A stretch of 64,000 nt of DNA, taken from assembly GCF_020859565.1 (NCBI RefSeq), contig NZ_JAJHUO010000001.1, positions 304,728-368,727 on the forward strand, in the 5' to 3' direction. The notes under the pieces were generated by a model. That model was not told the DNA's origin and did not search any database. It saw nothing but the letters and a program-made list of their open reading frames with translations. The DNA comes from Saccharothrix luteola (GTDB lineage: Bacteria > Actinomycetota > Actinomycetes > Mycobacteriales > Pseudonocardiaceae). Positions 1-64,000 of the stretch are shown one piece after another. Positions within the stretch are counted from its first letter, which is position 1, and each line of letters opens with the position of its first letter. The position numbers were made by a program, and so were the translations under genes.

Positions 1-77
1 GCCCCCCCCGCGCGGCCCCCCCCCCCCCCCCCGCCCCCGCGCCGCGCCCGCCCCCGCCGGGCGGCGCGCCCCCCCGC
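1..77. other. C/G-only low-complexity stretch at window start
   Basis: The first 77 bases contain only C and G, mostly runs of C. No coding or regulatory signal is visible. Together with two similar stretches further on it looks like an artefact (for example no-signal base calls at a contig edge) rather than genomic sequence. The next 78 bases up to the first stop codon hold nothing I recognise. Confidence 0.6.
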
Positions 78-155
78 TCGACTCAGTCTTGTTGCGGGCA
101 TGGCGAAGTCCCTCTTCTCGTCATTGGGAAGGGTTTGCGTCGTGCTACTGCGGCC

Positions 156-1883
156 TCATGCCATGAAGACGTGAGCGGACCACGGTTCCATGGCGATTCG
201 GCCGTTCACGGCCGTCGGCTCGTCGACATTGGACAGCAGCAGGTCGGCAGTCGACCAACCGCCGTCCAGGGCGGCGGTTTGCGGTGTGCCGCTGAGGTTG
301 GCCACGACGAGCAGCCGGTCGTCGTTCAGGGTGCGTTCGTAGGCGTAGAGGTAGGGTTCGTCGGCCAGGAGCATCCGGAAGTCGCCGCGGGCGATCACGG
401 GGAGCGCGTGGCGCAGCTCGATGAGCCGTCGGTAGTGGTTGAAGACGGAGGTCGGGTCGTCGTACTGGGCGGCGGCGTTGAGCCAGGTGTGGTTCGGGTT
501 GACCGCGATCCACGGTCGGCCGGTGGTGAAGCCGGCGTTGGGGGTGGCGTCCCACTGCACGGGGGTGCGGGCGTTGTCGCGGCCCATCGCGCGCAGGCCG
601 CGCAGGACCGCTTCGGGGTCGGCGCCGGCGGCGACGGCTTGGCGGTAGTGGTTGAGCGACTCGACGTCGCGCATGTCGTCCACACCGGCGAACGGCGCGT
701 TCGTCATGCCCAGCTCTTCGCCCTGGTAGACGTATGGCGTGCCGCGGTGCAGGTGGAGCACGGTGGCCAGCGCGGTGGCCGACTCGCGCCAGTACCTGCC
801 GTCGTCACCGAAGCGGGAGACCGCGCGGGGCTGGTCGTGGTTGTTCCAGTAGAGGCTGTTCCAGCCGACCTCGCCCAGCGCGGTCTGCCACCGGCCCAGC
901 GAGGCTTTGAGGTCTCGCAGGTCGAGCGGACGCGGGTCGAACTTGCCGCCGGGGCCGTGGTCGAGCGAGACGTGCTCGAACTGGAACACCATGTCCAGCT
1001 CCCGCCGTCGCGGGTCGGTGAACAGCCGGGCGTCCTCCCACGTGACGCCCGGCATCTCCCCCACGGTCAGCAACTCCCCCGACCGGCCCTCGAACACCTC
1101 GCGGTGCATCTCCTGGAGGAACTCGTGGATGCGCGGTCCCGTGCCGTAGTGCGGGAACCCGTCGCCGAGGCCTCCCGCGCCGGTGGTCGCCCCGTCGGGC
1201 AGGGCGGGGTCCTTGGAGATCAAGTTGATGACGTCCATCCGGAAGCCGTCGACGCCCCGGTCCAGCCACCACCGCATCATCGCGTAGACGGCCTCCCTGA
1301 CCTCGGGGTTCTCCCAGTTCAGGTCCGGCTGCTCGGGTGCGAACAGGTGCAGGTAGTACTCGCCGGTCGTCTCGTCGAGGGTCCAGGTGGGGCCGGAGAA
1401 GAACGACTCCCAGTTGGTGGGCTCCGCGCCGGGCTCCCCGGCTTCGAACCCGTCCCGCGGTGGTCGCCACCAGTACCAGTCCCGCTTGGGGTTGTGCTTG
1501 GAGGAGCGGGACTCGACGAACCACGGGTGCTCGTCGGAGGTGTGGTTGACCACCAGGTCCATCACCAGCTTCATGCCGCGGGCGCGGGTCTCGGCGAGCA
1601 GGCGGTCGAAGTCGTCCAGCGTGCCGAACGCGGGGTCGATGGCCTGGTAGTCGGAGATGTCGTAGCCGTTGTCGGCGTGCGGGGAGGCGTAGACGGGCGA
1701 CAACCAGATCACGTCGACGCCGAGCCGTTCGAGGTGGTCCAGCCTGGTGATCAGGCCGGGCAGGTCGCCGACGCCGTCGCCGTCGGAGTCGGCGAAGCTG
1801 CGCGGGTAGACCTGGTAGACCACGGCCGAGGTCCACCACGGGGCGGTGTCCACGGTGGTGGTCGCCGTCTGCTCGAGAGTCAT
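156..1883 (-). CDS. alpha-glucosidase / oligo-1,6-glucosidase (GH13)
   Basis: A 575-residue intracellular GH13 enzyme that hydrolyses imported alpha-glucosides such as maltose, isomaltose or trehalose-like oligosaccharides. The N-terminus has VVYQVYPRSF and the DGVGDLPGLITRLDHLERLGVD block of the (beta/alpha)8 barrel. The catalytic set is visible: nucleophile Asp in GFRMDVINLI, acid/base Glu in VGEMPG, and the transition-state Asp in WNNHDQPR. No signal peptide is present. The length fits the oligo-1,6-glucosidase/alpha-glucosidase subfamilies. It is the last gene of the transporter operon, 19 bp after the MalG-type permease, with a GAAGGA ribosome site before the ATG. The exact substrate cannot be read from sequence. 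Confidence 0.93.
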   Translation of the reverse strand: MTLEQTATTTVDTAPWWTSAVVYQVYPRSFADSDGDGVGDLPGLITRLDHLERLGVDVIWLSPVYASPHADNGYDISDYQAIDPAFGTLDDFDRLLAETRARGMKLVMDLVVNHTSDEHPWFVESRSSKHNPKRDWYWWRPPRDGFEAGEPGAEPTNWESFFSGPTWTLDETTGEYYLHLFAPEQPDLNWENPEVREAVYAMMRWWLDRGVDGFRMDVINLISKDPALPDGATTGAGGLGDGFPHYGTGPRIHEFLQEMHREVFEGRSGELLTVGEMPGVTWEDARLFTDPRRRELDMVFQFEHVSLDHGPGGKFDPRPLDLRDLKASLGRWQTALGEVGWNSLYWNNHDQPRAVSRFGDDGRYWRESATALATVLHLHRGTPYVYQGEELGMTNAPFAGVDDMRDVESLNHYRQAVAAGADPEAVLRGLRAMGRDNARTPVQWDATPNAGFTTGRPWIAVNPNHTWLNAAAQYDDPTSVFNHYRRLIELRHALPVIARGDFRMLLADEPYLYAYERTLNDDRLLVVANLSGTPQTAALDGGWSTADLLLSNVDEPTAVNGRIAMEPWSAHVFMA

Positions 1884-1902
1884 GTACGTCCTTCGTGGGG
1901 TG

Positions 1903-2805
1903 TTATTTGACCGCGCCGAGGTTCACGCCGCGCATGAGCGTGCGTTGGAAGAGCAGGAAGAACACCAGTGCCGGCAGGATGCCCGCCAGCGACGCGGCGG
2001 CCAGTGCCGTGGGGTCGCTGGTGTACTGGCCGCTCAACGCGCCCAGCGCGACCGACACCGTTTGGTTGTCCGCCGAGGGCAGCAGCACCAGGGGCAGGAA
2101 GAAGTCGTTCCACGTCCAGATGAAGAAGAACGTCATCAGCACCGCCATGGTCGGCCTGGTCAGCGGCAGCACGACGAGCCGGAGCACCTGGAAGCGGGAG
2201 GCGCCGTCGAGCCTGGCGGCCTCCAGCACCTCCGGCGGGAAGGTGCCCAGCACCGAGGACAGCATGTAGGTGCCGAACGCGCTCTGGAGCACGGCCAGGA
2301 TGATGATGACGCCGGTCATGGTGTCGTAGAGCCCGAGGTCGCGGGTGAGCACGAACAGCGGGTACACCAAGGCTTCCTGCGGGATGGTGAACGCGAGCAT
2401 GAACAGCGCCAGGATCCACACCCGCCCGCGGATGCGGCCGATGCCGATGGCGAAAGCGGACAGCAGGCTCAGCGCGACCGCGATCAGGGCGACGCTGCCG
2501 CTGATCACCACGCTGTTGAGCAGCTTGCGGTTGAAGTCGACGCCGACCCAGAAGTCGACCAGCGCGGAGAGGTCCAGCTCGGCGGGCAGCGAGACCGGCC
2601 CGTTGGCGATGTAGTCGGGCGCGGGCTTGAACGCGTTGATGATCGCGATCCAGAACGGGAACAGCATCAGCAGACCGACACCGGCGACCAGGGCGAGCAC
2701 CACCCAGCCGCTGACACCGCGCTTGCGGCGCTTGACCCGGCGCACGGGGGGCTCGGACGGGGGCGTCACGGTCACGGCCGGCTTCTCCAGGCTATCCACG
2801 GCCAT
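1903..2805 (-). CDS. carbohydrate ABC transporter permease, MalG type
   Basis: A 300-residue inner-membrane permease with about six hydrophobic segments; the first follows a basic N-terminal stretch (RRVKRRKRG). The EAA loop that docks the ATPase is intact (EVLEAARLDGASRFQ). It pairs with the upstream MalF-type permease, whose gene it overlaps by 14 bp, and receives sugar from the lipoprotein encoded first in the operon. No ATPase gene is linked. In actinomycetes such systems commonly share an MsiK-type ATPase encoded elsewhere, which is probably the case here. Confidence 0.93.
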   Translation of the reverse strand: MAVDSLEKPAVTVTPPSEPPVRRVKRRKRGVSGWVVLALVAGVGLLMLFPFWIAIINAFKPAPDYIANGPVSLPAELDLSALVDFWVGVDFNRKLLNSVVISGSVALIAVALSLLSAFAIGIGRIRGRVWILALFMLAFTIPQEALVYPLFVLTRDLGLYDTMTGVIIILAVLQSAFGTYMLSSVLGTFPPEVLEAARLDGASRFQVLRLVVLPLTRPTMAVLMTFFFIWTWNDFFLPLVLLPSADNQTVSVALGALSGQYTSDPTALAAASLAGILPALVFFLLFQRTLMRGVNLGAVK

Positions 2806-3730
2806 CTTCGAACCCTTCGGAGTTGCGGGTCTGGTAGCGCAGCAGCGCGACCGCGACGACCGAGATCATCAGCGCCAGCACGGAGGCCACCGCGGCGCCG
2901 TAGCCGACCTTGGTGGTGGTGAAGAAGTTGGAGAACGAGAAGTAGGCGGGCACGATCGTGCTGGTGCCGGGACCGCCGCGGGTGAGCACGAAGATCGGCG
3001 CGAACACCTTCAGCGCGGCCACCGACGTGGTGATCAGCACGACCGCGATCTCCGGCCGGAGCTGGTTGAGCGTGATGGTGCGGAACTGCTGGAACCAGGT
3101 CGCGCCGTCCAGCTCGGCGGCTTCGTACAGCGCCGGGTCGACCCGGGACAGCCCGGCCATGAACACGACCACGGTGTAGCCGATCTGGAGCCAGACCAGG
3201 ACGTTCATCACCGCGTAGATGGCCAGGTCGGAGTCGCCGAGCCAGTTCCGCGCCAGGCCGTCGAGCCCGAGGTCGCGCAGGGTGGTGTTGATGATCCCGT
3301 ACTGGGGTTGGTACATCCACTTCCACAGCACGCCCGCGACCGCGATGGGCAGGATCTGCGGCAGGTAGTAGGTGGCGCGCAGGAAGCTCGCGACCTTCGA
3401 CCCGAACTTCGGCGAGATGTAGTTGAACAACACGGCCGCCACCACCACCCCGATGGCGGTCGGGAGGATCGCCATGGCCACGATGAACGCCACGCTGTGC
3501 CGGAACGACGCCCAGAACAGCGGGTCGCCCAGCAGCCGCTGGTAGTTCTCGAACCCGATGAACACCGGGTCACCGACACCCCGGAAGGAGGTGAGGCTGT
3601 ACCAGAGGTTCATCCCGAAGGGCACGGCGACGACGGCGAGGAAACCGAGGGCGCCGGGCAGGACGTACCACCAGTAGCCGCCGCGGCGTTCGGACGTGCT
3701 CCTGCGCCGCACGGCGGTGAGCGAGGACAT
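2792..3730 (-). CDS. carbohydrate ABC transporter permease, MalF type
   Basis: A 312-residue inner-membrane permease, the MalF-like partner of the following gene. A hydrophobic segment starts near residue 25 after a basic, serine-rich N-terminus, and the family block around SLTSFRGVGDPVFIGFENYQ follows. The EAA loop is present (ALYEAAELDGATWFQQFR). It lies 20 bp downstream of the binding-protein gene and overlaps the next permease, so translation of the two permeases is probably coupled. The alpha-glucosidase at the operon end suggests an alpha-linked glucose oligosaccharide as substrate. Confidence 0.93.
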   Translation of the reverse strand: MSSLTAVRRRSTSERRGGYWWYVLPGALGFLAVVAVPFGMNLWYSLTSFRGVGDPVFIGFENYQRLLGDPLFWASFRHSVAFIVAMAILPTAIGVVVAAVLFNYISPKFGSKVASFLRATYYLPQILPIAVAGVLWKWMYQPQYGIINTTLRDLGLDGLARNWLGDSDLAIYAVMNVLVWLQIGYTVVVFMAGLSRVDPALYEAAELDGATWFQQFRTITLNQLRPEIAVVLITTSVAALKVFAPIFVLTRGGPGTSTIVPAYFSFSNFFTTTKVGYGAAVASVLALMISVVAVALLRYQTRNSEGFEDGRG

Positions 3731-3750
3731 GGCGATCCCTTCCCGGGCGG

Positions 3751-5112
3751 TTACGCGGTCGGCTTGCCGGCGTCGTAGGCGGTCTTGATCGCCTCGACCA
3801 CCTGGTGCGGGGGCGGGGCGCCCCCCCCCCCCCCCCTGGGGTTGGCCCGCAGCCCCTCGTTAAGCCCCGCCCCCCCCCCCGCCCGGTGCGGTGACGCGTC
3901 ACCGCCGACGAGGTCCGTGGTGTTGGCCAGCAGCACGTCGTTCAGCCCGGCCACCGGCCAGTCCGGGTACAGCGCGAGCCCGCCGCGGTCGCCGGACAGC
4001 AGCTCGGTGAACCGGTCGCCCACCAGCAGCCCCATCGCCGAGCTGGCCGAGCCCGGCTCCGCCGCCACCGGCACACCGCCCTTGTCGGCCAGGAAGTTCT
4101 GCACCTCGGGCCGTTGGGTGATCTCCAGGAAGTCGTAGGCGAGGTCCTTGTTCTTGGCCTTCGCGGGCACGACCCACAGGTTGCCGCCCGAGCCGGGGTG
4201 CAGTTCGTTGCCGGGGAACAGGAACTGGCCGGTCTTGAACGTGGGCTGCTCGGCGAACTGGCCGGACCACCAGGTGCCGGAGACGAACATCGGGTACTGG
4301 CCGGCGATGAACGCGTTGCCGGCGTCCTGGGCGGGGATGCCGGTGGAGTCGGTGCTGATGTACTTGCGCTCCACCCACTGGCGCATGGTGGTGGCGGCCT
4401 TCTCCCACGCCGACCAGTCGACGTCACCCTCGAACCGCTGGTAGGCGGCCAGGGACTGCTCGTCCATGTGGGCCAAAGCCAGCGAGTACAGCAGGTGCGG
4501 GCCGGGGTAGTCGGCGGAGCCGAGCGCGAGCGGCGTGACGCCCTTGTCGGAGAAGGTCTTCAGCGCGTTCTCGAACTCGGCCAGGGTGGTCGGCACCTGC
4601 ACGTTGTGCTGGGCGAACAGGTCCTGGTTGTACCAGACGCCGACGTACTCGCCGTAGTTCGTGATCCCGTACCGCTTGCCCGATCCCATGAGCCCGTTGT
4701 CGTCGTAGAGGCCGACGTCCTGGGCGGTGTTGTCGAGCTTCCAGCCCCGGGTCTTGGCGACCTCGGTCAGGTCGCTGAGCAGACCCGCCTTGGCCACGAC
4801 GCCGGCGGTGGCGTTGCCCTTGAGGTACTCCAGCACGTCGGGGGTGTCATTGGAGTCGAGGATGAGCTGGCCGGACTGCTGCATCTGCTCGTAGGTCTTG
4901 AGCTCCTGCTTCACCGTGACGCCGGGGTGCTCCTTCTCGAAGATCGAGACGGCCTGCTTCCAGGCGGCCGACAGCGCGCTGTCGTCGGTCTCCCACCACC
5001 ACACCTTGAGCGTGTTCGGGTCACCGGAGTCACCTCCGCTCGAACACCCGGTCATCACCAGCGCCAAGGCGGCGGCCACCGCGGTGGCCAGCCGTAGGGG
5101 GTGCTTGCGCAT
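3751..5112 (-). CDS. sugar ABC transporter substrate-binding lipoprotein (C-terminus suspect)
   Basis: A 453-residue family-1 solute-binding lipoprotein. The signal peptide ends in a lipobox (ALALVMTGCSS), with the lipidated Cys at about residue 23. The mature protein shows the usual family features, including LKVWWWETDD near the start and the MFVSGTWWSGQF region. It should capture an alpha-glucoside outside the membrane and deliver it to the two permeases downstream. The last 50 or so residues pass through a run of Gly and Pro codons made by C/G homopolymers, replacing the expected conserved C-terminal helix, so the reading there is probably corrupt even though the frame stays open. The start is the ATG preceded by GGAGGAT. 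Confidence 0.88.
   Translation of the reverse strand: MRKHPLRLATAVAAALALVMTGCSSGGDSGDPNTLKVWWWETDDSALSAAWKQAVSIFEKEHPGVTVKQELKTYEQMQQSGQLILDSNDTPDVLEYLKGNATAGVVAKAGLLSDLTEVAKTRGWKLDNTAQDVGLYDDNGLMGSGKRYGITNYGEYVGVWYNQDLFAQHNVQVPTTLAEFENALKTFSDKGVTPLALGSADYPGPHLLYSLALAHMDEQSLAAYQRFEGDVDWSAWEKAATTMRQWVERKYISTDSTGIPAQDAGNAFIAGQYPMFVSGTWWSGQFAEQPTFKTGQFLFPGNELHPGSGGNLWVVPAKAKNKDLAYDFLEITQRPEVQNFLADKGGVPVAAEPGSASSAMGLLVGDRFTELLSGDRGGLALYPDWPVAGLNDVLLANTTDLVGGDASPHRAGGGAGLNEGLRANPRGGGGGAPPPHQVVEAIKTAYDAGKPTA
3806..3886. other. C-homopolymer interruption inside the binding-protein gene
   Basis: Within 80 bases there are two long runs of C separated by a short mixed stretch. They translate on the minus strand to a Gly/Pro/Ala-rich insert that does not resemble the C-terminal helix of solute-binding proteins. 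The composition matches the odd stretches at the window start and at 57.5 kb. A sequencing or assembly artefact is the likeliest explanation; slipped-strand repeat expansion is the alternative. Confidence 0.6.
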
Positions 5113-5170
5113 GTCGATCCTCCAGAGTCGCGACGGCGGCGTCGCCTACCGAGGTTTTCTTTGTCGCAAC

Positions 5171-5200
5171 ATTAAGGGTGACGCCACTGTAACGCGTCAA
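5171..5200 (-). promoter_or_regulatory. probable promoter of the alpha-glucoside operon
   Basis: On the minus strand a TTGACG -35 box is followed after 18 bases by CTTAAT, which matches four positions of the -10 consensus. The start of transcription would fall about 50 bases before the binding-protein ATG. The surrounding 190-base divergent region also feeds the ROK gene, so the repressor site is expected here, but I could not pick out one unambiguous operator. Confidence 0.45.
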
Positions 5201-5303
5201 CCCGCAGCTAGTCACGTTTTCGTCACGCCAGAGGTCTTGCCAGGTAGTTTCGCGGCGGTACTATTGCGGTCCGGTTACCCCCGACCTCGACGAGGAGCGC
5301 ACG

Positions 5304-6464
5304 GTGCTCGACGCCGCCTCACCCTGGGCACCCCTGCTGCCCTCCGCCCGCCGCGTGACGCTGGAGGTGCTGCTCCACGGCCCGCTGGCCCGGTCGGAGC
5401 TGGCGGATCGGTTGGGCCTGTCCACGGCGAGCCTGACCCGGCTGACCAAGCCCTTGATGGACGCCGGCCTGCTGCGCGAGGTCGCCACGCCGAACCCGCG
5501 CGGCGGCGGGCGACCACTGCAACCGCTGGACGTCGACCCGGACGTGCAGCGGTTCATCGGCATCAAGCTGGCCGGGTTCCGCGCCTACGGCGTGCTGACC
5601 GACCTGCGCGCGGACATCCTCGGCAGCGCCACCGTCGAGATCACCGACCAGAGCCCGGAAGCGGTCGTGTCCAGGATCGCCGAACTGGTGGACACCCTGG
5701 ACGACCGGGCACGCCCGGTCGCGGCGATCGGCATCGGCATCGGCGGTGTGGTCCGCGACTTCACCCGCGTGCAGCGGGCGGTGTTCCTGCACTGGGGAGA
5801 GGTCGACCTGGGTGCGGCGGTCGCCGGGGCGACCGGCAGGCCGACCGTGGTGTCCAACGACCTCGACGCCCTGCTGGAGGCCGAGCACTGGTTCGGCGAC
5901 GGCCGGGACGTGCAGAGCTTCGCCGTGCTCACCATCGGCGCCGGTGTCGGCGGCGGGCTCGTGATCCACGACCACCTCGTCAGCGGTCCGGACTCGGGCC
6001 TGGGCCTGCTCGGGCACTTCCCCGTCGACCCCCTCGGCCCGGCCTGCCCGGAGGGGCACCGGGGCTGCGTGAAATCCCTGCTCACCACCGACGCCATCCG
6101 GTCGCAGGCCGCCCTGACGCTGGGCCGGCCCGTCACGTACGACGAGGTGCTCGACCTCGCCGAAGCCGGGAACCAGGTCGCCGACCAGCTCGTCGGCCGC
6201 GCCGCGCACGCGTTCGGCACGCTGATCGCGGCCGTCGCCAACATCGCCCAACCCGAGCGGATCATCCTCACCGGAGAGGGCATCCGCCTCGCCCAGGTCG
6301 CCGAGTCACGCGTGCGGGCGGGCATCGCCCAGGCCCGGCACGCCGAGGCCTCCCCCATCGACCTGCGCTTCATCACCGACGACCCGACGCTCTGGGCCCG
6401 GGGCGCCTCCGCCGTGGCCATCCAGCGCACCGTGCTCGCCACGCTGCCCCTGCGCACCACTTGA
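5304..6464 (+). CDS. ROK-family transcriptional repressor
   Basis: A 386-residue ROK-family regulator. Residues 15-65 form a winged helix-turn-helix (ARSELADRLGLSTASLTRLTKPLMDAGLL), and the remainder is the sugar-kinase-like ROK domain with AVLTIGAGVGGGLV and a zinc-type CPEGHRGCVKSL motif (Cys-x4-Cys with His). Proteins of this build repress sugar operons and let go on binding a sugar or sugar phosphate. Divergent orientation and a 190-base shared region make it the likely repressor of the alpha-glucoside operon. The start is GTG, chosen for the GAGGAG ribosome site 6 bases upstream. Confidence 0.9.
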   Translation: MLDAASPWAPLLPSARRVTLEVLLHGPLARSELADRLGLSTASLTRLTKPLMDAGLLREVATPNPRGGGRPLQPLDVDPDVQRFIGIKLAGFRAYGVLTDLRADILGSATVEITDQSPEAVVSRIAELVDTLDDRARPVAAIGIGIGGVVRDFTRVQRAVFLHWGEVDLGAAVAGATGRPTVVSNDLDALLEAEHWFGDGRDVQSFAVLTIGAGVGGGLVIHDHLVSGPDSGLGLLGHFPVDPLGPACPEGHRGCVKSLLTTDAIRSQAALTLGRPVTYDEVLDLAEAGNQVADQLVGRAAHAFGTLIAAVANIAQPERIILTGEGIRLAQVAESRVRAGIAQARHAEASPIDLRFITDDPTLWARGASAVAIQRTVLATLPLRTT

Positions 6465-6813
6465 CCCCATCGCACGAGCCCTTCCCGCGGCGGTAGCAGC
6501 CGTGACGCTGGTGCTTCTGCTGGTGGTCGGGGAACAAGGTGATGAAGTACTCGCTCCAGCCACCCATGCGGACGCGCAGCCAGGTGATGGTGAGCAGGTT
6601 GGAACCGGTGCCGCGGGCGAACTCCTCGATGACCTCCACGAGGGCTTCGATGCGGCCGGCGCCCACCGTCGAGTCGATGAACGGCTCGGCCACGGACTCG
6701 CCCCAGTCGCACATCAGGGGCTCGACCAGTTCGGGCAGCGAGGTGGCGGCGGTGGGGTCGTAGACGAGGTGCTTGATCGCCAGAAGTGAGTTGATGGCGT
6801 TGGGCAGGGGCGA
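6373..6813 (-). pseudogene. unrecognised gene remnant overlapping the ROK 3' end
   Basis: An open frame on the minus strand has no start codon before its upstream stop but reads like real protein in its first part, for example NAINSLLAIKHLVYDPTA, then CDWGESVAEPFIDSTVGAG and LVEVIEEFARGTGSNLL. After about 80 residues it turns into arginine-rich sequence typical of a shadow frame, where it runs under the ROK gene. I read it as the 5'-truncated end of a lost gene. I do not recognise the family. A tRNA-like T-arm sequence sits immediately beyond its upstream end. Confidence 0.4.
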
Positions 6814-6933
6814 TCAGGCCGGGTTCGAATCCCGCGAATGCGCCTGCGGACGCGCGCGTCTTGGCCTTGGATGGACCGAGACCCGCGTGGCCCGTGCCGG
6901 TGGGGGGACCGGGAAGGCGGTCTTGCGTTGATC

Positions 6934-8193
6934 ATGCTTCGGCTCACGCCTGCCCCGCTGCGGGATCCCGCTTTTCGCCGGTACTTCACCGCGCGATCGT
7001 TCTCCCACCTCGGCGACGGCCTGATCTCGATCGCCCTGCTCTTCGGCGCCCTGCGCCTGGGCGCCTCCCCCACCGAGATCGGGTTGCTGCTGCTGGCGAG
7101 TCGACTGCCGGTCGTGGTGTTCACGGTCCTCGGCGGGGTGATCGGTGACCTCGTGTCCCGACGCGCGGTGATGCTCATCGCCGATGTCGTCCGTTGCGGC
7201 ACCCAAGGGCTCACCGCGGTCCTGCTGCTGACCGGCGTCGGCACCCTGTGGCACCTCGCCGTGCTCCAGGCAGTGGCCGGCACGGCGACCGCGTTCTTCA
7301 ACCCCGCCGCGGCCGGCCTGGTCGTCGACGTGGTGCCCGAAGAGCACAGGCACCAGGCCAACGCGCTCCTCACGGCCACCCAGAACGTGGCCATCCTCGT
7401 CGCGCCGGTGATCTCCGCGATCCTCGTGGCCACCGTCGGCGCGGGCGCCTCGTTCGCGGTGGACGCCGGCACGTTCGTCATCAGCGCCGTGGCGCTGATG
7501 ATGCTGCGAGTCCCCGACCGTCCCGTGCACCAACGCCCGGGGATGCTCGACGCCGTGCGCCACGGGTGGCGCGATTTCCGCTCGCGGCCGTGGTTGCAGG
7601 CGACCACGATCCAGGTCGCCGTCATCAACGGCGCCTGCATCTCACCGTTCCTCGTCTTGGGGCCGATCATCACCGACGAGCGCCTCGGAGGACCGCTGTC
7701 CTGGGCCTTCATCGGCAACGGCTACGCCGCCGGCGCCTTGGTCGGCAGCGCCATCGCGATGCGGTGGCATCCCCGCCGTCCCCTGCGGGTAGCCGTCACC
7801 ATCCCCGTCGCGCTGGCACCGCTCCTCGTCCTGCTCGCCGCCGGCGCCCCGGTGTTCCTGCTGGCCGCCGCAGCCGTACCGGCCGGCATCCAGTCCGCCA
7901 TCTACGCGGTGCTGACCGACACCGCGCGGCAGACGCACGTGCCTCCCGACCTGGTAGCGCGCGCCACCGGCTTCTCGACCGTCGTCGGTCTGGCCGCGGC
8001 CCCCGTCGGGATGGCCGTCGCCGGCCCCGCCGCCGAGCGAATCGGTTCCGGCACCGTCCTGGTGATCGGCGCGGTCATCGCCGTCGTGAGCGTCCCGCTG
8101 GCACTCGCCGTTCGCGCGGTCCGCGACCTGCCCGCGCGACCGGAGTCCGCCCCGGCTCCGGACGGCGAGCCGGCGATCGCGGGGCACGGCTAG
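6934..8193 (+). CDS. MFS transporter
   Basis: A 419-residue membrane protein with about 12 hydrophobic segments, resembling the actinobacterial MFS exporters related to enterobactin/macrolide exporters. The N-terminus reads LRDPAFRRYFTARSFSHLGDG, and VFTVLGGVIGDLVSRRAV matches the loop 2-3 signature of the superfamily (GxxxDxxxRR). The substrate is unknown. A GGAAGG ribosome site lies 17 bases before the chosen ATG and 11 bases before an in-frame TTG two codons earlier, so the true start may be that TTG. The gene stands alone between a remnant and a convergent signalling pair. Confidence 0.85.
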   Translation: MLRLTPAPLRDPAFRRYFTARSFSHLGDGLISIALLFGALRLGASPTEIGLLLLASRLPVVVFTVLGGVIGDLVSRRAVMLIADVVRCGTQGLTAVLLLTGVGTLWHLAVLQAVAGTATAFFNPAAAGLVVDVVPEEHRHQANALLTATQNVAILVAPVISAILVATVGAGASFAVDAGTFVISAVALMMLRVPDRPVHQRPGMLDAVRHGWRDFRSRPWLQATTIQVAVINGACISPFLVLGPIITDERLGGPLSWAFIGNGYAAGALVGSAIAMRWHPRRPLRVAVTIPVALAPLLVLLAAGAPVFLLAAAAVPAGIQSAIYAVLTDTARQTHVPPDLVARATGFSTVVGLAAAPVGMAVAGPAAERIGSGTVLVIGAVIAVVSVPLALAVRAVRDLPARPESAPAPDGEPAIAGHG

Positions 8194-8241
8194 ACGGGTC
8201 GCCCCGGCTCGGCATTCCGCGGACTCACCGTTCCGCGGCCG

Positions 8242-9186
8242 TCACCGGGTCAAGCGCAGGAAGGTGGTGACGGTGGTGCCGCGGGCGCCGGTGTGGGTGC
8301 GCACGAGGTCGGCGAGTTGGTTGACCAGCAGGAGGCCGCGGCCCCCGTGCTGGCCCGGTTCGGGTGGTCGACGACCGGCCAGGGGGTCGGCCAGGTGTCC
8401 GTGGTCCTCGACCGCGAAGACCAAGTGCTCCTCGTCGCGCCAGATCCGCACCCGGCACCCGGCGCCGGTGTGTCGGAGGCTGTTGACCACCAGCTCGGTG
8501 GCGATGAGTTCGAGGTCGGCCGTCCGGTCGGCGTCCAGTCCCGACAGCCGCGCTTGGTCGGCGACGAGCCTACGGACGTCGCGGAGCCCGTTGGTGGTCG
8601 TGACGGGGAGGTCGACGGCGTCCGGGGCGACTGTCAGCGGCTGGTTGTAGCGGTCCACCACGACGTCGGGAGCGTAGTGGTCGCTGTCGTAGCGGCCGGT
8701 GGCGTCCCACACCGTGGGGTGGGTGGCCAGGGCGTCGGTGAGCACGTGGTCGTCGAGGGCGCGGGTGTCGTAGGGACAGACGATCGTGACGTCGCGTCCG
8801 GCGAAGGCCGGGTTGATCAGCGCTTCGTGCTGTGCGCAGGCGGGGTACTCGAGCTCGGTGCGGCCGGCCCAGATCGGCTCGCCGACGATGCGCACGTGCC
8901 CGGAGCGGTGGGCGTCGGCGAAGCGTCGCAGCACGGTCGCGATGATCCGGCCGGGGTTGCGGCCGGCCACTTCCATGTCCAGCATCAGCACGTTGTCCGC
9001 GGCTGCGCCCAGGGCATCGCGCAACAGCCTCAGCCTCGCACCGGGTACCGCCACGGCGGCGGGTTGCGCTTCGGCCAGCCCCTCGGTGAGGAAGGGCACG
9101 AGTGCGCCCAGGTACTCCTCGTCGGAGCCGTAGAACAAGGCCGGGTGGACGAACCCACCTGGCGACGGCACGACCGGGGCGGTCAC
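8242..9186 (-). CDS. MEDS-domain anti-sigma-type ATPase (HATPase_c)
   Basis: A 314-residue cytosolic protein. Residues about 12-165 form a MEDS sensory domain (HPALFYGSDEEYLGALVPFL through VTIVCPYDTRAL). Residues about 195-314 form a GHKL ATPase domain of the RsbW/SpoIIAB kind, with the N box ELIATELVVNSLRHTG, the G1-like EDHGHLADP and the G2-like GRGLLLVNQLAD. Such proteins bind a sigma factor or an anti-anti-sigma factor and phosphorylate the latter. The GTG start overlaps the stop of the MEDS-STAS gene by 4 bp, so the two are translationally coupled and probable partners. Confidence 0.87.
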   Translation of the reverse strand: MTAPVVPSPGGFVHPALFYGSDEEYLGALVPFLTEGLAEAQPAAVAVPGARLRLLRDALGAAADNVLMLDMEVAGRNPGRIIATVLRRFADAHRSGHVRIVGEPIWAGRTELEYPACAQHEALINPAFAGRDVTIVCPYDTRALDDHVLTDALATHPTVWDATGRYDSDHYAPDVVVDRYNQPLTVAPDAVDLPVTTTNGLRDVRRLVADQARLSGLDADRTADLELIATELVVNSLRHTGAGCRVRIWRDEEHLVFAVEDHGHLADPLAGRRPPEPGQHGGRGLLLVNQLADLVRTHTGARGTTVTTFLRLTR

Positions 9187-10025
9187 GCGACTTGGTCCAC
9201 GCGTACGTCGCGGAGCTCGAGCAGCTCCACGAGGCGGCCCAGTCCCGGCCAGGAGGCCCGGATCGCCAGGGACGCGCCGCGGTGGGCGGCGTGGTCGGCC
9301 AGGCGCAGCAGACCGCCGTGGTCGAGGAAGGTCAACCCGGTGGCGTCGAGCACCAGCTCTCCGTCCCGAACGCGCAGGTCGACGCGGTCCAGCGCTTGGG
9401 CGAACAGGGCACCGGTGGCCGTGTCCACCTCGCCGCCCAGAGCGGTGACGTGATCGCCCGCGGCGTGCAGTCGGAAACCGGGCCACTGCGCGTTGGTGTT
9501 CGGGTGCAGGCACGCCAGCTGGGCGAAAGCCGAGTCGCCGACCTCGCCGACGGAGTAGGCGCACATCGCGGAGAACGGGTGGTCGGCCATGTAGTGGTCC
9601 ATCAGGTGCTCGTAGCGGGTGAAGGCGGCGAGCTGCCGCGGGGTGCGGACCAGCGGGGTGGCCTCGGCCACCACCCGCAGCCCGGCGAACCCGTCGGCCA
9701 CGGCGGCGTCGGTGGCCGCGGCGTAGGCACGCACCTGCGCCTCGGGCTCGACCACCGCGTCGATCGCGTACGTCGCGTCCACCGAGGCGACCTGGGCCGC
9801 GCCCTCCCGCAACGCCCGGTCGAGGCCGTCGATGCCCCGCAGGTCCTCCACCAGCGCTTCAGCATCCCCGGAGGCCACGTAGCAGACGCGGTAACCCTGC
9901 TCCAGCCCGTCGGCCAGGAACTCGCGGGCGCGAGCCCGGAACTCCCGCACGTCGTCGTAGCGCCAACACACGTGGTCGTGTACCCCCAACCCACGTGTGT
10001 CATCCACGAACCCAGACCTGCGCAT
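9183..10025 (-). CDS. MEDS-domain anti-anti-sigma factor (MEDS-STAS)
   Basis: A 280-residue protein with an N-terminal MEDS domain (HDHVCWRYDDVREFRARAREFL; IDGLDRALREG; TRYEHLMDHYM) and a C-terminal STAS domain from about residue 185 (VTALGGEVDTATGALFAQAL; LVLDATGLTFLDHGGLLRL). In SpoIIAA-like proteins the phosphorylated Ser lies in DSSG; here the aligned motif is DHGG, so the normal phosphorylation site is absent. The start is the ATG directly before RRSGFVDD; a longer upstream frame exists but lacks family similarity. The MEDS domain is shared with the downstream ATPase gene, giving a sensor duplicated across both partners. Confidence 0.85.
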   Translation of the reverse strand: MRRSGFVDDTRGLGVHDHVCWRYDDVREFRARAREFLADGLEQGYRVCYVASGDAEALVEDLRGIDGLDRALREGAAQVASVDATYAIDAVVEPEAQVRAYAAATDAAVADGFAGLRVVAEATPLVRTPRQLAAFTRYEHLMDHYMADHPFSAMCAYSVGEVGDSAFAQLACLHPNTNAQWPGFRLHAAGDHVTALGGEVDTATGALFAQALDRVDLRVRDGELVLDATGLTFLDHGGLLRLADHAAHRGASLAIRASWPGLGRLVELLELRDVRVDQVA

Positions 10026-10282
10026 CGCCCCAATGCTACCGACCCGGCCCTCGAAGGCCACACCGGTCACCCCTGCGTATGACGACCCGCCACTCGGATG
10101 CCCGTGGCACTCGGCCAGGGCGACGGCGGGATCACCGGCAGGTTCTTCGCCAGACGTCCAGGCCGTTGGGTTCGGGGCAGTCGGGATGGTGCTCGTTGAT
10201 CTCCGGAACGGAGCCGTCTCCGCCGCCTCGGCCGCGGCGCGCCGGAGCGCCACCGAGATCATTCGAATCGCCCAGACCCGGG

Positions 10283-10483
10283 GACCACGCCACGCCCTAC
10301 CTGCGCAGGGTCCTGGCCGAGGTCTTCGGCCTCGACCTGCACGTCGCCGAGGCGGAGTTGACCCACGCGTTCTGGAGCCCGGAGATGGCGTCGCTGCGAG
10401 GGCTGGCCGAAGAGTCGTCGAAGACGGGGCAGGAACGGGCCGCCGAGCACGGGCTGCGCGTCGCCCGGCTGATCAGCGCCTGA
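10283..10483 (+). pseudogene. 3' remnant of a flavodoxin-fold NAD(P)H/FMN reductase
   Basis: About 65 codons ending in a proper stop read like the C-terminus of an NADPH-dependent FMN reductase or quinone reductase: ATPYLRRVLAEVFGLDL, ELTHAFWSPEMASL, and ERAAEHGLRVARLI. Nothing upstream in frame supplies the flavodoxin-like N-terminal half, so this is a truncated gene. The 250 bases between it and the MEDS-STAS start hold no feature I can support. Confidence 0.45.
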
Positions 10484-10531
10484 CCACCCTGGGGATCGCC
10501 TGGCCAGCGTTCCGCCGACGCGCCACTGGCA

Positions 10532-11437
10532 TCAGCGCAGGGTCGAGCCGCCGGCCAGGTCGAGCAACGACAGCTCGGACCTGGACGGCAGGCCCTCCCA
10601 GTCGCCGGTCGTCATGACCGCGAAGGCGCCCGTGGTGTTGCCCCTGGCCAGGCACTCGGCCGGGGGCAGCCCGTCGAGCAGGCCGGACAGGTACCCGGCG
10701 GTGAACGCGTCACCCGCCCCGACCGGGTCCACGGCTCGCACCCGGTGGGCGGGTGCGGACCACGTGCCGCCGTCGACACGCACCCGGGCCCCGTCGGCGC
10801 CCAGTTTCGTGACGACGTGGCCGGCGGCGTGGTCACCGCCCACGAGGTCGATCTCCTCCGGTGAGCCGATCAGCACCGACGCCCGACGCGCCAACGGGGT
10901 GAGGACCCGCGACGCCTCGTCTGCCGACCACAGGCGGCTTCGGTAGTTGACGTCGAAGGACACCAGCCCGCCCTGGTCCAGCACGTGGTCGACGGCGGCG
11001 TGCGCGGCGGCCAGCGGGCCGGGACCGAGGGCGGGGGTGATGCCGGTGACGTGCAGCAGCCGGGTGCCGCCGGTCAGGCCGGTGAGCGCGTCCTGTTCGG
11101 TCAGGCGCGATCCGGCGGAGCCACTGCGGTGGTAGATCACGCGGGTCACGTCGGGTGTGCGCTGTTCGAACAGGATGAGGCCCGTGGGTGCGCCTTCGTC
11201 GCGGGCAACCGCGGACGTGTCGACTCCTTCGGCCCTCAACGTGCGCAGCACCAGCTCACCCGGCTCGTCGTTCCCGACGCGACCCACCCAGCGGGCGGAG
11301 TGGCCGAGGCGGGACAGTCCGATGGCGACGGTGCTCTCCGCCCCGGCGATGGAGGTGGTGGCCGTGGCGCCCGAGCGCCACGTGCCGGTGGACCTCAACG
11401 ACATCATGGTCTCGCCGAGGACGACGACGTCGATCAC
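10532..11437 (-). CDS. PfkB-family 2-keto-3-deoxy-sugar-acid kinase
   Basis: A 301-residue PfkB/ribokinase-fold sugar kinase, most like 2-keto-3-deoxygluconate kinases. The N-terminal VVLGETMMSLRS and AGAESTVAIGLSRLG fit the substrate region, and the C-terminal VDPVGAGDAFTAGYLSGLL holds the anion hole and catalytic Asp. It would phosphorylate KDG or KDGal made by the dehydratase upstream, giving the substrate of the aldolase whose gene it overlaps by 4 bp (GTGA). The start is the overlapping GTG. It is the last gene of the sugar-acid operon. Confidence 0.88.
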   Translation of the reverse strand: MIDVVVLGETMMSLRSTGTWRSGATATTSIAGAESTVAIGLSRLGHSARWVGRVGNDEPGELVLRTLRAEGVDTSAVARDEGAPTGLILFEQRTPDVTRVIYHRSGSAGSRLTEQDALTGLTGGTRLLHVTGITPALGPGPLAAAHAAVDHVLDQGGLVSFDVNYRSRLWSADEASRVLTPLARRASVLIGSPEEIDLVGGDHAAGHVVTKLGADGARVRVDGGTWSAPAHRVRAVDPVGAGDAFTAGYLSGLLDGLPPAECLARGNTTGAFAVMTTGDWEGLPSRSELSLLDLAGGSTLR

Positions 11438-12048
11438 GGCCGGACCGCCTGGTCGACGAACGCGCGGACGCGACGGGCCAGGTCGACCGGATCTCCCCCG
11501 TCGGGTGCGTCGCCGGTGAGGGGTGAGCCGACACCGACCGCGAGCGCGCCCGCGGCGAGGTACCGCCGCACGTCGTCGGCTCCGATGCCACCCACCGGGA
11601 CGAGCGGGATGTCGGGGAAGGGGGCGCGCAGCGCGGTGATGTGCCCGGGTCCGAGCGAGGAGGCCGGGAAGATCTTGACTGCGGTGGCTCCGGCGCGGTG
11701 CGCGGCGAGCACTTCCGAGGGGGTGAGCGCGCCCGCGAGCACCGGCAGGCCCAGTTCCACCGATGCCGTCACCCCCTCCCCCAGCGCCGGGGTGACGGTG
11801 AAGCTCGCGCCCGCGTCGCGGGCGTCGCGGGCGTCGGCGGCGGTCAGGACGGTGCCCGCGCCGACCTGCACGCCCGACGCGGCTACGCGTTCGATGACCT
11901 TGAGCGCGTCGGTCGACGTGAGGGACACCTCCAGCAAGGAGATGCCGTTGTCCACCAGCACGGCAGCGGTGCGCACGCACGCCGCCGGGTCGGTGCCGCG
12001 GATGACGGCCACGAGGCGGTGTGCGGTCAGGGCTTCGATCAGGGTCAT
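11434..12048 (-). CDS. KDPG / KDPGal aldolase
   Basis: A 204-residue class I aldolase of the Eda/DgoA family. It splits 2-keto-3-deoxy-6-phosphogluconate or -galactonate into pyruvate and glyceraldehyde 3-phosphate. The Schiff-base Lys is in TAVKIFPASSLG and the catalytic Glu in ISLLEVSLTS; VPVGGIGADDVRRYLAAGA is the phosphate-binding end of the barrel. The length matches the family. The dehydratase neighbour favours the galactonate (KDPGal) assignment, but the two aldolases cannot be told apart by eye. Confidence 0.9.
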   Translation of the reverse strand: MTLIEALTAHRLVAVIRGTDPAACVRTAAVLVDNGISLLEVSLTSTDALKVIERVAASGVQVGAGTVLTAADARDARDAGASFTVTPALGEGVTASVELGLPVLAGALTPSEVLAAHRAGATAVKIFPASSLGPGHITALRAPFPDIPLVPVGGIGADDVRRYLAAGALAVGVGSPLTGDAPDGGDPVDLARRVRAFVDQAVRP

Positions 12049-12058
12049 GCTGGTGTCC

Positions 12059-13204
12059 TCACCACTCGGCGAACGAGCCGTCGTCGTGCCGCCACGCCGG
12101 TGGTCGCCACCGGTGGCCGATGGCGTCGGCGCGGCGCACCTCGTCCTCGTCGACGTCGATCCCCAGGCCGGGCGCGTCCCAGCGGTGGATCGTGCCGTCG
12201 TGGAAGGTGAACGGGGTGCGGTCGAGCACGTAGTCGAGCAGTTCGGCGTCCCGGTGGTAGTGGATGCCGATGCTCTGCTCCTGGATCAGGAAGTTGGGGG
12301 TGGCGAAGGCGACCTGGAGGCTGGCGGCCAGCGCGATGGGCCCGAGCGGGCAGTGCGGGGCCAGCAGGGCGTCGTGGACCTCCGCCAGGGACGCGATGCG
12401 CCGCACCTCGGAGATGCCGCCGGCGTGCGACAGGTCGGGCTGCGCCACCGCGATGCCGGCGCGCAACGCGGGCAGGAAGTCCGCTCGTGAGTACAGCCGC
12501 TCGCCGCACGCGATCGGCACGGGGCTCGCCCGGACCACGTCAGCGAGCCGGTCACCGTGCTCGGGGAGCACCGGCTCCTCGACGAACAACGGGTGCAGCC
12601 CGGCCAGTTGGGGCAGCACGCGCAGTGCCGCGGCGGTGGTGAAGCGGCCGTGGAAGTCCACCGCGACGTCGCGGTCGTCGCCGATGGCCTCGCGCACGGC
12701 GGCCACGCGGGCGACGACGGCAGCGGTGTCGGAGCGGGTGGGCACCGGGCTCGTCCGGCCGGCGGCGTTGACCTTCACGGCGGTGAGCCCGGCGGCGACC
12801 TGCGCGGCGGCGGCGTCGGCCACCTCGGCGGGTTCGTCGCCGCCGATCCAGCCGTAGACGCGCACCCGGTCGCGGACCGCGCCGCCGAGCAGTTGGTGCA
12901 CGGGCACGCCGAGGGACTTGCCGAGGATGTCCCACAGGGCCTGGTCGACACCGGCGGCGGCGCTGGAGAGCACGGGTCCGCCGCGGTAGAAGGCGGATTT
13001 GGTGGTGAGCTGCCACAGGTCTTCGATGCGGCGGGGGTCGGCGCCGATGAGCACCTCGGACAACTCCTCGACGGCGGCGCGCACGGTCTCGGCGCGCCCT
13101 TCCACGACCGGTTCGCCCCAGCCGGTGATGCCCTCGTCGGTGCTGACGCGGCAGAACAGCCAGCGGGGCGGGACCAGGAAGGTCTCGACGGCGGTGATCT
13201 TCAC
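12059..13204 (-). CDS. dgoD: D-galactonate dehydratase
   Basis: A 381-residue enolase-superfamily dehydratase. The order of blocks closely follows DgoD: FLVPPRWLFCRVSTDEGI, GWGEPVVEGRA, YRGGPVLSSAAAGVDQALWD, then VAVDFHGR, PLFVEEPVLPEH, ACGERLYSR (metal ligands Asp, Glu, Glu), QPDLSHAGGI, LAPHCPLGPIALA with the catalytic His, and the C-terminal WRHDDGSFAEW. It should convert D-galactonate to 2-keto-3-deoxygalactonate. The GTG start lies 30 bp after the SDR gene. With the kinase and aldolase downstream it forms a De Ley-Doudoroff-type route fed by the divergent beta-galactosidase. Confidence 0.9.
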   Translation of the reverse strand: MKITAVETFLVPPRWLFCRVSTDEGITGWGEPVVEGRAETVRAAVEELSEVLIGADPRRIEDLWQLTTKSAFYRGGPVLSSAAAGVDQALWDILGKSLGVPVHQLLGGAVRDRVRVYGWIGGDEPAEVADAAAAQVAAGLTAVKVNAAGRTSPVPTRSDTAAVVARVAAVREAIGDDRDVAVDFHGRFTTAAALRVLPQLAGLHPLFVEEPVLPEHGDRLADVVRASPVPIACGERLYSRADFLPALRAGIAVAQPDLSHAGGISEVRRIASLAEVHDALLAPHCPLGPIALAASLQVAFATPNFLIQEQSIGIHYHRDAELLDYVLDRTPFTFHDGTIHRWDAPGLGIDVDEDEVRRADAIGHRWRPPAWRHDDGSFAEW

Positions 13205-13234
13205 GCGGTGCGCTTCTCTCGGGTCGGTGGCCGG

Positions 13235-13990
13235 TCAGGACGAGGTCTTGTAGACGCTCCACCCGCCGTCGACCGGCACGCAGGCGCCGGTGACGAAGGA
13301 GGCGTCGTCGCCGGCCAGGAAGGCGATGACGGCGGCTACTTCCCCCGGGCGGCCGAGGCGTCGCACGACGGTCTGCTCGGCGCTGGCGCGGCGGTCGTCC
13401 TCGCCGATGCCGTCCCACGCGGCGGTCAGCACCGGTCCGGGCAGCACGGCGTTGACCCGGACCTCGGTGCCGTACTCGGCGGCGAGTTGGCGGGTCAGAC
13501 CGGTGAGACCGGCCTTGGCGGAGGCGTACGCGGCCCGCCCCGGCAGTCCGATCACGGCGTGCACGGACGAGACCAGCACGACCGCGCCACGCCCGTCGCG
13601 GCGCAGGTCGGGCAGGCACTCCCGGACGCCGAGGAACGCACCGGTGAGGTTGACCGCGAGCTGCCGCTCCCACGACCGCGTGCTGGTCTCGTGCGCGGGT
13701 CGCACGTTGACGGTGTAGGCGTTGTTGACCAGCACGTCCACCGGCCCCAGCCGGTCACGGCACGCGCGCACGGCGTCGGCCCAGTCGGCTTCGGAGCTCA
13801 CGTCGCAGCGCAACGCGATCGCCCGGCCGCCGGCGGCGGTGACGTCCGATGCCACGGCTCCGACCTCGGGGGACACGTCGAGCAGGGCGACGACCGCGCC
13901 GTCACGGGCCAGCCGGTGCGCGGTGGCCTCACCGATCCCCCGCGCCGCGCCGGTGACCACCGCGACCCGGCCGGCGAGCGGCCCGGTCAC
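13235..13990 (-). CDS. short-chain dehydrogenase/reductase, probable sugar 1-dehydrogenase
   Basis: A 251-residue classical SDR. The cofactor site is VVTGAARGIGEAT; an acidic residue after the second strand (ALLDVSPE) favours NAD. NNAYTVN, the catalytic Ser in VLVSSVHA and YASAKAGL (Tyr-x3-Lys) are all present. In this operon it could oxidise D-galactose to galactonolactone, which would complete the entry to the dehydratase; no lactonase gene is seen. The role is inference from context. The GTG start overlaps the stop of the regulator gene by 4 bp. Confidence 0.85.
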   Translation of the reverse strand: MTGPLAGRVAVVTGAARGIGEATAHRLARDGAVVALLDVSPEVGAVASDVTAAGGRAIALRCDVSSEADWADAVRACRDRLGPVDVLVNNAYTVNVRPAHETSTRSWERQLAVNLTGAFLGVRECLPDLRRDGRGAVVLVSSVHAVIGLPGRAAYASAKAGLTGLTRQLAAEYGTEVRVNAVLPGPVLTAAWDGIGEDDRRASAEQTVVRRLGRPGEVAAVIAFLAGDDASFVTGACVPVDGGWSVYKTSS

Positions 13991-14697
13991 CGGTGCTCCG
14001 CGCGGGCGGCGATGGCGTCGATGTCCTCCAGCGCCTTGGCCAGCAGGTCGAGCATGGCCAACTCGGCGCGCGGGGCGTCGCCGTCGCGCACGGCGTCCAG
14101 GACGGCGCGGTGGCTGGGCACGGGATCATCCGCGCCCACGTGGGCGTGCACCAGCCGGTCGCGAGCGCGCAGGCCGGGTTCGAGCAGGAGGTCCATCCGC
14201 GCGAACAGCTCGTTGCCGGTGGCGGCGAGCAGGGCGCGGTGGAAGGCGGCGTCGGCTTCCGCGGCGGCCGTCGCGTCGTCACCGGCCGTCGTCATGGCGT
14301 CCAGCGCGGCGTCGAGGGCGTCCAGATCGGACTCGGTGCGCCGGAGGGCGGCGCGGTGGGCGACGGCGGGCTCGATGACCGACCGCAGGTCCGCCAGGTC
14401 GCGCAGCACGCGGTCGGCGTCGCCGCCGTCGATGCGCCAGTCGATCACGTCGGCGTCGAGCAGGTTCCACGCCGAGCGCGGCCGGACGAACGTCCCGCGC
14501 TTCTGCCGCGCGTCGACGAGTCCTTTGCCGGTCAGCACCTTCAGCGCTTCGCGCAGCACGGTGAGGCTGACGTCGAGCTCCTCGCCCAAGGCCCGCAGGT
14601 CGAGCACGTCGCCGGGCGCGTACCGGCCGCCGACGACGCGCGAGCCGATGTCCTGCACGACCTGGTAGTGCACGCCGCGGCCGGTGTAGCGGGCCAT
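13987..14697 (-). CDS. GntR/FadR-family transcriptional regulator
   Basis: A 236-residue regulator with an N-terminal GntR winged helix (DVLDLRALGEELDVSLTVLREALKVLTGKGLVDARQKRGTFV) and a C-terminal all-alpha FCD effector domain with metal-ligand-type residues (FHRALLAATGN; SHRAVLDAVRDGD). It is the first gene of the galactonate operon and faces the GH35 gene, so it probably represses both directions and responds to a sugar acid or its keto-deoxy derivative. The ATG follows a GGAGGAG ribosome site. An AT-rich palindrome in the shared region is the obvious operator candidate. Confidence 0.9.
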   Translation of the reverse strand: MARYTGRGVHYQVVQDIGSRVVGGRYAPGDVLDLRALGEELDVSLTVLREALKVLTGKGLVDARQKRGTFVRPRSAWNLLDADVIDWRIDGGDADRVLRDLADLRSVIEPAVAHRAALRRTESDLDALDAALDAMTTAGDDATAAAEADAAFHRALLAATGNELFARMDLLLEPGLRARDRLVHAHVGADDPVPSHRAVLDAVRDGDAPRAELAMLDLLAKALEDIDAIAARAEHR

Positions 14698-14742
14698 GTT
14701 GCTCCTCCCCAGCGGTGGTGAGCCTCAGCGTAGCAAGTCGTC

Positions 14743-14758
14743 ATTATTTATGAATAAT
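14743..14758. promoter_or_regulatory. AT-rich palindrome, candidate GntR operator
   Basis: ATTATT and AATAAT face each other across four bases in a region that is otherwise strongly GC-rich. The site lies 45 bp upstream of the regulator ATG and ends three bases before a TTGACA -35 box for the galactosidase. Position and symmetry fit a dimeric repressor site controlling both promoters. Confidence 0.5.
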
Positions 14759-14760
14759 TC

Positions 14761-14789
14761 TTGACACCGGTCTGACCGGTGCCCACGAT
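14761..14789 (+). promoter_or_regulatory. probable promoter of the beta-galactosidase gene
   Basis: A perfect TTGACA -35 box is followed after 17 bases by CACGAT, a weak -10. The spacer contains CCGGT and ACCGG as an inverted repeat around three bases, a second possible regulator contact. The ATG of the GH35 gene is 38 bases further on. Confidence 0.4.
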
Positions 14790-14826
14790 GAACCCGCTGC
14801 CGACCACAGGAGTTCAGGAGCACCAC

Positions 14827-17118
14827 ATGCTCTCGCTGCACGTCCACGATCCCGTTCCCCCGCTGGTGGGGCACCTGCCCATGGGCACGGCCCCCGACGA
14901 CCCCCGGCCGGTGCGGGTGGACAGCCGCGCGGTGGGTCGGGACGGACGCCCGTGGCTGCCCGTGATGGGCGAGTTCCACTTCAGCCGGTTCCCCGAGGCG
15001 CGGTGGCGGCGCGAGCTGCTGATGATGAGGGCCGGCGGGATCGACCTCGTCGCCACCTACCTGTTCTGGAACCACCACGAGGGCAGCCGCGGGCAGCTCC
15101 GCTTCGACGGCGATCGCGACGTGCGCCGGTTCGTCGAGCTGTGCGCCGAGCTCGACCTCGCCGTGTCGGTGCGGATCGGACCTTGGTCGCACGGCGAGTG
15201 CCGCAACGGCGGCTTCCCCGACTGGCTGGCCGATGTGGACTGCGCGCCGCGCACCGACGACCCCGCCTACCTCGACCTCGTGCGGCCCTACTACGCGGCC
15301 ATCGCCGAGCAGCTCGACGGTCTGTGGTGGGCAGACGGCGGCCCGATCGTCGCCGTGCAGGTGGAGAACGAGCTGTACGACCAGCCCGACCACCTCGCCA
15401 CGCTGCGCGCGCTCGCCGAGGAGGTGGGCATGAGCGCACCTTTGTGGACGGCGACAGGCTGGGGCGCCGCACAGCTGCCGCCCGACGTGGTGCTCCCCCT
15501 CTACGGCGGCTACCCCGAGGCGTTCTGGGAGGACGCCTCGGACGGCTGGGCGCGCGAGGTTCGCCGCCACTACTTCCCCACCCCGATCCGGGACGACCAC
15601 GCGATCGGCGCGGACCTGCGCACCACGGCGCCCGAGGGCAGCGGCCCCGACGACACCCGCTACCCGTACGCGACGTGCGAGCTGGGCGGAGGCATGGCCA
15701 TCGCCTACCACCGCAGGCCGCTGGTCCCGGCCGCCGACGTGTCCGCGCTCGCGTTGACCAAGCTCGCGAGCGGGTCGGCGTGGCAGGGCTACTACCTCCA
15801 CCACGGCTGCTCGCAGCGCCTGGACCTGTCCACGCCGAACCAGGAGTCGCACGCCACCGGCTACCCCAACGACCTGCCCGTGGTGAACTACGACTTCCAA
15901 GCGCCGCTCGGCGAGTACGGGCAGGTGCGGCCGTCGTTCGCGGCGCTGCGGCTCCAGCACCTGTTCCTGCGCGACAACGGCGCGGACCTCGCGCCGGCCG
16001 AACTGCACCTGCCCGACGTCACACCGGCGGACCTGGACGACCGCGCCACGCTGCGCTGGTCGGTGCGGTGCAGCGGTGGTCCGGCTTTCCTGTTCGTCAA
16101 CAACCACCAGCCGCACGAGCCGCTGCCCGACCACCACGACGTGCGGTTCGAGGTCGTGCTCGGCGACCGGACCGTCCGACTGCCGGCGGAAGGCGTGACC
16201 ATCCCGTCCGGGGCGCACTTCGCCTGGCCGATCGGCTATCGGGTGGGTGAGGTCGACCTGGCCTGGGCCAGTGCGATGCCGGTGGCCAGGTCGACGTGGG
16301 ACGGCGTGCCCACGGCCGTGTTCGTCGCCACCGCCGGCATCACCCCGCAGTTCGCCCTTCCCGTCGGCACGGAGGTCGACGGGGCGCGGGTGGACGAGCA
16401 CGGCGTGACCACCGTCGCCAACCCCGGCGTCGACGCCCTGGTCACCGCGACCACGCCCGATGGCGCGACGGCACGGCTGCTGGTGCTCGACGAGGCGAAC
16501 GGGCCGCGGTTGCAGCGCCTCGACGTGTCCGGGGTCGACACGCTGGTCCTGTGCGACGAGCCCGTCGTGGTCGACGGCGACTCGACCTGGTTGGAGACCG
16601 GCGTGGAGCAGGTGGAAGTGTCGTCCCTGCCCGCACCGGGGGTCACCCGCGTCCTCGCCGGCGCACCGCCCCTTCCCACACCGACGGTGGAGGTGGTGCG
16701 CGCCGAGGCCGAGGCCCCTCCCGCGCGGACGGGCGGGTCCCGGGACAGGGCGTCGGCGCCGCTGGACGAGGACTTCGAGCACGCCGCCGTCCATCGCGTC
16801 GTGGTGCCTCCCGAGGCGTTGGCCGGTGACGACGAAGTGCTCCTGGTGCTCGGTTACACGGGGGACGTGGCCCGCGCGTACCTCGGCGGCCGGCTCGTGG
16901 CCGACCACTTCTGGCACGGCCCGGAGTGGGAGATCGGGTTGCGCCGGTTCGCCGACGACGTGCTGGAGCACGGCGTCGAGATCCGGGTGCTGCCGCGTCC
17001 GGCGGAGAGCGCGGTGTACGTGGACCAGTCGGTGCGCGCCCAGTACAAGGCCTCGTTGGACACCGCATCGGTCGACTCGGTCCGGCTCGTCCGCCGCACC
17101 CGGGTGGAGCTGTGGTGA
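14827..17118 (+). CDS. beta-galactosidase (GH35)
   Basis: A 763-residue GH35-type enzyme without a signal peptide. The barrel begins at about residue 40 with PWLPVMGEFHFSRFP and DLVATYLFWNHHEG; the acid/base Glu is in VAVQVENELYD and a later Glu in CELGGGMAIAY is the nucleophile candidate. C-terminal beta-domains follow (VDGDSTWLETGVEQ; HRVVVPPEALAGDDEVLLVLGY). It would release galactose from beta-galactosides, in line with the divergent galactonate operon. The chosen ATG has CAGGAG seven bases upstream; an earlier in-frame ATG lacks one. The stop overlaps the start of a binding-protein remnant. Confidence 0.88.
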   Translation: MLSLHVHDPVPPLVGHLPMGTAPDDPRPVRVDSRAVGRDGRPWLPVMGEFHFSRFPEARWRRELLMMRAGGIDLVATYLFWNHHEGSRGQLRFDGDRDVRRFVELCAELDLAVSVRIGPWSHGECRNGGFPDWLADVDCAPRTDDPAYLDLVRPYYAAIAEQLDGLWWADGGPIVAVQVENELYDQPDHLATLRALAEEVGMSAPLWTATGWGAAQLPPDVVLPLYGGYPEAFWEDASDGWAREVRRHYFPTPIRDDHAIGADLRTTAPEGSGPDDTRYPYATCELGGGMAIAYHRRPLVPAADVSALALTKLASGSAWQGYYLHHGCSQRLDLSTPNQESHATGYPNDLPVVNYDFQAPLGEYGQVRPSFAALRLQHLFLRDNGADLAPAELHLPDVTPADLDDRATLRWSVRCSGGPAFLFVNNHQPHEPLPDHHDVRFEVVLGDRTVRLPAEGVTIPSGAHFAWPIGYRVGEVDLAWASAMPVARSTWDGVPTAVFVATAGITPQFALPVGTEVDGARVDEHGVTTVANPGVDALVTATTPDGATARLLVLDEANGPRLQRLDVSGVDTLVLCDEPVVVDGDSTWLETGVEQVEVSSLPAPGVTRVLAGAPPLPTPTVEVVRAEAEAPPARTGGSRDRASAPLDEDFEHAAVHRVVVPPEALAGDDEVLLVLGYTGDVARAYLGGRLVADHFWHGPEWEIGLRRFADDVLEHGVEIRVLPRPAESAVYVDQSVRAQYKASLDTASVDSVRLVRRTRVELW

Positions 17119-17225
17119 GCCGGCCGAGCCGGAGTTCCCTGCTGCTCGGCGCACTGGGCGCTGCCGCCGCACGTGCCGCGATCCAGGCGGGTATCGCGGC
17201 CTACCGGCAGCAGGTGGAGCGATGA
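17115..17225 (+). pseudogene. internally deleted sugar-binding lipoprotein remnant
   Basis: Only 36 codons remain between a GTG that overlaps the galactosidase stop and a TGA that overlaps the permease ATG. The first half, SRPSRSSLLLGALGAAA, is a typical signal-peptide start of a solute-binding protein; the second, IQAGIAAYRQQVER, is a typical C-terminal helix of the same family. The roughly 1.2 kb that should lie between them is missing in frame. Gene order (binding protein, permease, permease) supports the reading. Either a true deletion or an assembly collapse. Confidence 0.5.
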
Positions 17226-18162
17226 GCACACCCACCCTCGAACGGCCGCCCACCACGGCTTCCCCGGCGACCGGACAGGGCTCGTGGTGGTCGCGGCACC
17301 AGCGGGAAGCGGCGCCGCACGCGTTCGTCTCACCGTTCTTCGTCCTGTTCGGGCTGTTCATGGCCGTGCCGATCCTGGTGGGCCTGTACCTCAGCTGCAC
17401 CGGGTGGGCCGGGTTGGGCACGCCGAAGTGGGTGGGCTTGCGCAACTACGCGGATCTGCTGACCGACGCGAGCTTCTGGACCTCGGTCGGGAACACCGCG
17501 CTGTACGTGGTGTTCACGCTGCTGGTCGTGGTGCCCGCCGCGTTGCTGACCGCCCAGGCCCTCGACGCCCGGGGGCTGCGCGGGCGGGACGTGTTCCGGC
17601 TGGCGTTCTTCATGCCGGTGGTCATCTCACCCATCGTCATCACGCTGGTGTTCGGGCTGTTCTTCGACACCGAGTTCGGCATCGTCAACGGCGCCCTCAA
17701 GGCCGTGTTCGGGTTCGGCGGCATCGACTGGACCGGTGACCCGTCCTGGGCCAAGGCCACTGTGGTCATCCTGGTGCTGTGGCGCTGGACCCGATACCTG
17801 ACCGTGTTCTTCCTCGCCGGTCTGCAGAACGTGCCGCGTGAGCTGCACGAGGCCGCCGCGATCGACGGCGCGGGACCGCTGCGGCGCTTCACCAGCGTGA
17901 CGCTGCCGGCGCTCAAGCCGGTGACGGCGTTCGTGGCCGTGACCGTGCTGGTGAGCACGCTCAGATCTTCGACGAACCGTTCCTGCTCACCCAGGGCGGG
18001 CCGGGCGAGTCGACGTTGTCGGTGGCGATGTTCGTCTACCGCGCCGGTGTCCAGCGCCAGCAGCTCGGTTACGCCGCCGCCGCGGGCGTGGTGTTCCTCG
18101 TCGTCGTAGCCCTCGGGCTGCCGGCCAACCGCCTGCTCGGCGTGGGAAGGAACTCGCGATGA
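17222..18162 (+). pseudogene. carbohydrate ABC permease, MalF type, frameshifted
   Basis: The first 246 or so codons encode a normal MalF-type permease (PFFVLFGLFMAVPILVGLYL; EAA loop ELHEAAAIDGAGPLRRF). At about 17960 the frame is lost: the sequence reads ACGCTCAGATCTTC, one base short of a codon series for TLQIFDEP. From there the next frame continues the protein, FDEPFLLTQGGPGES and then a last membrane segment, ending in a TGA that overlaps the next ATG by 4 bp. A single-base deletion, real or a sequencing error, explains it. Confidence 0.75.
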
Positions 18163-18849
18163 GCACCATGACCGCCCGTCGTTCGCCCGCCGGCCGCGTG
18201 CTGTACGGGTTCCTGATCGCCCTGCTGGCGGTCTTCGCGCTACCGCTGCTGTGGGCGCTGTCGGCGTCGTTCAAGAGCCGCACCGACATCTCTGCTGGAG
18301 GCGCAGCCGTTCTGGAGCTGGTTCACCATCAGCACGGTCGTCGCCGTGATGTTCAGCTCGTTGGCCGTGCCGTTCGCGGTGATCGTCGTGCCGCTGTTCA
18401 TCATGGTCGCCAAGGCCCGGCCGACCGATCCCTGGTTCGCGCTCGTCGTGCCGTGGGTGGCGCCGGCGTTCGGGATCTTCATGATGCGCCAGTTCACCGA
18501 GCGGGCCGTCCCCGACGAGTTGCTGGACGCCGCGCGCATCGACGGCTGCACGGAGTTCGGCCTGTTCCGCCGGGTCGTGCTGCCCCTGCTGCGCCCGGCG
18601 CTGGGCGCGTTGGGCGTGTGGTCGTTCCTCGACAGCTACAACAGCCTGCTGTGGCCGCTGATCGTGATCATCGAACCGGAGGACTACACGTTGCCGATGG
18701 GAATCCAAACGCTGTTCGGCGCCACCGGGCGGCAGTACGACCTGGGGCTGGCGGGGTCCGTGTTGGCCGCCGTGCCGAGCCTGCTGGTGTTCTTCCTGCT
18801 GCGCAAGCAGTTGCCGGAGGGCTTGACCGCCGGGGCGGTGAAGGGGTGA
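18159..18849 (+). pseudogene. carbohydrate ABC permease, MalG type, with internal deletions
   Basis: The N-terminus (first membrane segment, then SASFKSRTDI) is followed by a frame change; the other frame resumes with LLEAQPFWSWFTISTVVAV and then FSSLAVPFAVIVVPLFIMVA. About 25 residues are missing at the frame change, and the segment between SSLA and VPFAV lacks the membrane helix and loop of about 30 residues normally there. The EAA loop (ELLDAARIDGCTEFGLF) and C-terminus are intact. The stop overlaps the following GTG by 4 bp. Confidence 0.7.
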
Positions 18850-20114
18850 CCCCGGAGAAGCTGACCATCACGCTGTGGGACTTCACCTGGTACACCCGCA
18901 CCGGGCCCGGTGAGCCGTTCGAGGACCTCGACCGGGCGTTCGCCGAAGCCGTGGAACGCGGGTACAACACCGTGCGGATCTGCGCCATGCCGCTGCTGCT
19001 GTTCGGATCCGGCGTCGACACCTCTCGACTGCGCCTCGGCCCGTTGGGCGGTGGTTACGGCTCCCGGGTGCGGTGGTACGACGTGGGCGCGGTCACCGTG
19101 ATCGACGCCCGTGCGTGGTTGCTGGCGCTGTTCCGCGCCGCGCGGCGGCACGACTGCTTCGTCGTCCTGTCGAGCTGGGAGTACCAGCAGAGCCCGTCGT
19201 TCGCCCTGGACCGGGACTGGCTCGACGCCGTGGTGGCGATCGACCCCGAGGACCGCGCCGTCGCCCTCGCCGACGCGCTGGCCGACCTGGTGGACTTCCT
19301 CGCGGCGCACGGGCTGGACGACCGCATGGCGTTCACCGAGCTGCACAACGAGGTGCAGGCCGGTCACCTGGCCGACGGCCTCGACGGCGACCACGTGGTG
19401 GCGCTCCGGCCCCGGTTGGAACGCGGGATCGCGCGGTTCAAGCAGCGCCACCCCGACCGACCCGTCACGGTGAACTACGCGCGGGTCCCGGTCGGCTCGA
19501 TGCGCGGCATCCCGCGCGGCGTGGACGTCGCGGTGTTCCACCCGTACGTGTACGGCGTGCTCGACGAACTGCTCGACGAGTTCGCGTTGCGCGACCCCGC
19601 CCGCCCGTTCCCGCAGGAACGGGCCCACCGCGAGCTGCTGCGCCCCGGCGCGCCCGACTTCGCCGACTGGCAGCCGCCCCGGGACCAGCGGTGGCGGCTG
19701 GACGCCACGATCGTCGGGCAGCGTGAGGTGTACGTGCACGACTGGTGCGACCCGGACAAGTGGGACGCCTGGCTCTACGACCGCTACGCCACCCACCGGA
19801 CGGCCATGCGGCAACAACTGACCACCTGGATCGACGCCGCCGCCGACTGGGCCGCCGAGACCGACGTCCCCCTGGTCTTCGGCGAGGGCTGGATCGGCTA
19901 CACCCCGTTGCACGGGACCTTCGAGGAAGGCCCGGTGGGGGCCGCTTTCTGCCGCACGGCCGCCGCCGAGGCCGCACGGGTCGGGGCGTGGGGCTCCGTC
20001 GTGTGCTCCAACGCCGCCCCGCACCACCCGATGTGGCAGGACGTGACGCTGCAACGCGAGTGCAACGCCCTGCTCCGCGGTGACCGACCTCCGGCTCCGG
20101 AACGTGCGCAATGA
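18846..20114 (+). CDS. cellulase-like clan-A glycoside hydrolase
   Basis: A 422-residue protein resembling the sugar-binding cellulase-like (GH5-related) family. It opens with ITLWDFTWYTRTGPGEPFEDLDRAFAEA, a barrel start with conserved Trp and Asp. MAFTELHNEVQAG has the Asn-Glu pair of the acid/base, and PLVFGEGWIGY offers the nucleophile Glu at the end of strand 7. No signal peptide is present, so it should act on imported material. It shares an operon with the broken transporter and the galactosidase. The substrate is unknown. The GTG start overlaps the permease stop by 4 bp. Confidence 0.7.
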   Translation: MTPEKLTITLWDFTWYTRTGPGEPFEDLDRAFAEAVERGYNTVRICAMPLLLFGSGVDTSRLRLGPLGGGYGSRVRWYDVGAVTVIDARAWLLALFRAARRHDCFVVLSSWEYQQSPSFALDRDWLDAVVAIDPEDRAVALADALADLVDFLAAHGLDDRMAFTELHNEVQAGHLADGLDGDHVVALRPRLERGIARFKQRHPDRPVTVNYARVPVGSMRGIPRGVDVAVFHPYVYGVLDELLDEFALRDPARPFPQERAHRELLRPGAPDFADWQPPRDQRWRLDATIVGQREVYVHDWCDPDKWDAWLYDRYATHRTAMRQQLTTWIDAAADWAAETDVPLVFGEGWIGYTPLHGTFEEGPVGAAFCRTAAAEAARVGAWGSVVCSNAAPHHPMWQDVTLQRECNALLRGDRPPAPERAQ

Positions 20115-20162
20115 CCCGCACCCGTCGACGGGCACGTAGAGGCCGGGGCTGAGCACTGTCAT

Positions 20163-20610
20163 TCAGCTCCCTCCGGGGTGGGGGTCCTCCCCTTCCGCCG
20201 GTCGGGCGAGGATGTCGGTGGTGAGGTCGTCGAGGTTGTCGAGGACGAGTCGGGCGAGGTCGGGTCGGGCGTCGCCGGCCTGGTGGAGGCGGGTTGCGGT
20301 GACGCGCCGGACGAGCCCCTCGAAGCCGGCGAACACGGCGGCCATCCCGGCGTGCAGCGCCGGGGTGTCGGCGACGAGCCGCAGCCGGATCAGTTCCCGC
20401 TCCGGCTCGGCGGCGTAGTCCGCCGCCGCCCGGACGATCACCGCGTGCAGCGAGGCGAGCAGCGGTTCCCCGTCCGGGCGACGGGCGAAGAGCTCCCCGG
20501 CGAGGTCGAGATGGGACCGCAGCCGCCCGAGCACCAGGTCTTCCTTGGAGGTGAAGTAGCGGAGGAACGTCCGCAGCGACACCACGGCGTCGGCGCAGGC
20601 GCCGACCCGG
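20163..20610 (-). pseudogene. TetR-family regulator, N-terminally truncated
   Basis: The frame begins inside the DNA-binding domain with VSLRTFLRYFTSKEDLVLGRL, the recognition helix and helix 4 of a TetR-type HTH, followed by a ligand-domain-like helical region ending EGEDPHPGGS. The first 35-45 residues (helices 1-2) are missing; instead the frame runs into non-family sequence and then the start of the divergent membrane-protein gene. It probably does not make a functional repressor, unless the sequence here has lost bases. Confidence 0.55.
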
Positions 20611-20645
20611 ACCACGGCACCCCGCGCCCCGCTTAAGGTGCCGGG

Positions 20646-21080
20646 ATGGCGGAGGACGGGTTCGTCGAAGTACGCGGGGCCAACCGGGGCAACAACGTGG
20701 TCCTGCACCTGTTCGCCGTGGCGTTGATGGTCACCGGACCGATCGTCTACGCGGCCGACGACGACGGCGGCACCGTCGGCATCGTGCTCACCGTGGTCCT
20801 GCTGCCCCTGGGCATCGCCGTGTGGCGCGGTATCGCGCGCGCCAAGCGGCGGCTGCTGCGCCTGGACGAGGTGGGCCTGCCCGCGACCGCCGAGGTCCTG
20901 TCCATGGAGCCGATCAGCGAGGACTCCGCGGTCCGCGTGCGGCTCCGGATCAGCGGCCCGGACGTGCCCGAGTTCGAGATCGAGCACGACGCCGGGTACC
21001 ACCCCGGTCTGAGGCCGGGGAACAAGCTCGTCGCGGCGGTCGACCCCGACGACCACCGCGACTTCGAACTGGACTACTGA
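20646..21080 (+). CDS. small membrane protein, DUF3592-like
   Basis: A 144-residue protein with two hydrophobic segments (about residues 20-37 and 43-60), a basic stretch (ARAKRRLLRLD) and then a soluble beta-rich domain starting VGLPATAEVLSMEPI, in which GLRPGNKLVAAVDPDD resembles the ligand-free DUF3592/OB-like tail domains of small actinobacterial membrane proteins. No function can be given. It follows the truncated regulator head to head; no partner gene is evident. Confidence 0.7.
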   Translation: MAEDGFVEVRGANRGNNVVLHLFAVALMVTGPIVYAADDDGGTVGIVLTVVLLPLGIAVWRGIARAKRRLLRLDEVGLPATAEVLSMEPISEDSAVRVRLRISGPDVPEFEIEHDAGYHPGLRPGNKLVAAVDPDDHRDFELDY

Positions 21081-21110
21081 GCCACGTCGCGCACCGGTCG
21101 ACGTCGTCGG

Positions 21111-22295
21111 TCAGTCGTCGATCGCCTGGTAGACAGCGGTCCAGAGGTCGTGCCACAGCGGCAACCTCTGGTCACCCGTGTGCCCCCGCTGCAGGAAGAA
21201 GATCGCCGTCAGGTCCTCGGCCGGATCGTTGTACCAGGCGGTGCCGTAGAAGCCGGACCACCCGTAGCTGCCGACCGACGGGCCGAACCGACTGGGGTGG
21301 GTCAGGACCGACATCCCGAAGCCCCAGCCCAGCTCGTTCCCCAGCCAGAACCCGGGGACCGCCTTCTGCGCCGAGGTCAGGTGGTCGGTGGTCATCAGCG
21401 TGACCGACGGTCGGGAGAGCACCCGCCGACCGCCGTGGGAACCGCCGGCCAGCAGGGCCGCGGCGAAGGCGAAGAAGTCCTGGGCGGTCGTGACGAGCCC
21501 GCCGCCACCTGATTCGAACGCCGGCGGTCGGCTCCACCGCCCGTCGGGGCCGTCGTCCACGACCGGCTCGCCGGTGGCCGCGTTGTCGCGCTGGTACGCC
21601 GTCGACAGCCGGGCGATGTCCTCGCCGCTGACGCTGAAGGCGGTGTCCTTCATCCCGAGCGGATCGCAGACCCGTTCGCGCAAGGCGTCCCCGAAGGACA
21701 TGCCGGTGGCCCTGGCGATGAGCACGCCGGTCACGTTGGAGGCGGTGTCGTACATCCAGTGCTCACCCGGCTGGTGGGAGAGCGGGAGCTTGCCCAGCCC
21801 GCGCACCCACTCGTCCGGCGACGAGTAGTCGAGCGCGTTCACCGCGTCGACGATCGGGACCCGTCCCGGCTTGGTCGGCAGCACGCCGATGCCGCAGGTG
21901 TACGTCAGCAGGTTCCGCAGCGTGATCGGGTGTCGCGCCGCGACGGTGTCGTCCAGCGGCCCGTGGGGATTGGCGAGCACGGTCATGTCCGCCAACTCCG
22001 GGAGGAGGTCGTCGACGGGGTCGTCGAGGCGCAGGGTGCGGTCGTCGACGAGCGTCATCGCGCACGCGGCGACGATCGGCTTGCTCATCGAGGCCAAGCG
22101 GAAGATCGTGTCGGCCGCCATCGGGGTCCCCGAGCCCGCGCCCTCGAACGCGAGGGTGCCCGTCGCTTCGACGTGCACCTCGCCGTGGCGGGCGAGAACG
22201 CCCACCGCACCGGGCACGAAGCCGGACTCGACCTGGCGCTCCAGCAGCTCCCGCACCCGGGCCGGCCGTTTCGACGAGAAGCCACCAGTGGCCAT
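21111..22295 (-). CDS. serine hydrolase, beta-lactamase class C / esterase family
   Basis: A 394-residue cytosolic member of the PF00144 family. The nucleophile motif Ser-x-x-Lys is in FRLASMSKPIV, at about residue 70; HWMYDTASNVTGVLIARATG supplies the usual Tyr block; LGWGFGMSVL is near the third motif. No signal peptide is present, arguing for an esterase or peptidase rather than a periplasmic beta-lactamase. The chosen ATG starts MATGGFSSKR; a second ATG lies five codons upstream. It stands alone, with its promoter in the 400-base region before the exporter genes. Confidence 0.82.
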   Translation of the reverse strand: MATGGFSSKRPARVRELLERQVESGFVPGAVGVLARHGEVHVEATGTLAFEGAGSGTPMAADTIFRLASMSKPIVAACAMTLVDDRTLRLDDPVDDLLPELADMTVLANPHGPLDDTVAARHPITLRNLLTYTCGIGVLPTKPGRVPIVDAVNALDYSSPDEWVRGLGKLPLSHQPGEHWMYDTASNVTGVLIARATGMSFGDALRERVCDPLGMKDTAFSVSGEDIARLSTAYQRDNAATGEPVVDDGPDGRWSRPPAFESGGGGLVTTAQDFFAFAAALLAGGSHGGRRVLSRPSVTLMTTDHLTSAQKAVPGFWLGNELGWGFGMSVLTHPSRFGPSVGSYGWSGFYGTAWYNDPAEDLTAIFFLQRGHTGDQRLPLWHDLWTAVYQAIDD

Positions 22296-22698
22296 CCGCG
22301 CCCACCTCATCCCATCCGCCCGCACGTCGCCGTGGCGCGACGACCGTAGCCTCCCGCGACGACGCCGGGGAGAAGCCTTCGTCCCGGCACTACGGCTTGT
22401 CGGCATGTCGGGCTGCACGCCCTTCGGGTGTTCAGTCCAACGTGACGTCCTCTGTGGACAGCGCACTGGACCGACCGGAGCAACGTCCGGCGAGGTGCAC
22501 GAGAAGACCCGTGCGGAGTCACGCAATCACTTCCTTGAAGGTGCTCGCACCCCTGTGCTTGGATGCCCTGGGGCCCCTGGCCGACCGGTTGAGGATTGGC
22601 GCCCATTCGACGTCACGAGAACCGTGGCACTGCGCCCGCGCCCAATTCGACGAGCCGTTGGTCGACGAACCGCACCACCGGAGAACCGCGGGAGCGCC
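22296..22698. other. 403-base divergent intergenic region, no gene seen
   Basis: This region separates the serine hydrolase from the exporter operon and must hold promoters for both. Open frames through it have no family-like sequence, and base use is less biased than in genes. I found no convincing -35/-10 pair or palindrome. A GGGAG ribosome site lies immediately before the exporter ATG. Confidence 0.5.
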
Positions 22699-24729
22699 AT
22701 GACGACCGGAACACCTCCCGCGACGCCCTGGTTGCGCGCCACGTGGGCGAACTGGGTGGACGAGGCGGTGCGGCAGCGGCTGCGGATCGCGCGGTTGCTG
22801 CCGTCCGGGGGTGTGGGCCTGGTCGTGTTCCTGGCCGTGCTCAACCTCGTGCTCGGCCTGCTACCGGTCGCCTTCGTGGTCGCGACGAGCATGATGGTCG
22901 GCGAGGTGCCCGCCGCGGTCGACGGCGGGATCGGCAGCGCGGCCTGGGACCGGCTGACCTCGATCTTCCTGCTCGCCGCCGCCGCGTTCCTGCTCACCCA
23001 GATCCTCACCCCCGTGGGCAACGCCCTGGGCGAGCAGTTGCGCCGACGGGTGGACAGCGCGCTGCGGGACGACGCGATGGCGTTGATGCTGCGGCCGGTC
23101 GGCATCGGGCCGTTGGAGGACCAGCGCACGCTGGACGAGCTGAACGAGGCCGTGCGCGCCTTCGACCGCGACTGGGGCACACCGGGGCAGGCGTGCTTGG
23201 GCATGGTGGCGCTGATCGCCCGCTACACCCGCCTGCTGGCCCTGGTGGTCGTCATCGGACTGACGATCGGGTGGCCCGCGGGGCTCGGGGTCGGCGCGGC
23301 GGTGATGGCCTTCCGCTACGGCCAGCGCGGCGGGTTGCGCAAGTACTCGCGGGTGGGGCGCGACCTCATCGGCAGGATGCGCGAGATCGGCTACCTCAAC
23401 GAGCTCACGATGACCGACGTGGCGGCGAAGGAGATCCGGGTGTTCGGCCTCACCGGCTGGCTCGCGGATCGCTACGCGGACGTGTGGAAGACCGTGCGCA
23501 ACACCCTCGAACGGGCGCGCCGCCGCGTCTACCTGACCCCGTACCTGCTGCTGACGGCCGTCGGTCTGCTGCTGGCCGGTGCCGCGATGGTGTACGCCGC
23601 TCAACTCGGTGCGACCGGTCAGGTGAGCCTGACCGCGTTGGCGCTCGGGGTGCAGGCGGTCGCGTTGGCGATGTCGCTCGGCGGCCACTACCCCGAGTCG
23701 GACACCAGCACGCAGTTCGCGATGCAGTCGCTGACCGCGCTGCAACGGTTGCGCGACCGGCTCGACGAGCTGGACGAGGGGCAGCCGCGGCCCGGTCGGC
23801 TCGAGGTGCCCGCGGGCACGCCCGCCAGGTCGCTCGCCTTCGACCGCGTCGGCTTCCACTACCCCGGCTCGGACCGCACCGTGCTCGACGGCATCGAGCT
23901 GGAGCTGCCCGCCGGGCGCTGCACGGCGGTGGTCGGGGTCAACGGCGCGGGCAAGACCACCCTGGTGAAGCTGCTCGCGCGGCTGTACGAGCCGACGTCG
24001 GGTGCGGTGCGCGCGGACGGCGTGGACATCGCGGAGTTCGACCCGGTGCGGTGGCGCCGCCAGGTCGGGGTGATCTTCCAGGACTTCGTGCGCTACGAGT
24101 TGACCGCGGCCGAGAACATCGCGCTGGGCGCGGCGCACGTGCCGGTGGACCGGGCGGTGGTGCTGCGTGCCGCGCAACGGGCCGGGATCGCCGACGCGCT
24201 GCTCGCCCTGCCCGACGGCCTGGACACGCCGCTCTCGCGCGCCTACCCGGGCGGGACGGACCTGTCCGGCGGGCAGTGGCAGCGCATCGCCATCGCCCGT
24301 GCGTTCTACGCCTTGGAGGCGGGTGCGACGGTGCTGGTACTGGACGAGCCGACCGCGGCGCTGGACGTGCGCGCCGAGGTGGCGTTCTTCGACCGGTTCG
24401 TGGAGCTGACGCGCGGGGTGACCTCGCTGCTCATCTCGCACCGGTTCTCCAGCGTGCGGCGGGCCGACCACATCGTGGTGGTGGACGGCGGGCACGTGGT
24501 GGAGCGGGGCTCGCACGACGAGCTGGTCGCGGCGGGCGGCCACTACGCACGCCTGTTCGCCTTGCAGGCGAAGCGATTCGCCCGCGGGCTGGACGCCGAG
24601 GACGCCGAGGACACCGACGCCGTGGACGACGACGCGCCGGGCGCCGGCACGGCCACCAGGCACCCGGCAGATCAGCCGGCGGTCGATGGCGCGGCGGCGG
24701 ACGTCGTGGTGGAAGGGGTCGGCCGGTGA
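22699..24729 (+). CDS. ABC exporter half-transporter, TMD-NBD (subunit 1)
   Basis: A 676-residue half-transporter: a membrane domain to about residue 340, then an ATPase domain with Walker A GVNGAGKTTLVK, signature LSGGQWQRIAIARAF, Walker B VLVLDEPTAALD and switch His in LLISHRFSS. A 40-residue acidic tail rich in Asp, Ala and Glu follows. It forms a heterodimer with the next gene, which starts in its stop codon. The chain from this gene through hydroxymandelate oxidase is an overlapping operon, which suggests the exporter pumps out the cluster product. Confidence 0.9.
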   Translation: MTTGTPPATPWLRATWANWVDEAVRQRLRIARLLPSGGVGLVVFLAVLNLVLGLLPVAFVVATSMMVGEVPAAVDGGIGSAAWDRLTSIFLLAAAAFLLTQILTPVGNALGEQLRRRVDSALRDDAMALMLRPVGIGPLEDQRTLDELNEAVRAFDRDWGTPGQACLGMVALIARYTRLLALVVVIGLTIGWPAGLGVGAAVMAFRYGQRGGLRKYSRVGRDLIGRMREIGYLNELTMTDVAAKEIRVFGLTGWLADRYADVWKTVRNTLERARRRVYLTPYLLLTAVGLLLAGAAMVYAAQLGATGQVSLTALALGVQAVALAMSLGGHYPESDTSTQFAMQSLTALQRLRDRLDELDEGQPRPGRLEVPAGTPARSLAFDRVGFHYPGSDRTVLDGIELELPAGRCTAVVGVNGAGKTTLVKLLARLYEPTSGAVRADGVDIAEFDPVRWRRQVGVIFQDFVRYELTAAENIALGAAHVPVDRAVVLRAAQRAGIADALLALPDGLDTPLSRAYPGGTDLSGGQWQRIAIARAFYALEAGATVLVLDEPTAALDVRAEVAFFDRFVELTRGVTSLLISHRFSSVRRADHIVVVDGGHVVERGSHDELVAAGGHYARLFALQAKRFARGLDAEDAEDTDAVDDDAPGAGTATRHPADQPAVDGAAADVVVEGVGR

Positions 24730-26513
24730 TCGAGGTCGTTCGCGGTGGCTGGGAGTTGTTCCTCATCGCCTGGCGGGAGAGCCGGTACCGGTTGGTGCTC
24801 GCCATCGTGCTCATGATCGCCCAGGCGTCGGCGATGCCGCTGGCCGCGCCCGCCCTGGCCGCGTTGGCGGACTCGGCGCTGGCGGGGGACGTCCGGGGCG
24901 CGTCCGTGGCGGCGGTGCTGGTCGTGGTCGCGGTGATCGCCGCGCTGACCGCCGGGCACTTCGCCCACATCTTCTACTTCGAGCTCGGCGACCGCGCGGT
25001 GCCGCGCCTGGAGCGCGAGCTGATCGAGATGACCAACGGCTCGGCCGGGCTGGAGCACCACGAGCGACCCGAGTACGCCGACAAGATCCAGGTGCTGCGC
25101 AACGAGCTGCACCGGGCCGGGTGGGGCTCGATGGAGGGCCTGCTGAACAGCCTCGGCCTGCTGGTCGCGATCTCCCTCACCGCGGTCCTGCTGGCGCGGC
25201 TCAACCCGCTGCTGTTGCTGCTGCCGCTCGCGGCCGTGCCGCCGGTGCTGCTCGGGCGGCGGGCGGAGTCGATCGTCAACGGCGCGCGCGAGCGTTCGGC
25301 GCTGCCGTCCCGGCGCGCCAAGCACCTGTTCGGGCTCGTGGCGAACGCGGCGTCGGCCAAGGAGCTGCGCGTCGGCGGGTTGGAGTCGGAGCTGCGTGCG
25401 CGCCAGCGCCGGGCCTGGGACGACGCGTCGGCGCAGCTGTGGCGCGGCGAGCGCCGGGCCGTGCTGCTGCGCACCGGCGGTGAGCTGTTCTTCGCCGTGG
25501 CCTACGTGTTGGGCACGTTGCTGGTGCTGCGTGACGCGGTGGCGGGGCGGCGCGGCGTGGGCGACGTCCTGCTCGTGCTGACCTTGGCGTCACAGGTGAA
25601 CCAGCAGGTGACCTCGTCCGTGGCCACGTTGCAGGAGATGCAGCGCACCGGGCGGGTCATGGGCAACATGCGCTGGGTCCGGGCGCTGGTCGCGAGCCAG
25701 GCGCCGCCTCCGCCCGACCGGGACGTGCCCCGACGCGTCCGGGACGGCATCGAGCTGCGCGGCGTGTCCTTCACCTACCCGGGCACCGACCGGCCGGTCA
25801 TCGCCGACGTCGACCTCACCCTGCCCGCGGGTGGCACCGTCGCGTTCGTCGGTGAGAACGGCGCCGGGAAGACCACCCTGATCAAGCTGCTGTGCCGGTT
25901 CTACCCGGTCACCACCGGCACGGTCTCGCTGGACGGCACGGACTTCACCCGCTTCCCCGTGGACGGGTGGCGCGCCCGCATCGCCACGGGGTTCCAGGAC
26001 TTCGCCCGGTTCGAGATGCTCGCACGTGAGAACGTCGGCGTCGGAGAGCTGGCCGAGATCGAATCGGCCGACGCCGTGCACGACGCCCTGCGCCGCGCGC
26101 GCGCCGAGGACGTCCTGGACCGCCTTGAGGACGGTGTCGAAACCCGGCTCGGCAAGACCTACGCCGACGGCGTGGAGCTGTCCGGCGGGCAGTGGCAGAA
26201 GCTCGCGCTCGGCCGGGCCATGATGCGCCGCGAGCCGTTGCTGCTCGTCCTCGACGAACCGACCTCGGCGCTCGACGCGCAGGCCGAGCACCGGTTGTTC
26301 GAGCGGTACGCGGCCGGCGCGCGTGAGGTCGGCCGGCGGACCGGCGCCATCACCTTGCTCGTCTCGCACCGGTTCTCCACCGTGCGCATGGCCGACCTGA
26401 TCGTGGTGGTGGCCGGCGGGCGGGTGGCGGAACACGGTTCGCACGACGAGCTCATGGCCGCGAACGGCCTGTACGCCGAGCTGTACTCGATGCAGGCGGC
26501 GGCTTATGCGTGA
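24726..26513 (+). CDS. ABC exporter half-transporter, TMD-NBD (subunit 2)
   Basis: A 595-residue partner of the preceding half-transporter. About five to six hydrophobic segments precede an ATPase domain with Walker A GENGAGKTTLIK, signature LSGGQWQKLALGRAM, Walker B LLLVLDEPTSALD and LLVSHRFST. Both ATPase sites of the pair look competent. The GTG start overlaps the upstream stop by 4 bp, and its own stop lies within the next gene (8-bp overlap), tying the exporter to the arylglycine gene hmo. Likely substrate: the product of the cluster, by context only. Confidence 0.9.
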   Translation: MIEVVRGGWELFLIAWRESRYRLVLAIVLMIAQASAMPLAAPALAALADSALAGDVRGASVAAVLVVVAVIAALTAGHFAHIFYFELGDRAVPRLERELIEMTNGSAGLEHHERPEYADKIQVLRNELHRAGWGSMEGLLNSLGLLVAISLTAVLLARLNPLLLLLPLAAVPPVLLGRRAESIVNGARERSALPSRRAKHLFGLVANAASAKELRVGGLESELRARQRRAWDDASAQLWRGERRAVLLRTGGELFFAVAYVLGTLLVLRDAVAGRRGVGDVLLVLTLASQVNQQVTSSVATLQEMQRTGRVMGNMRWVRALVASQAPPPPDRDVPRRVRDGIELRGVSFTYPGTDRPVIADVDLTLPAGGTVAFVGENGAGKTTLIKLLCRFYPVTTGTVSLDGTDFTRFPVDGWRARIATGFQDFARFEMLARENVGVGELAEIESADAVHDALRRARAEDVLDRLEDGVETRLGKTYADGVELSGGQWQKLALGRAMMRREPLLLVLDEPTSALDAQAEHRLFERYAAGAREVGRRTGAITLLVSHRFSTVRMADLIVVVAGGRVAEHGSHDELMAANGLYAELYSMQAAAYA

Positions 26514-27567
26514 CGTGTGGTCGACGGCGGACGTCGAGCGGTTGGCCGCCGAGCGGTCGGCGCCGGACGTGTGGGACTACATCGCGGGCGGCAGCGGTGA
26601 GGAGGTCACGCTCGCCGCGAACCGGGCCGCGTTGGACCGGGTCGCGGTCGTGCCGCGGGCGCTGGTGGACGTCTCGACCTGCGACACGGGCTGCGAGCTG
26701 TTCGGTGTCACGTCGACGCTGCCGCTGGCCGTGGCTCCGATGGCCTACCAGCGGCTGATCCACGACGGTGGCGAGCGCGCGGTCGCGGCCGCCGCGGCGG
26801 CGGCCGGTGTGCCGTACGTCGTGAGCACGCTGAGCTCCGACCCGATCGAGGACGTGGCCGCGGCGGGCGGCACGACGTGGTTCCAGCTGTACTGGCTGCG
26901 CGACCGCGAGGTGATGGTGAAGCTGCTGCGCCGTGCCGAGGAGGTGGGGTGCGGTGCGGTGGTGCTGACGGTCGACGTGCCGGTGCTCGGGCGGCGGCTG
27001 CGGGACCTGCGCAACGGGTTCGCGCTGCCGTCCTGGGTGAAGCCGGTGAACACCGACGGCGAGGTGGGTGAGCGGGTGGAGGGCGACTCGGTGATCGCCC
27101 GGCACACCAGCGCGGTGTTCGACCCGTCGTTGAACTGGCGTGACCTGGAGTGGATCCGGGCGCGCACGAGTCTGCCGCTGGTGGTCAAGGGGGTGCTCGA
27201 CGCGGGGGACGCGGCGCGGGCCGTCGACCTCGGGGTGCAGGGTGTGGTGGTGTCCAACCACGGTGGGCGGCAGTTGGACGGTGCGGTGCCGAGTGCGGTC
27301 GCACTGCCGGCGGTCGTCGCCGCGGTGGGCGGGCGGTGCCCGGTGCTGCTGGACAGCGGGGTTCGCAGCGGGGTGGACGTCTTGCGGGCGTTGGCGCTCG
27401 GGGCCGCGGCGGTGCTGGTCGGCAGGCCCGTCCTGTGGGGACTCGCGGCGGGTGGTGAGCAGGGTGTGACAGCGGTGCTGGACGTGCTGCGGGCCGAGTT
27501 CGAGACGGCGCTGCGCCTGGCGGGCTGCCCGGACGTGGCCTCGGCCCGTCACCTCACCGTCGCGTGA
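26506..27567 (+). CDS. hmo: 4-hydroxymandelate oxidase (FMN-dependent)
   Basis: A 353-residue FMN-dependent alpha-hydroxy-acid oxidase. The family blocks are DVWDYIAGGSGEE, LAVAPMAYQRL, FQLYWLRDRE, VLTVDVPVLGRRLRD, then the active-site block PLVVKGVLDAGDA (Lys), VVVSNHGGRQLDGA (His-Gly-Gly-Arg) and LLDSGVRSGVDVLRALALGA. It resembles the Hmo enzymes of glycopeptide and nocardicin pathways, which oxidise L-4-hydroxymandelate to 4-hydroxyphenylglyoxylate. HmaS and HpgT genes 4-9 kb away support that choice over lactate oxidase. It overlaps the exporter gene by 8 bp, and its stop lies in the first arm of a nested hairpin. Confidence 0.85.
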   Translation: MRDVWSTADVERLAAERSAPDVWDYIAGGSGEEVTLAANRAALDRVAVVPRALVDVSTCDTGCELFGVTSTLPLAVAPMAYQRLIHDGGERAVAAAAAAAGVPYVVSTLSSDPIEDVAAAGGTTWFQLYWLRDREVMVKLLRRAEEVGCGAVVLTVDVPVLGRRLRDLRNGFALPSWVKPVNTDGEVGERVEGDSVIARHTSAVFDPSLNWRDLEWIRARTSLPLVVKGVLDAGDAARAVDLGVQGVVVSNHGGRQLDGAVPSAVALPAVVAAVGGRCPVLLDSGVRSGVDVLRALALGAAAVLVGRPVLWGLAAGGEQGVTAVLDVLRAEFETALRLAGCPDVASARHLTVA

Positions 27568-27702
27568 GTCCTACGCTCACGCCGCGAGAGTCCTACGTTC
27601 AGAGCACCTGAGTTCAACGCTCACGCCTAACGCCGTTCGCCGTGAGCGTTGAACTCATGGTCCGCGAGCGTAGGACTCTCGGCACGTGGACGTAGGACTC
27701 AC
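27564..27702. terminator. triple nested inverted repeat between convergent genes
   Basis: Three pairs of perfect complementary arms are arranged concentrically: 12 bp (27564-27575 with 27691-27702), 13 bp (27585-27597 with 27669-27681) and 17 bp (27609-27625 with 27641-27657, loop 15). The outer arms contain the stop codons of hmo and of the esterase. The units share related cores (GAGTCCTACG; GAGTTCAACG). It should act as a bidirectional terminator. There is no U-tract, as is usual in high-GC actinomycetes. Confidence 0.75.
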
Positions 27703-28598
27703 GGGATCGTGAGGTGCTGCCGCAGGAAGGTGGCGACCTCGGCCCTGGCTTCACGTGCCGCGTCCACGACACCCGACATGGCGAAGAAGCCGTGCGCCAC
27801 ACCGTCGTAGCGCGTGGCGACCACGGGCACACCGGCCTCACGCAGGCGTTCGGCGTACTGCTCCCCCTCGTCGCGGAGCGGGTCGTGCTCGGCCGTGATC
27901 ACCAGGGCCGGCGGTAGGCCGGTCAGGTCCTCGGCCAGCAGCGGCGAGACGAGTGGGTTTCGGCCGTCGTCCGGGCTCGCCAGGTAGTGGCTCCAGTACC
28001 ACGCGACGGACCGGCGGTTGAACGCGGCGGGGTCGTCGTTGACCCGCATGGACTCCGTCCCGCCCCGGTGGTCGGTGTTGGGGTAGACCAGCACTTGCGC
28101 GGCGAGCGCGAGTTCGCCGCGGGTGCCGAGGGCGGTCACGGCCGCCAGGTTGCCGCCCGCGCTGTCACCGGCCACGGCGAGGCGGTCGGGGTCGACGCCG
28201 AGGGAGGCGGCGTTCGCCGCGATCCAGGCGACGGCCGTGCGGCAGTCGTCCACGGCGGCGGGGAACTTGTGCTCGGGCGCCAGGCGGTAGCCGACGGTGA
28301 TCACCTGGCACGGCACCGCGTTGGCCAGCGCGCGGCAGATCTCGTCGGACGTCTCGATGCTCCCGAGCGCCCAGCCGCCGCCGAAGAAGTAGACCACGGT
28401 GGGCAGGGGCTCGGCCGTGTCCACCGGCCGGTAGATCCGGATCGGCAGGTCGCCGTCCGGTCCGGGCAGGTGGTGGTCGGTGACGTGGCGCACCGGCTCG
28501 CCCTGGCCCGCCGCCGCCCGGATCGCCGCGAGGTCGGCCTCACGGGCTTCCTCGACCGAGAGCGTGTACAGCGGCCGGACCTGCGGGTCCAGTGACAT
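27699..28598 (-). CDS. alpha/beta hydrolase, hormone-sensitive-lipase family
   Basis: A 299-residue cytosolic esterase. The oxyanion-hole motif is YFFGGGWALGS (the usual HGGG has become FGGG), the nucleophile elbow is VAGDSAGGNLAA, the acid lies in VITAEHDPLRDEGE, and His is in YDGVAHGFFAM. It is the last gene of the long minus-strand biosynthetic operon, 15 bp after the E1 beta gene. It may hydrolyse an ester or lactone in the pathway or inactivate the product; no specific substrate is evident. Confidence 0.85.
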   Translation of the reverse strand: MSLDPQVRPLYTLSVEEAREADLAAIRAAAGQGEPVRHVTDHHLPGPDGDLPIRIYRPVDTAEPLPTVVYFFGGGWALGSIETSDEICRALANAVPCQVITVGYRLAPEHKFPAAVDDCRTAVAWIAANAASLGVDPDRLAVAGDSAGGNLAAVTALGTRGELALAAQVLVYPNTDHRGGTESMRVNDDPAAFNRRSVAWYWSHYLASPDDGRNPLVSPLLAEDLTGLPPALVITAEHDPLRDEGEQYAERLREAGVPVVATRYDGVAHGFFAMSGVVDAAREARAEVATFLRQHLTIP

Positions 28599-28613
28599 GC
28601 GGACCTCCCGTGG

Positions 28614-29585
28614 TCAGTGTTTCAGCACCTTCTGGATCGCGGCCGTCAGCTGGGCGCGATCGGGCTGCACGGCGTGGTCCAACGCGAGGGCGAACGGCAC
28701 CACGGCGCCGTCCGGCCTGGTCACCCGGACCGGCGGGGCGAGCAGGTCGAACCGCTCGGCCGCGGTGGCGAGGACCTCGGCCGCGATGCCGCACATGCGG
28801 TTGGAGTCGTCGACCACCACCAGTCGACCGGTCCGCGCCACCGACGCGGCCAGCCCGTCCCAGTCGAACGGGTACGCGGTGCGCGGGTCGAACACCTCGA
28901 CCGACACCTCACCGGCCAGTTCATCGGCGACCGCGAGCGCGTCGTGCACGAGGTGCCCGACCGCGACGACCGTGACGTCCTCGCCCTCGCGGTGGATCCG
29001 GCCGACGCCGAGCGGCACCGGGGCCAGCGCGTCGAAGTCGACGTCCACCCGCACCCCGAGCGCCGCCGCCGGCGCGAACACCACCACCGGGTCGTCGTCC
29101 CGGACGGCGGTGACCAGCAGGCCGTAGGCGTCCTCGGGGGTGGCGGGCACGACCGTCTTCACGCCCGCGTGGGCGAACAGGGCGTACGGGTGGTCGGAGT
29201 GCTGCCCGGCCCAACCGGTCTTCGACCCGGAGCCGGGCACCAGGTAGGTCACCGGCACGCGGGCCTGACCACCGGTCATCAGCGAGAACTTGTGCGCCTG
29301 GTTGACGATCTGCTCGAACGCCAGGTACAGCAGCGCCGGGATCTGGAACTCGATCACCGGCCGCCGCCCGCGCAACGCCGCCCCGGTGGCGAAGCTCGTG
29401 AACGCCTGCTCCGACAGCGGCGTGTCGAGCACCCGGTCCGGCCCGAACCTCTTGAGCAGGCCCGCGGTCACGTTCGAGACCGCCACGCGGACGTCCTCGC
29501 CCAGCACGAACACCGCCGGATCGCGCGCCAGCTCGTCACCGAGCGCCCGGTTGAGCGCCTTCTGGTAGGACAACCACGGCATCAC
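28614..29585 (-). CDS. alpha-ketoacid dehydrogenase E1 beta-like subunit
   Basis: A 323-residue transketolase-like protein of the pyruvate/branched-chain dehydrogenase E1 beta family: SYQKALNRALGDELARDPAV, FVLGEDVRVA, GAALRGRRPVIEFQ, then SGSKTGWAGQHSDHPYALFAH, where the conserved His pair aligns, and the C-terminal LVVVDDSNRMCG. It pairs with the E1 alpha gene, which it overlaps by 4 bp. Similar pairs (PglB/PglC) occur in L-phenylglycine biosynthesis. No E2 or E3 gene is linked, so the acceptor of the acyl group after decarboxylation is unknown. Confidence 0.87.
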   Translation of the reverse strand: MMPWLSYQKALNRALGDELARDPAVFVLGEDVRVAVSNVTAGLLKRFGPDRVLDTPLSEQAFTSFATGAALRGRRPVIEFQIPALLYLAFEQIVNQAHKFSLMTGGQARVPVTYLVPGSGSKTGWAGQHSDHPYALFAHAGVKTVVPATPEDAYGLLVTAVRDDDPVVVFAPAAALGVRVDVDFDALAPVPLGVGRIHREGEDVTVVAVGHLVHDALAVADELAGEVSVEVFDPRTAYPFDWDGLAASVARTGRLVVVDDSNRMCGIAAEVLATAAERFDLLAPPVRVTRPDGAVVPFALALDHAVQPDRAQLTAAIQKVLKH

Positions 29586-30580
29586 CCACCACCGCCCGGA
29601 CGCGCCCGCATCCCGGTGGCGTACAGGTGGTCGAGCGCGCCCACCGGGTCGGGGTGGGGGCTGTCGAGCGCGAACGCGACCGCCGCGTCCACAGTGGACT
29701 CGACTTCGGCGTCGACCCTGGTCCGCTCCTCACCGGTCAGCCGCGCGCCCTGGATCTCGACCGGATCCCTTTCGCGTCCGCTGTGGACCTCGTCGTCGTC
29801 GCGGTAGCGGACCCGGGCTCTGTGCTCCCACGTGTGGTGCGCGTCGAACCGGTAGGTCAGGCACTCGACCAATGATGGCCCGCCGCCCGCACGAGCGCGG
29901 TCCACCGCCTCACGTGCCGCGTCGAGCACCGTGCGCGGGTCCATCCCGTCCACCGTCACCGACGGCATCCCGAACGCCGCGCCACGCCCGGTGATCGTGC
30001 CCGCCACCGCGTCGGCGACGGTCAGGGTGGTGGCGTAACCGTTGTTCTCGCAGACGAACAGCGCCGGCAACCGCCACAGGGCGGCCAGGTTCATGGCCTC
30101 CAGCAGCACGCCCTGGTTGACCGCGCCGTCACCGAAGAAGCTCACCGCGACCTGGTCGCCGCCCTCCTGCCGGGCGGCCCAGGCCGCCCCCGCGGTGATC
30201 GCGCCGTTCGCGCCGACGATCGCGTTCGCGCCGAGGATGCCCAACGCGAAGTCCGCGGCGTGCATCGATCCGCCGCGCCCCCGGTTCAGGCCGGTGGCGC
30301 GGCCGGCCAGCTCGGCGAGCACCCTGGCGGGATCGGCGCCCTTCGCGAGCACGTGCCCGTGCCCGCGGTGGGTGCTCGTGATCATGTCGTCCTCGCGCAG
30401 CGCCGCGCAGACACCGGCCGCGATGGCTTCCTGGCCCGTGTACGGGTGGATGCCGCCGACGATGTCGCCGGAGCGGACGAGCTCGACCGCCCGCTCCTCG
30501 AACCGGCGGATCAGCCGCACCGTCCGGTACAGGCCGATGTCGGTGTCCGGCGCCGGCCGCACCACGGTCAGGCCCGCCAC
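29582..30580 (-). CDS. alpha-ketoacid dehydrogenase E1 alpha-like subunit (ThDP)
   Basis: A 332-residue E1 alpha homologue: LIRRFEERAVELVRSGDIVGG, STHRGHGHVLAKGAD, GGSMHAADF, and the thiamine-diphosphate motif FFGDGAVNQGVLLEAMNLAALW, completed by CENNGYA. RFDAHHTWEHRARVRYR is the phosphorylation-loop region. With the beta subunit it should decarboxylate a 2-oxo acid. In this cluster the likely substrates are an arylglyoxylate from Hmo or an arylpyruvate. The GTG start overlaps the dioxygenase gene by 13 bp. Confidence 0.87.
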   Translation of the reverse strand: MAGLTVVRPAPDTDIGLYRTVRLIRRFEERAVELVRSGDIVGGIHPYTGQEAIAAGVCAALREDDMITSTHRGHGHVLAKGADPARVLAELAGRATGLNRGRGGSMHAADFALGILGANAIVGANGAITAGAAWAARQEGGDQVAVSFFGDGAVNQGVLLEAMNLAALWRLPALFVCENNGYATTLTVADAVAGTITGRGAAFGMPSVTVDGMDPRTVLDAAREAVDRARAGGGPSLVECLTYRFDAHHTWEHRARVRYRDDDEVHSGRERDPVEIQGARLTGEERTRVDAEVESTVDAAVAFALDSPHPDPVGALDHLYATGMRARPGGGG

Positions 30581-31476
30581 ACCGGAGGGCAGAACTCCGG
30601 GTCGGCGTAGTCGGGCCTGCCGTCCGGGGTGCGGCGCACGACGGAGTCGTGGTTGTAGAAGGCGAGGCTGCCGTCGGAGAGGGGGAACTCGCGGTAGGCG
30701 TTGTCACCGTCCTGGAGGTGCAGCGAGATGGCCTGCCGCGGCCGGGCCGCGCGGTTGGGTCCGCTGCCGTGGTAGGTGCGGCAGTGGTGGAAGCTCATGT
30801 GCCCCTTGGGGATGATCATCGGGATCTTGGTCACCTGCGTGCCGTTGTGCGCCGCGTTGACCGAGAGCAGGTCCTCCAGGTGGTTCGCGTCCCGCTCGGC
30901 GAAGTGCTTGGTCGCGCTGTCGTCCGAGCCGACCTCCTCCCAGCGGTGGCTGCCGTCGACCATGGTGATCGTGCCCAGTTCCTCGTCGCAGTCGTGGAGC
31001 GGGATGAACGCGGTGAGCATCCGGTCCGACGAGGACGACGACCAGTAGTGCTTGTCGAAGTGCCAGGGCACGACGTTGGACGGCTCCGCGGCGATCGGCG
31101 GCTTGTAGATCAGGGTCGACTGGAACACCCGGATCTCGTCGGCCTGCGCCAGGCGTGCGGCCACCGCGCCGAGCAGCGGCTTGAGCAACGCCTTGGCGAT
31201 GCCGTCGCTCTCGTAGTGCACGTAGTCGTTGTGCCGCTGCACGTCGCCGTCCTCGGGCGTCCAGTAGGCCAGCCGGGGAGGTCGGGTCGGCAGCCGGCGG
31301 CTCCGCTCACCCGAGTAGTACCGGTCGACCGCGGCGGCCAGCTCGTCCACCTCGTCGTCGGTGAAGACCTTCTTGGACAGGTACCAGCCGTGCTCGGCGT
31401 AGAACCGGACCTCGTCGTCGGTCGGGAGCAGGGCGCGCTCCTGCTCGGTCAGCGTGAACTCGTGCACCGTGGTCAC
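30568..31476 (-). CDS. phytanoyl-CoA-type Fe(II)/2-oxoglutarate dioxygenase
   Basis: A 302-residue PhyH-family oxygenase. The iron triad is visible: His-x-Asp in VVPWHFDKHYW and the distal His in FHHCRTYHGSGPNRA; an Arg in ARPRQAISLHL would bind 2-oxoglutarate. The N-terminal block EVRFYAEHGWYLSKKVFTDDEVDEL is typical. Such enzymes hydroxylate, epoxidise or halogenate pathway intermediates; the His-x-Asp rather than His-x-Ala/Gly argues for hydroxylation and against halogenation. It sits between HmaS and E1 alpha in the operon. Confidence 0.87.
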   Translation of the reverse strand: MTTVHEFTLTEQERALLPTDDEVRFYAEHGWYLSKKVFTDDEVDELAAAVDRYYSGERSRRLPTRPPRLAYWTPEDGDVQRHNDYVHYESDGIAKALLKPLLGAVAARLAQADEIRVFQSTLIYKPPIAAEPSNVVPWHFDKHYWSSSSSDRMLTAFIPLHDCDEELGTITMVDGSHRWEEVGSDDSATKHFAERDANHLEDLLSVNAAHNGTQVTKIPMIIPKGHMSFHHCRTYHGSGPNRAARPRQAISLHLQDGDNAYREFPLSDGSLAFYNHDSVVRRTPDGRPDYADPEFCPPVWRA

Positions 31477-31480
31477 CCCT

Positions 31481-32563
31481 TCAGCCGGCCGTCGTGCCGG
31501 ACAGTTCGCCCTGCTTCGCCTCGTACAGCGCCTTGATGTTCCCGCTGCCGAAGGTCAGCGCGCCCCGTCGCTCGATGATCTCCAGGAACAACGTCCGGCG
31601 CACGTGCATCGACTCGGTGAAGATCTGCAGCAGCTGGCCCCAGTGGTCCCGGTCGACCAGCACGCCGAGCTCGCGCAGCTCGTCCAGCGGTGCGTCCAGG
31701 TGGCCGACCCGATCTTCGAGCGTGTCGTAGTAGGTGCTCGGCGTGCCGAGGAACCGCACGCCCTTGTCGCCGAGCGTGCCCACCGCCTTGACGATGTCGT
31801 CGGTGCCGAACGCGACGTGCTGCACGCCCGCGCCCGCGTGCCAGGTCAGGAAGTTGTCGATCTGGCCGGGCCGGCGCTGCGGATCGGGCTCGATCAACGT
31901 GAAGGTGACCTGCCCGGACGGGCTCTGCACCACCTTGGAGTCCATGCCCTGGCCACCGACCTCGACGTACTCCTCGAAGATCTGCGTGAAGCCGAACACG
32001 TCCACGTAGTACCCGGCGGTCGGGGCGAGGCCGCCCGCGGGCACGCAGATCGCGATGTGGTCGATGGTGCGCAGCAGCTTGTCGTCCGTTTGCGGTTCGG
32101 GGTCGGTCACCTCGATCGCGCCGGGCAGGAACGCGCGCCGCGAGCCGTGCCGCTCGACCAGGCGGTGCGTCACGTCGGAGAAACCGGACACCTCGGCCGT
32201 GATCACCCGCTGGTCGCCCGCCCCTTCGGCCACGTACTCGCGTGGCGGCGAGACCGATTCGGCGCCGCGCTCGGTGAGGCCGCGGTAGGCGGCTTCGACG
32301 TCGTCCACGCCGATCCCGATGACCGCCACGCCGTCGCCGTGCCGGCGCACGTACTCGGTCGCCGGGTGGTCGGGCACCAGACCGGTGGTCAGGACGACCT
32401 GGATGTCGCCCTGCCGCAGCAGCAGCGAGCGCCGGTCCTCCAGCCCGGTCTCGGGGCCGCCCTGGCCGCACACCTTGAACCCGAAGGCGGTGCAGAGGTA
32501 GAACGCCGCTTGCCTCGCATCGCCCACGTACAGCTCGATGTGGTCAATCCCGGAGATGTTCAT
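31481..32563 (-). CDS. hmaS: 4-hydroxymandelate synthase
   Basis: A 360-residue member of the HPPD/HmaS family of iron dioxygenases, two vicinal-oxygen-chelate domains. The iron ligands are His in RTIDHIAICVP, His in AGVQHVAFGTDDI and Glu in LFLEIIERRG. The residues TFTLIEPDP, where HPPD usually has an Asn-Glu-Pro form, favour HmaS, as do hmo and hpgT nearby. It converts 4-hydroxyphenylpyruvate to 4-hydroxymandelate. It overlaps the ACP gene by 20 bp and lies 4 bp before the dioxygenase. Confidence 0.87.
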   Translation of the reverse strand: MNISGIDHIELYVGDARQAAFYLCTAFGFKVCGQGGPETGLEDRRSLLLRQGDIQVVLTTGLVPDHPATEYVRRHGDGVAVIGIGVDDVEAAYRGLTERGAESVSPPREYVAEGAGDQRVITAEVSGFSDVTHRLVERHGSRRAFLPGAIEVTDPEPQTDDKLLRTIDHIAICVPAGGLAPTAGYYVDVFGFTQIFEEYVEVGGQGMDSKVVQSPSGQVTFTLIEPDPQRRPGQIDNFLTWHAGAGVQHVAFGTDDIVKAVGTLGDKGVRFLGTPSTYYDTLEDRVGHLDAPLDELRELGVLVDRDHWGQLLQIFTESMHVRRTLFLEIIERRGALTFGSGNIKALYEAKQGELSGTTAG

Positions 32564-32840
32564 CAGGCATCCCGATCACTTCCCGGAGCACGTCAACGGC
32601 TCCCGAGACGGTGGTCATGCGGCCGTACTGGCCGCTGTCGAGTTCCATGCGCACGCCGTAGCGCTGTTCCACCTGGTGCACGAGCCAGGCCAGCTCCATC
32701 GACTCGATCAGCTCGGGGACGTCGTCCGCCGGTCTGCCGTCGAGGCTGGCGAGCATCGCCAGGATGTCGTCCCGATCGGGGGTGCCGTCCTGGCTCACCG
32801 CGGCACCGCGTTCCCCGCCGTCGTCCCCCGCTGTCCTCAT
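32544..32840 (-). CDS. acyl/peptidyl carrier protein
   Basis: A 98-residue discrete carrier protein. The phosphopantetheine Ser is in ELIESMELAWLVHQVEQRYGV, and the C-terminal helix is SGAVDVLREVIGM. It begins four bases after the stop of the adenylating enzyme and has an AAGGTGA ribosome site before the chosen ATG, so ligase and carrier are a natural pair. It most likely receives the acyl or aminoacyl group activated by that ligase. The N-terminal 20 residues are polar and disordered-looking. Confidence 0.82.
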   Translation of the reverse strand: MRTAGDDGGERGAAVSQDGTPDRDDILAMLASLDGRPADDVPELIESMELAWLVHQVEQRYGVRMELDSGQYGRMTTVSGAVDVLREVIGMPDEHLRD

Positions 32841-32844
32841 CGGA

Positions 32845-34254
32845 TCACCTTCCACCACGCGCGACCTCGCGGAGCACCGAGCGGTCGCGAACCAGCTTTC
32901 CCGTCGTGGTGCGCGGCATCGCGTCGAGCACGTGCACCCGACGTGGCCTCTTGTAAGCGGCGAGCCGTTCGGCCAGCCCCGCCTGGACGGTCGCCGCCGT
33001 GGCCGGGGCGTCGAGCTGCGCGTAGGCCGTGATCACGTCATCGTGCAGCACGACGGCCGCGACCACCCCGGGCAGTTCGGCCAGCGTCGCCTCCACCTCG
33101 GTCAGGTCGACCTTCAGCCCGCCGACCGACACCTGCGAGTCGAGGCGCCCCTTGACCGTCACCAGGCCGGTGTCCGGGTCGACGGCGCCCGCGTCCCTGG
33201 TGCGCAGCCAGCCGTCGGCCCAGCGGTCCGGGTCGGACAGACCGACGTAGGGCGACTGCGGCCGGCTCACCAGCAGCTCGCCGTCGCGCTCGACCACCGC
33301 GAGGCCCGGCGCGGGGGTGAGCGCGGGCCGGTGCTCGCCGAACAGGTCGGTCGCGATCACGCCGACCTCGGTCATCCCCCACATGTTGCCCAGCGGCACG
33401 CCGTACTTGTCCGTGAAGGCGGTCGCGGCCGCGGCGGGCACCGCTTCGCCACCGGTGGTCATGCGCTTGAGCTGCGGCAGGGACGGGGGGTCCACAACGG
33501 ACGCGAGCAGACCGATGTGGAACGGCACGCCCAGCACCGTCGCCGGTGTGGCTTCGGCCGCCACCGCGTCCAGCACGCTGTCGCCGGTGAGCCGTTCGGG
33601 CGGTCTGACCTGCACGCCCGCGTGCAGGCCGTAGAGCAGCGCGCCGACGAGCCCGAGGACGTGCACCATCGAGGCCAGCACGACGATCCGCTCGCCCGGC
33701 AGCGGCACGCCGTCGATCCGGGTGTACCGCTCGACCTCGGCGATCAGGTCGGCGGCCGTGCGGCCGATCACCTTGGACGGACCGGTGGAGCCGGAGCTGA
33801 ACTGGATCACCGCGTGCGGTGTCGCCGCGGGACGGCCGGGGCGGGTCGTGACGGTCTCCTCCACCTCGGCGAACGCGCTGAGCGGGCTGCTGGTGATCCG
33901 TCCCGGCTCGACCACCACCTGCGGTGCGAGCCTGCCGAGCGCGGCGTCGACCTCGAACGCGGTCAGCCGGTGGTCGAGGAGGCTGACCTGGGCGCCGATG
34001 CGCCACCCGGCGAGCAGGTTGGCCACGTACGCCACCGACGGCGGCAGGCGCAGCGCGAGCGACCCGCCCGCGCGCAGTCCCGCCTCCGCCAGGCGCGCCT
34101 GCCGGTCGGTGACCATCCGGCGCAGCGCGGCCCGGTCGACCGGGCCGCCCGAATACAGGCAGACATCGTCGTCCGCGCCGCGGAGCAGGATCTCGTCCAC
34201 CCATTCCGGACTCGTCCCGAGTTCGAATCCGGGCGACGCCAGGCCTTTTGTCAT
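32845..34254 (-). CDS. adenylate-forming ligase (discrete A-domain-like) 1
   Basis: A 469-residue AMP-forming enzyme, short for the family. The P-loop-like A3 motif is VIQFSSGSTGPSKVIG; A5 is NMWGMTEVGVIA; the hinge and A8 region read DSQVSVGGLKVDLTEVEA; and the catalytic A10 Lys is in PRTTTGKLVRDRS. It should adenylate a carboxylic acid and load the ACP encoded four bases downstream. In this operon an aroyl acid or hydroxyphenylglycine is a reasonable guess, but the pocket residues do not give a recognisable code. Confidence 0.85.
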   Translation of the reverse strand: MTKGLASPGFELGTSPEWVDEILLRGADDDVCLYSGGPVDRAALRRMVTDRQARLAEAGLRAGGSLALRLPPSVAYVANLLAGWRIGAQVSLLDHRLTAFEVDAALGRLAPQVVVEPGRITSSPLSAFAEVEETVTTRPGRPAATPHAVIQFSSGSTGPSKVIGRTAADLIAEVERYTRIDGVPLPGERIVVLASMVHVLGLVGALLYGLHAGVQVRPPERLTGDSVLDAVAAEATPATVLGVPFHIGLLASVVDPPSLPQLKRMTTGGEAVPAAAATAFTDKYGVPLGNMWGMTEVGVIATDLFGEHRPALTPAPGLAVVERDGELLVSRPQSPYVGLSDPDRWADGWLRTRDAGAVDPDTGLVTVKGRLDSQVSVGGLKVDLTEVEATLAELPGVVAAVVLHDDVITAYAQLDAPATAATVQAGLAERLAAYKRPRRVHVLDAMPRTTTGKLVRDRSVLREVARGGR

Positions 34255-34295
34255 CAGGTCTCCCGCCTGGTCCCGCGCAGCTCTTCGAAAAGTTT

Positions 34296-34310
34296 CGCAG
34301 AAGTTCTGCG
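34296..34310. promoter_or_regulatory. 7-1-7 palindrome upstream of ligase-ACP-hmaS genes
   Basis: CGCAGAA and TTCTGCG face each other around a single base, in a 108-base gap of the long minus-strand operon. The site is 42 bp before the ligase ATG and is flanked by unusually AT-rich DNA. It may be an operator for an internal promoter, or a processing hairpin. A TTGATC overlapping one arm could be a -35 box on the minus strand. Confidence 0.4.
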
Positions 34311-34362
34311 ATCAATCACGGTCCGAGTGGGCAGAATCGTACGTCACGGTTCACCCGACGCA

Positions 34363-35712
34363 CTATCGGCCAATCGGCCGCGATGGATCATCACGTTCGC
34401 CGGTCGGGCGCACGTCATTGATCAGTGCGGCCAGCCGATCGAGGCCGAGGTCGATCTGCTCGACCGAGACGGCGCTGCACGAAAGGCGCAGCGCGCGGAC
34501 TTCCGAACTGTCGTCATAGAAATAACTCATTGGTGTCCACAACACGCCGTAATCGCGCGCCGAGCGTTCCAGGAGCCGGTCGTCCACCACGAACCCGACG
34601 GTGACCACGACGAAGAACCCGCCGGTCGGCACGGTCCACGTGACGCCCGATCCGGGTGGGAAGCGCTCCGCCAGCCCGGTCACGAGGCGCCGCAGGTTCC
34701 GGTCGTAGAGTTGCCGTTCGGGGGCGGTCGCACCGGCGAGGCGGCAGCCGTGCGCGAGCAGCTTGCCGCCGACGACGGCCTGCGCGATCGGCGACGTGTT
34801 CACCGTGAGCATGCTCTTGATCTTCGACAGCTGGTCGGCGAACAGGCCGATCGTGCCGTCGGCGCCGACTACCCGCTGGTCGGCGACCACGTAGCCGACG
34901 CGTGCGCCGGGCAGCACGGACTTGGCGAACGAGCCCAGGTAGACGACGCGGCGGTCGGCGTCCAGGGCCTTGAGCGTCGGCACCCGGTCCGCGTCGCCGT
35001 GGAACAGCCCGTACGGGTTGTCCTCGATCAGCAGGACGTCCTCGGCCGCCGCGACCTCCAGCAGTCGCTGCCTGGTCGCCAGGTCCAGGCTCAGCCCCGA
35101 CGGGTTGGTGAAGTCGGGGACGACGTAGCAGGCGCGCGGCCGGCGGCCGGCGGCGCGTTCCCGGCGGATCACCGCGACCAGGTCGTCCAGGTCGATCCCG
35201 CTCTCCCCGGTGCGGACCGGGCGCACGGGCAGGTCGACCAACCGGGCCGCGCCGGTCAGCCCGACGTACGTCGGCGACACCGCGAGCAGCACGTCGCGTT
35301 CGTCGGCACGCAGCGCGCGCAGGACGAGGAACATCGCTTCCTGACAACCGGCGGTGACCACGACCGATTCCGGGTCGACGGGTATGCCCTCGTCCAGGCC
35401 GAGGTTTTCCGCCACCAGTTCGTGGATGATCCCCTTGGTCCGACCGTACTGCAATACGGTGCGCCGCACCTGTTCCTCGGTGAGGTGCCGGCCGAGGTGC
35501 TGGGAGAAGATGCGCAGATATCGGTGCACGTCCTCCAGTTCGAAGAACTCCTCGCTCGGCCTCCCGGCGGCCAGCGGTATCGCGTCCGGATAGTGGATCG
35601 CCACCTCGTTGAGGAAATTCATCGAGTTCAGAGCGGGATCCTCCAGTGCGCCGAACAGCGTGCCGGTGGCCAGGTCGGCGATATTCTCGGCGGCGGTGGT
35701 CGTGGTGCTCAC
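34363..35712 (-). CDS. hpgT: 4-hydroxyphenylglycine aminotransferase-like PLP enzyme
   Basis: A 449-residue fold-type I aminotransferase. The motifs are VVTAGCQEAMFLVLRAL, PDFTNPSGLSL, LLIEDNPYGLF (Asp to the pyridine N), the Schiff-base Lys in VYLGSFAKSVLPGARVGY and the Arg in ALRLSCSAV. The arrangement matches HpgT, which transaminates 4-hydroxyphenylglyoxylate, often with tyrosine as donor so that the donor product re-enters HmaS. HmaS and Hmo in the same cluster make this the expected role. The start overlaps the condensation-protein gene by 4 bp. Confidence 0.85.
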   Translation of the reverse strand: MSTTTTAAENIADLATGTLFGALEDPALNSMNFLNEVAIHYPDAIPLAAGRPSEEFFELEDVHRYLRIFSQHLGRHLTEEQVRRTVLQYGRTKGIIHELVAENLGLDEGIPVDPESVVVTAGCQEAMFLVLRALRADERDVLLAVSPTYVGLTGAARLVDLPVRPVRTGESGIDLDDLVAVIRRERAAGRRPRACYVVPDFTNPSGLSLDLATRQRLLEVAAAEDVLLIEDNPYGLFHGDADRVPTLKALDADRRVVYLGSFAKSVLPGARVGYVVADQRVVGADGTIGLFADQLSKIKSMLTVNTSPIAQAVVGGKLLAHGCRLAGATAPERQLYDRNLRRLVTGLAERFPPGSGVTWTVPTGGFFVVVTVGFVVDDRLLERSARDYGVLWTPMSYFYDDSSEVRALRLSCSAVSVEQIDLGLDRLAALINDVRPTGERDDPSRPIGR

Positions 35713-37382
35713 CCCCCGGTCGACCGGCGGCGTTCGCGGGTGGCCACGACGGCGCGGAGCAGGTCGTCCAACTCGTCGTCGGACAACTGCGCCAACCGGG
35801 CCGCCCGGTCGGCTTCCGCCACCCGATCCGCTCGGGTGGCCTCCAACTCCGCCGACACGAACTCCGCGAGTGCCGCGATGGTCGGCGAGGCGAAGATGCG
35901 CGGGAGGGGCAGGGTGACGCCGTAGGTGTCGGCGACGAGTGAGGCGAACCGCACCGCCGTGAGCGATCCCCCACCCAGGCCGAACAGGTTGTCGTGCACG
36001 CCGACCTCGTCGAGCCTGCGGAGCAGGTCGGCCCAGGTCTTGGCCATGACCTGCTCGATCTCACCCCTTGACGGCACCGGGCTCACGTCCACCTCAGCCT
36101 CAGCGGCCTCTGTGGCGGCGGACCCGACCGCGCCGTTCCGCGACAGCTCGGTCGGCAACGGCTCGGTCGCCGCGGACCACGTGCCCTCGGGGACCGGCAC
36201 CGGCAGTTCCGCCACCGCGCTGTCCGCGGCCACGTGCTCCAGCACCGCCACCACCGACGACAGCAACCAGTCGGCGAACGCCGGGTCGGTGCGGTGGTCC
36301 AGGGTCAGTGCGCCGTTCTCGTCCGCACGCAAGTCGAGATCGGCCTCGGCGGCGACGGTCAGGACGACCTGGCTCCGCACGGTCACGCCGGGCAGGTCCA
36401 GCGCGGGCGTGGCAGGCGGCGGGGAGGTGAACCGCACCGCGCCGGAGAGGTCGACCCCCAGTTCCTCGGCGAGCACGGTGAGCGGAACCTCGGCGTGCGA
36501 CACCGCGTGTGCCGCGGCGTCCCGCACCCGGACGAGCAGGTCGGCGAAGGCCGGTTCACCCGCCAAGGACACCCGGACTGGCACCACGTCGGCGAACGGA
36601 CCCGCGATCGGCGCCAGCTCCACCCTGATGCGACCACTCACCGGGACCCCGATCACGACATCGGTCCGGCCCGCGTACCGGGACAGCACGACCACGTACC
36701 CGGCGAGGACCGCCGTGGACAGGGTGGCGCCGACCTCCTCCGCCACCGCGGCCAGTCGCCGGACCGCGGCCGAGTCGACCACCGCGGTCAGCGAAGCGGC
36801 ACGGTGCCCGGCCGGGAGTCGCAGCGGTCCGGGAACGTCGCGCAACACCTCGCGCCAGTGCTCCAGCTGACGTGCCAACTCCTCACCGCGCAACCACTCG
36901 CGTTGCCACACGGCGTAATCACCGTAGTCCATCCACGACCCAGGCAACTCCGACGATCCGTCGCGGTACACAGCGGACAGTTCCGCGAGCAGCATCGCCA
37001 GCGCGGAACCATCGGCCACGACCCGGTGTGCCACCAGCGCGAACAGCCTGCGGTCCACGCCGACCTCGATCACCGCGGCCCTCACCAAGGGCTCGCGCGA
37101 AAGGTCGAACGGCCGCTCGGCCAGCTCCGCGGCGATCGACTCGGCCCGCTCCACGTCACCGCGCAGCACGACGTGCTCCACCACCACGCGCCCCGTCTCC
37201 GAGACCACCTGCTCCCCGGAGTCGGTGACGTGCGTCCGGAGCGTCGAGTGCCGCGCGACCACGACGTCCATCGCCCGTTGCAGGGCGACGGGGTCGACCG
37301 GACCGTCCAGCCAGGTCGCGTGGGACAGGACCGCGGGCCGGGAGAGCGCCCACTCCTGCGCGAACGAGAGCGGATACCGCAC
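35709..37382 (-). CDS. NRPS didomain: condensation (altered His motif) plus PCP
   Basis: A 557-residue protein. Residues 1-400 form a condensation domain starting YPLSFAQEWALSRP; the active-site block reads LVAHRVVADGSALAMLL. Aligned with HHxxxDG, the second, catalytic His appears replaced by Arg. Other condensation motifs remain (DYAVWQREWL; IGVPVSGRIRVE; FADVVPVRVSL). Residues about 445-520 are a PCP with NLFGLGGGSLTAVRFASLVAD, Ser intact. The tail is charged (SDDELDDLLRAVVATRERRR). It may be a docking or non-standard condensation unit fed by the ligase three bases upstream. Confidence 0.85.
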   Translation of the reverse strand: MRYPLSFAQEWALSRPAVLSHATWLDGPVDPVALQRAMDVVVARHSTLRTHVTDSGEQVVSETGRVVVEHVVLRGDVERAESIAAELAERPFDLSREPLVRAAVIEVGVDRRLFALVAHRVVADGSALAMLLAELSAVYRDGSSELPGSWMDYGDYAVWQREWLRGEELARQLEHWREVLRDVPGPLRLPAGHRAASLTAVVDSAAVRRLAAVAEEVGATLSTAVLAGYVVVLSRYAGRTDVVIGVPVSGRIRVELAPIAGPFADVVPVRVSLAGEPAFADLLVRVRDAAAHAVSHAEVPLTVLAEELGVDLSGAVRFTSPPPATPALDLPGVTVRSQVVLTVAAEADLDLRADENGALTLDHRTDPAFADWLLSSVVAVLEHVAADSAVAELPVPVPEGTWSAATEPLPTELSRNGAVGSAATEAAEAEVDVSPVPSRGEIEQVMAKTWADLLRRLDEVGVHDNLFGLGGGSLTAVRFASLVADTYGVTLPLPRIFASPTIAALAEFVSAELEATRADRVAEADRAARLAQLSDDELDDLLRAVVATRERRRSTGG

Positions 37383-37385
37383 GAG

Positions 37386-39032
37386 CTACCTCCCGTGTGG
37401 CGCGTCCGCCAGGACCCGTTGGCGCATCAGGAACTTCCGCACCTTCCCGGTCGGCCCGACGGTCAGCTGCCCGTCCGGCACCACGTCGATGCGCCGCACC
37501 GTGCGCGCCACCGCCTCGCCGAGCGCGGCCCGCACCGCCTCGCCCCGGTCCAGCCCCGGATCGGCCCCGTCGTGCAGCACCAGCAGCACGTCGGTCACCG
37601 GGGTTCCGTCGTCCTGCTTCGACGCGAGCACCGTGCAATCGCGCACGTCCGGGCAACGGGCCAGGACGCGCTCCTCGGACAACGCGGTGTAGAGCCAGTC
37701 GCCGTCGCCGAGGTCGACCGCGTCGTTGGCCCGGTCGAGGTGGTAGTAGTACCCCTCCTCGTCCCGGTACATGAGGTCGCCGGTCAGGTAGTAGCCGTTG
37801 AGGCGGCTGCGGTAGGTGGCGGTCGAGTCGTTCCAGTAGCCGGGCGCGATCGTCGGCGACTTGAGCCCGCACTGCCCGACCTGGCCGACCGGCACCTCCT
37901 CGCCCGTCGTCACGTCCAGCAACGCCACCTCGGCGAACGGGTACGGCTTGCCGACGCACCGGTCGTAGCGGTCGCTGCCGGGCCGGTGGCTGATGGCGAA
38001 CGCGCTGTGGCCCATCTCGGTCGAGCCGAGCGTGTCGATGAACTTCGAGCCCGGCTCGTCCACCACGCCGTCCGGCGTCCACACCGGGTGGCTGCCGACC
38101 GCGACCAGCTTGCGGATGTGCGCCTCGTGCGCGCAGTCGCCGGTGCTGGACCAGTTGCGCACCGAGCTGAGGTCGCGCTTGCCCAGGTCGAACCGCGCCA
38201 GCTCGGCCCACGTGACGGCGAAGCCGAACACACCGGTGGGTCGCCAGCGCTCGATCGCGTCCAGCACCACCTCGCCGCTGCGCTCGAACGGCCCGCCCTG
38301 CGCGGACAGGCACAGCAGCTCGTAGCCGTTGCACAACGCCTGGTTCACCACGATGATCCCGGCGGCGTGCGCGGCGGGCAGCACGGACATCTCGCGCACC
38401 TGGCCGTACGGCCTGGCCTCGGTGAGCCGCACCGCGCGCACGGCGGCGAACAGGCTGTGGTGCGAGTGGACGACCGGCGTCGGCATCCGGGTCGTGCCGG
38501 AGGAGTGCGTGATCGCCACGGGGTCGTCGCCGTGGTGGCGGTAGGGCGGCGGCGCCTGGTCGGGGTCGCCGGTGCCGGTCTCCGACGCGTCGCCCAGGAC
38601 GGGCACGCCGAGTTCGTGGTCCCGCAACGCCGCGTGGTCGGCGTCGAGGAGCACGCCGACGCCGCGCAGCCGGCGGACGAACTCCGCGGCGATCTCGATC
38701 GGCATGCTGCCGTTCATCAGCGCCGGGATCGCGCCGAGGTGGTTGAGCGCGAAGAAGTTGAGGAACACGTCGGCCGCCGAGGTGACGAACACCGCGACGG
38801 GGTCGCGTCGGCCGATCCCCTTGCGGGCGAACCAGTCCGCCCGCGCCGCGACCCGTTCGACCAGGTCGCGCAGCGACAGCGGGGTCCACGCGGGTATGCC
38901 GTCCACGTCGACGTCGAAGGTCATCCGCGGGGCGTCGAGGTCGGCGCCGTGCTCCACCAGCATGGGCAGCACGTTGCCCGCGCCCACCCGCATGTCCTGC
39001 GCCAACGCGGTGCGCAGGTTCGCCCCGCTCAT
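37386..39032 (-). CDS. adenylate-forming ligase 2 (unusual P-loop)
   Basis: A 548-residue AMP-forming ligase. The A3 region reads ITHSSGTTRMPTPVVHSHHS: the Gly after TT is Arg and the following Lys is absent. A5 is DTLGSTEMGHSAF, A7 is YYLTGDLMYRDEEGYYYHLDR, and the A10 Lys is in VGPTGKVRKFLMRQ. LSAQGGPFERSGEVVLDAIERWRPTG resembles fatty-acyl and aryl ligases. The AGGAGG ribosome site supports the chosen ATG over an upstream one. It lies 3 bp before the condensation-PCP gene and likely loads that PCP. Confidence 0.85.
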   Translation of the reverse strand: MSGANLRTALAQDMRVGAGNVLPMLVEHGADLDAPRMTFDVDVDGIPAWTPLSLRDLVERVAARADWFARKGIGRRDPVAVFVTSAADVFLNFFALNHLGAIPALMNGSMPIEIAAEFVRRLRGVGVLLDADHAALRDHELGVPVLGDASETGTGDPDQAPPPYRHHGDDPVAITHSSGTTRMPTPVVHSHHSLFAAVRAVRLTEARPYGQVREMSVLPAAHAAGIIVVNQALCNGYELLCLSAQGGPFERSGEVVLDAIERWRPTGVFGFAVTWAELARFDLGKRDLSSVRNWSSTGDCAHEAHIRKLVAVGSHPVWTPDGVVDEPGSKFIDTLGSTEMGHSAFAISHRPGSDRYDRCVGKPYPFAEVALLDVTTGEEVPVGQVGQCGLKSPTIAPGYWNDSTATYRSRLNGYYLTGDLMYRDEEGYYYHLDRANDAVDLGDGDWLYTALSEERVLARCPDVRDCTVLASKQDDGTPVTDVLLVLHDGADPGLDRGEAVRAALGEAVARTVRRIDVVPDGQLTVGPTGKVRKFLMRQRVLADAPHGR

Positions 39033-39205
39033 CGGACCTCCTGGTTGCAGCGAACAGTGCACCGCCGAAAACGGTCGCCACCGAGCGGGGTTCCCGCATC
39101 GGCGGCGGCGTGGGTTCGGACGGTGGGCGGTGTCCCGCCGACTGCGACGCCGACCGCAGGTCTCGTGAACCGGGCGAGGGGCTGACGCGGACTCCTACCC
39201 AGAGA

Positions 39206-40207
39206 CTAGGTTCGCGATTCCCCTGTAGCAATAAGGCTTTCGGATGCGGCCGCGGTCGGTTCGGGCGACTTCGGGTTTGCACCGGGTCGGGGCGGGACCG
39301 CGCCACCGAGGCGGGCGGAGATCGCGGCCCCGATCCGGGCGACCGGCGCGGGCAGCAGCATGTGCTCGTGCAGGCAGTCCACTTCCACCACGTCGACCGG
39401 TCCGCCCACGTGGTCATCCCATGAGGCCACCTTCGCCTCGGTGGTCAGCTCGCTCTCGGTGGCGGAGAGGAACAGCACCGGGCAGCGGACGCGCCCGGCG
39501 GGATGGCGTTGTGCCACCGCGAGGTTGTTCCTGATCACGTGCGGCAGCGCGAGCAGCTGGCGATCCGGCCACTCGTGCAGCCCCAACCCCGGCCGACCGC
39601 GGACCACTTCCAGCATCCGGCGCACCGGGTCGGGGTCGTCCGGCTCGACCACGGGCTGGTAGCCGAACTCGCGGAGCACGAAGTCGCACACCAGCCACAG
39701 GTTGTCGTCGGCCACGCTGAGGCTGTTCGGCAGGCCGGGCATCGCGTCGCCGATGACGAGCAGGCCGACCTCGTGGCCGCGCTGCTCCAGTTCCTCCGCG
39801 ATCGCGTGCGCGGTGGTGCCGCCGATCGACCACCCGAAGAGGTGGTACGGGCCGTGTGGCTGGGTGAGCCTGATCTGGTCGGCGAAGTCCCGCGCCAGCT
39901 CGGCCATGTCGACCGGCAGCGGTTCGGGCCTGCGCAGCCCACGCAGTTGCAGGCCGTAAACCGGGTGCTCGGGCGCGAGGTGCGGCAGCAGCGCGAGGTA
40001 GCACCAGCTCGCCCCGACCAGCGGCGGCGCGCAGAACAGCGCCGGCCCGGCACCACCTTCCCGCAGCGGCAGCACGAGGTCGAGCACGCCACCCGCGCGG
40101 CGGATGTCGGCCCGCCGCTGCCTCGCCCACGCGAACTCCTCGGCGCCCGGCAGCGCCTTGACCCTGGACCCGTCCACCAGACCGTCCTCCCGCTCGCGTG
40201 TGGTCAC
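39206..40207 (-). CDS. thioesterase, NRPS/PKS type, alpha/beta hydrolase
   Basis: A 333-residue thioesterase. The N-terminal block reads GAGPALFCAPPLVGASWCYLALLPHL; the nucleophile is in YHLFGWSIGGTTAHAIAEEL, acid candidates follow in VGLLVIGDAMPG, and His is in DCLHEHMLL. It is like the terminal TE domains of NRPSs, here as a free protein, so it could release or cyclise the final product or edit stalled carriers. The GTG start overlaps the glycosyltransferase stop by 4 bp. A 173-base gap before the ligase gene may contain another promoter. Confidence 0.85.
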   Translation of the reverse strand: MTTREREDGLVDGSRVKALPGAEEFAWARQRRADIRRAGGVLDLVLPLREGGAGPALFCAPPLVGASWCYLALLPHLAPEHPVYGLQLRGLRRPEPLPVDMAELARDFADQIRLTQPHGPYHLFGWSIGGTTAHAIAEELEQRGHEVGLLVIGDAMPGLPNSLSVADDNLWLVCDFVLREFGYQPVVEPDDPDPVRRMLEVVRGRPGLGLHEWPDRQLLALPHVIRNNLAVAQRHPAGRVRCPVLFLSATESELTTEAKVASWDDHVGGPVDVVEVDCLHEHMLLPAPVARIGAAISARLGGAVPPRPGANPKSPEPTAAASESLIATGESRT

Positions 40208-41346
40208 GTGCCGGACGCCAACTCGACCAGGTGGGCCGCGGCCGTCGCGGCCCCACCGGCGGCGGCGAACTCCGCCCCGATCCGACGGGCGTGGCGCCGG
40301 TAGTCCGGCTCGTCCAGCACCGCTCGCACGGCGGTGTCCAGCTCGGCCACCGTGACGTCGAGGATGGACACCTCGATGCCCGCGCCCGACCGGGCCACCT
40401 GCCGCGCCAGCGCCACCTGCTCGGCCCGGACCGGTGCGACGACCATCGGGACCCCGAAGGTGAGCGCTTCGTTGACCGCACCTCCGGCGTGGCACACCAC
40501 CGCGTCCAGCTTCGGCATCAGGTCGAGCATCGGCACCAGCTCGGCGGTGATGGCGTTGTCCGGGAAGGACTCCGCGGCCACGCCGGAGGTCACGAAGATC
40601 GCCTGCACCTCGTCCGCCATGGGCGCGAGCACCGCCGCGGCCCGGTCGTAGAAGTCGCCGATCATGTGACCGACCAGCGTGCCGACCGTGACCAGCACGT
40701 GCCTGCGGTCCGGATCCCAGCGGTGCCAGGGGAAATCGGGTGCGTTCGGCCTGGCGCCCAGCGCCGCGCCGGCGAGCACGCAGCGGTCCGGCAGCTCGAC
40801 GTCGCCCACGAGCCCGGGTGTCATCAGGGCGATCACCAGGTGCGGCGAGAACCGGGGGTCGATCGGCGCGTCGGACAGGCCCGCCATCGCCACCGCCTGC
40901 GCCATCTTGTCGGCCACGTAGTCGTCGAAGCCGAGGAGGTCGGCCGGCGGTGTCAGCTCCAGCGTGCCGGTGCACAGGGTCGCCCACGGCACGCCGTGCC
41001 GGTGCGCCACCAACGCGCCGGCCAGCGCGTACTGCTCGGTGACCACGACGTCCGGCTTGTGCTCCAGCACCGCCTCGTCGACGGGGCCGAGGGTGAAGCG
41101 GGTGAACGGGATCAGGTACCCGTCCCACATCGCCCGCACGCCGGCCATGCCCGTCTCGTCGTAGCGGCGGTAGGCCCGCGCGCCGGTGGCGTGCACCGTC
41201 GCATCCGGACCGACCAGCGGGCGCAGCACGTCCTCCGGGCCGCACCAGACGACTTCGTGACCCGCGCGGGCGAGTTCCTGCCCGATCGCGAGCATGGGGT
41301 AGAGGTGGCCTTGCAGCGGCAGCACGACCAGCAGAAACCGCGACAC
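40204..41346 (-). CDS. glycosyltransferase, GT1 family
   Basis: A 380-residue GT-B glycosyltransferase. The N-terminus FLLVVLPLQGHLYPMLAIGQELARAGHEV is the acceptor-side Rossmann fold with the catalytic His; the C-terminal donor motif is VVCHAGGAVNEALTFGVPMVVAPVRAEQVA. It resembles macrolide- and aglycone-modifying enzymes using NDP-sugars. No NDP-sugar biosynthesis genes are in the window, so the donor is probably a common sugar nucleotide. It is the first gene of the minus-strand operon; GTG is the only suitable start, since the nearby ATG is out of frame. Confidence 0.87.
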   Translation of the reverse strand: MSRFLLVVLPLQGHLYPMLAIGQELARAGHEVVWCGPEDVLRPLVGPDATVHATGARAYRRYDETGMAGVRAMWDGYLIPFTRFTLGPVDEAVLEHKPDVVVTEQYALAGALVAHRHGVPWATLCTGTLELTPPADLLGFDDYVADKMAQAVAMAGLSDAPIDPRFSPHLVIALMTPGLVGDVELPDRCVLAGAALGARPNAPDFPWHRWDPDRRHVLVTVGTLVGHMIGDFYDRAAAVLAPMADEVQAIFVTSGVAAESFPDNAITAELVPMLDLMPKLDAVVCHAGGAVNEALTFGVPMVVAPVRAEQVALARQVARSGAGIEVSILDVTVAELDTAVRAVLDEPDYRRHARRIGAEFAAAGGAATAAAHLVELASGT

Positions 41347-41369
41347 CGCAACATCGTGGCACACATTGA

Positions 41370-41383
41370 CGTTCCCGGGAACG
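41370..41383. promoter_or_regulatory. 14-bp perfect palindrome in divergent promoter
   Basis: CGTTCCCGGGAACG is a perfect palindrome centred in the 57-base gap between the divergent glycosyltransferase and KAS III genes, 23 bp from one start and 20 bp from the other. The central position suggests a dimeric repressor or activator acting on both operons. No regulator gene for the cluster is present in the window. Confidence 0.5.
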
Positions 41384-41403
41384 ACGTGGTGGGATCCCGA
41401 AGT

Positions 41404-42333
41404 GTGACCGCTCTCGACGCGGTGTCGGTGTACACACCGGCTTTTCGCGTCCCCATCGAGGACTTGGCCGACCCGCTCGGCCTGACCGACATCCAGGTCA
41501 GGCTCTTCCGGCGGTTCCACGGGCTCGACCAGGTCCGGTTCGACCCGGACCGGTCGCCCGCCGAGCTGTTGCGCGCCGCCGCCGAAGGGCTGACCGAGCT
41601 GCGCGGTCAGGAGCACCGGGTGCGGTACGTCGTCCACGGCCGGGCGATGCCGGTCGTGGTGCCGTACCCGCACAACCCGCTGCACGAGGTCTGCCGTCGA
41701 CTGGGACTCGGTCACGCGCTGGCTTTCACCGTCACGCAGCAGAGTTGCGCGAGCGGGCTGCTGGCGGTCGAGCTGGCAGGCCGGCTGCTCGCCGGTGATC
41801 CGGACGAGGACGCCTTGGCGCTGGTGCTGACGGGTGAGAAGGCGTTCACCAGGCACGCGCGGCTGATCCCGGGCACGTCCCTCTTCGGCGAGGGCGCGTC
41901 CGCGTGCCTGGTGAGCGCCAACGGACCACGTGACCGGATGCTGTCCTTCGTGTGCGCTCAACGCGGGGAGTTCGACGGCGAGTTCGGCGATCGCGAGGAC
42001 GAGTTCCAGCGCCAGTACCGCCCGTCGCTGGCCGAGGTGATCAACCGGGCGGTCGCCGACGCCGGGCTCGTCCTGGACGACATCCGGTTGGTCCTGCCGC
42101 ACAACGTGAACGTCGTGACCTGGCAACGCCTGTGCTCGCTCATGGGCTTCCCGGTGCAGCGCGTGCTGCTGTCGAACGTGCCCGACAACGGTCACCTGTT
42201 CTGCACCGACGCCTTCGCCAACTACCGCACCGCCCGGGAGCGCGACCTGCTCCGCGAGGGCGACCACTACCTCGTCGCGACCGTCGGCGCCGGAGCCGGG
42301 GCGACGTTCTCCGCGATGGTGTTCCAGCACTGA
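41404..42333 (+). CDS. KAS III-like condensing/acyltransferase enzyme
   Basis: A 309-residue thiolase-fold protein of the FabH type. The nucleophile Cys is in TVTQQSCASGLLAVEL, and the His in LVLPHNVNVVTW. At the third position FabH has Asn in YGN; here the sequence is PDNGHLFCTDAF, so Asn is replaced by His. KAS III-like proteins with altered triads often transfer acyl groups to O, N or C nucleophiles instead of doing a Claisen condensation. It begins an operon with an ACP and a second KAS-fold protein. GTG start. Confidence 0.85.
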   Translation: MTALDAVSVYTPAFRVPIEDLADPLGLTDIQVRLFRRFHGLDQVRFDPDRSPAELLRAAAEGLTELRGQEHRVRYVVHGRAMPVVVPYPHNPLHEVCRRLGLGHALAFTVTQQSCASGLLAVELAGRLLAGDPDEDALALVLTGEKAFTRHARLIPGTSLFGEGASACLVSANGPRDRMLSFVCAQRGEFDGEFGDREDEFQRQYRPSLAEVINRAVADAGLVLDDIRLVLPHNVNVVTWQRLCSLMGFPVQRVLLSNVPDNGHLFCTDAFANYRTARERDLLREGDHYLVATVGAGAGATFSAMVFQH

Positions 42334-42361
42334 TCCCCCGTCCTTACGCCAGGAGGCCGAC

Positions 42362-42643
42362 ATGACCGCACCCGACGCCCAGGTCGACAGCGCATTACGG
42401 GACCGCGTTGTCCAGGCGATGACCACCGTCCTCAAGCGGCTGGTCGAGCGCGCCGAGCCCATCACCGAGGACATGCACATGGCCGACGAGCTGGGGGTCA
42501 GCTCGTCGCTGGGGTTGGAGCTGCTGCTGGAGGTGGAGGAGCAACTCGGCATCCAGATCGACGTGGAGCGGATGCGCCCGGACGAGCTGCTGACCGTCGG
42601 CGAGCTGGCCACGTTCATCGCCGGCCACAGCCGGCCCTGGTGA
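42362..42643 (+). CDS. acyl carrier protein
   Basis: A 93-residue discrete ACP with the modification site in DELGVSSSLGLELLLEVEEQLGI and a C-terminal helix TVGELATFIAG. A GGAGG ribosome site precedes the ATG by seven bases. It lies between the two KAS III-fold genes and overlaps the second by 4 bp, so the three proteins probably work together, with the ACP carrying the acyl chain that one or both KAS-like proteins use. Confidence 0.87.
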   Translation: MTAPDAQVDSALRDRVVQAMTTVLKRLVERAEPITEDMHMADELGVSSSLGLELLLEVEEQLGIQIDVERMRPDELLTVGELATFIAGHSRPW

Positions 42644-43419
42644 TGCGCCTGGTCCGCGCCGGGCGCAGGGGTTTCACCGGTGACGCCGCCGTCCTCGCCG
42701 ACGACGACCACCGCGCGCAGGTGACCGACTACTTCGCGGACCTGGTCCGCCCCTTCGGCGCCGAACCCGTCGCCGTCCTGTCCGGCCACTCCTACGGTGA
42801 GATGGCGAAGGAGTTGGTGGCGGAGGTCGTGCCCGCGGCGGAGCCGGTCGACCTGCTGGTGCTGGCGTTCTCCGTCCACGACGTGTGGCCGGGCCGGGCG
42901 ACCGCGACCTACCTCAGCCACGTCTGCCCCGGCACGCCGATGTCGTTCGCCATCTGCGACCAGGGCAGCGCTTCACCGTTCACCGGTTTGCGCGTCATCC
43001 GCGACTACGGCGTGCGGCGGGCGTTGCTGGTGGTGGTCGAACAGGCTGCGCTGCCCTACGAGTCGACGGCCGCGACACCGTTGGCACACCGGGGCGTGGC
43101 CATGCTGTACGAGGACGGGGCGGGCACCCGGGTGACCGACGTGCGCCAGTACCCCGACGTGGGGCCGGAGGCCGTGCCGGAGGTGGCTCGCCTCGGGGTG
43201 GCCGAGCTGTCGGCCGGCCACCCCGGCGCGCGGGTCGTGCTGAGCGACTCGCTCGCCGCGGCCTGGCCGGGCAGCCCCGACCACACCCGCGTGCCGTCCG
43301 GGCAGCCCACCACGGGGGTGTGGTGGCACCTGGCCGAGGAGCGCGAGGGCGCGGTGCTGGTGGGTGACTACGACCGGGAACTGCGCTACCTCTGCTTCGC
43401 CGTGGTCGCACAGTCCTGA
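42640..43419 (+). CDS. thiolase-fold protein with Ser in place of the active Cys
   Basis: A 259-residue protein that I assign to the ketosynthase superfamily from one block: SFAICDQGSASPFTGLRVIRDYGVRRALLVVVEQ aligns with the nucleophile strand-helix of the neighbouring KAS III (QQSCASG), with QGSAS replacing QSCAS. The rest is diverged, and the C-terminal half is shorter than normal (KAS III is about 310 residues). DpsC of daunorubicin biosynthesis is a known KAS III with a Ser nucleophile. It could be a chain-priming or non-catalytic partner. The assignment is moderate; it overlaps the ACP gene by 4 bp. Confidence 0.6.
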   Translation: MMRLVRAGRRGFTGDAAVLADDDHRAQVTDYFADLVRPFGAEPVAVLSGHSYGEMAKELVAEVVPAAEPVDLLVLAFSVHDVWPGRATATYLSHVCPGTPMSFAICDQGSASPFTGLRVIRDYGVRRALLVVVEQAALPYESTAATPLAHRGVAMLYEDGAGTRVTDVRQYPDVGPEAVPEVARLGVAELSAGHPGARVVLSDSLAAAWPGSPDHTRVPSGQPTTGVWWHLAEEREGAVLVGDYDRELRYLCFAVVAQS

Positions 43420-43466
43420 GTGGACGGACGCGCCGCGACCCGGCAGGGCGGTGGCCGGAGCCGGCG

Positions 43467-44888
43467 CTACCTCGATCCGGTGACGGTGACGGCCGGTCGC
43501 GGTGCCGCGCCGGTCGGCACGTCCGAGTGGAACGCGGCCTCGATGGCCACCTCCTCCACCGCGTGCAGCAGTGCTTCCACCTGCTCCGGGGGGAAGACGT
43601 CCATGTCGCTGACCACCTGGAGGTGGACGGTGTCCGCGTGGTCCTCGATGTTGACGAAGAGCTGGTCGGTCCACCGGTAGACGAACTTGTGCCACTTGAG
43701 GTACGTCTCGGGCTGCCTGGCCCGGATCTCGTCCTCGGTCGACGGCGGTGCGCCCACCACCGCGTCGGCCCGGGTCCTGGTGCTGAACCGCCGGTCGTTG
43801 ATCCGGCACGTGATCCGTGCCGGGTAGCCGCGTTCGGCGTCCAGGCGCTCGGCCAGCTCCGCCAACTGGTCGGGGTCGTAGTAGGAGTGCATCAGGGCCG
43901 AAGTCGTGGCTCGGCGGGCCTGCGCGATCACGTCGTCGACCGTGCCGTCGAGGTCGAGGGTGAGCACGGCGTTCTGGACCACCGAGCCGATGACGTCGGC
44001 CAGCCCGGGTCGGTACCGGTTGCCCGAGGCCACGTGCAGGGTCAGGGGGGTGACGCCGGTGGTCCGGGCGATCGCGGTGGCGATCACCGCGAGCAGCACC
44101 GGTCCGGTGTCGGTGCGGATCCGCCGGGCGATCTCGACCACGGCCAGGTAGGTGGCCCGGGACTGGAACCGCACGTTGCGGCACCGCCGCCCGGCCTCGT
44201 AGTCCGGCGCGCCCGACTCGCCGAACGTCAACGGCGGCAGGGACCGGAGGTGGCCTTCCCAGTAGCGCATGGCCCGGTCGCTGATCCGCCGCGCCTGCGG
44301 CGTCGCCTCCCACCGGGCGAGGTCGGCGAGCCGCACCGCGTCCGGGTCCACCGGGCGGCCGACCAGCTCGCCGAGGTCGAGGTCGGTCATGAGCAGCAGC
44401 CCGCCCACGCCGTCGACGACCATGTGGCCCAGGGTGAGCACCAGGTACACGGCTTCGCCCCGGTACTGCATCACGCCCATGCGCAGCGGCCACGGGGTGT
44501 GCTCTTCCAGCGGGGTCGCCATCCACTTGAGCCACAGCCTGTTGCCGTGGTCGACGGCGTCGGTGCGGTCGAGGTGGTCGGCGAAGGTCATGACCTCCAG
44601 CTCGATCTCACCGGACCCGTGCACGACCTGGCACGGCTTGCCGTCCTCGTCGGTGCCGAACCGCGTCCGCAGCGCGGGGTGCTTGCTCATGAGCCGGCCG
44701 AGGCGTTCGGCGACGTCGGCGACGGTGAGGCCCTCCGGCACGTGGTGCGCACCGCTGATGTTGTAGGTCCAGTCGCTGTTGCGCATGTCCTGGAGGATGG
44801 CCCTCTGGCCCCAGCTCAACGGCGCGGTGCCCGCACCGGGGCCGGAGAACGGCACGGCGACCCGGTCGTGGACGATCCGTTCACCCAT
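43467..44888 (-). CDS. stand-alone condensation-domain protein
   Basis: A 473-residue single-domain condensation protein. The N-terminal block is APLSWGQRAILQDMRNSDWTYN; the active site reads LTLGHMVVDGVGGLLLM, with the catalytic His and the Asp-Gly retained and the first His replaced by Gly. HVASGNRYRPGLADVIGSVVQNAVLTLDL fits the later motifs. It could form an amide between carrier-bound acyl or aminoacyl groups. It ends the ACP-KS-C operon, overlapping the KS by 8 bp; the ATG inside that overlap is the likely start. Confidence 0.85.
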   Translation of the reverse strand: MGERIVHDRVAVPFSGPGAGTAPLSWGQRAILQDMRNSDWTYNISGAHHVPEGLTVADVAERLGRLMSKHPALRTRFGTDEDGKPCQVVHGSGEIELEVMTFADHLDRTDAVDHGNRLWLKWMATPLEEHTPWPLRMGVMQYRGEAVYLVLTLGHMVVDGVGGLLLMTDLDLGELVGRPVDPDAVRLADLARWEATPQARRISDRAMRYWEGHLRSLPPLTFGESGAPDYEAGRRCRNVRFQSRATYLAVVEIARRIRTDTGPVLLAVIATAIARTTGVTPLTLHVASGNRYRPGLADVIGSVVQNAVLTLDLDGTVDDVIAQARRATTSALMHSYYDPDQLAELAERLDAERGYPARITCRINDRRFSTRTRADAVVGAPPSTEDEIRARQPETYLKWHKFVYRWTDQLFVNIEDHADTVHLQVVSDMDVFPPEQVEALLHAVEEVAIEAAFHSDVPTGAAPRPAVTVTGSR

Positions 44889-46116
44889 CGGCACTCCCGA
44901 AGATCACGCTCACGTTGTGGCCGCCGAAGCCGAACGAGTTGGACATCACCGCGCCCACCGCGGCGGGCACCGCCTCGCCGCGCACGTGGTTGAGGTCGCA
45001 GGCCGGGTCGGGGTCGTCCAGGTTGTGGGTCGGTGGGAGCAGTCCCTTGCGCATGGCCGTGATGCCGATCGACGCCTCGACCACACCGGACGCGCCGAGC
45101 ATGTGCCCGGTGACCCCCTTGGTCGAGCTGACCGGGGGCATGGCGTCGCCGTACACGCTGCGGATCGCGGTCGCCTCGGCGGTGTCGCCCGCCTTCGTGC
45201 CGGTGCCGTGCGCGTTGAGGTAGTCGATGTCGCCTGTGGACAGTCCGGCATCCCGAAGTGCGATCCGCATGCTCTCCGCCGCGCTGGAGCCGTCCGGTCG
45301 GGGCGTGGTCGGGTGGTGCGCGTCGTTCGTCGCACCCCAGCCGAGCACCTCGGCGTGCACGGCCGCGCCGCGCGCCCGCGCGAAGTCGTACCGCTCCAGC
45401 ACGAGCACACCGGCGCCCTCGCCGAGCACGAAACCGTTGCGGCGCCGGTCGAACGGGCGGCTCGCCATGGCGGGGTCGGACCAGCCCCGGGAGAGCGCGA
45501 GGGCGTTGCCGAAGGCGTCGGCGAACGTCGGGAACAGCGGTGCTTCGGTGCACCCGCACACCACGACGTCGGCTTCGCCCGACCGGAGGATGCGCATCGC
45601 CTCACCGATGGACTGCCCGCCCGCGGCGCACGCCGTGCCGGACGACGACGTGTACCCCCGAATGCCGAACTTGATCGCGACCCGCGCCGCCGCCATGTTG
45701 GGCAGCACGCCGGGCAGCATGAACGGGCTGACGCCCAACCGTCCGCGCCGGGACCGCTCGACCGCCTGTTCCGCGAACGTCCCGAGCCCGCCGACCCCGG
45801 AGAGCACGACCGCGACGCGGTACGGGTCGACGTCCCGGCCGACCTCGATCCCGGCGTCGGCCAAGGCGTCGCCCGCGGCCCGCACGGCCATCACGATCGA
45901 GCGGTCGACGACCCGCGCTTCCTTCGGCGGTATAACGCTTTCCGGGTCGATGACCGGCCCGACCCCGGCCGCGTCGACCACACCGTGCAGCGGGTGGTCC
46001 TCCGGCGGGCGCACGATCCCGGACCGGCCGGCGCACACCGCCTCGAAGACCTCCTCGACCGCGGTGCCGACCGGGCTGACCAGCCCGATCCCCGTCACGG
46101 CAACGCTTCGGCTCAC
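44881..46116 (-). CDS. beta-ketoacyl-ACP synthase, FabF/type II PKS-like
   Basis: A 411-residue KAS II-type ketosynthase. The triad is complete: Cys in SSSGTACAAGGQ, His in YLNAHGTGTKAGDTAEA and His in STKGVTGHMLGASG. The gatekeeper region and NSFGFGGHNVS end are typical. It should extend an ACP-bound starter by decarboxylative condensation with malonyl-ACP. It lies between its ACP (4-bp overlap) and a condensation protein. No chain-length factor, ketoreductase or dehydratase accompanies it, pointing to a single or few condensations. Confidence 0.9.
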   Translation of the reverse strand: MSRSVAVTGIGLVSPVGTAVEEVFEAVCAGRSGIVRPPEDHPLHGVVDAAGVGPVIDPESVIPPKEARVVDRSIVMAVRAAGDALADAGIEVGRDVDPYRVAVVLSGVGGLGTFAEQAVERSRRGRLGVSPFMLPGVLPNMAAARVAIKFGIRGYTSSSGTACAAGGQSIGEAMRILRSGEADVVVCGCTEAPLFPTFADAFGNALALSRGWSDPAMASRPFDRRRNGFVLGEGAGVLVLERYDFARARGAAVHAEVLGWGATNDAHHPTTPRPDGSSAAESMRIALRDAGLSTGDIDYLNAHGTGTKAGDTAEATAIRSVYGDAMPPVSSTKGVTGHMLGASGVVEASIGITAMRKGLLPPTHNLDDPDPACDLNHVRGEAVPAAVGAVMSNSFGFGGHNVSVIFGSADG

Positions 46117-46373
46117 GTCGCCGTTGCGGTCTGCGCGCGCCGGGCCACCTCGGCGCAGAACTCGCCGACCGTCATGGCGGCGAACCGCTCGGCCTCGTCC
46201 TCGTCGAACCGGACGCCGAAGTGGTCCTCCACCCGCAGCGAGAGCTCGGCCAGGGCGAGCGACTCGAGGTCGGCGCCTGCCGGCCCCAGCACCGTGTCGT
46301 CGTCCATGTCGGCGGTGCTGTACTTCATGACCGTCAACGAGTCGAAAAGGAACTGGCGGATCTCGGAATCCAT
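46113..46373 (-). CDS. acyl carrier protein
   Basis: An 86-residue ACP: EIRQFLFDSLTVMKYSTADM, then the phosphopantetheine site in GADLESLALAELSLRVEDHFGV and the end TVGEFCAEVARRA. The internal ATG at MDSEIRQF, after a GGGGA ribosome site, gives the family length; a longer upstream frame is spurious. It overlaps the ketosynthase start by 4 bp (ATGA) and is the first gene of that operon. Confidence 0.87.
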   Translation of the reverse strand: MDSEIRQFLFDSLTVMKYSTADMDDDTVLGPAGADLESLALAELSLRVEDHFGVRFDEDEAERFAAMTVGEFCAEVARRAQTATAT

Positions 46374-46465
46374 GGCGGCACTTCCCCTCTCCGGGAGGTC
46401 AACGGGAATCTGCACCACCGGGGTCGAGGCCGTCAAGCACGAGATCGGCACCGCATACGGGCTAT

Positions 46466-46477
46466 GGACCGCGGTCC
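46466..46477. promoter_or_regulatory. 12-bp perfect palindrome in divergent promoter
   Basis: GGACCGCGGTCC is a perfect palindrome 14 bases before the likely start of the divergent ligase gene, in a 118-base gap shared with the ACP-KS-C operon. Such close placement would suit a repressor of the rightward operon. It differs in sequence from the palindrome in the other divergent region of the cluster, so the two need not bind the same protein. Confidence 0.35.
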
Positions 46478-46491
46478 GGAACAACCGCAGA

Positions 46492-47946
46492 ATGTGCGCC
46501 ATGCCCTCGGCGATGCTGGATCTCGTGACGCACGAAGAGGCGCCGCCGCGGTCCCCTGCCGTCCACCTCGTCGGCGGACGGACGCTGTCCTACGGCGAGT
46601 TGGCCGCACTGGTCCGCGAGGTCGAGCGGTCCCTGCGCCACGACACCAAGGCGTTGGTGGTGTGCGCCGGGGACCGCGACCTGCCCACGCTGCTGACCTA
46701 CCTCGCCGCTCTGCGGCTCGGCCACACGGTCGCGTTCATGCCGGCCTCGGCCGAGATCCTCTCGGCGTACCAACCGGAATTCGTCGTGCCGGGTCCCGGT
46801 GACGGGCCGGACCTGGCCGACCTCGGCTACGTGCCCGGCGAGCCGGCAGGAGGGTCGCCGGTCCTCCGCAGGCGCTCGGCGCAACCGGCGGGCGACATCT
46901 TCCCGGACACGGCGCTGCTGCTGTCGACTTCCGGAACGACGGGGAGCCCCAAAGCGGTCCGACTCTCGTACGACGGTCTGGCCGACAACGCCGAAGCCAT
47001 CGCGCGCGTATTGGACATCACCACCGCGGAACGCGCACCGACCACTCTTCCTATTACTCATGCCTATGGGTTATCGGTGCTCAACAGTCACCTCCGGTCC
47101 GGCGCCAGTATCGTGTTGAGCGACCGGACGCCGCTCTCGCTGGCCATGTGGGACCACCTGACCAGAGCGGGCGCCACCTCGTTCGCCGCCGTGCCGACGA
47201 CCTACGCGGCGTTCGGCCCAGCGCACCTGAACCTGTTGGAGCGCACGGAGATCCGCACGATGACCCAGTCGGGCGCACGTCTCGGCGACGAGCTGACCAT
47301 GCGGCTGGTGCGGATGATGCAGCGGCGGCGGGGCCGGTTCTTCCCCATGTACGGCCAGACCGAGGCCACCTCGCGGATCACGTGCCTCGACCCGGCCGAC
47401 CTCCCGGACCGCCTCGGCTCGGTCGGAAGGGCGGTGCCCGGCGGCGTCATCACGATCGCGCCCACCGAAGCGCACCACCGGGCCGCACCCGGCGAGGGCG
47501 CCGTGCACTACCGCGGTCCCGGCGTGATGCTCGGCTACGCGACCGGTCGCGACGACCTCGCCCGAGGCCCCGAAGTGGACGTCCTGGACACGGGCGACCT
47601 CGGCTACCTGCGCGACGGCTACCTCTACCTGACCGGCCGCACCAAGCGGATCGTCAAGGTGCTCGGCGTCCGCACGAGCCTGGACGACCTGGAGCGCCTG
47701 GTCGAGCGGCCCGACCACCCGTCCGCCGTGGTCCGCGGCCACGACGACGTGGTGTACCTGTTCGGCGCGGGCGACCCGGACGTGCACGAGCAGCAGCGGC
47801 GGCGGGTGGCCGAGGCGCTGGGGGTGCCGAGTCGGCACGTGGTGGTCCGCCACGTCGACCGCCTGCCCCACACGCCCGGGGGCAAGGTCGACTACCGGGC
47901 GCTGGCCGCGGCCGTGGACAACCAGGAGGTCGGGCAGTGGAACTGA
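46492..47946 (+). CDS. adenylate-forming ligase 3
   Basis: A 484-residue AMP-forming ligase. A3 is ALLLSTSGTTGSPKAVRLSYDG, A5 is FFPMYGQTEATSRI, A7 reads VLDTGDLGYLRDGYLYLTGR, and A10 holds Lys in LPHTPGGKVDYRAL. All catalytic positions look normal. It resembles acyl-CoA/acyl-ACP synthetases more than NRPS A domains. Two ATGs nine bases apart are possible starts; I chose the first, but neither has a clear ribosome site. It is the first gene of the rightward operon and overlaps the next by 10 bp. Confidence 0.85.
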   Translation: MCAMPSAMLDLVTHEEAPPRSPAVHLVGGRTLSYGELAALVREVERSLRHDTKALVVCAGDRDLPTLLTYLAALRLGHTVAFMPASAEILSAYQPEFVVPGPGDGPDLADLGYVPGEPAGGSPVLRRRSAQPAGDIFPDTALLLSTSGTTGSPKAVRLSYDGLADNAEAIARVLDITTAERAPTTLPITHAYGLSVLNSHLRSGASIVLSDRTPLSLAMWDHLTRAGATSFAAVPTTYAAFGPAHLNLLERTEIRTMTQSGARLGDELTMRLVRMMQRRRGRFFPMYGQTEATSRITCLDPADLPDRLGSVGRAVPGGVITIAPTEAHHRAAPGEGAVHYRGPGVMLGYATGRDDLARGPEVDVLDTGDLGYLRDGYLYLTGRTKRIVKVLGVRTSLDDLERLVERPDHPSAVVRGHDDVVYLFGAGDPDVHEQQRRRVAEALGVPSRHVVVRHVDRLPHTPGGKVDYRALAAAVDNQEVGQWN

Positions 47947-48713
47947 CGCACTGGCGACAGCTGTCCGACCGCGGGCCGGACCTCGTGCTGTGCCTCGACT
48001 TCCCCGGCGGCCGGGCCGCGGCGGGGTTCGCGGACCTGGCGCCCGGTGTCCCGGTGGACGCGTGCTTCCTGCACCTCGCCGAGCCGGGCTCGGGGCCGCT
48101 CGACGCGTGCGTCGACCGCTGGGTGGCGGACGCGGTGGCGACCGGCCGGCCGGTGCGCGCGGTGCTGGGGTACTGCGCGGGGTCGTCGCTGGCGACCTGC
48201 GTCGCCGACGCCGTGGCCAAGTCCGCGCCGACCCCGGTGACCCTGCTCTTCGACGCCGAGGCGACCACAGCCGGCTCGCTGTCCCACCAGTTCACGTCCA
48301 CCCTGGAGACCTCCGCGGACCACCTGACCGCGGAGGAGCTGGACGGCGCGCGTGCCCTGGCGGACGAGCTGGTCGAGGCGCACCCGGACGACCTGCCCCG
48401 CATCGCCGCCGCCCTGGTCGACCGGTACGACGCGGTGATGGGCGAGGTCGCCGCACGGCTGTCGCTCAACCAGTTCTTCCGGCAGCAGCTCACCGGCGGG
48501 TTCACCGCCTACGTGGAGTACATGCTGCTGGCCGCCCAGGGCCGGTTCGACACGCGCTCCGGGACGCCGTTGTTCGTGTCCTCCAAGGAGCACGAGCCAC
48601 CCGTGGACGGCGCACGGCACCTCGCGCTGGACGTGGACCACACCGACCTGCTGCGCGAACCCGCGGTGCACGACCTCGTCGCCGAACTGCTGAAAGGAGA
48701 GCGCCCATGGTGA
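47937..48713 (+). CDS. thioesterase-like hydrolase with Cys nucleophile
   Basis: A 258-residue alpha/beta-hydrolase-like protein. The nucleophile elbow reads VLGYCAGSSLATCVADA, so Cys replaces Ser in GxSxG; the likely His is in LALDVDHTDLLREP. The middle lid region is helical (LTAEELDGARALADELVE; AARLSLNQFFRQQLT). Cys-type thioesterases are known in some PKS/NRPS systems, where they favour acyl transfer or macrocyclisation over hydrolysis. The GTG start lies within the ligase gene, and its stop overlaps the next gene by 7 bp. Confidence 0.75.
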   Translation: MELTHWRQLSDRGPDLVLCLDFPGGRAAAGFADLAPGVPVDACFLHLAEPGSGPLDACVDRWVADAVATGRPVRAVLGYCAGSSLATCVADAVAKSAPTPVTLLFDAEATTAGSLSHQFTSTLETSADHLTAEELDGARALADELVEAHPDDLPRIAAALVDRYDAVMGEVAARLSLNQFFRQQLTGGFTAYVEYMLLAAQGRFDTRSGTPLFVSSKEHEPPVDGARHLALDVDHTDLLREPAVHDLVAELLKGERPW

Positions 48714-49216
48714 ACGTGGCCGAGATAGCCGACGTCCTGTCCGCGCACCCCGGCGTGAGCCGGGCCGGGGTCGCCGTCGTGCGCCACGACGGGCGTGACG
48801 TCACGGTCGCCGCCGTCGAGCTGACCGAGTACCTGAGCGGGCCGGTGCTGCGCAACCACGTGCGCCACCGCCTCGGCGAGGACTGCGGGCTCAACGGCGT
48901 GCTCGTCGTGGACCGGCTCCCGATGGCGGACGGCGCGGTGGACGCCGAGCAGCTGGCGGCGGCCGTCGCGGACGGCCGGTGCACCCTGTTCGAGGACCCG
49001 CGCGACGACGTCGAGCGGCGGGTGGCGGAGATCTGGTCGACGCTGATGGACGTGCGGCCGGTCGGCGCGACCGACGACTTCCTGGAGCTGGGCGGCGACT
49101 CGCTGTCGGCGCTGGGCATCATCGCGGCCCTCGAAGCGGAGTTCGACCGGCCGCTGGACGTGTACGAGTTCATGACCGCGTCCAGCGTCCGGCGGCTGGC
49201 CGAGATGCTGCGGTAG
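48707..49216 (+). CDS. degenerate A-domain C-terminal subdomain fused to PCP
   Basis: A 169-residue two-part protein. Residues 1-88 follow the C-terminal subdomain of an adenylation enzyme (EIADVLSAHPGVSRAGVAVV; VLRNHVRHRLGED; LVVDRLPM), but the A10 position that should hold the catalytic Lys reads ADGAVDAEQL. Residues 95-169 form a PCP with the site FLELGGDSLSALGIIAALE. No N-terminal A subdomain is attached. It may be a carrier with a recognition platform for one of the free ligases. AGGAGA precedes the ATG. Confidence 0.8.
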   Translation: MVNVAEIADVLSAHPGVSRAGVAVVRHDGRDVTVAAVELTEYLSGPVLRNHVRHRLGEDCGLNGVLVVDRLPMADGAVDAEQLAAAVADGRCTLFEDPRDDVERRVAEIWSTLMDVRPVGATDDFLELGGDSLSALGIIAALEAEFDRPLDVYEFMTASSVRRLAEMLR

Positions 49217-49218
49217 CG

Positions 49219-50688
49219 ATGGCCCTCCCCGTGCACCGGCGGATCACCGACATCGCCCGCGCCGAACCCGGTCGGACGGCCCTGATCGGGTTCGACCCCG
49301 AGCTGGCCGAGCAGGTCCTGTCGTGGGGGGAACTCGCCGACTCGGTGGCGGACGCGGTGGCCGCGCTGCGGGCGGCGCTCGACCCGGACGTGCCGTCCTG
49401 CGTCGTCGTGGAGGCGGCCAACACCCTGGCCGCGGCGACCGGCATCGCGGCGGCGCTCGCGGCCGAGGTGCCCGTCTTCCCGCTGAACCCGGCCACCCCC
49501 GCGGCCGAGCGGGACGTCCTGTTCGGACTGCTCGGCCGCCGGTACGCCCACGTGCACCTGATGGACGCCGGGAACCGACCGGGGTCGGCGATCGTGTCGG
49601 CCACGCCACCGTCGACCCACGACGGCGCCGCGGCCTACCTGCTGGCGACCGGCGCGAGTACGGGCGTGCCGAAGATCTCGGCGCGACCGGGGCCGCTGCG
49701 CTACGACCCCGCGCGGACGCCGTCGCTGGTGATCCGGCAGACCGGGTGGCGGACCGGCCAGCGGCAGCTCATCGTCGGTCCGCTGTACCACGCGGCGCCG
49801 TTCACCGCGTTCGTGGACGCGCTGCTGGACCTGAACACCGTTGTCCTGCAACCGTTCTTCGCCGCGCAGTGGACGGTCGACCTGGTGCGGGAGCGCCGCA
49901 TCGAGTGGGTGCAGCTGACGCCGACGCACATGCGCGAGATCCTGATGCTCGCCGACGCGGACCCGGCGGCGTTCGACAGCCTGCGTGCGCTCCTGCACAC
50001 CGCGGCCTCCTGCGACGCGGACACCAAGCGCGGCTGGATCGACCTGCTCGGCCCCGAGCGGGTCTTCGAGCTGTACGGCGCGACCGAGGGCATCGGCGTG
50101 ACGCTGGCCCGCGGCGACGAGTGGCTGGCCCGGCCGGGCACGGTCGGGCGCGGCGTGCTGACCCAGCTCCGCGTCCTGGGCGACGACGGCGCACCGGTCG
50201 CGCCGGGCGAGGCCGGCACCGTGTTCATGCGCACCCCCCAGCGGGTGGGCCGCTCCGACTACGTCAACGACCAGGTCGTCCGCACCACCCCGGACGGGTT
50301 CGCCACGGTGGGCGACCGCGGCAGGCTCGACCGCGACGGCTACCTCTACCTCGAACCCCGCGACCACGGCACGATCAACGTGGGCGGCGAGAAGGTCGAC
50401 CCGAACGAGGTAGAGGCCGCGTTGCTGGCCCACCCCGCGGTGGTCGACGCCGTCGCGCTGGCCGTGCCGCACCCGACCCTCGGGTCGGTGGTCGGCGTGC
50501 GTGTGGTGCTGCGGCCCGAGGTGAACGTGCGCAAGGCCGACCTCGCCGCGCACTGCGGCCGGCGGCTGGCCGGCTACAAGATCCCGAAGCACTTCACGTT
50601 CGTCGACCGACTCCCCCGCTCCGCGGCCGGGAAGATCCAGCGCTGGCGGCTCGCCGCCGATCACGAGGGCGGTGCACCCACACGATGA
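49219..50688 (+). CDS. adenylate-forming ligase 4
   Basis: A 489-residue AMP-forming enzyme with a full C-terminal subdomain. A3 is diverged (AYLLATGASTGVPKISARP), A5 is VFELYGATEGIGV, A7 reads FATVGDRGRLDRDGYLYLEPR, A8 is NVGGEKVDPNEVEAALLAHPAV and A10 has Lys in RSAAGKIQRWRL. The lower part resembles 4-coumarate- and benzoate-CoA ligases, which suits an aromatic acid substrate. It sits between two PCP-bearing proteins and overlaps the second by 4 bp. Confidence 0.85.
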   Translation: MALPVHRRITDIARAEPGRTALIGFDPELAEQVLSWGELADSVADAVAALRAALDPDVPSCVVVEAANTLAAATGIAAALAAEVPVFPLNPATPAAERDVLFGLLGRRYAHVHLMDAGNRPGSAIVSATPPSTHDGAAAYLLATGASTGVPKISARPGPLRYDPARTPSLVIRQTGWRTGQRQLIVGPLYHAAPFTAFVDALLDLNTVVLQPFFAAQWTVDLVRERRIEWVQLTPTHMREILMLADADPAAFDSLRALLHTAASCDADTKRGWIDLLGPERVFELYGATEGIGVTLARGDEWLARPGTVGRGVLTQLRVLGDDGAPVAPGEAGTVFMRTPQRVGRSDYVNDQVVRTTPDGFATVGDRGRLDRDGYLYLEPRDHGTINVGGEKVDPNEVEAALLAHPAVVDAVALAVPHPTLGSVVGVRVVLRPEVNVRKADLAAHCGRRLAGYKIPKHFTFVDRLPRSAAGKIQRWRLAADHEGGAPTR

Positions 50689-51620
50689 ACCCGACCGTGG
50701 ACGATGTGCTCGAGACCGACTACCGGCGCCCCCGCGACCCGGTGGAGCTGTGGCTGGCCCGGCAGTGGCAGGAGGTCATCGGGTTCACCGTCGGCATCCG
50801 GGAGAACTTCTTCGAGGTGGGCGGCAACTCCCTGGACGCGGCCCGGGTCGTCAACGCCGTGTTCGACGAACTGGGCGTCCAGCTGCCCCTGAACGTGATG
50901 ACCGAGCACCCCACCGTGGAGAGCCTCGCCGCCCGGCTGCGCGACCACAACGGGCAGCTGTCCGACCCGCTGGTGGAGATCCAGCGCGGCGACGGGACCG
51001 CTCCCCCGTTGTTCCTGGTCCACCCGGCCAACGGGCAGGTCGGTCCGTACGCCGGGCTCGCCCAGTCGCTGGGCGAGGACTTCACCGTGTTCGGGCTCCA
51101 GGCGGCCGGGCTCTACTCGGACGTCGACCCGGTCCCCTCGGTGCGGTCCATGGCGCACACCTACGTCGAGGCCGTCCGCGCGGCGTGGCCGACCGGCCCC
51201 TACCTGCTCGGCGGCTGTTCGACCGGCGCGGCGATCGCCCACGAGATGGCCGCCCGGCTCACTGAGGACGGCGCCGAAGTGCGGCTGCTGGCCCTGGTCG
51301 ACCCCGAGCTCCTGGACATCGGACCCCGGTTCGACCAGCCGCCCGCTGACCTGGTCGCGGTCCTGGACCGGTGGAAGGAACTCGACCTCGTGCCGTCGGA
51401 CACGACCCCCGAGTTCGTCAGGCGTTCGGCGCGCGTGTGGCAGGCGAACGAGGACGCCGTCCGCGACTGGGAACCCCGTCCGTACTCCGGTCCGCTCGAT
51501 GTCCTCCTCAGCCCCTCGGGCGACCGGCCGGCGTTCGCGGACTGGCCGTCGGCGGCGGCGCGCGAGCACACGCCGCGGGACGGGGACGTGGCAGGCGTGC
51601 TGCGCGGGTTGATCGGCTGA
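50685..51620 (+). CDS. PCP-thioesterase didomain protein
   Basis: A 311-residue protein. Residues 20-90 form a PCP with the site NFFEVGGNSLDAARVVNAVF; residues 100-311 form a type I thioesterase with PPLFLVHPANGQVGPYAGLAQ, nucleophile Ser in YLLGGCSTGAAIAHEMA, and a C-terminal REHTPRDGDV near the expected catalytic His. This is the usual end of an NRPS line as a free protein, so assembly probably finishes on this PCP. Adjacent genes are ligase 4 and a condensation-like protein. Confidence 0.87.
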   Translation: MNPTVDDVLETDYRRPRDPVELWLARQWQEVIGFTVGIRENFFEVGGNSLDAARVVNAVFDELGVQLPLNVMTEHPTVESLAARLRDHNGQLSDPLVEIQRGDGTAPPLFLVHPANGQVGPYAGLAQSLGEDFTVFGLQAAGLYSDVDPVPSVRSMAHTYVEAVRAAWPTGPYLLGGCSTGAAIAHEMAARLTEDGAEVRLLALVDPELLDIGPRFDQPPADLVAVLDRWKELDLVPSDTTPEFVRRSARVWQANEDAVRDWEPRPYSGPLDVLLSPSGDRPAFADWPSAAAREHTPRDGDVAGVLRGLIG

Positions 51621-51625
51621 CCGGG

Positions 51626-53380
51626 ATGAGCACCTCGACCGACACCGGTCAGCGCAGGCGGCGCGTGCGGCTCACGCCCGTCGACGCCATCCAGGTCACC
51701 GCCACCGGATCGCGTGCGGCCGAGGGACCCGTCACCCTCGGCCAGCTCAACACCCTCCAGTGGTTGGAACCCGACGCCGACCACCTCGCCGCGGTCCTGC
51801 GCGTCGAACTGCCCGTGCCGCACGGGAGGTCCGCGGCCGACGTGGTCGAGGCGGCCTCCGTGCTGGTGGCCAGGCACGAATCTTTACGGACCACCTACAT
51901 CCGGGGCGAGGACCCACGTCAGGTGGTCGCGGCGACCGGCACGTTCACGCTCCACGTGTGCGCCCTCGGCGAAGGTCCGTGGGGGCCTCGCGACCGCCCG
52001 GCGGTCGCCGTGAGGCTGCTCGCGTGGTTGCGGGAACGGCGCGACACGGCGGCCACCACGCTGCGGATGGCGGTAGCCACCGACGAGCACGGCGCGGTCA
52101 TCGCCTGCGTCGCCGCGTTCTCGCACCTGGCCGTCGACTTCGGCTCCCTCGAGGTGCTCAAGCGCGAGTTCGCCGAGATGCTCGCGCACCCGGACCGCCG
52201 ACACGTGGGCGAACCCCGCCACCAGCCGCTGGACCAGGCCGAGCTGGAGGCGACGCCCGCCGAGCGACGTCGGACCCGGGCGGCGAACGACTACATGCGG
52301 GAGCTCGCGTGGCGGCAACCCCGCTGCCTGCTCGCGCTGCCCGGGGCCAGGGAGTCCGGCGAGTCACTGGCGGTGGAGCTGTTGTCCCCGGCCGCCGCCA
52401 TGGCGGTGCGACAGGTGGCGGCACGCAGCCGGTCCAGCCGGTCCTCCGTCGTGCTCGCCGCGACGTGCGCGGTGCTGGCGCGGCGCACCGGCTACCGCGA
52501 GCTGGTGTTCCCGTCGCTGTCGAGCAACCGCTTCGACCGCCACCTCGTCGACTTCGTCGGTTCCCTGGCACAGGGCAGCCTCCTCGCCGTCGACGTCGGC
52601 GACCGGAGCTTCGACGCGCTGGTCAAGCACACGTGGGCGGCGGTGCTGGAGGGGAGCAGGCACGGCAGGTACGACGGCGTCGAGCGCGGCACGTGGGACG
52701 ATCAGATCCGGCACGAACGGGGTATCCACTTCTCCTACGACCCGTTGTTCAACAGCCTCGTGCCCGAGTCGTGGTCCGGGGTCACCGCGGGCGTCAAGCA
52801 CCGGCCGGAGGAGATCACCGCCGCGCTGCGGCAGACGGAGCTGCGGTGGCGTCCGGTGCCCCACAACGGGACGCCGGTGCGGTTCGGCCTGGACGAGGTG
52901 GACGGCAGGGTCCGGCTCGACCTGTGGAGCGCGGACACCGGGCTGGTGCCGCGAGCCGAGATGGAGTCGTTGTTGCTGGCCGTCGAGCGCCTGCTGGTCG
53001 GCGCGGCCGGGGGTGACCTCGACGCCTCGCGCATCCGCGAGGTCACCGGCCTGGACCCGATCGCCCGCACGCCCGACTGGGTGCTGGTCGACTCGTGCTG
53101 GGTCGACCTCGCCGAGATGCAGCAGCTGCTCGACGAGGCCCTGGCGCCTTCGACGACCCGCATCTTCGGCTCGGTCGACGGCCGCGACCTGGTCGCCTAC
53201 CTGACCGCGACCGATGCCGTGCGGACACCCGAAGAGGCCCATGCCCGTTGCCTGGCCGCCCTGCCCGACCACCTCAACGCCCTCACCCCACGCCACTACG
53301 TCCTGTGCCCCACCGCCCCGGTCGACGTGGCGAACCCGGCCGCGTGGCCCGCACCCCTCATCACCGGCACCGGGCGTTGA
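51626..53380 (+). CDS. condensation-domain-like protein with extra C-terminal region
   Basis: A 584-residue protein; residues about 30-450 have a condensation-domain layout (VTLGQLNTLQWLEPDADHLA; VLVARHESLRTTYIRGED). The active-site block reads VAAFSHLAVDFGSLEVL: the catalytic His and Asp are kept, while the first His is Ser and the Gly is Phe. FVGSLAQGSLLAVDV and HFSYDPLFNSL correspond to later motifs. The last 110 residues (VLVDSCWVDLAEMQQLLDEAL onward) are an added region I do not recognise. It is the last biosynthetic gene, five bases after the PCP-TE. Confidence 0.75.
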   Translation: MSTSTDTGQRRRRVRLTPVDAIQVTATGSRAAEGPVTLGQLNTLQWLEPDADHLAAVLRVELPVPHGRSAADVVEAASVLVARHESLRTTYIRGEDPRQVVAATGTFTLHVCALGEGPWGPRDRPAVAVRLLAWLRERRDTAATTLRMAVATDEHGAVIACVAAFSHLAVDFGSLEVLKREFAEMLAHPDRRHVGEPRHQPLDQAELEATPAERRRTRAANDYMRELAWRQPRCLLALPGARESGESLAVELLSPAAAMAVRQVAARSRSSRSSVVLAATCAVLARRTGYRELVFPSLSSNRFDRHLVDFVGSLAQGSLLAVDVGDRSFDALVKHTWAAVLEGSRHGRYDGVERGTWDDQIRHERGIHFSYDPLFNSLVPESWSGVTAGVKHRPEEITAALRQTELRWRPVPHNGTPVRFGLDEVDGRVRLDLWSADTGLVPRAEMESLLLAVERLLVGAAGGDLDASRIREVTGLDPIARTPDWVLVDSCWVDLAEMQQLLDEALAPSTTRIFGSVDGRDLVAYLTATDAVRTPEEAHARCLAALPDHLNALTPRHYVLCPTAPVDVANPAAWPAPLITGTGR

Positions 53381-53463
53381 CCACCGGAAGCCCCCGTTCG
53401 GCGCGGTGCGAGGGGTACCGTGTCGTCCCGCCGGAGCAGTAGGGCGAAGGGCAGGTCGGTCGG

Positions 53464-55488
53464 GTGTCGTTACCTGGTGGTGTGGAATCGGGGTGGCCGC
53501 TGGTGGCGCCGCCCCATCACGCCCCGGAGCCGGGTGATCCGGCGGCGGTGGGGACGTATCAGGTCGAGGGGGTGTTGGGCGAAGGGGGAATGGGCCGGGT
53601 CTACCTGGGGCGGACACCGGCCGGGGGCGCGGTGGCGGTGAAGGTCGTGCACCGGGAGTTCGCCGCGGACGGCGGGTTCCGGGCGCGCTTCGAACGCGAG
53701 GTGGCGACGGCCCGGCAGGTGCACGGGTTGTACACGGTGCCGGTCGTGGACGCCGACCCGCGCGCGGAACGGCCCTGGCTGGCGAGCGCCTACGTGGCCG
53801 GCCCCTCGTTGCAGCACACGGTGACCGAGCACGGGCCTGGCTCCACGGCGACCGTGCTGCGGCTGGTCGCCGCGGTGGCGGAGGGGTTGCAGTCGTTGCA
53901 CGCGGCGGGCGTGGTGCACCGGGATCTCAGACCGTCCAACGTCCTGCTCGTCGCCGGTGGGCTGCGGTTGTCCGACTACGGCATCGCGAACGCCGTGGAG
54001 GGCACGTCGGTGACGCGGGCCGGCGCACCGGCGTACCTGGCGCCCGAATACATCCGGGGCGATGAGGTCACCGGGGCCGCGGACGTGTTCGCGCTGGGGC
54101 TGGTGGCGTACTTCGCGGCGACCGGCCGGTTGGCCTTCGGCGGGGGGCACGCGCACGCGATGACGTACCGGATCGTGGAGCAGGAGCCCGACCTGGAGGG
54201 CTGCCCGGAACCGCTGCGGGACCTCGTCGTCGACTGCCTGCGCAAAGACCCGCGGCAGCGGCCCGCTCCGGCCGAGATCGTCGAACGGTGCCGGGTCACC
54301 GCCCACGGCGACGGTCACGCGAGCCCACCGCCGGCCGTGCAGCCAGCCGTTCAGCCGCCCGTGCAGCCAGTTGTGCAGCCAGGTGTGCAGCCGATCGAAC
54401 CCACGGTCACCCGACCTGTCATCCCGCCCGGACCTCCGCCACCCCCGCACCTCCCCGGCGCGTCGGGTCCGCAGGGGCTCACTCGGCGGCAGCTGCTGCT
54501 GGGTGCGGGCGGCGTGGTGGGCGTGGCGGGGCTCGGCATCGCCATCGCGGCCCTCTGGCCGGACGACTCGGACCACGGCGACGTCCCGCCCGTGGTGACC
54601 GGTCCGTTCCGCCTCGCCGGGACCTTCACCGACCACACCGCCAGCGTGAACAACGTGGCGTTCAGCCCGGACGGCCTGCTGCTCGCCGGCATGAGCGGCG
54701 AGGACATCCGGTTCTGGGACGTGGCCGGTCACGAGCAGCGCGCCGTGCTCACCGGGCAGGCGAGACCCACCTTCGGCATGGCCTTCAGCCCGGACGGCAG
54801 GCTGCTCGCCACCGCTGACGACCGGACGGTGCGGCTGTGGGACGTCGAGAGCCGCGAGGCCAGAGCGGCCCTGTCCGGCCACACCGGTGAGATCGGCGAC
54901 ATCGCGTTCAGCCCGGACGGTCGGCTCCTCGCCTCCGCCGGCGAGGACAAGACCGTGCGGTTGTGGGATGTGGCGAGCGGTGGGGAGCGCGCTGTCCTCA
55001 CCGGGCACGGCACGAACGTGCCGAGCGTGAGCTTCCACCCGGGCGGTCGACTTCTGGCGTCCTGCTCCGGTGAATCCGTGTTCTTGTGGGACGTGCCCGA
55101 GGGACGGCTCCGCGACGTTCTCGACGTGCACAAGGGGAACGTCTGGGCCGTGGCGTTCAGCCCGGACGGCGCGGTCCTGGCCGCGTCGGACACCGGCACC
55201 GGCAGCGCCGGCGGCCGGGTGGTCTTCTGGGACGTCGAGGTGGTCGGTCAGCAGAACGCCGTGCTGGGCGGCAACGAGAAGCCGATCCGCGACCTGGCGT
55301 TCAGCCCGGATGGCCGGCTGCTCGCCACGGCCGCCGAGGAGCTGAAGGTCTGGGACGTGGCCGGCGGCGGGCTGCTCGCCGTGCTCGACGGGCACGACCT
55401 CGGCGTCAACGACGTGGCGTTCAGCTCGACCGGGCTGCTGGCGTCCGCCGGCCTGGACGCCCGGGTGCTGCTGTGGGAGCGGGTGTAG
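53464..55488 (+). CDS. membrane Ser/Thr protein kinase with WD40 domain (1), variant catalytic motifs
   Basis: A 674-residue receptor-like kinase. The kinase domain (about 30-285) has the Gly loop GEGGMGRVYLG and Lys in VAVKVV, but the catalytic loop is HRDLRPSN (Lys to Arg) and the metal motif is DYG. A Pro/Gln-rich linker of repeated PAVQP/PVQPV units leads to LTRRQLLLGAGGVVGVAGLG, a membrane segment near residue 345. Seven WD40 repeats marked by AFSPDG and LWDV fill the rest, enough for a closed propeller, probably outside the cell. GTG start. A close paralogue follows after two bases. Confidence 0.88.
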   Translation: MSLPGGVESGWPLVAPPHHAPEPGDPAAVGTYQVEGVLGEGGMGRVYLGRTPAGGAVAVKVVHREFAADGGFRARFEREVATARQVHGLYTVPVVDADPRAERPWLASAYVAGPSLQHTVTEHGPGSTATVLRLVAAVAEGLQSLHAAGVVHRDLRPSNVLLVAGGLRLSDYGIANAVEGTSVTRAGAPAYLAPEYIRGDEVTGAADVFALGLVAYFAATGRLAFGGGHAHAMTYRIVEQEPDLEGCPEPLRDLVVDCLRKDPRQRPAPAEIVERCRVTAHGDGHASPPPAVQPAVQPPVQPVVQPGVQPIEPTVTRPVIPPGPPPPPHLPGASGPQGLTRRQLLLGAGGVVGVAGLGIAIAALWPDDSDHGDVPPVVTGPFRLAGTFTDHTASVNNVAFSPDGLLLAGMSGEDIRFWDVAGHEQRAVLTGQARPTFGMAFSPDGRLLATADDRTVRLWDVESREARAALSGHTGEIGDIAFSPDGRLLASAGEDKTVRLWDVASGGERAVLTGHGTNVPSVSFHPGGRLLASCSGESVFLWDVPEGRLRDVLDVHKGNVWAVAFSPDGAVLAASDTGTGSAGGRVVFWDVEVVGQQNAVLGGNEKPIRDLAFSPDGRLLATAAEELKVWDVAGGGLLAVLDGHDLGVNDVAFSSTGLLASAGLDARVLLWERV

Positions 55489-55490
55489 TC

Positions 55491-57437
55491 GTGGCGCAGC
55501 CGGGTGGTGTGGGGTGGCCGGTCGTCGTGCCGCGGCACCGTGGACCGGAGCCGGGTGATCCCGAGACCGTTGGCCCGTACCGGATCGACGGCGTGCTGGG
55601 CACGGGCGGGATGGGTCGGGTCTACTTGGGACGGACACCCGCCGGGGTCGCGGTGGCGGTGAAGGTCGTGCACCGGGAACTCTCCGAGGACGGCGGCTTT
55701 CGCCGGCGGTTCGAGCAGGAGATCGCGACGGCCCGACTGGTGCACGGGCTGTACACCGTGCCCGTGGTCGACGCGGACGTCCGTGCGGAGCGGCCCTGGT
55801 TGGCCACCGCGTACGTGCCCGCGGCTTCCCTTCAGCAGGTGGTGGACGAGACCGGACCGCTGACCGGCGAGACCGGACTGCGGTTGGCGGCGGGGCTGGC
55901 GGAGGCGTTGCAGTCGCTGCACGCGGCCGGGGTGGTGCACCGGGACCTGAAGCCGTCGAACGTGCTGCTGACCGCCGACGGCCCACGGGTGACCGACTTC
56001 GGCATCGCACGGGCCGCGGACGTCACCTCGTTGACCGGGACCGGCGTGCTGACCGGAACGCCCGCGTACCTGGCGCCGGAGTACCTCCGCGGCCAGGAGG
56101 TCACCGGGGCGGCCGACGTGTTCGCGCTGGGCGTCCTGGCGTACTTCGCGGTGACCGGTCGGTTGGCGTTCGGCGGCGGTCACTCGCACGCCGTGACGTA
56201 CCGGGTCCTGGAGCAGGAACCCGACCTGTCCGGCTGCCCGGAGCCCTTGCGGAGCGTCATCGTCTCCTGCCTGGCCAAAGATCCTGGACGGCGACCCGCA
56301 CCGGCCGAGATCGTCCAGCGATGCCAGGCAGGTGCCCAGCCCTTCCCACCGGCGGCACCGTACCGACCTGGCGCGCCCGGGTTGACCCGGCGACGGCTGC
56401 TGCTGGGTGCGACCGGGCTGGTCGGCGTGGCGGGGCTCGGCATCGCCGTCGCGGTCCTGTGGCCGGAAGACGACGACCCGCGACCCGTCGTGACGCCCTC
56501 GAGCGAACCACCCGGCGACGGCGGCTCGTTCCGCCTCGACGCCGAGCTGCCCGGCCACGACCAAGGGGTGGTCAGCGCCGTGGCGTTCAGCCCGGACGGG
56601 CGGACGTTGGCGACCGGCGGCGGGGACCGCACGATCAGGCTGTGGGACGTGCGCAAGCGCCTGCAACGCGCCGTCTTCACCGCCCAGGAGCACGGGCTGA
56701 CGGACGTGGCGTTCAGCCCGGACGGGCAGGTCCTCGCCTCCTGCGCCGACCTCGACGAGTCCGGCCAGCGGCACGACACCGTGATCAGGCTCTGGGACGT
56801 GGCGACCCGCCAACCGCGAGCCGTCCTCGCCGAACACACCTCCGGTGTCGGCGGCGTGGCGTTCAGCCCGGACGGCGCGCTGCTCGCCTCCGCGGGCTCC
56901 GACGACACGATTCGGCTCTGGGACGTGGCTGGTGGCGTGCAGCGAGCGGTGCTGGCCGGGCGCACCAGCCCGTACGCCCGCATCGCGTTCAGCCCGGACG
57001 GGCGGCTCGTCGCGTCCGCCAGTTCGAAGAACGCGGTCGGGGTGTGGAACGTGGCCGACGGTCGGCAACTCGCCGACCTCACCGGGCACACCGAGGAGGT
57101 GCGGGCCGTGGCGTTCAGCAAGGACGGCCTCCTCGCGTCCGCGAGCCGAGACCGCACGGTACGACTCTGGGACGTGACCACGGGCCGGCAACGCACCGCC
57201 CTCAAGCACGACTCGGGCCTCACCGCGGTCGTGTTCAGCCCGGACGGCAAGGTGGTCGCAACCAGCAACTGGATCGACAACGCGGTGGTCCTGTGGGACG
57301 TGGACACCGGCGACCGACGCGCCACCCTCACCGGCAAAGGCCGCGGTCACGTCGAGAACCTGGCGTTCAGCCCGGACGGCAGCATGCTGGCCACGGCGAA
57401 TTCCAACGGCACGGTGACGCTGTGGACGCGCGGGTAG
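55491..57437 (+). CDS. membrane Ser/Thr protein kinase with WD40 domain (2)
   Basis: A 648-residue paralogue of the preceding protein with a canonical kinase core: GTGGMGRVYLG, VAVKVV, HRDLKPSN, DFG and the activation segment TSLTGTGVLTGTPAYLAPEYL. The linker is shorter, then LTRRRLLLGATGLVGVAGLG as membrane segment, then seven WD40 repeats. The two kinases share most kinase and linker-membrane motifs, showing tandem duplication, while their WD40 faces differ. The signal sensed is unknown. GTG start two bases after the upstream stop. Confidence 0.9.
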   Translation: MAQPGGVGWPVVVPRHRGPEPGDPETVGPYRIDGVLGTGGMGRVYLGRTPAGVAVAVKVVHRELSEDGGFRRRFEQEIATARLVHGLYTVPVVDADVRAERPWLATAYVPAASLQQVVDETGPLTGETGLRLAAGLAEALQSLHAAGVVHRDLKPSNVLLTADGPRVTDFGIARAADVTSLTGTGVLTGTPAYLAPEYLRGQEVTGAADVFALGVLAYFAVTGRLAFGGGHSHAVTYRVLEQEPDLSGCPEPLRSVIVSCLAKDPGRRPAPAEIVQRCQAGAQPFPPAAPYRPGAPGLTRRRLLLGATGLVGVAGLGIAVAVLWPEDDDPRPVVTPSSEPPGDGGSFRLDAELPGHDQGVVSAVAFSPDGRTLATGGGDRTIRLWDVRKRLQRAVFTAQEHGLTDVAFSPDGQVLASCADLDESGQRHDTVIRLWDVATRQPRAVLAEHTSGVGGVAFSPDGALLASAGSDDTIRLWDVAGGVQRAVLAGRTSPYARIAFSPDGRLVASASSKNAVGVWNVADGRQLADLTGHTEEVRAVAFSKDGLLASASRDRTVRLWDVTTGRQRTALKHDSGLTAVVFSPDGKVVATSNWIDNAVVLWDVDTGDRRATLTGKGRGHVENLAFSPDGSMLATANSNGTVTLWTRG

Positions 57438-57510
57438 GCACGGGTTGACGGCTACCGGCGGGCGTTGATCGGCTGGTCCGCGGTCGGCCCGCCGCCGAAG
57501 CGGGCCGACC

Positions 57511-57566
57511 GGGGGGGGGGGGGGGGGGGCCCGGGGGCCCCCCCCCCCCCGCCCGCCCCCCCCCCG
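57511..57566. other. G-run followed by C-run, probable artefact
   Basis: Nineteen Gs, then mixed C/G runs and more than ten Cs form an uninterrupted two-letter stretch in the gap between the kinase and cellulase genes. It could fold into a hairpin, and a terminator is expected here because the genes converge, but the homopolymer nature and the match to the other two such stretches suggest unreliable sequence. Confidence 0.55.
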
Positions 57567-57584
57567 CGGAACTGGTGCGGGTGG

Positions 57585-59120
57585 TTACGGCGTGACGGAG
57601 AGCAGGTGTGCCTTGAAGCCCTCACCGACGCCGGGCTCGGGCGTACCGCTCCAGTCCTTGATGAGCACCGCACCCGTGCTGCAACCCCACGGGTTCCAGG
57701 TCCACGCGAGGTAGCTGATCCGGTGCGCGTCGGCCCAGTCGACCAGCCCCTGCATGTAGTCGAAGCCGCAGTTGTCCTGACCGAACTCGCCGAGCACGAT
57801 CGGGACCTGCTGGGCGATCGGTGCGATCTGGCTGTCCCAGCAGGACACGGTGGCGCAGGCGTTGAAGCTGTAGGCGTGCCAGGACGCGGCGATGTTGTTC
57901 AACGGGTCGATCGGCTTGTGCGCCAACCACTCCCGCATGTCGTTGGCCCACTCCAGGCCGCCGAGCATCACGACGTTGGTCGCGCCCGTGGCCCGCACCG
58001 CGTCGACCAGGTCCTGCATGCCGGCGACCTCGTACGGAATACCGGTGCAGGTCCCGCCGTCCCGCCAGCACTGCCAGCCCAGGGTCTTGTTCCACTCGGC
58101 CGGCATGTCCGGGTACGGCTCGTTGAACAGGTCGAACACGACCGCGTCGTTGCCCTTGAACGCGTTCGCCACACCGGTCCAGAACTGCGGGGCGTACCGG
58201 GCGTCCGGCATCGGCTTCTGGCACACCGCGTGCTCGTCCTTGCAGTGCCAGTCCGGCCCGTTCGTGTAGGCGCCCCAGGTCCAGTGCAGGTCCAGGATCA
58301 CGTTGATGCCGTTGCGCACCAGCAGGTCCACGTAGTCCTTCACGGCCTGCTGGTACGCGGGCCCGCCGGGCGAGCCGTGCACGCCCAGCCAGCACTCCTC
58401 GTTCAACGGGATCCGCACCGCGTGGATGTTCCAGGTCTTCATCGCGTCCACCGACGCCTGGTCCACCGGACCGCCGTCCCACATGCCCTTGCCCTGCACG
58501 CAGGCGAACTCACCACTGGAACGACTCACCCCCAGCAACCGGCGCGGCTTGCCGTCGGAGGTGACCAGCTTGTTGCCCGACACGCGCAGCTTCGGCGCCG
58601 GACCGCCGACCGGCGGAGTGGTGGTCGTGGTCGTGGTGGTCGTGGTGGTCGTGGTGGTCGTGGTCGTCGTCGTCGGGTCGACGCCGGTGCACGCGGCGCC
58701 GTTGACGGCGAAGTCCGTCGGCTTGGCGTTGCTCCCGCTGTAGGAGAAGTTCGCCCCGGCGCTGACGCTGCCCTTCGCGGGGATGGTCGCGTTCCAGCTC
58801 AGGTTGGTCACGGTGACCTGCTTGCCCGACTGCGACCATACGCCGTTCCAGCCGTGTTGCAGGCTCTGGTTGCCCGCGTAGCTGTAGGTCAGCGTCCAGC
58901 CGGTGACCGCCGACGAGCCGACGTTGGAAACCGTCACCTTGGCGCCGAACCCGCTACCCCAATCGTTGGTCGTGTAGTCGACCCGGCACGCGAACGCCGC
59001 CGCCGCGCTCGCGTCACTTGCCCACGACCCGCCCGCCGCCGCCACCAGGGCCGTGCCCGCGATGGAGACCACGGCTCCCAATGCCGCGATCACGGTGCGG
59101 CGTTTTCCGACTGTTCTCAT
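57585..59120 (-). CDS. secreted endoglucanase, CBM2 plus GH5
   Basis: A 511-residue secreted cellulase. A basic start (MRTVGKRRTV) and hydrophobic core form a signal peptide cleaved near residue 40. CBM2 follows (FACRVDYTTNDWGSGFGAKV; WTLTYSYAGNQ; QHGWNGVWSQSG; PTDFAVNGAAC), then a linker of about 20 threonines, then the GH5 domain with IHAVRIPLNEECW, acid/base Glu in VFDLFNEPYPD, and nucleophile Glu in PIVLGEFGQDNCG. It hydrolyses beta-1,4-glucan. The chosen ATG follows AAAGGAG. A CebR/CelR-like box lies upstream. Confidence 0.92.
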   Translation of the reverse strand: MRTVGKRRTVIAALGAVVSIAGTALVAAAGGSWASDASAAAAFACRVDYTTNDWGSGFGAKVTVSNVGSSAVTGWTLTYSYAGNQSLQHGWNGVWSQSGKQVTVTNLSWNATIPAKGSVSAGANFSYSGSNAKPTDFAVNGAACTGVDPTTTTTTTTTTTTTTTTTTTPPVGGPAPKLRVSGNKLVTSDGKPRRLLGVSRSSGEFACVQGKGMWDGGPVDQASVDAMKTWNIHAVRIPLNEECWLGVHGSPGGPAYQQAVKDYVDLLVRNGINVILDLHWTWGAYTNGPDWHCKDEHAVCQKPMPDARYAPQFWTGVANAFKGNDAVVFDLFNEPYPDMPAEWNKTLGWQCWRDGGTCTGIPYEVAGMQDLVDAVRATGATNVVMLGGLEWANDMREWLAHKPIDPLNNIAASWHAYSFNACATVSCWDSQIAPIAQQVPIVLGEFGQDNCGFDYMQGLVDWADAHRISYLAWTWNPWGCSTGAVLIKDWSGTPEPGVGEGFKAHLLSVTP

Positions 59121-59182
59121 CCTCAGCACTCCTTTGTGCGGGCGACTCTCGATCCGCCGCCACATCTGGCTCCACCCTGTCC

Positions 59183-59196
59183 TGGGAGCGTTCCCA
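59183..59196. promoter_or_regulatory. CebR/CelR-type cellulose operator
   Basis: TGGGAGCGTTCCCA differs by one base from TGGGAGCGCTCCCA, the known site of the LacI-family repressors CelR/CebR in cellulolytic actinomycetes, released by cellobiose or cellotriose. It lies 62 bases before the cellulase ATG, where it would overlap or follow the promoter. It is a palindrome except for the central mismatch. Confidence 0.8.
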
Positions 59197-59280
59197 GAGA
59201 AAAACTCGGATCACCCTGCCGGCTGCGCGATCACCAAGAGCTCGAACAGGTCGACAGAATCCGGAGATGTGAACCGATCG

Positions 59281-61749
59281 CTATATCGGCGATCGACTCC
59301 GCGAGCCGATAACACCCGACACGGACGCGTTGGCGCAGCGGAGCACCCGCGGGTGCAGCAAAGCGGTCGGGTCGTGCAGCCTCTCCGACGTGCGCACGAT
59401 GAAGTGGTGCGCTTCGCCGGCGGTCAGCGAGACGAGCATGTCGTCCACGACCGCGTCGGCGGCCACCTTGTCGGCCAGCAGGGCGATGTCGCGGACGTAC
59501 GACGTGGCTCGCACGTCGACGCGGTACCCACCGGCAACGAGTGTGACGGTAGCCGTGAACGGTGCCGGGTCGTAGCGGAGGTCGAGGTCTTCGCCGAACA
59601 GGTGGTGAGCGCGGACACCACCGGCGATCGCGACCAGCACTTCGCTCTTCGGGTCGGTGGGCGCGAGGAGGTCGTCGGGCAAGTCCAGCGACGCGGTCGA
59701 CCGAGGCGCCACCCTCAGCCGCAGCTCGGCGGTGGCCGACACCGCGCCGGCAAAGTCCTGTCGGGTCACGCGCACCGCACCCGCCCAGGGCTCGTCGTGG
59801 TCGTTGATCGCGACCAGGGTGGGCCTTCCCTCGCGGGGCTGGACGGTCAGCAGGCGTGGTGCGAACGCGTGCCGTAGGGCGTAGTAGAGGGGTTTGGGGC
59901 GCTCGTCGCTGTCGATGGCGGCCCATGAGGTGACCGGCCAGCAGTCGTTGAGCTGCCAGACGAGGGCTCCCGCGGTCCGAGGCCACCAGGAGCGGTAGTG
60001 CTCGATGCCGAAGGCCACCGCGCGGGCCTGGTTCAGCTGGGTCGCCCAGTGCCACTGCTCGAAGTCGGCGGGAACCGGCAGGTGGGGCGCGAGGCCGCGC
60101 TCCAGTTTGCCGTTGCCGTCTTCGGCTTTCTGGTGGACCAGGAACGAGGGCGAGGTGGGTGTCAACGGGTCGTCGTGCACCCATCGGGTGAGGGTGGCCC
60201 AGGTGGGTGGTCCCTGGAAGCCGAACTCGGCGCAGAACCGCAGGACGTGGTCGCGGTAGTGCGTGTAATCCAGGGCGTTCCAGACGCCCCAGACGTGGCT
60301 GCTGCCGTGGTTGGGATCGTCGGGCGACACGCCGTCGGGGCCGTGCGGGCTGCCCGGCGCGTAGGGGCGGGTGGGGTCGAGTTCCGCGACGATGCCGGGC
60401 AACAGGTCGGTGTAGTAGCCGATGCCCCAGCTCCGCCCTTCGAGGCCGTCCTTCCACCCCCAGTCCGTGTAGGCGGGGAGGGTTTCGTTGTTGCCGTTCC
60501 ACAGCACGAGTGACGGGCGGGAGACCAGGCGGGTGACGTTCTCCCGGGCCTCGGCCTCGACCTCCCCGCGCAGCGGCTCCTCCTCGGCGTAGAAGGCGCA
60601 GGCGAACGGGAAGTCCTGCCACACCATCACGCCGCGTTCGTCGCAGGCGTCGTAGAAATCGTCGGTCTCGTAGATGCCGCCGCCCCACACCCGCAGCATG
60701 TTCATGTTGGCGTCGACGGCCTGGTCGATCCGGCGGGCGAGCCGCTCGGGGGTGACCCGGGTGAGGAAGTGGTCGTCCGGGATCCAGTTGGCGCCCTTGG
60801 CGAAGACCCGCTTGCCGTTGATGACGAAGGTGAACGGGGTGCCGTGCTCGTCCGGTTCGGTGTGGACGGTGACGGTGCGGAACCCGATCCGGCGGCGCAC
60901 GGAGTCCACCGGCCGCCCATCGGCCACCAGCTCGACGGTCAGGTCGTAGAGCGGGTGGTCACCGTGCCCGACCGGCCACCACAACCGCGCGTCCGGCACG
61001 AGCACGGTGACGTGCGCGTCGTCGCCGGTGACCACCACCCGTTCCGCGCGGTCGCCGACGGTGGCCACCACGGTGTAGTCGCGATCCGCGGCGCGGTCCA
61101 GCGCCAGGTGCACGTCGACGCGGCCGGTGCCGTCCGCGTCCACGGTGACGAGGGGGCGCACCGCGGTCAGTCGGGCGGTGTCCCAGCGTTCCAGCCGCAC
61201 GGGTTTCCACAGGCCCGCGGTCTGCAGGTCGGGTCCCCAGTCCCAGCCGAAGGAGCACGCCATCTTGCGGATCGCGTTGTACGGGTGCGGGTAGGCCCGC
61301 TGGCGCCAACCGAGTTCGACCTCCGCCTGCTCGGCGTGGGCGAGCGCGGACCGCAGCGTCACCGTCAGGTCGTTGTCGCCGTCGCGCAGGGATCGCCCGA
61401 CGTCGAAGCGGTAGCCGCGGTGCATGTTGGCGGTGTGGCCGAGCACGTCGCCGTTCAACTCGACGGTGGCGACGGTGTCGATGCCGTCGAAGACCAGGTC
61501 CACCCGCTCACCGGCACGCGGCGCCTCCGCCCGGAACGTCGTCGAGTACCGCCAGTCGACGCGGTGCATCCAGGTCAGCGCGGCCTCGTTGCCGTCCAGG
61601 TACGGGTCCGGGATGAGGTTCGCGGCCATCAGGTCGAGATGGGTGCTGCCCGGGACCCGGGCGGGCACGTCGTGGTCGACGAGAGCCCCCGGCACCGGGC
61701 CTCCCACCGCGCGCACGCACCAGCCGTCGTGCAGGTCCGAGCGCGTCAT
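59281..61749 (-). CDS. beta-mannosidase (GH2)
   Basis: An 822-residue GH2 enzyme. The N-terminal sugar-binding domain starts DLHDGWCVRAVGG and includes DLVFDGIDTVATVELNG; HPYNAIRKMACSFGWDWGPDLQTAGLW is a hallmark of beta-mannosidases. The acid/base Glu is in LVLWNGNNETLP, the nucleophile in VLRFCAEFGFQGPPTW. No signal peptide is present, so it cleaves imported manno-oligosaccharides. It diverges from a binding lipoprotein, with shared operator-like repeats between. The ATG before TRSDLHD is used; an earlier in-frame start is less likely. Confidence 0.92.
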   Translation of the reverse strand: MTRSDLHDGWCVRAVGGPVPGALVDHDVPARVPGSTHLDLMAANLIPDPYLDGNEAALTWMHRVDWRYSTTFRAEAPRAGERVDLVFDGIDTVATVELNGDVLGHTANMHRGYRFDVGRSLRDGDNDLTVTLRSALAHAEQAEVELGWRQRAYPHPYNAIRKMACSFGWDWGPDLQTAGLWKPVRLERWDTARLTAVRPLVTVDADGTGRVDVHLALDRAADRDYTVVATVGDRAERVVVTGDDAHVTVLVPDARLWWPVGHGDHPLYDLTVELVADGRPVDSVRRRIGFRTVTVHTEPDEHGTPFTFVINGKRVFAKGANWIPDDHFLTRVTPERLARRIDQAVDANMNMLRVWGGGIYETDDFYDACDERGVMVWQDFPFACAFYAEEEPLRGEVEAEARENVTRLVSRPSLVLWNGNNETLPAYTDWGWKDGLEGRSWGIGYYTDLLPGIVAELDPTRPYAPGSPHGPDGVSPDDPNHGSSHVWGVWNALDYTHYRDHVLRFCAEFGFQGPPTWATLTRWVHDDPLTPTSPSFLVHQKAEDGNGKLERGLAPHLPVPADFEQWHWATQLNQARAVAFGIEHYRSWWPRTAGALVWQLNDCWPVTSWAAIDSDERPKPLYYALRHAFAPRLLTVQPREGRPTLVAINDHDEPWAGAVRVTRQDFAGAVSATAELRLRVAPRSTASLDLPDDLLAPTDPKSEVLVAIAGGVRAHHLFGEDLDLRYDPAPFTATVTLVAGGYRVDVRATSYVRDIALLADKVAADAVVDDMLVSLTAGEAHHFIVRTSERLHDPTALLHPRVLRCANASVSGVIGSRSRSPI

Positions 61750-61797
61750 GGTGGCCCGCCTTCCGTTGGTCGACGTCGACACAGGAGGTCGGAGTGA

Positions 61798-61826
61798 TAG
61801 TTACTCAGGCAGGCGAAGTAAGTCAA
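61798..61826 (-). promoter_or_regulatory. probable promoter/operator of the beta-mannosidase gene
   Basis: Minus strand: a TTGACT -35 and, after 17 bases, TAACTA as a possible -10. The spacer starts with TACTT, part of ACTTACTTCGCC, which matches the motif in the opposite promoter. On the plus strand the far end reads TTACTCAGGCA, so two motif copies face each other (TTACT and AGTAA, 11 bases apart). Confidence 0.45.
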
Positions 61827-61892
61827 CAGCGGCAGGCTCACCCCTGCGGACGCCTGTTGAGACGGTACGAGCGGATGCGTGCGTTTCGCCTA

Positions 61893-61920
61893 TTGACGGC
61901 TTACTTAGGCAACTTAATAT
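61893..61920 (+). promoter_or_regulatory. promoter and operator of the binding-lipoprotein gene
   Basis: TTGACG and TAATAT separated by 16 bases form a good promoter in this high-GC setting. The spacer contains TTACTTAGGCA, which repeats TTACTCAGGCA located exactly 100 bases upstream. A repressor on this site would block polymerase directly. The GTG start of the lipoprotein gene is about 60 bases downstream. Confidence 0.55.
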
Positions 61921-61978
61921 TGGCTGCCGCAGACTCGTGTCATGACATGACCGCGAGCAGCACGTCAAGGAGGACGTC

Positions 61979-63664
61979 GTGACGGTGCCGAGGAGTCCTC
62001 ACGCGGGTGCGCGCGCCGCGATCGCCCTGCTCGCCGCCGCGGTGATGGCAGCGGCTTGCGGATCGTCGGACACGCCCGCCGGGTCGGACAGCTCCACCCT
62101 GGTGGCGTACACCGGTCAGTCAGGCGACTACCAGATCAACTTCAACCCGTACGCGCCGACCAACATCGGCGGGACCGGGACGATCTTCCAGACCCTGTTC
62201 TTCTACAACATCGTCGGCGACGCCGAACCGACGCCGAGGCTGGCTACCGACTTCACCTGGAACGCCGACGGCACGCAACTCTCCATCACCCTCCGGGACG
62301 GCGTGAACTGGTCCGACGGCACCGAGTTCACCGCCGCCGACGTCGTGTTCACGCTCGACATGATCAGCAGGAACAAGGGCATGAACAGCACCGGCTACGC
62401 CGGTCGCGCCGAGGCCGTCGACGACACGCACGTGGTCATCACCTTCGACCGGCCGTCGTTCGCGGACGGACCGTCGATCCTCGGCAAGACGTACGTGGTG
62501 CCCGCGCACAAGTGGAAGGACATCGCCGATCCGGCGGTCACCCCGATGGCGGACCCGATCGGCACCGGCCCGTACCTGCTGGAGGAGTTCAAGCCACAGG
62601 CGTACACGCTCAAGGCCAACCCCACCTACTGGGGAGGCGAGCCCGCCGTCAAGAAGATCCGCTACCTCGCCCTGTCCGGCAACCAGGCCGGCGCCGCCGC
62701 GCTCAAGGCCGGGCAGGTCGACTGGCAGACCGGACCCGTGCCCGACCTGAAGGACGTCGAGCGGAACTACCCCGGCTACCGCTCCGTCATCACCCCCGTG
62801 AACCAGATCGCGCTGGTCACGTGCGGCAACACCACCCTGGGCTGCCAGGGTCCCCAGACCGACCCGGCCGTGCGGCAGGCGATCTACCACGCCATCGACC
62901 GGACCCAGCTCAACGCGCTGGCGTTCGAGAACACCGGCAGCGACATCTCACCGAGCTTCCTGCTACCCGACCGGGACAGCGCCCTCATCTCCGACCGGCT
63001 GCACGACCGGACCGCCCCGATGCGACCCGACCAGGGCAAGGCCCAGCAGCTCCTGGAGAACGCGGGTTACGCCAAGGGCTCCGACGGCATCTACGCCAGG
63101 AACGGCGAGCCGGTGTCGCTGACGCTGAGCACCGTCGCCGGCTGGACCGACTACATCACGGCGGCCGACACCATGGGACAGCAACTGCGGCGAGCCGGCA
63201 TCGAGGTCACCGTGCAGCAGGTGTCCTGGAACGAGTTCGTCGACGCACGGGACCGCGGCACCTACCAGTTGATCATCGACTCGCTCTACCAAGGCCCGGC
63301 ACCGGACCCCTTCTACCTCTACAACTACTTCTACAGCACCGCGCAGACCGCCGCGGTCGGCGCCAAACCCGGCCCGAACGTCAGCCGGTTCTCCGACCCG
63401 CAGGTCGACCAGGCCCTCGACGCGCTCAAGCTCGTCAACCCCACCGACACCGCCGCGCGGCAGCCTCACCTGGAGACGATCCAGACCCGCATCGAGCAGG
63501 CGATGCCCTACATCCCGGTCCTCACCCAGGGCACGATCAGCATCTACCGCGACGCCAAGTTCACCGGCTGGCCCACGAACAGCGACCTGTACGCCTTCCC
63601 CGCGGTCTGGGCCCACCCCGACCACGCGGAGATCATCCTGCGTCTCAAGCCCACCGGCCGGTGA
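61979..63664 (+). CDS. family-5 (oligopeptide/oligosaccharide) substrate-binding lipoprotein
   Basis: A 561-residue family-5 solute-binding lipoprotein. The signal peptide ends in VMAAACGSS, lipidated Cys near residue 27. Family blocks include WNADGTQLSITLRDGVNWSDGTEFTAADVVFTLDM, GTGPYLLEEF, ANPTYWGG and RQAIYHAIDRTQLN. Though named for peptides, several members bind manno- or cello-oligosaccharides, which the divergent beta-mannosidase supports. Its permease and ATPase genes are not in the window; downstream lies a convergent ROK gene. GTG start with AAGGAGG seven bases before. Confidence 0.9.
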   Translation: MTVPRSPHAGARAAIALLAAAVMAAACGSSDTPAGSDSSTLVAYTGQSGDYQINFNPYAPTNIGGTGTIFQTLFFYNIVGDAEPTPRLATDFTWNADGTQLSITLRDGVNWSDGTEFTAADVVFTLDMISRNKGMNSTGYAGRAEAVDDTHVVITFDRPSFADGPSILGKTYVVPAHKWKDIADPAVTPMADPIGTGPYLLEEFKPQAYTLKANPTYWGGEPAVKKIRYLALSGNQAGAAALKAGQVDWQTGPVPDLKDVERNYPGYRSVITPVNQIALVTCGNTTLGCQGPQTDPAVRQAIYHAIDRTQLNALAFENTGSDISPSFLLPDRDSALISDRLHDRTAPMRPDQGKAQQLLENAGYAKGSDGIYARNGEPVSLTLSTVAGWTDYITAADTMGQQLRRAGIEVTVQQVSWNEFVDARDRGTYQLIIDSLYQGPAPDPFYLYNYFYSTAQTAAVGAKPGPNVSRFSDPQVDQALDALKLVNPTDTAARQPHLETIQTRIEQAMPYIPVLTQGTISIYRDAKFTGWPTNSDLYAFPAVWAHPDHAEIILRLKPTGR

Positions 63665-63670
63665 ACCCGG

Positions 63671-64000
63671 TCAGGGCGACCCGGCCGCCCCGGCGGCTAC
63701 CAGGCGGGCGTCCTCCTCGGAGCGGCCGATGCCGAGGGTCAGCTCGCTCTGCAGGACGAGGACCGCCCCGCCGATCGCCGCGGCGTCGGCCCCGTTGACC
63801 GACGGCACCACCCGAACCGGGTGCGCCCGCCGGGCGAACAACCGCCGGTCCAGCTCCTGCTGGATGACCGCCTGGTAGATCGATCCGGCCACCGCGAAGC
63901 TCTGCCCGGCCAGCACGATCGCGTCCAGGTCGAACAGGACCGCCACGGTGACCGCGGCGTGACCGAGGTAGCGCGCCGACCGCTCGACGAGTTCACGCGC
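63671..64000 (-). CDS. ROK-family protein, C-terminal part (cut by window end)
   Basis: The last 109 residues of a ROK-family protein run off the window edge. ARELVERSARYLGHAAVTVAVLFDLDAIVLAG and PSVNGADAAAIGGAVLVLQSEL match the C-terminal region of ROK transcriptional regulators or glucokinases. The missing N-terminus decides which; placement beside mannoside genes favours a regulator. It ends 6 bp after the convergent lipoprotein gene. Confidence 0.8.
   Translation of the reverse strand, partial: ARELVERSARYLGHAAVTVAVLFDLDAIVLAGQSFAVAGSIYQAVIQQELDRRLFARRAHPVRVVPSVNGADAAAIGGAVLVLQSELTLGIGRSEEDARLVAAGAAGSP

Follow-up and report, generated by a model that had tools for sequence, protein, structure and literature searches.

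Results

A cluster of discrete enzymes

The window, by which we mean the whole 64,000-nucleotide stretch of Saccharothrix luteola DNA that was analysed, carries a 31 kb cluster of 27 genes (g23–g48) at 22.76–53.38 kb. A preliminary description of this DNA had claimed that modular NRPS and PKS proteins are absent, and this is borne out: none occurs among the genes called in 22.76–53.38 kb, the longest of which encodes 657 aa once the fused g37 is split into g37a and g37b. Bacterial tetramate PKS–NRPS systems are marked by a type I PKS that hands its chain to a C-A-T module at the end of the line, an arrangement likewise not found in the cluster. The analysis recovered every gene class that the description had named, each close to where it had been placed. 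All 27 genes are matched in a 55 kb stretch of a congener (G290) at 71–97% identity, and none of the four flanking genes tested (g20, g21, g49 and g51) has a match in that same stretch. Values of dN/dS range from 0.08 to 0.70 and lie below 1 throughout the gene/target pairs computed, an incomplete set spanning 28 genes and up to four targets each.

The cluster begins with two ABC exporter half-transporters (g23 and g24, 22756–26513, plus strand; PF00005, 7.8e-29 and 3.2e-27), which show 86% and 96% identity in the congener. A GT1 (MGT-like) glycosyltransferase, g37a (40204–41364, minus strand; TIGR01426, 1.1e-35), scores 123.5 bits, below the MGT cut-off of 260. The HSL-type esterase g26 (27699–28598, minus strand) exceeds the cut-off of 350 bits for NF058653 LipP1 with 371.2 bits. 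This esterase, the E1 pair, the PhyH gene and the diazotase-clade ligase g35, all described below, do not appear in the preliminary description.

Arylglycine supply and the E1 pair

Three genes resemble the 4-hydroxyphenylglycine (Hpg) supply of glycopeptides and CDA, namely those for HmaS, an Hmo-type oxidase and an HpgT-like aminotransferase. The best PDB match of g30 (31481–32563, minus strand) is 2r5v, which we take to be 4-hydroxymandelate synthase (HmaS), and its 318 bits, against 240 bits for the HPPD 1t47, identify g30 as HmaS rather than HPPD; 2r5v and 3zgj presumably represent the HmaS of glycopeptide and CDA Hpg supply. The NIKAL motif, which we take to be meaningful for HmaS, is present in 18 of the 20 g30 homologues listed, and the remaining two are unreadable at the motif. 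The FMN-dependent 2-hydroxy-acid (hydroxymandelate) oxidase of Hmo type is encoded by g25 (26506–27567, plus strand; PF01070, 2.3e-130), found together with HmaS and HpgT in relatives. The class I aminotransferase g33 (34363–35712, minus strand; PF00155, 1.2e-29) is closest to general aminotransferases among solved chains, and we call it HpgT-like from its synteny with HmaS and Hmo. To our knowledge, known Hpg users are modular NRPSs, whereas the present cluster has no modular NRPS.

Between the esterase gene and g30 lie ThDP-dependent E1 beta and E1 alpha genes (g27 and g28, 28614–30580, minus strand; PF02779/PF02780 and PF00676), for which no E2 partner was found in the cluster, and the PhyH-type oxygenase gene g29 (30568–31476, minus strand; PF05721, 3.1e-23). 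The PhyH gene adjoins HmaS here and in Actinokineospora loci. Both E1 genes occur in 13 of 79 KAS III loci, 11 of which also contain HmaS. E1 genes stand without HmaS in the stretches examined of L071, L099 (with Hmo and HpgT) and G065 (which ends at a contig end).

Ketosynthases, carriers and the diazotase-clade ligase

The FabF-type ketosynthase (KS) g41 (44881–46098, minus strand) matches TIGR03150 (1.3e-131) with 439 bits, below the cut-off of 494, and NF005589 with 430 bits, above its cut-off of 387. Its Cys-His-His triad is intact and the KS motifs are present in 28 of 28 aligned rows. It is the single FabF-type KS of the window, in which no CLF gene was found; a CLF-like gene is present in Actinokineospora relatives. 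The KAS III protein g37b (41404–42333, plus strand; PF08541, 9e-10) departs from the decarboxylating Cys-His-Asn triad, with Cys115-His233-His264 in its place when aligned to FabH, and this arrangement is invariant in 18 of 18 rows. Its probable partner is g39 (42643–43419, plus strand), a shortened KAS III-fold protein without an assigned family (AlphaFold pLDDT 82.5; Foldseek match to FabH, 1.8e-9). Between them lies the acyl carrier protein (ACP) g38 (42362–42643, plus strand; PF00550, 9.3e-8). Six carriers are encoded in all: the ACPs g38, g42 (46113–46502, minus strand; PF00550, 7.9e-5) and g31 (32544–32798, minus strand), and PCPs in g34, g45 and g47. The 84-aa g31 has no Pfam match and was assigned from its I-E-S-M-E-L motif and homologues, the motif Ser being present in 10 of 10 rows.

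Pairwise homology, rather than a tree, places the ANL enzyme g35 (37386–39032, minus strand) in the CreM/AvaA6/Tri17 (diazotase) clade. It aligns over its full length to Tri17 (8tf7/9bq0, 313.8 bits) and matches 8ztz (346.3 bits) and the AvaA6 model (419.1 bits). A nitrite-using ATP-dependent diazotase at this position would imply an N–N or diazo product, which we regard as very improbable: the AvaA6 score falls far below the cut-off of 975, and the A3 motif reads GTTRMPTP where 8ztz and Tri17 have GTTG-x-PK. Of 48 homologues, 36, the family in the window among them, carry other residues at the P-loop Gly and Lys positions; some genomes are counted twice. A pattern search of the 2371 proteins encoded in the loci gave no match to the lyase-superfamily signature of nitrite-forming ANS genes. 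Elsewhere, four of the five PF00206 genes in the genome were inspected by eye in their context, and none showed a nitrosuccinate pair beside it. About half of ava-like clusters also lack nitrite-forming ANS genes, according to the excerpt of PMC10777205.

The ava/cma highly reducing type II PKS clusters, as the same excerpt describes them, likewise bring together an acid ligase, two ACPs, a FabF-type KS and an AvaA6-clade ligase (PMC10777205). The window differs in that no 3,4-AHBA synthases, CLF or nitrous acid genes were found there, and in adding condensation (C) enzymes, KAS III, Hpg genes, a Dieckmann cyclase and a glycosyltransferase. The aryl-acid-extending ava/cma kit of ligase, ACP, ACP, KS and A6 is resembled by g32, g31, g42, g41 and g35, and its order is observed in an Actinokineospora locus. 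We weighed a tetramate pathway in which the acyl part comes from an arylglyoxylate branch: E1 alpha/beta would convert 4-hydroxyphenylglyoxylate to a carrier-bound 4-hydroxybenzoyl thioester for extension by the KS, and another amino acid would form the ring. HmaS, Hmo and E1 could supply the aroyl unit; E1 alpha and beta, HmaS and PhyH share clusters, as the counts above show, and HmaS occurs without the cyclase homologue g44 in relatives. However, such a route would leave HpgT without clear use, the E1 loci without HmaS indicate that the E1 substrate need not be aromatic, and the window has no CLF gene; we consider this branch unlikely, if the most serious of the alternatives.

Free NRPS parts and the loading of the amino acid

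The NRPS-derived proteins look like leftovers of a modular NRPS, at least in part. The C-PCP protein g34 (35709–37382, minus strand; PF00668 and PF00550) has no adenylation (A) domain, and the catalytic second His of its C domain is retained in none of 11 rows, so that this domain is probably dead. Relatives of g34 keep A-domain remnants in a graded size series, with the carrier retained. Judged from these alignments, g34 is a probable remnant of a C-A-PCP module that has lost its A domain and the C-domain His. A second remnant, g45 (48707–49216, plus strand; PF13193, 3.8e-5; PF00550, 4.8e-14), is an A subdomain fused to a PCP, and the A10 Lys is absent in 8 of 8 rows. These dead domains, with g34 dN/dS among the higher values (0.41–0.51), could be read as signs of a decaying, non-functional cluster. 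We find this hardly credible, since all 27 genes are present and open in the congener and dN/dS is below 1 in all pairs computed; the dead motifs are common to the aligned relatives, so their loss is old.

Two free-standing condensation enzymes keep their motifs. In g40 (43467–44888, minus strand; PF00668, 6.7e-25) HxxxDG is intact, and in the divergent g48 (51626–53380, plus strand; PF00668, 3.6e-10) HxxxD is retained in 3 of 3 rows. The solved structures nearest to g40 include Txo2 and two free-standing C enzymes of weak similarity, 6cgo (E 1.4e-14) and 4znm (E 1.5e-11); we take 4znm to be SgcC5 and 6cgo to be the enacyloxin enzyme. The C enzymes of SgcC5 and enacyloxin type join a carrier-bound acyl group to a soluble acceptor.

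Besides g35, the four ligases comprise the acyl/aryl-acid ligase g32 (32845–34254, minus strand; PF00501, 5e-28), the acid ligase gX (46492–47946, plus strand, start codon provisional; PF00501, 3.1e-36) and the acyl-CoA-ligase-type g46 (49219–50688, plus strand; PF00501, 4e-26; PF13193, 4.8e-16). The position of Asp235 is occupied by Val in g32 and by Ala in gX and g46. Compared with two reference A domains, none of the cluster ligases is of amino-acid type or has the amino-acid Asp235, so that none accounts for the loading of the amino acid.

A Dieckmann cyclase homologue in a six-gene block

The protein encoded by g44 (47937–48713, plus strand) is homologous to the NcmC/TrdC-type Dieckmann cyclases, and cyclase activity is predicted from this kinship. 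In profile searches of the PDB, NcmC (E 2.4e-24) was the sole match up to E 0.1, with no thioesterase among the hits, and Foldseek with the g44 model also returned NcmC (2.5e-13, 30% identity). Cys80 aligns to NcmC Cys89 in the profile alignment, and the putative Cys80-Asp106-His235 triad is invariant in 8 of 8 rows, Cys replacing Ser in every one. The model, of middling quality (pLDDT 67.4, with residues 202–258, including His235, below 50), looks like an alpha/beta hydrolase, and its helices 112–125, 132–148, 153–174 and 179–200 may form a four-helix lid.

This resemblance to alpha/beta hydrolases would also suit a conventional enzyme of thioesterase type, acting in release or editing, with a linear aryl amide as the product. 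The cluster does contain two further TE domains, in the type II thioesterase g36 (39206–40177, minus strand; PF00975, 8e-27) and the PCP–thioesterase didomain g47 (50685–51620, plus strand; PF00550, 9.8e-13; PF00975, 2.4e-20). The exclusive match to NcmC and the conserved Cys in place of Ser argue against that function for g44, and we hold it improbable. Two of the three thioesterases counted in the preliminary description thus stand, and the third is the cyclase homologue. Because such a homologue is encoded, we favour a tetramic acid over a plain amide.

Micromonospora wenchangensis carries the block gX-g44-g45-g46-g47-g48 in the same order (57–74%) with different surroundings. Weaker homologues of g44 were matched by its profile at 17 other places; at five of the seven examined, a gene of at least 900 aa matching the C-PCP or KS of the window (27–33%) lies within the stretch, a pattern as expected for tetramate clusters. 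A g44 homologue is absent genome-wide from each of the five genomes of this family searched that bear HmaS beside the core (G132, G192, G338, G014 and G058), and g44 lies within the stretch in only 3 of 14 KAS III loci with HmaS. Among ten Micromonospora genomes with the core, eight have no g44 homologue, one has a weak one and G228 has strong ones at other places. Hpg genes and cyclase can therefore occur apart, which speaks against the route proposed below.

A proposed dissociated route to a tetramic acid

Gene content supports the discrete-enzyme hybrid pathway of the preliminary description, in which Hpg supply is combined with the chemistry of ketides and amides and with a glycosyltransferase; the product proposed there, a glycosylated arylglycine- or aroyl-amide, is less likely than a tetramic acid given g44. 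A tetramic acid (or the related pyridone) made entirely by free-standing enzymes is the likely product, and we place the route below ahead of the alternatives, at about even odds. The product is perhaps a 5-(4-hydroxyphenyl)tetramate, with Hpg incorporation and glycosylation both conjectural. Tyrosine-derived 4-hydroxyphenylpyruvate would be converted to Hpg by HmaS, assigned by homology, and by Hmo and HpgT, assigned by family and synteny. Ligases would put acid units onto free carriers, and a beta-ketoacyl chain may be built by the FabF-type KS together with the unit of KAS III, ACP and g39. Either g48 or g40, as a free-standing C enzyme, could couple this chain to the Hpg amine. Cys80 of g44 would then accept the presumed N-beta-ketoacyl-aminoacyl thioester, and C–C ring closure would free a 3-acyl-5-(4-hydroxyphenyl)tetramate. 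The GT1 may add a sugar to the tetramate and the ABC pair may export it.

A fuller reading, tentative as a whole and one we lean against holding in every part, is that this is the first tetramate pathway of fully dissociated (type II) form, with an NRPS module eroded in place into separate parts, non-classical amino-acid loading and glycosylated 5-(4-hydroxyphenyl)tetramates as products. On this reading, gX-g44-g45-g46-g47-g48 would be a portable unit of six genes for ring closure, and Saccharothrix, Labedaea and Micromonospora would each have attached it to a different upstream pathway. Within one open literature library, no described pathway with this gene set was found.

Antibiotics occur among tetramic acids. 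As far as the excerpts of PMC10956176 and PMC5466765 go, assembly of the bacterial compounds is described on multimodular PKS–NRPS proteins. The excerpt on nocamycin gives the ncm cluster of Saccharothrix syringae five type I PKSs and a C-A-PCP NRPS (PMC5466765). The host genus is shared, and g44 is homologous to NcmC with its catalytic Cys, but the window has Hpg genes and neither a type I PKS nor a C-A-PCP NRPS. The bripiodionen (bpd) cluster of Streptomyces reniochalinae is reported to have type I PKSs, a discrete cyclase, the discrete A-T protein BpdD and a C-A-T protein whose A domain is naturally silent, the amino acid, Asn, being supplied from another protein (PMC10956176). Both systems have a Dieckmann cyclase of NcmC type, and the silent A domain of bpd parallels the one lost from g34; in the window, however, that domain is missing altogether, the cluster retains none of amino-acid type and all enzymes are discrete.

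If 27 small proteins do the work of such assembly lines, reconstitution and recombination would be easier. The lack of a step that adenylates the amino acid hints at a way of loading so far unrecognised. Among relatives of g34, the A domain is found in several states of loss by species with the carrier kept, and this series makes a modular-to-dissociated origin testable.

Cluster content and boundaries

Genes were chosen from open reading frames by a codon-position score, frames were then corrected by eye, and the cluster genes were searched with Pfam and NCBIfam models; every gene class named in the preliminary description is present. A 55 kb stretch of a congener (G290) contains homologues of all 27 genes from g23 to g48 at 71–97% identity, with the order rearranged into two blocks and the ABC-ABC-Hmo genes on the opposite side. 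Labedaea rhizosphaerae (G377), flanks included, carries 25 of the 27, all except the two ABC genes. Because g23–g48 are conserved in relatives, and the flanking g20, g21, g49 and g51 have no homologue in the G290 stretch, we place the cluster limits at ~22.7–53.4 kb, in agreement with the extent first proposed. dN/dS was 0.08–0.70 among the pairs computed (up to four relatives). At the cluster edge, g22 (21111–22256) encodes a beta-lactamase-family protein of uncertain membership (81% in G290, dN/dS 0.58).

The window corresponds to G000:C1:304728-368727 in a 10.3 Mb genome. In this assembly, AMP-binding genes that score identically are found in pairs across contigs (C39/C45, C8/C26 and C5/C15), which, together with a contamination of 8.84%, suggests duplicated stretches.

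A Dieckmann-cyclase homologue

Neither Pfam nor NCBIfam gave a match for g44. The AlphaFold model of g44 has a mean pLDDT of 67.4, with the last 57 residues below 50; the best four Foldseek matches of this low-confidence model are all NcmC (E 2.5e-13 to 1.4e-12, ~30% identity), and thioesterases rank after these at E 1.7e-6 and worse. When a profile of eight g44 homologues (A3) was compared with all PDB sequences, the only protein retrieved up to E 0.1 was NcmC (E 2.4e-24). Cys80 of g44 aligns with NcmC Cys89, which is Ser in the PDB entry of the C89S variant, and Asp106 and His235 are invariant in all eight rows. In Saccharothrix syringae, NcmC is assigned to tetramic acid formation in nocamycin biosynthesis, and enzymes of this type are described with a Cys-Asp-His triad and a four-helix lid (PMC5466765, PMC10956176). 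Judged by sequence, g44 is an NcmC homologue.

The hybrid cluster described previously is upheld, but its reading as a source of a glycosylated arylglycine or aroyl amide gives way, on the homology of g44 to NcmC, to a tetramic acid; the cluster is probably a tetramic acid pathway of discrete enzymes. Our best explanation is a glycosylated 3-acyl-5-(4-hydroxyphenyl)tetramate, in which 4-hydroxyphenylglycine (Hpg) would be the amino acid and the chain structure, glycosylation and loading route are likewise presumed. A search of one open library found no described cluster with this gene set, and absence from print is claimed within that limit.

A six-gene block around g44

Of 397 genomes sampled across the order, 19 have an A3 profile match, and the match exceeds 300 bits in just four: G000, G290, G377 and Micromonospora wenchangensis (G228). 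The best copy in M. wenchangensis lies within the block gX-g44-g45-g46-g47-g48, unchanged in order (identities 72, 62, 67, 74, 57 and 59%, respectively), with an ACP, a TE, a GT1 and a free C enzyme as neighbours. No Hpg-gene or KAS III match was found beside it in the 37 kb read, and the KAS III cluster of this genome sits on a separate contig (C3). To judge from gene order and similarity, these six genes look like a portable block. Seven of the 17 other places with an A3 match were read; a gene of at least 900 aa related to the C-PCP protein or the KS lies nearby in five (G185, G393, G390, G228C4 and G076) and is absent from the stretches of G322 and G097.

Arylglycine genes and their link to the cyclase

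Among PDB entries, g30 matches 2r5v (318 bits) and 3zgj (299 bits), which we take to be HmaS enzymes, more strongly than the HPPD 1t47 (240 bits). Ile in place of Phe at the NIKAL position distinguishes HmaS from HPPD, and NIKAL is found near the end of 18 of the 20 g30 homologues listed, the other two being unreadable. Family and synteny argue for an Hmo role for g25, an FMN-dependent 2-hydroxy-acid oxidase, and an HpgT role for g33, a class I aminotransferase. Genes for both E1 alpha and E1 beta occur in 13 of 79 loci around KAS III relatives, 11 of them with HmaS; in L071 and L099 the pair stands without HmaS in the stretch, and L099 has Hmo and HpgT.

The link between Hpg genes and cyclase is loose. 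An A3 match is present in five of 20 core-bearing genomes searched whole (G000, G290, G377, G228 and, weakly, G091), and none was found in G132, G192, G338, G014 or G058, which were searched whole and have HmaS by the core (that of G014 was seen in locus L089). Similarly, g44 lies within the stretch in three of 14 HmaS-bearing KAS III loci (L058, L059 and L090) and is absent from 11. From these genomes and loci, the Hpg genes of HmaS-bearing relatives without g44 would therefore serve a product made without a g44-type cyclase. These relatives weaken our best explanation, the glycosylated tetramate, which we consider evenly balanced between right and wrong. They also weaken the broader proposal of a first fully dissociated tetramate pathway with a portable ring-closing block and non-classical loading, which is more doubtful.

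Candidate loading and chain-building enzymes

The KAS III g37b, the ACP g38 and g39, whose predicted fold is a shortened KAS III, stand together. In g37b, His264 replaces the Asn of the KAS III triad and is invariant in 18 of 18 sequences; relatives found with this protein, at up to 95% identity, are from Saccharothrix, from which a Saccharothrix host is presumed. A genome scan gave 116 g37b relatives, of which 79 loci, all actinobacterial, were kept and mapped. Of the 79 loci, 34 encode homologues of both the ATP-grasp protein and the PLP decarboxylase of L087, which presumably resemble BtrJ/BtrK of butirosin; each of the 34 belongs to the more distant part of the list, from L082 onwards. Acyl-CoA dehydrogenases are often present in those of the ATP-grasp/PLP decarboxylase loci that were read (34 of L082–L131; L149, a S. 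decoyicus plasmid). Three kinds of neighbour that might load g38 suggest that this ACP carries an amino-acyl or similar starter.

Plasmid searches with the KAS III and g35 returned only distant kin. In L150, on plasmid pRAHAQ01 of Rahnella aceris, the cluster around a KAS III relative (~30%) also encodes three adenylating enzymes, further 3-oxoacyl-ACP synthases, a P450 and a MupA-type monooxygenase. Paulomycin, a glycoside with a KAS III-like acyltransferase (PMC4425429), was considered as a parallel and set aside.

The free C enzymes g40 and g48 both keep HxxxD. Among solved structures, g40 is closest to 6cgo, Txo2, 4znm, Txo1 and 8z0q, and we take 4znm (SgcC5) and 6cgo to be free C enzymes that hand a carrier-bound acyl chain to a soluble acceptor. 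For g34, with the domain order C-PCP, none of 11 aligned rows, in which one genome appears twice, retains the second His of HHxxxDG. Its orthologues are short in L053, L055, L059 and L090 (545–565 aa), G290 (550 aa) and the window (557 aa), and long in L054 (1078 aa), L060 (986 aa), L056 (878 aa) and L057 (873 aa). In the long forms part of an A domain survives; it no longer shows the A3 motif (L054, for example, reads VFTSGPADGPTGVDITH), but the three such remnants that were aligned still have the amino-acid Asp235. This series suggests that g34 is a decaying NRPS module whose A domain was lost, not gained. In g45, an A-subdomain with a PCP, the A10 Lys is absent in all eight sequences.

Because none of the four ligases of the window has Asp235 (Ala in gX, g46 and g35, Val in g32, by comparison with two reference A domains only), amino-acid loading has no clear candidate. 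Actinokineospora relatives encode a class II tRNA-synthetase-like protein (PF00587) between g39 and the E1 genes, which suggests another possible loading route.

The g35 clade and related clusters

The ANL enzyme g35 aligns over its full length with 8ztz and with 8tf7/9bq0, identified as Tri17 in PMC11705231. Its P-loop reads GTTRMPTP; by motif, R with T or A occurs in 36 of 48 homologues and G and K are kept in 12 (some genomes counted twice). A diazo or N–N product, prompted by this clade, was rejected, as no nitrite-forming genes were found in the genome or loci, with context read for four of the five lyase genes. Diazotisation is a less likely role for g35 than that of an acid ligase or of a non-adenylating relative.

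In Actinokineospora (G132) the order is ligase (g32-like)-ACP-ACP-CLF-like KS-KS fragment-g35-KS, where "CLF-like" is our own label for a protein with Pfam KS domains. This locus resembles the cmaA1-A6 order, but differs in its Hpg genes and in that no 3,4-AHBA synthases were noticed. The window has the parts of this kit except for the CLF.

Genes for UbiA, GGPP synthase, an FMO and an SHC-like cyclase adjoin the core in Micromonospora, Labedaea and two Saccharothrix relatives. Loci in which such terpenoid genes accompany the g35/KAS III/GT1 core are L056, L057, L060 (Labedaea) and L061–L069 (Micromonospora); the same Labedaea and Micromonospora loci also encode an aminotransferase, an OMT, TauD and P450s. 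By gene-based count, UbiA is present in 9/9 Micromonospora and 3/9 Saccharothrix-group loci; counts of this kind run low for short or split genes missed by the gene caller, and a few were recounted by tblastn. Loci that join this core to UbiA/GGPP genes may form a meroterpenoid-type family, of which a limited literature search found no description. A terpenoid product for the window cluster was set aside because tblastn with seven of these proteins found nothing in the 64 kb window.

Neighbouring genes

Two tandem Ser/Thr kinase-WD40 proteins (53548–57437) adjoin the cluster; g49, the first of the two and the one compared, is unmatched in all 22 related stretches. Positions 8242–9989 encode two adjacent MEDS-domain proteins, of which one also carries a histidine-kinase-like ATPase domain. 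A sugar-acid set at 10532–18109, comprising a PfkB kinase, KDPG aldolase, MR_MLE enolase, SDR, GntR regulator, GH35 and permease, looks like a galactonate/galactoside pathway.
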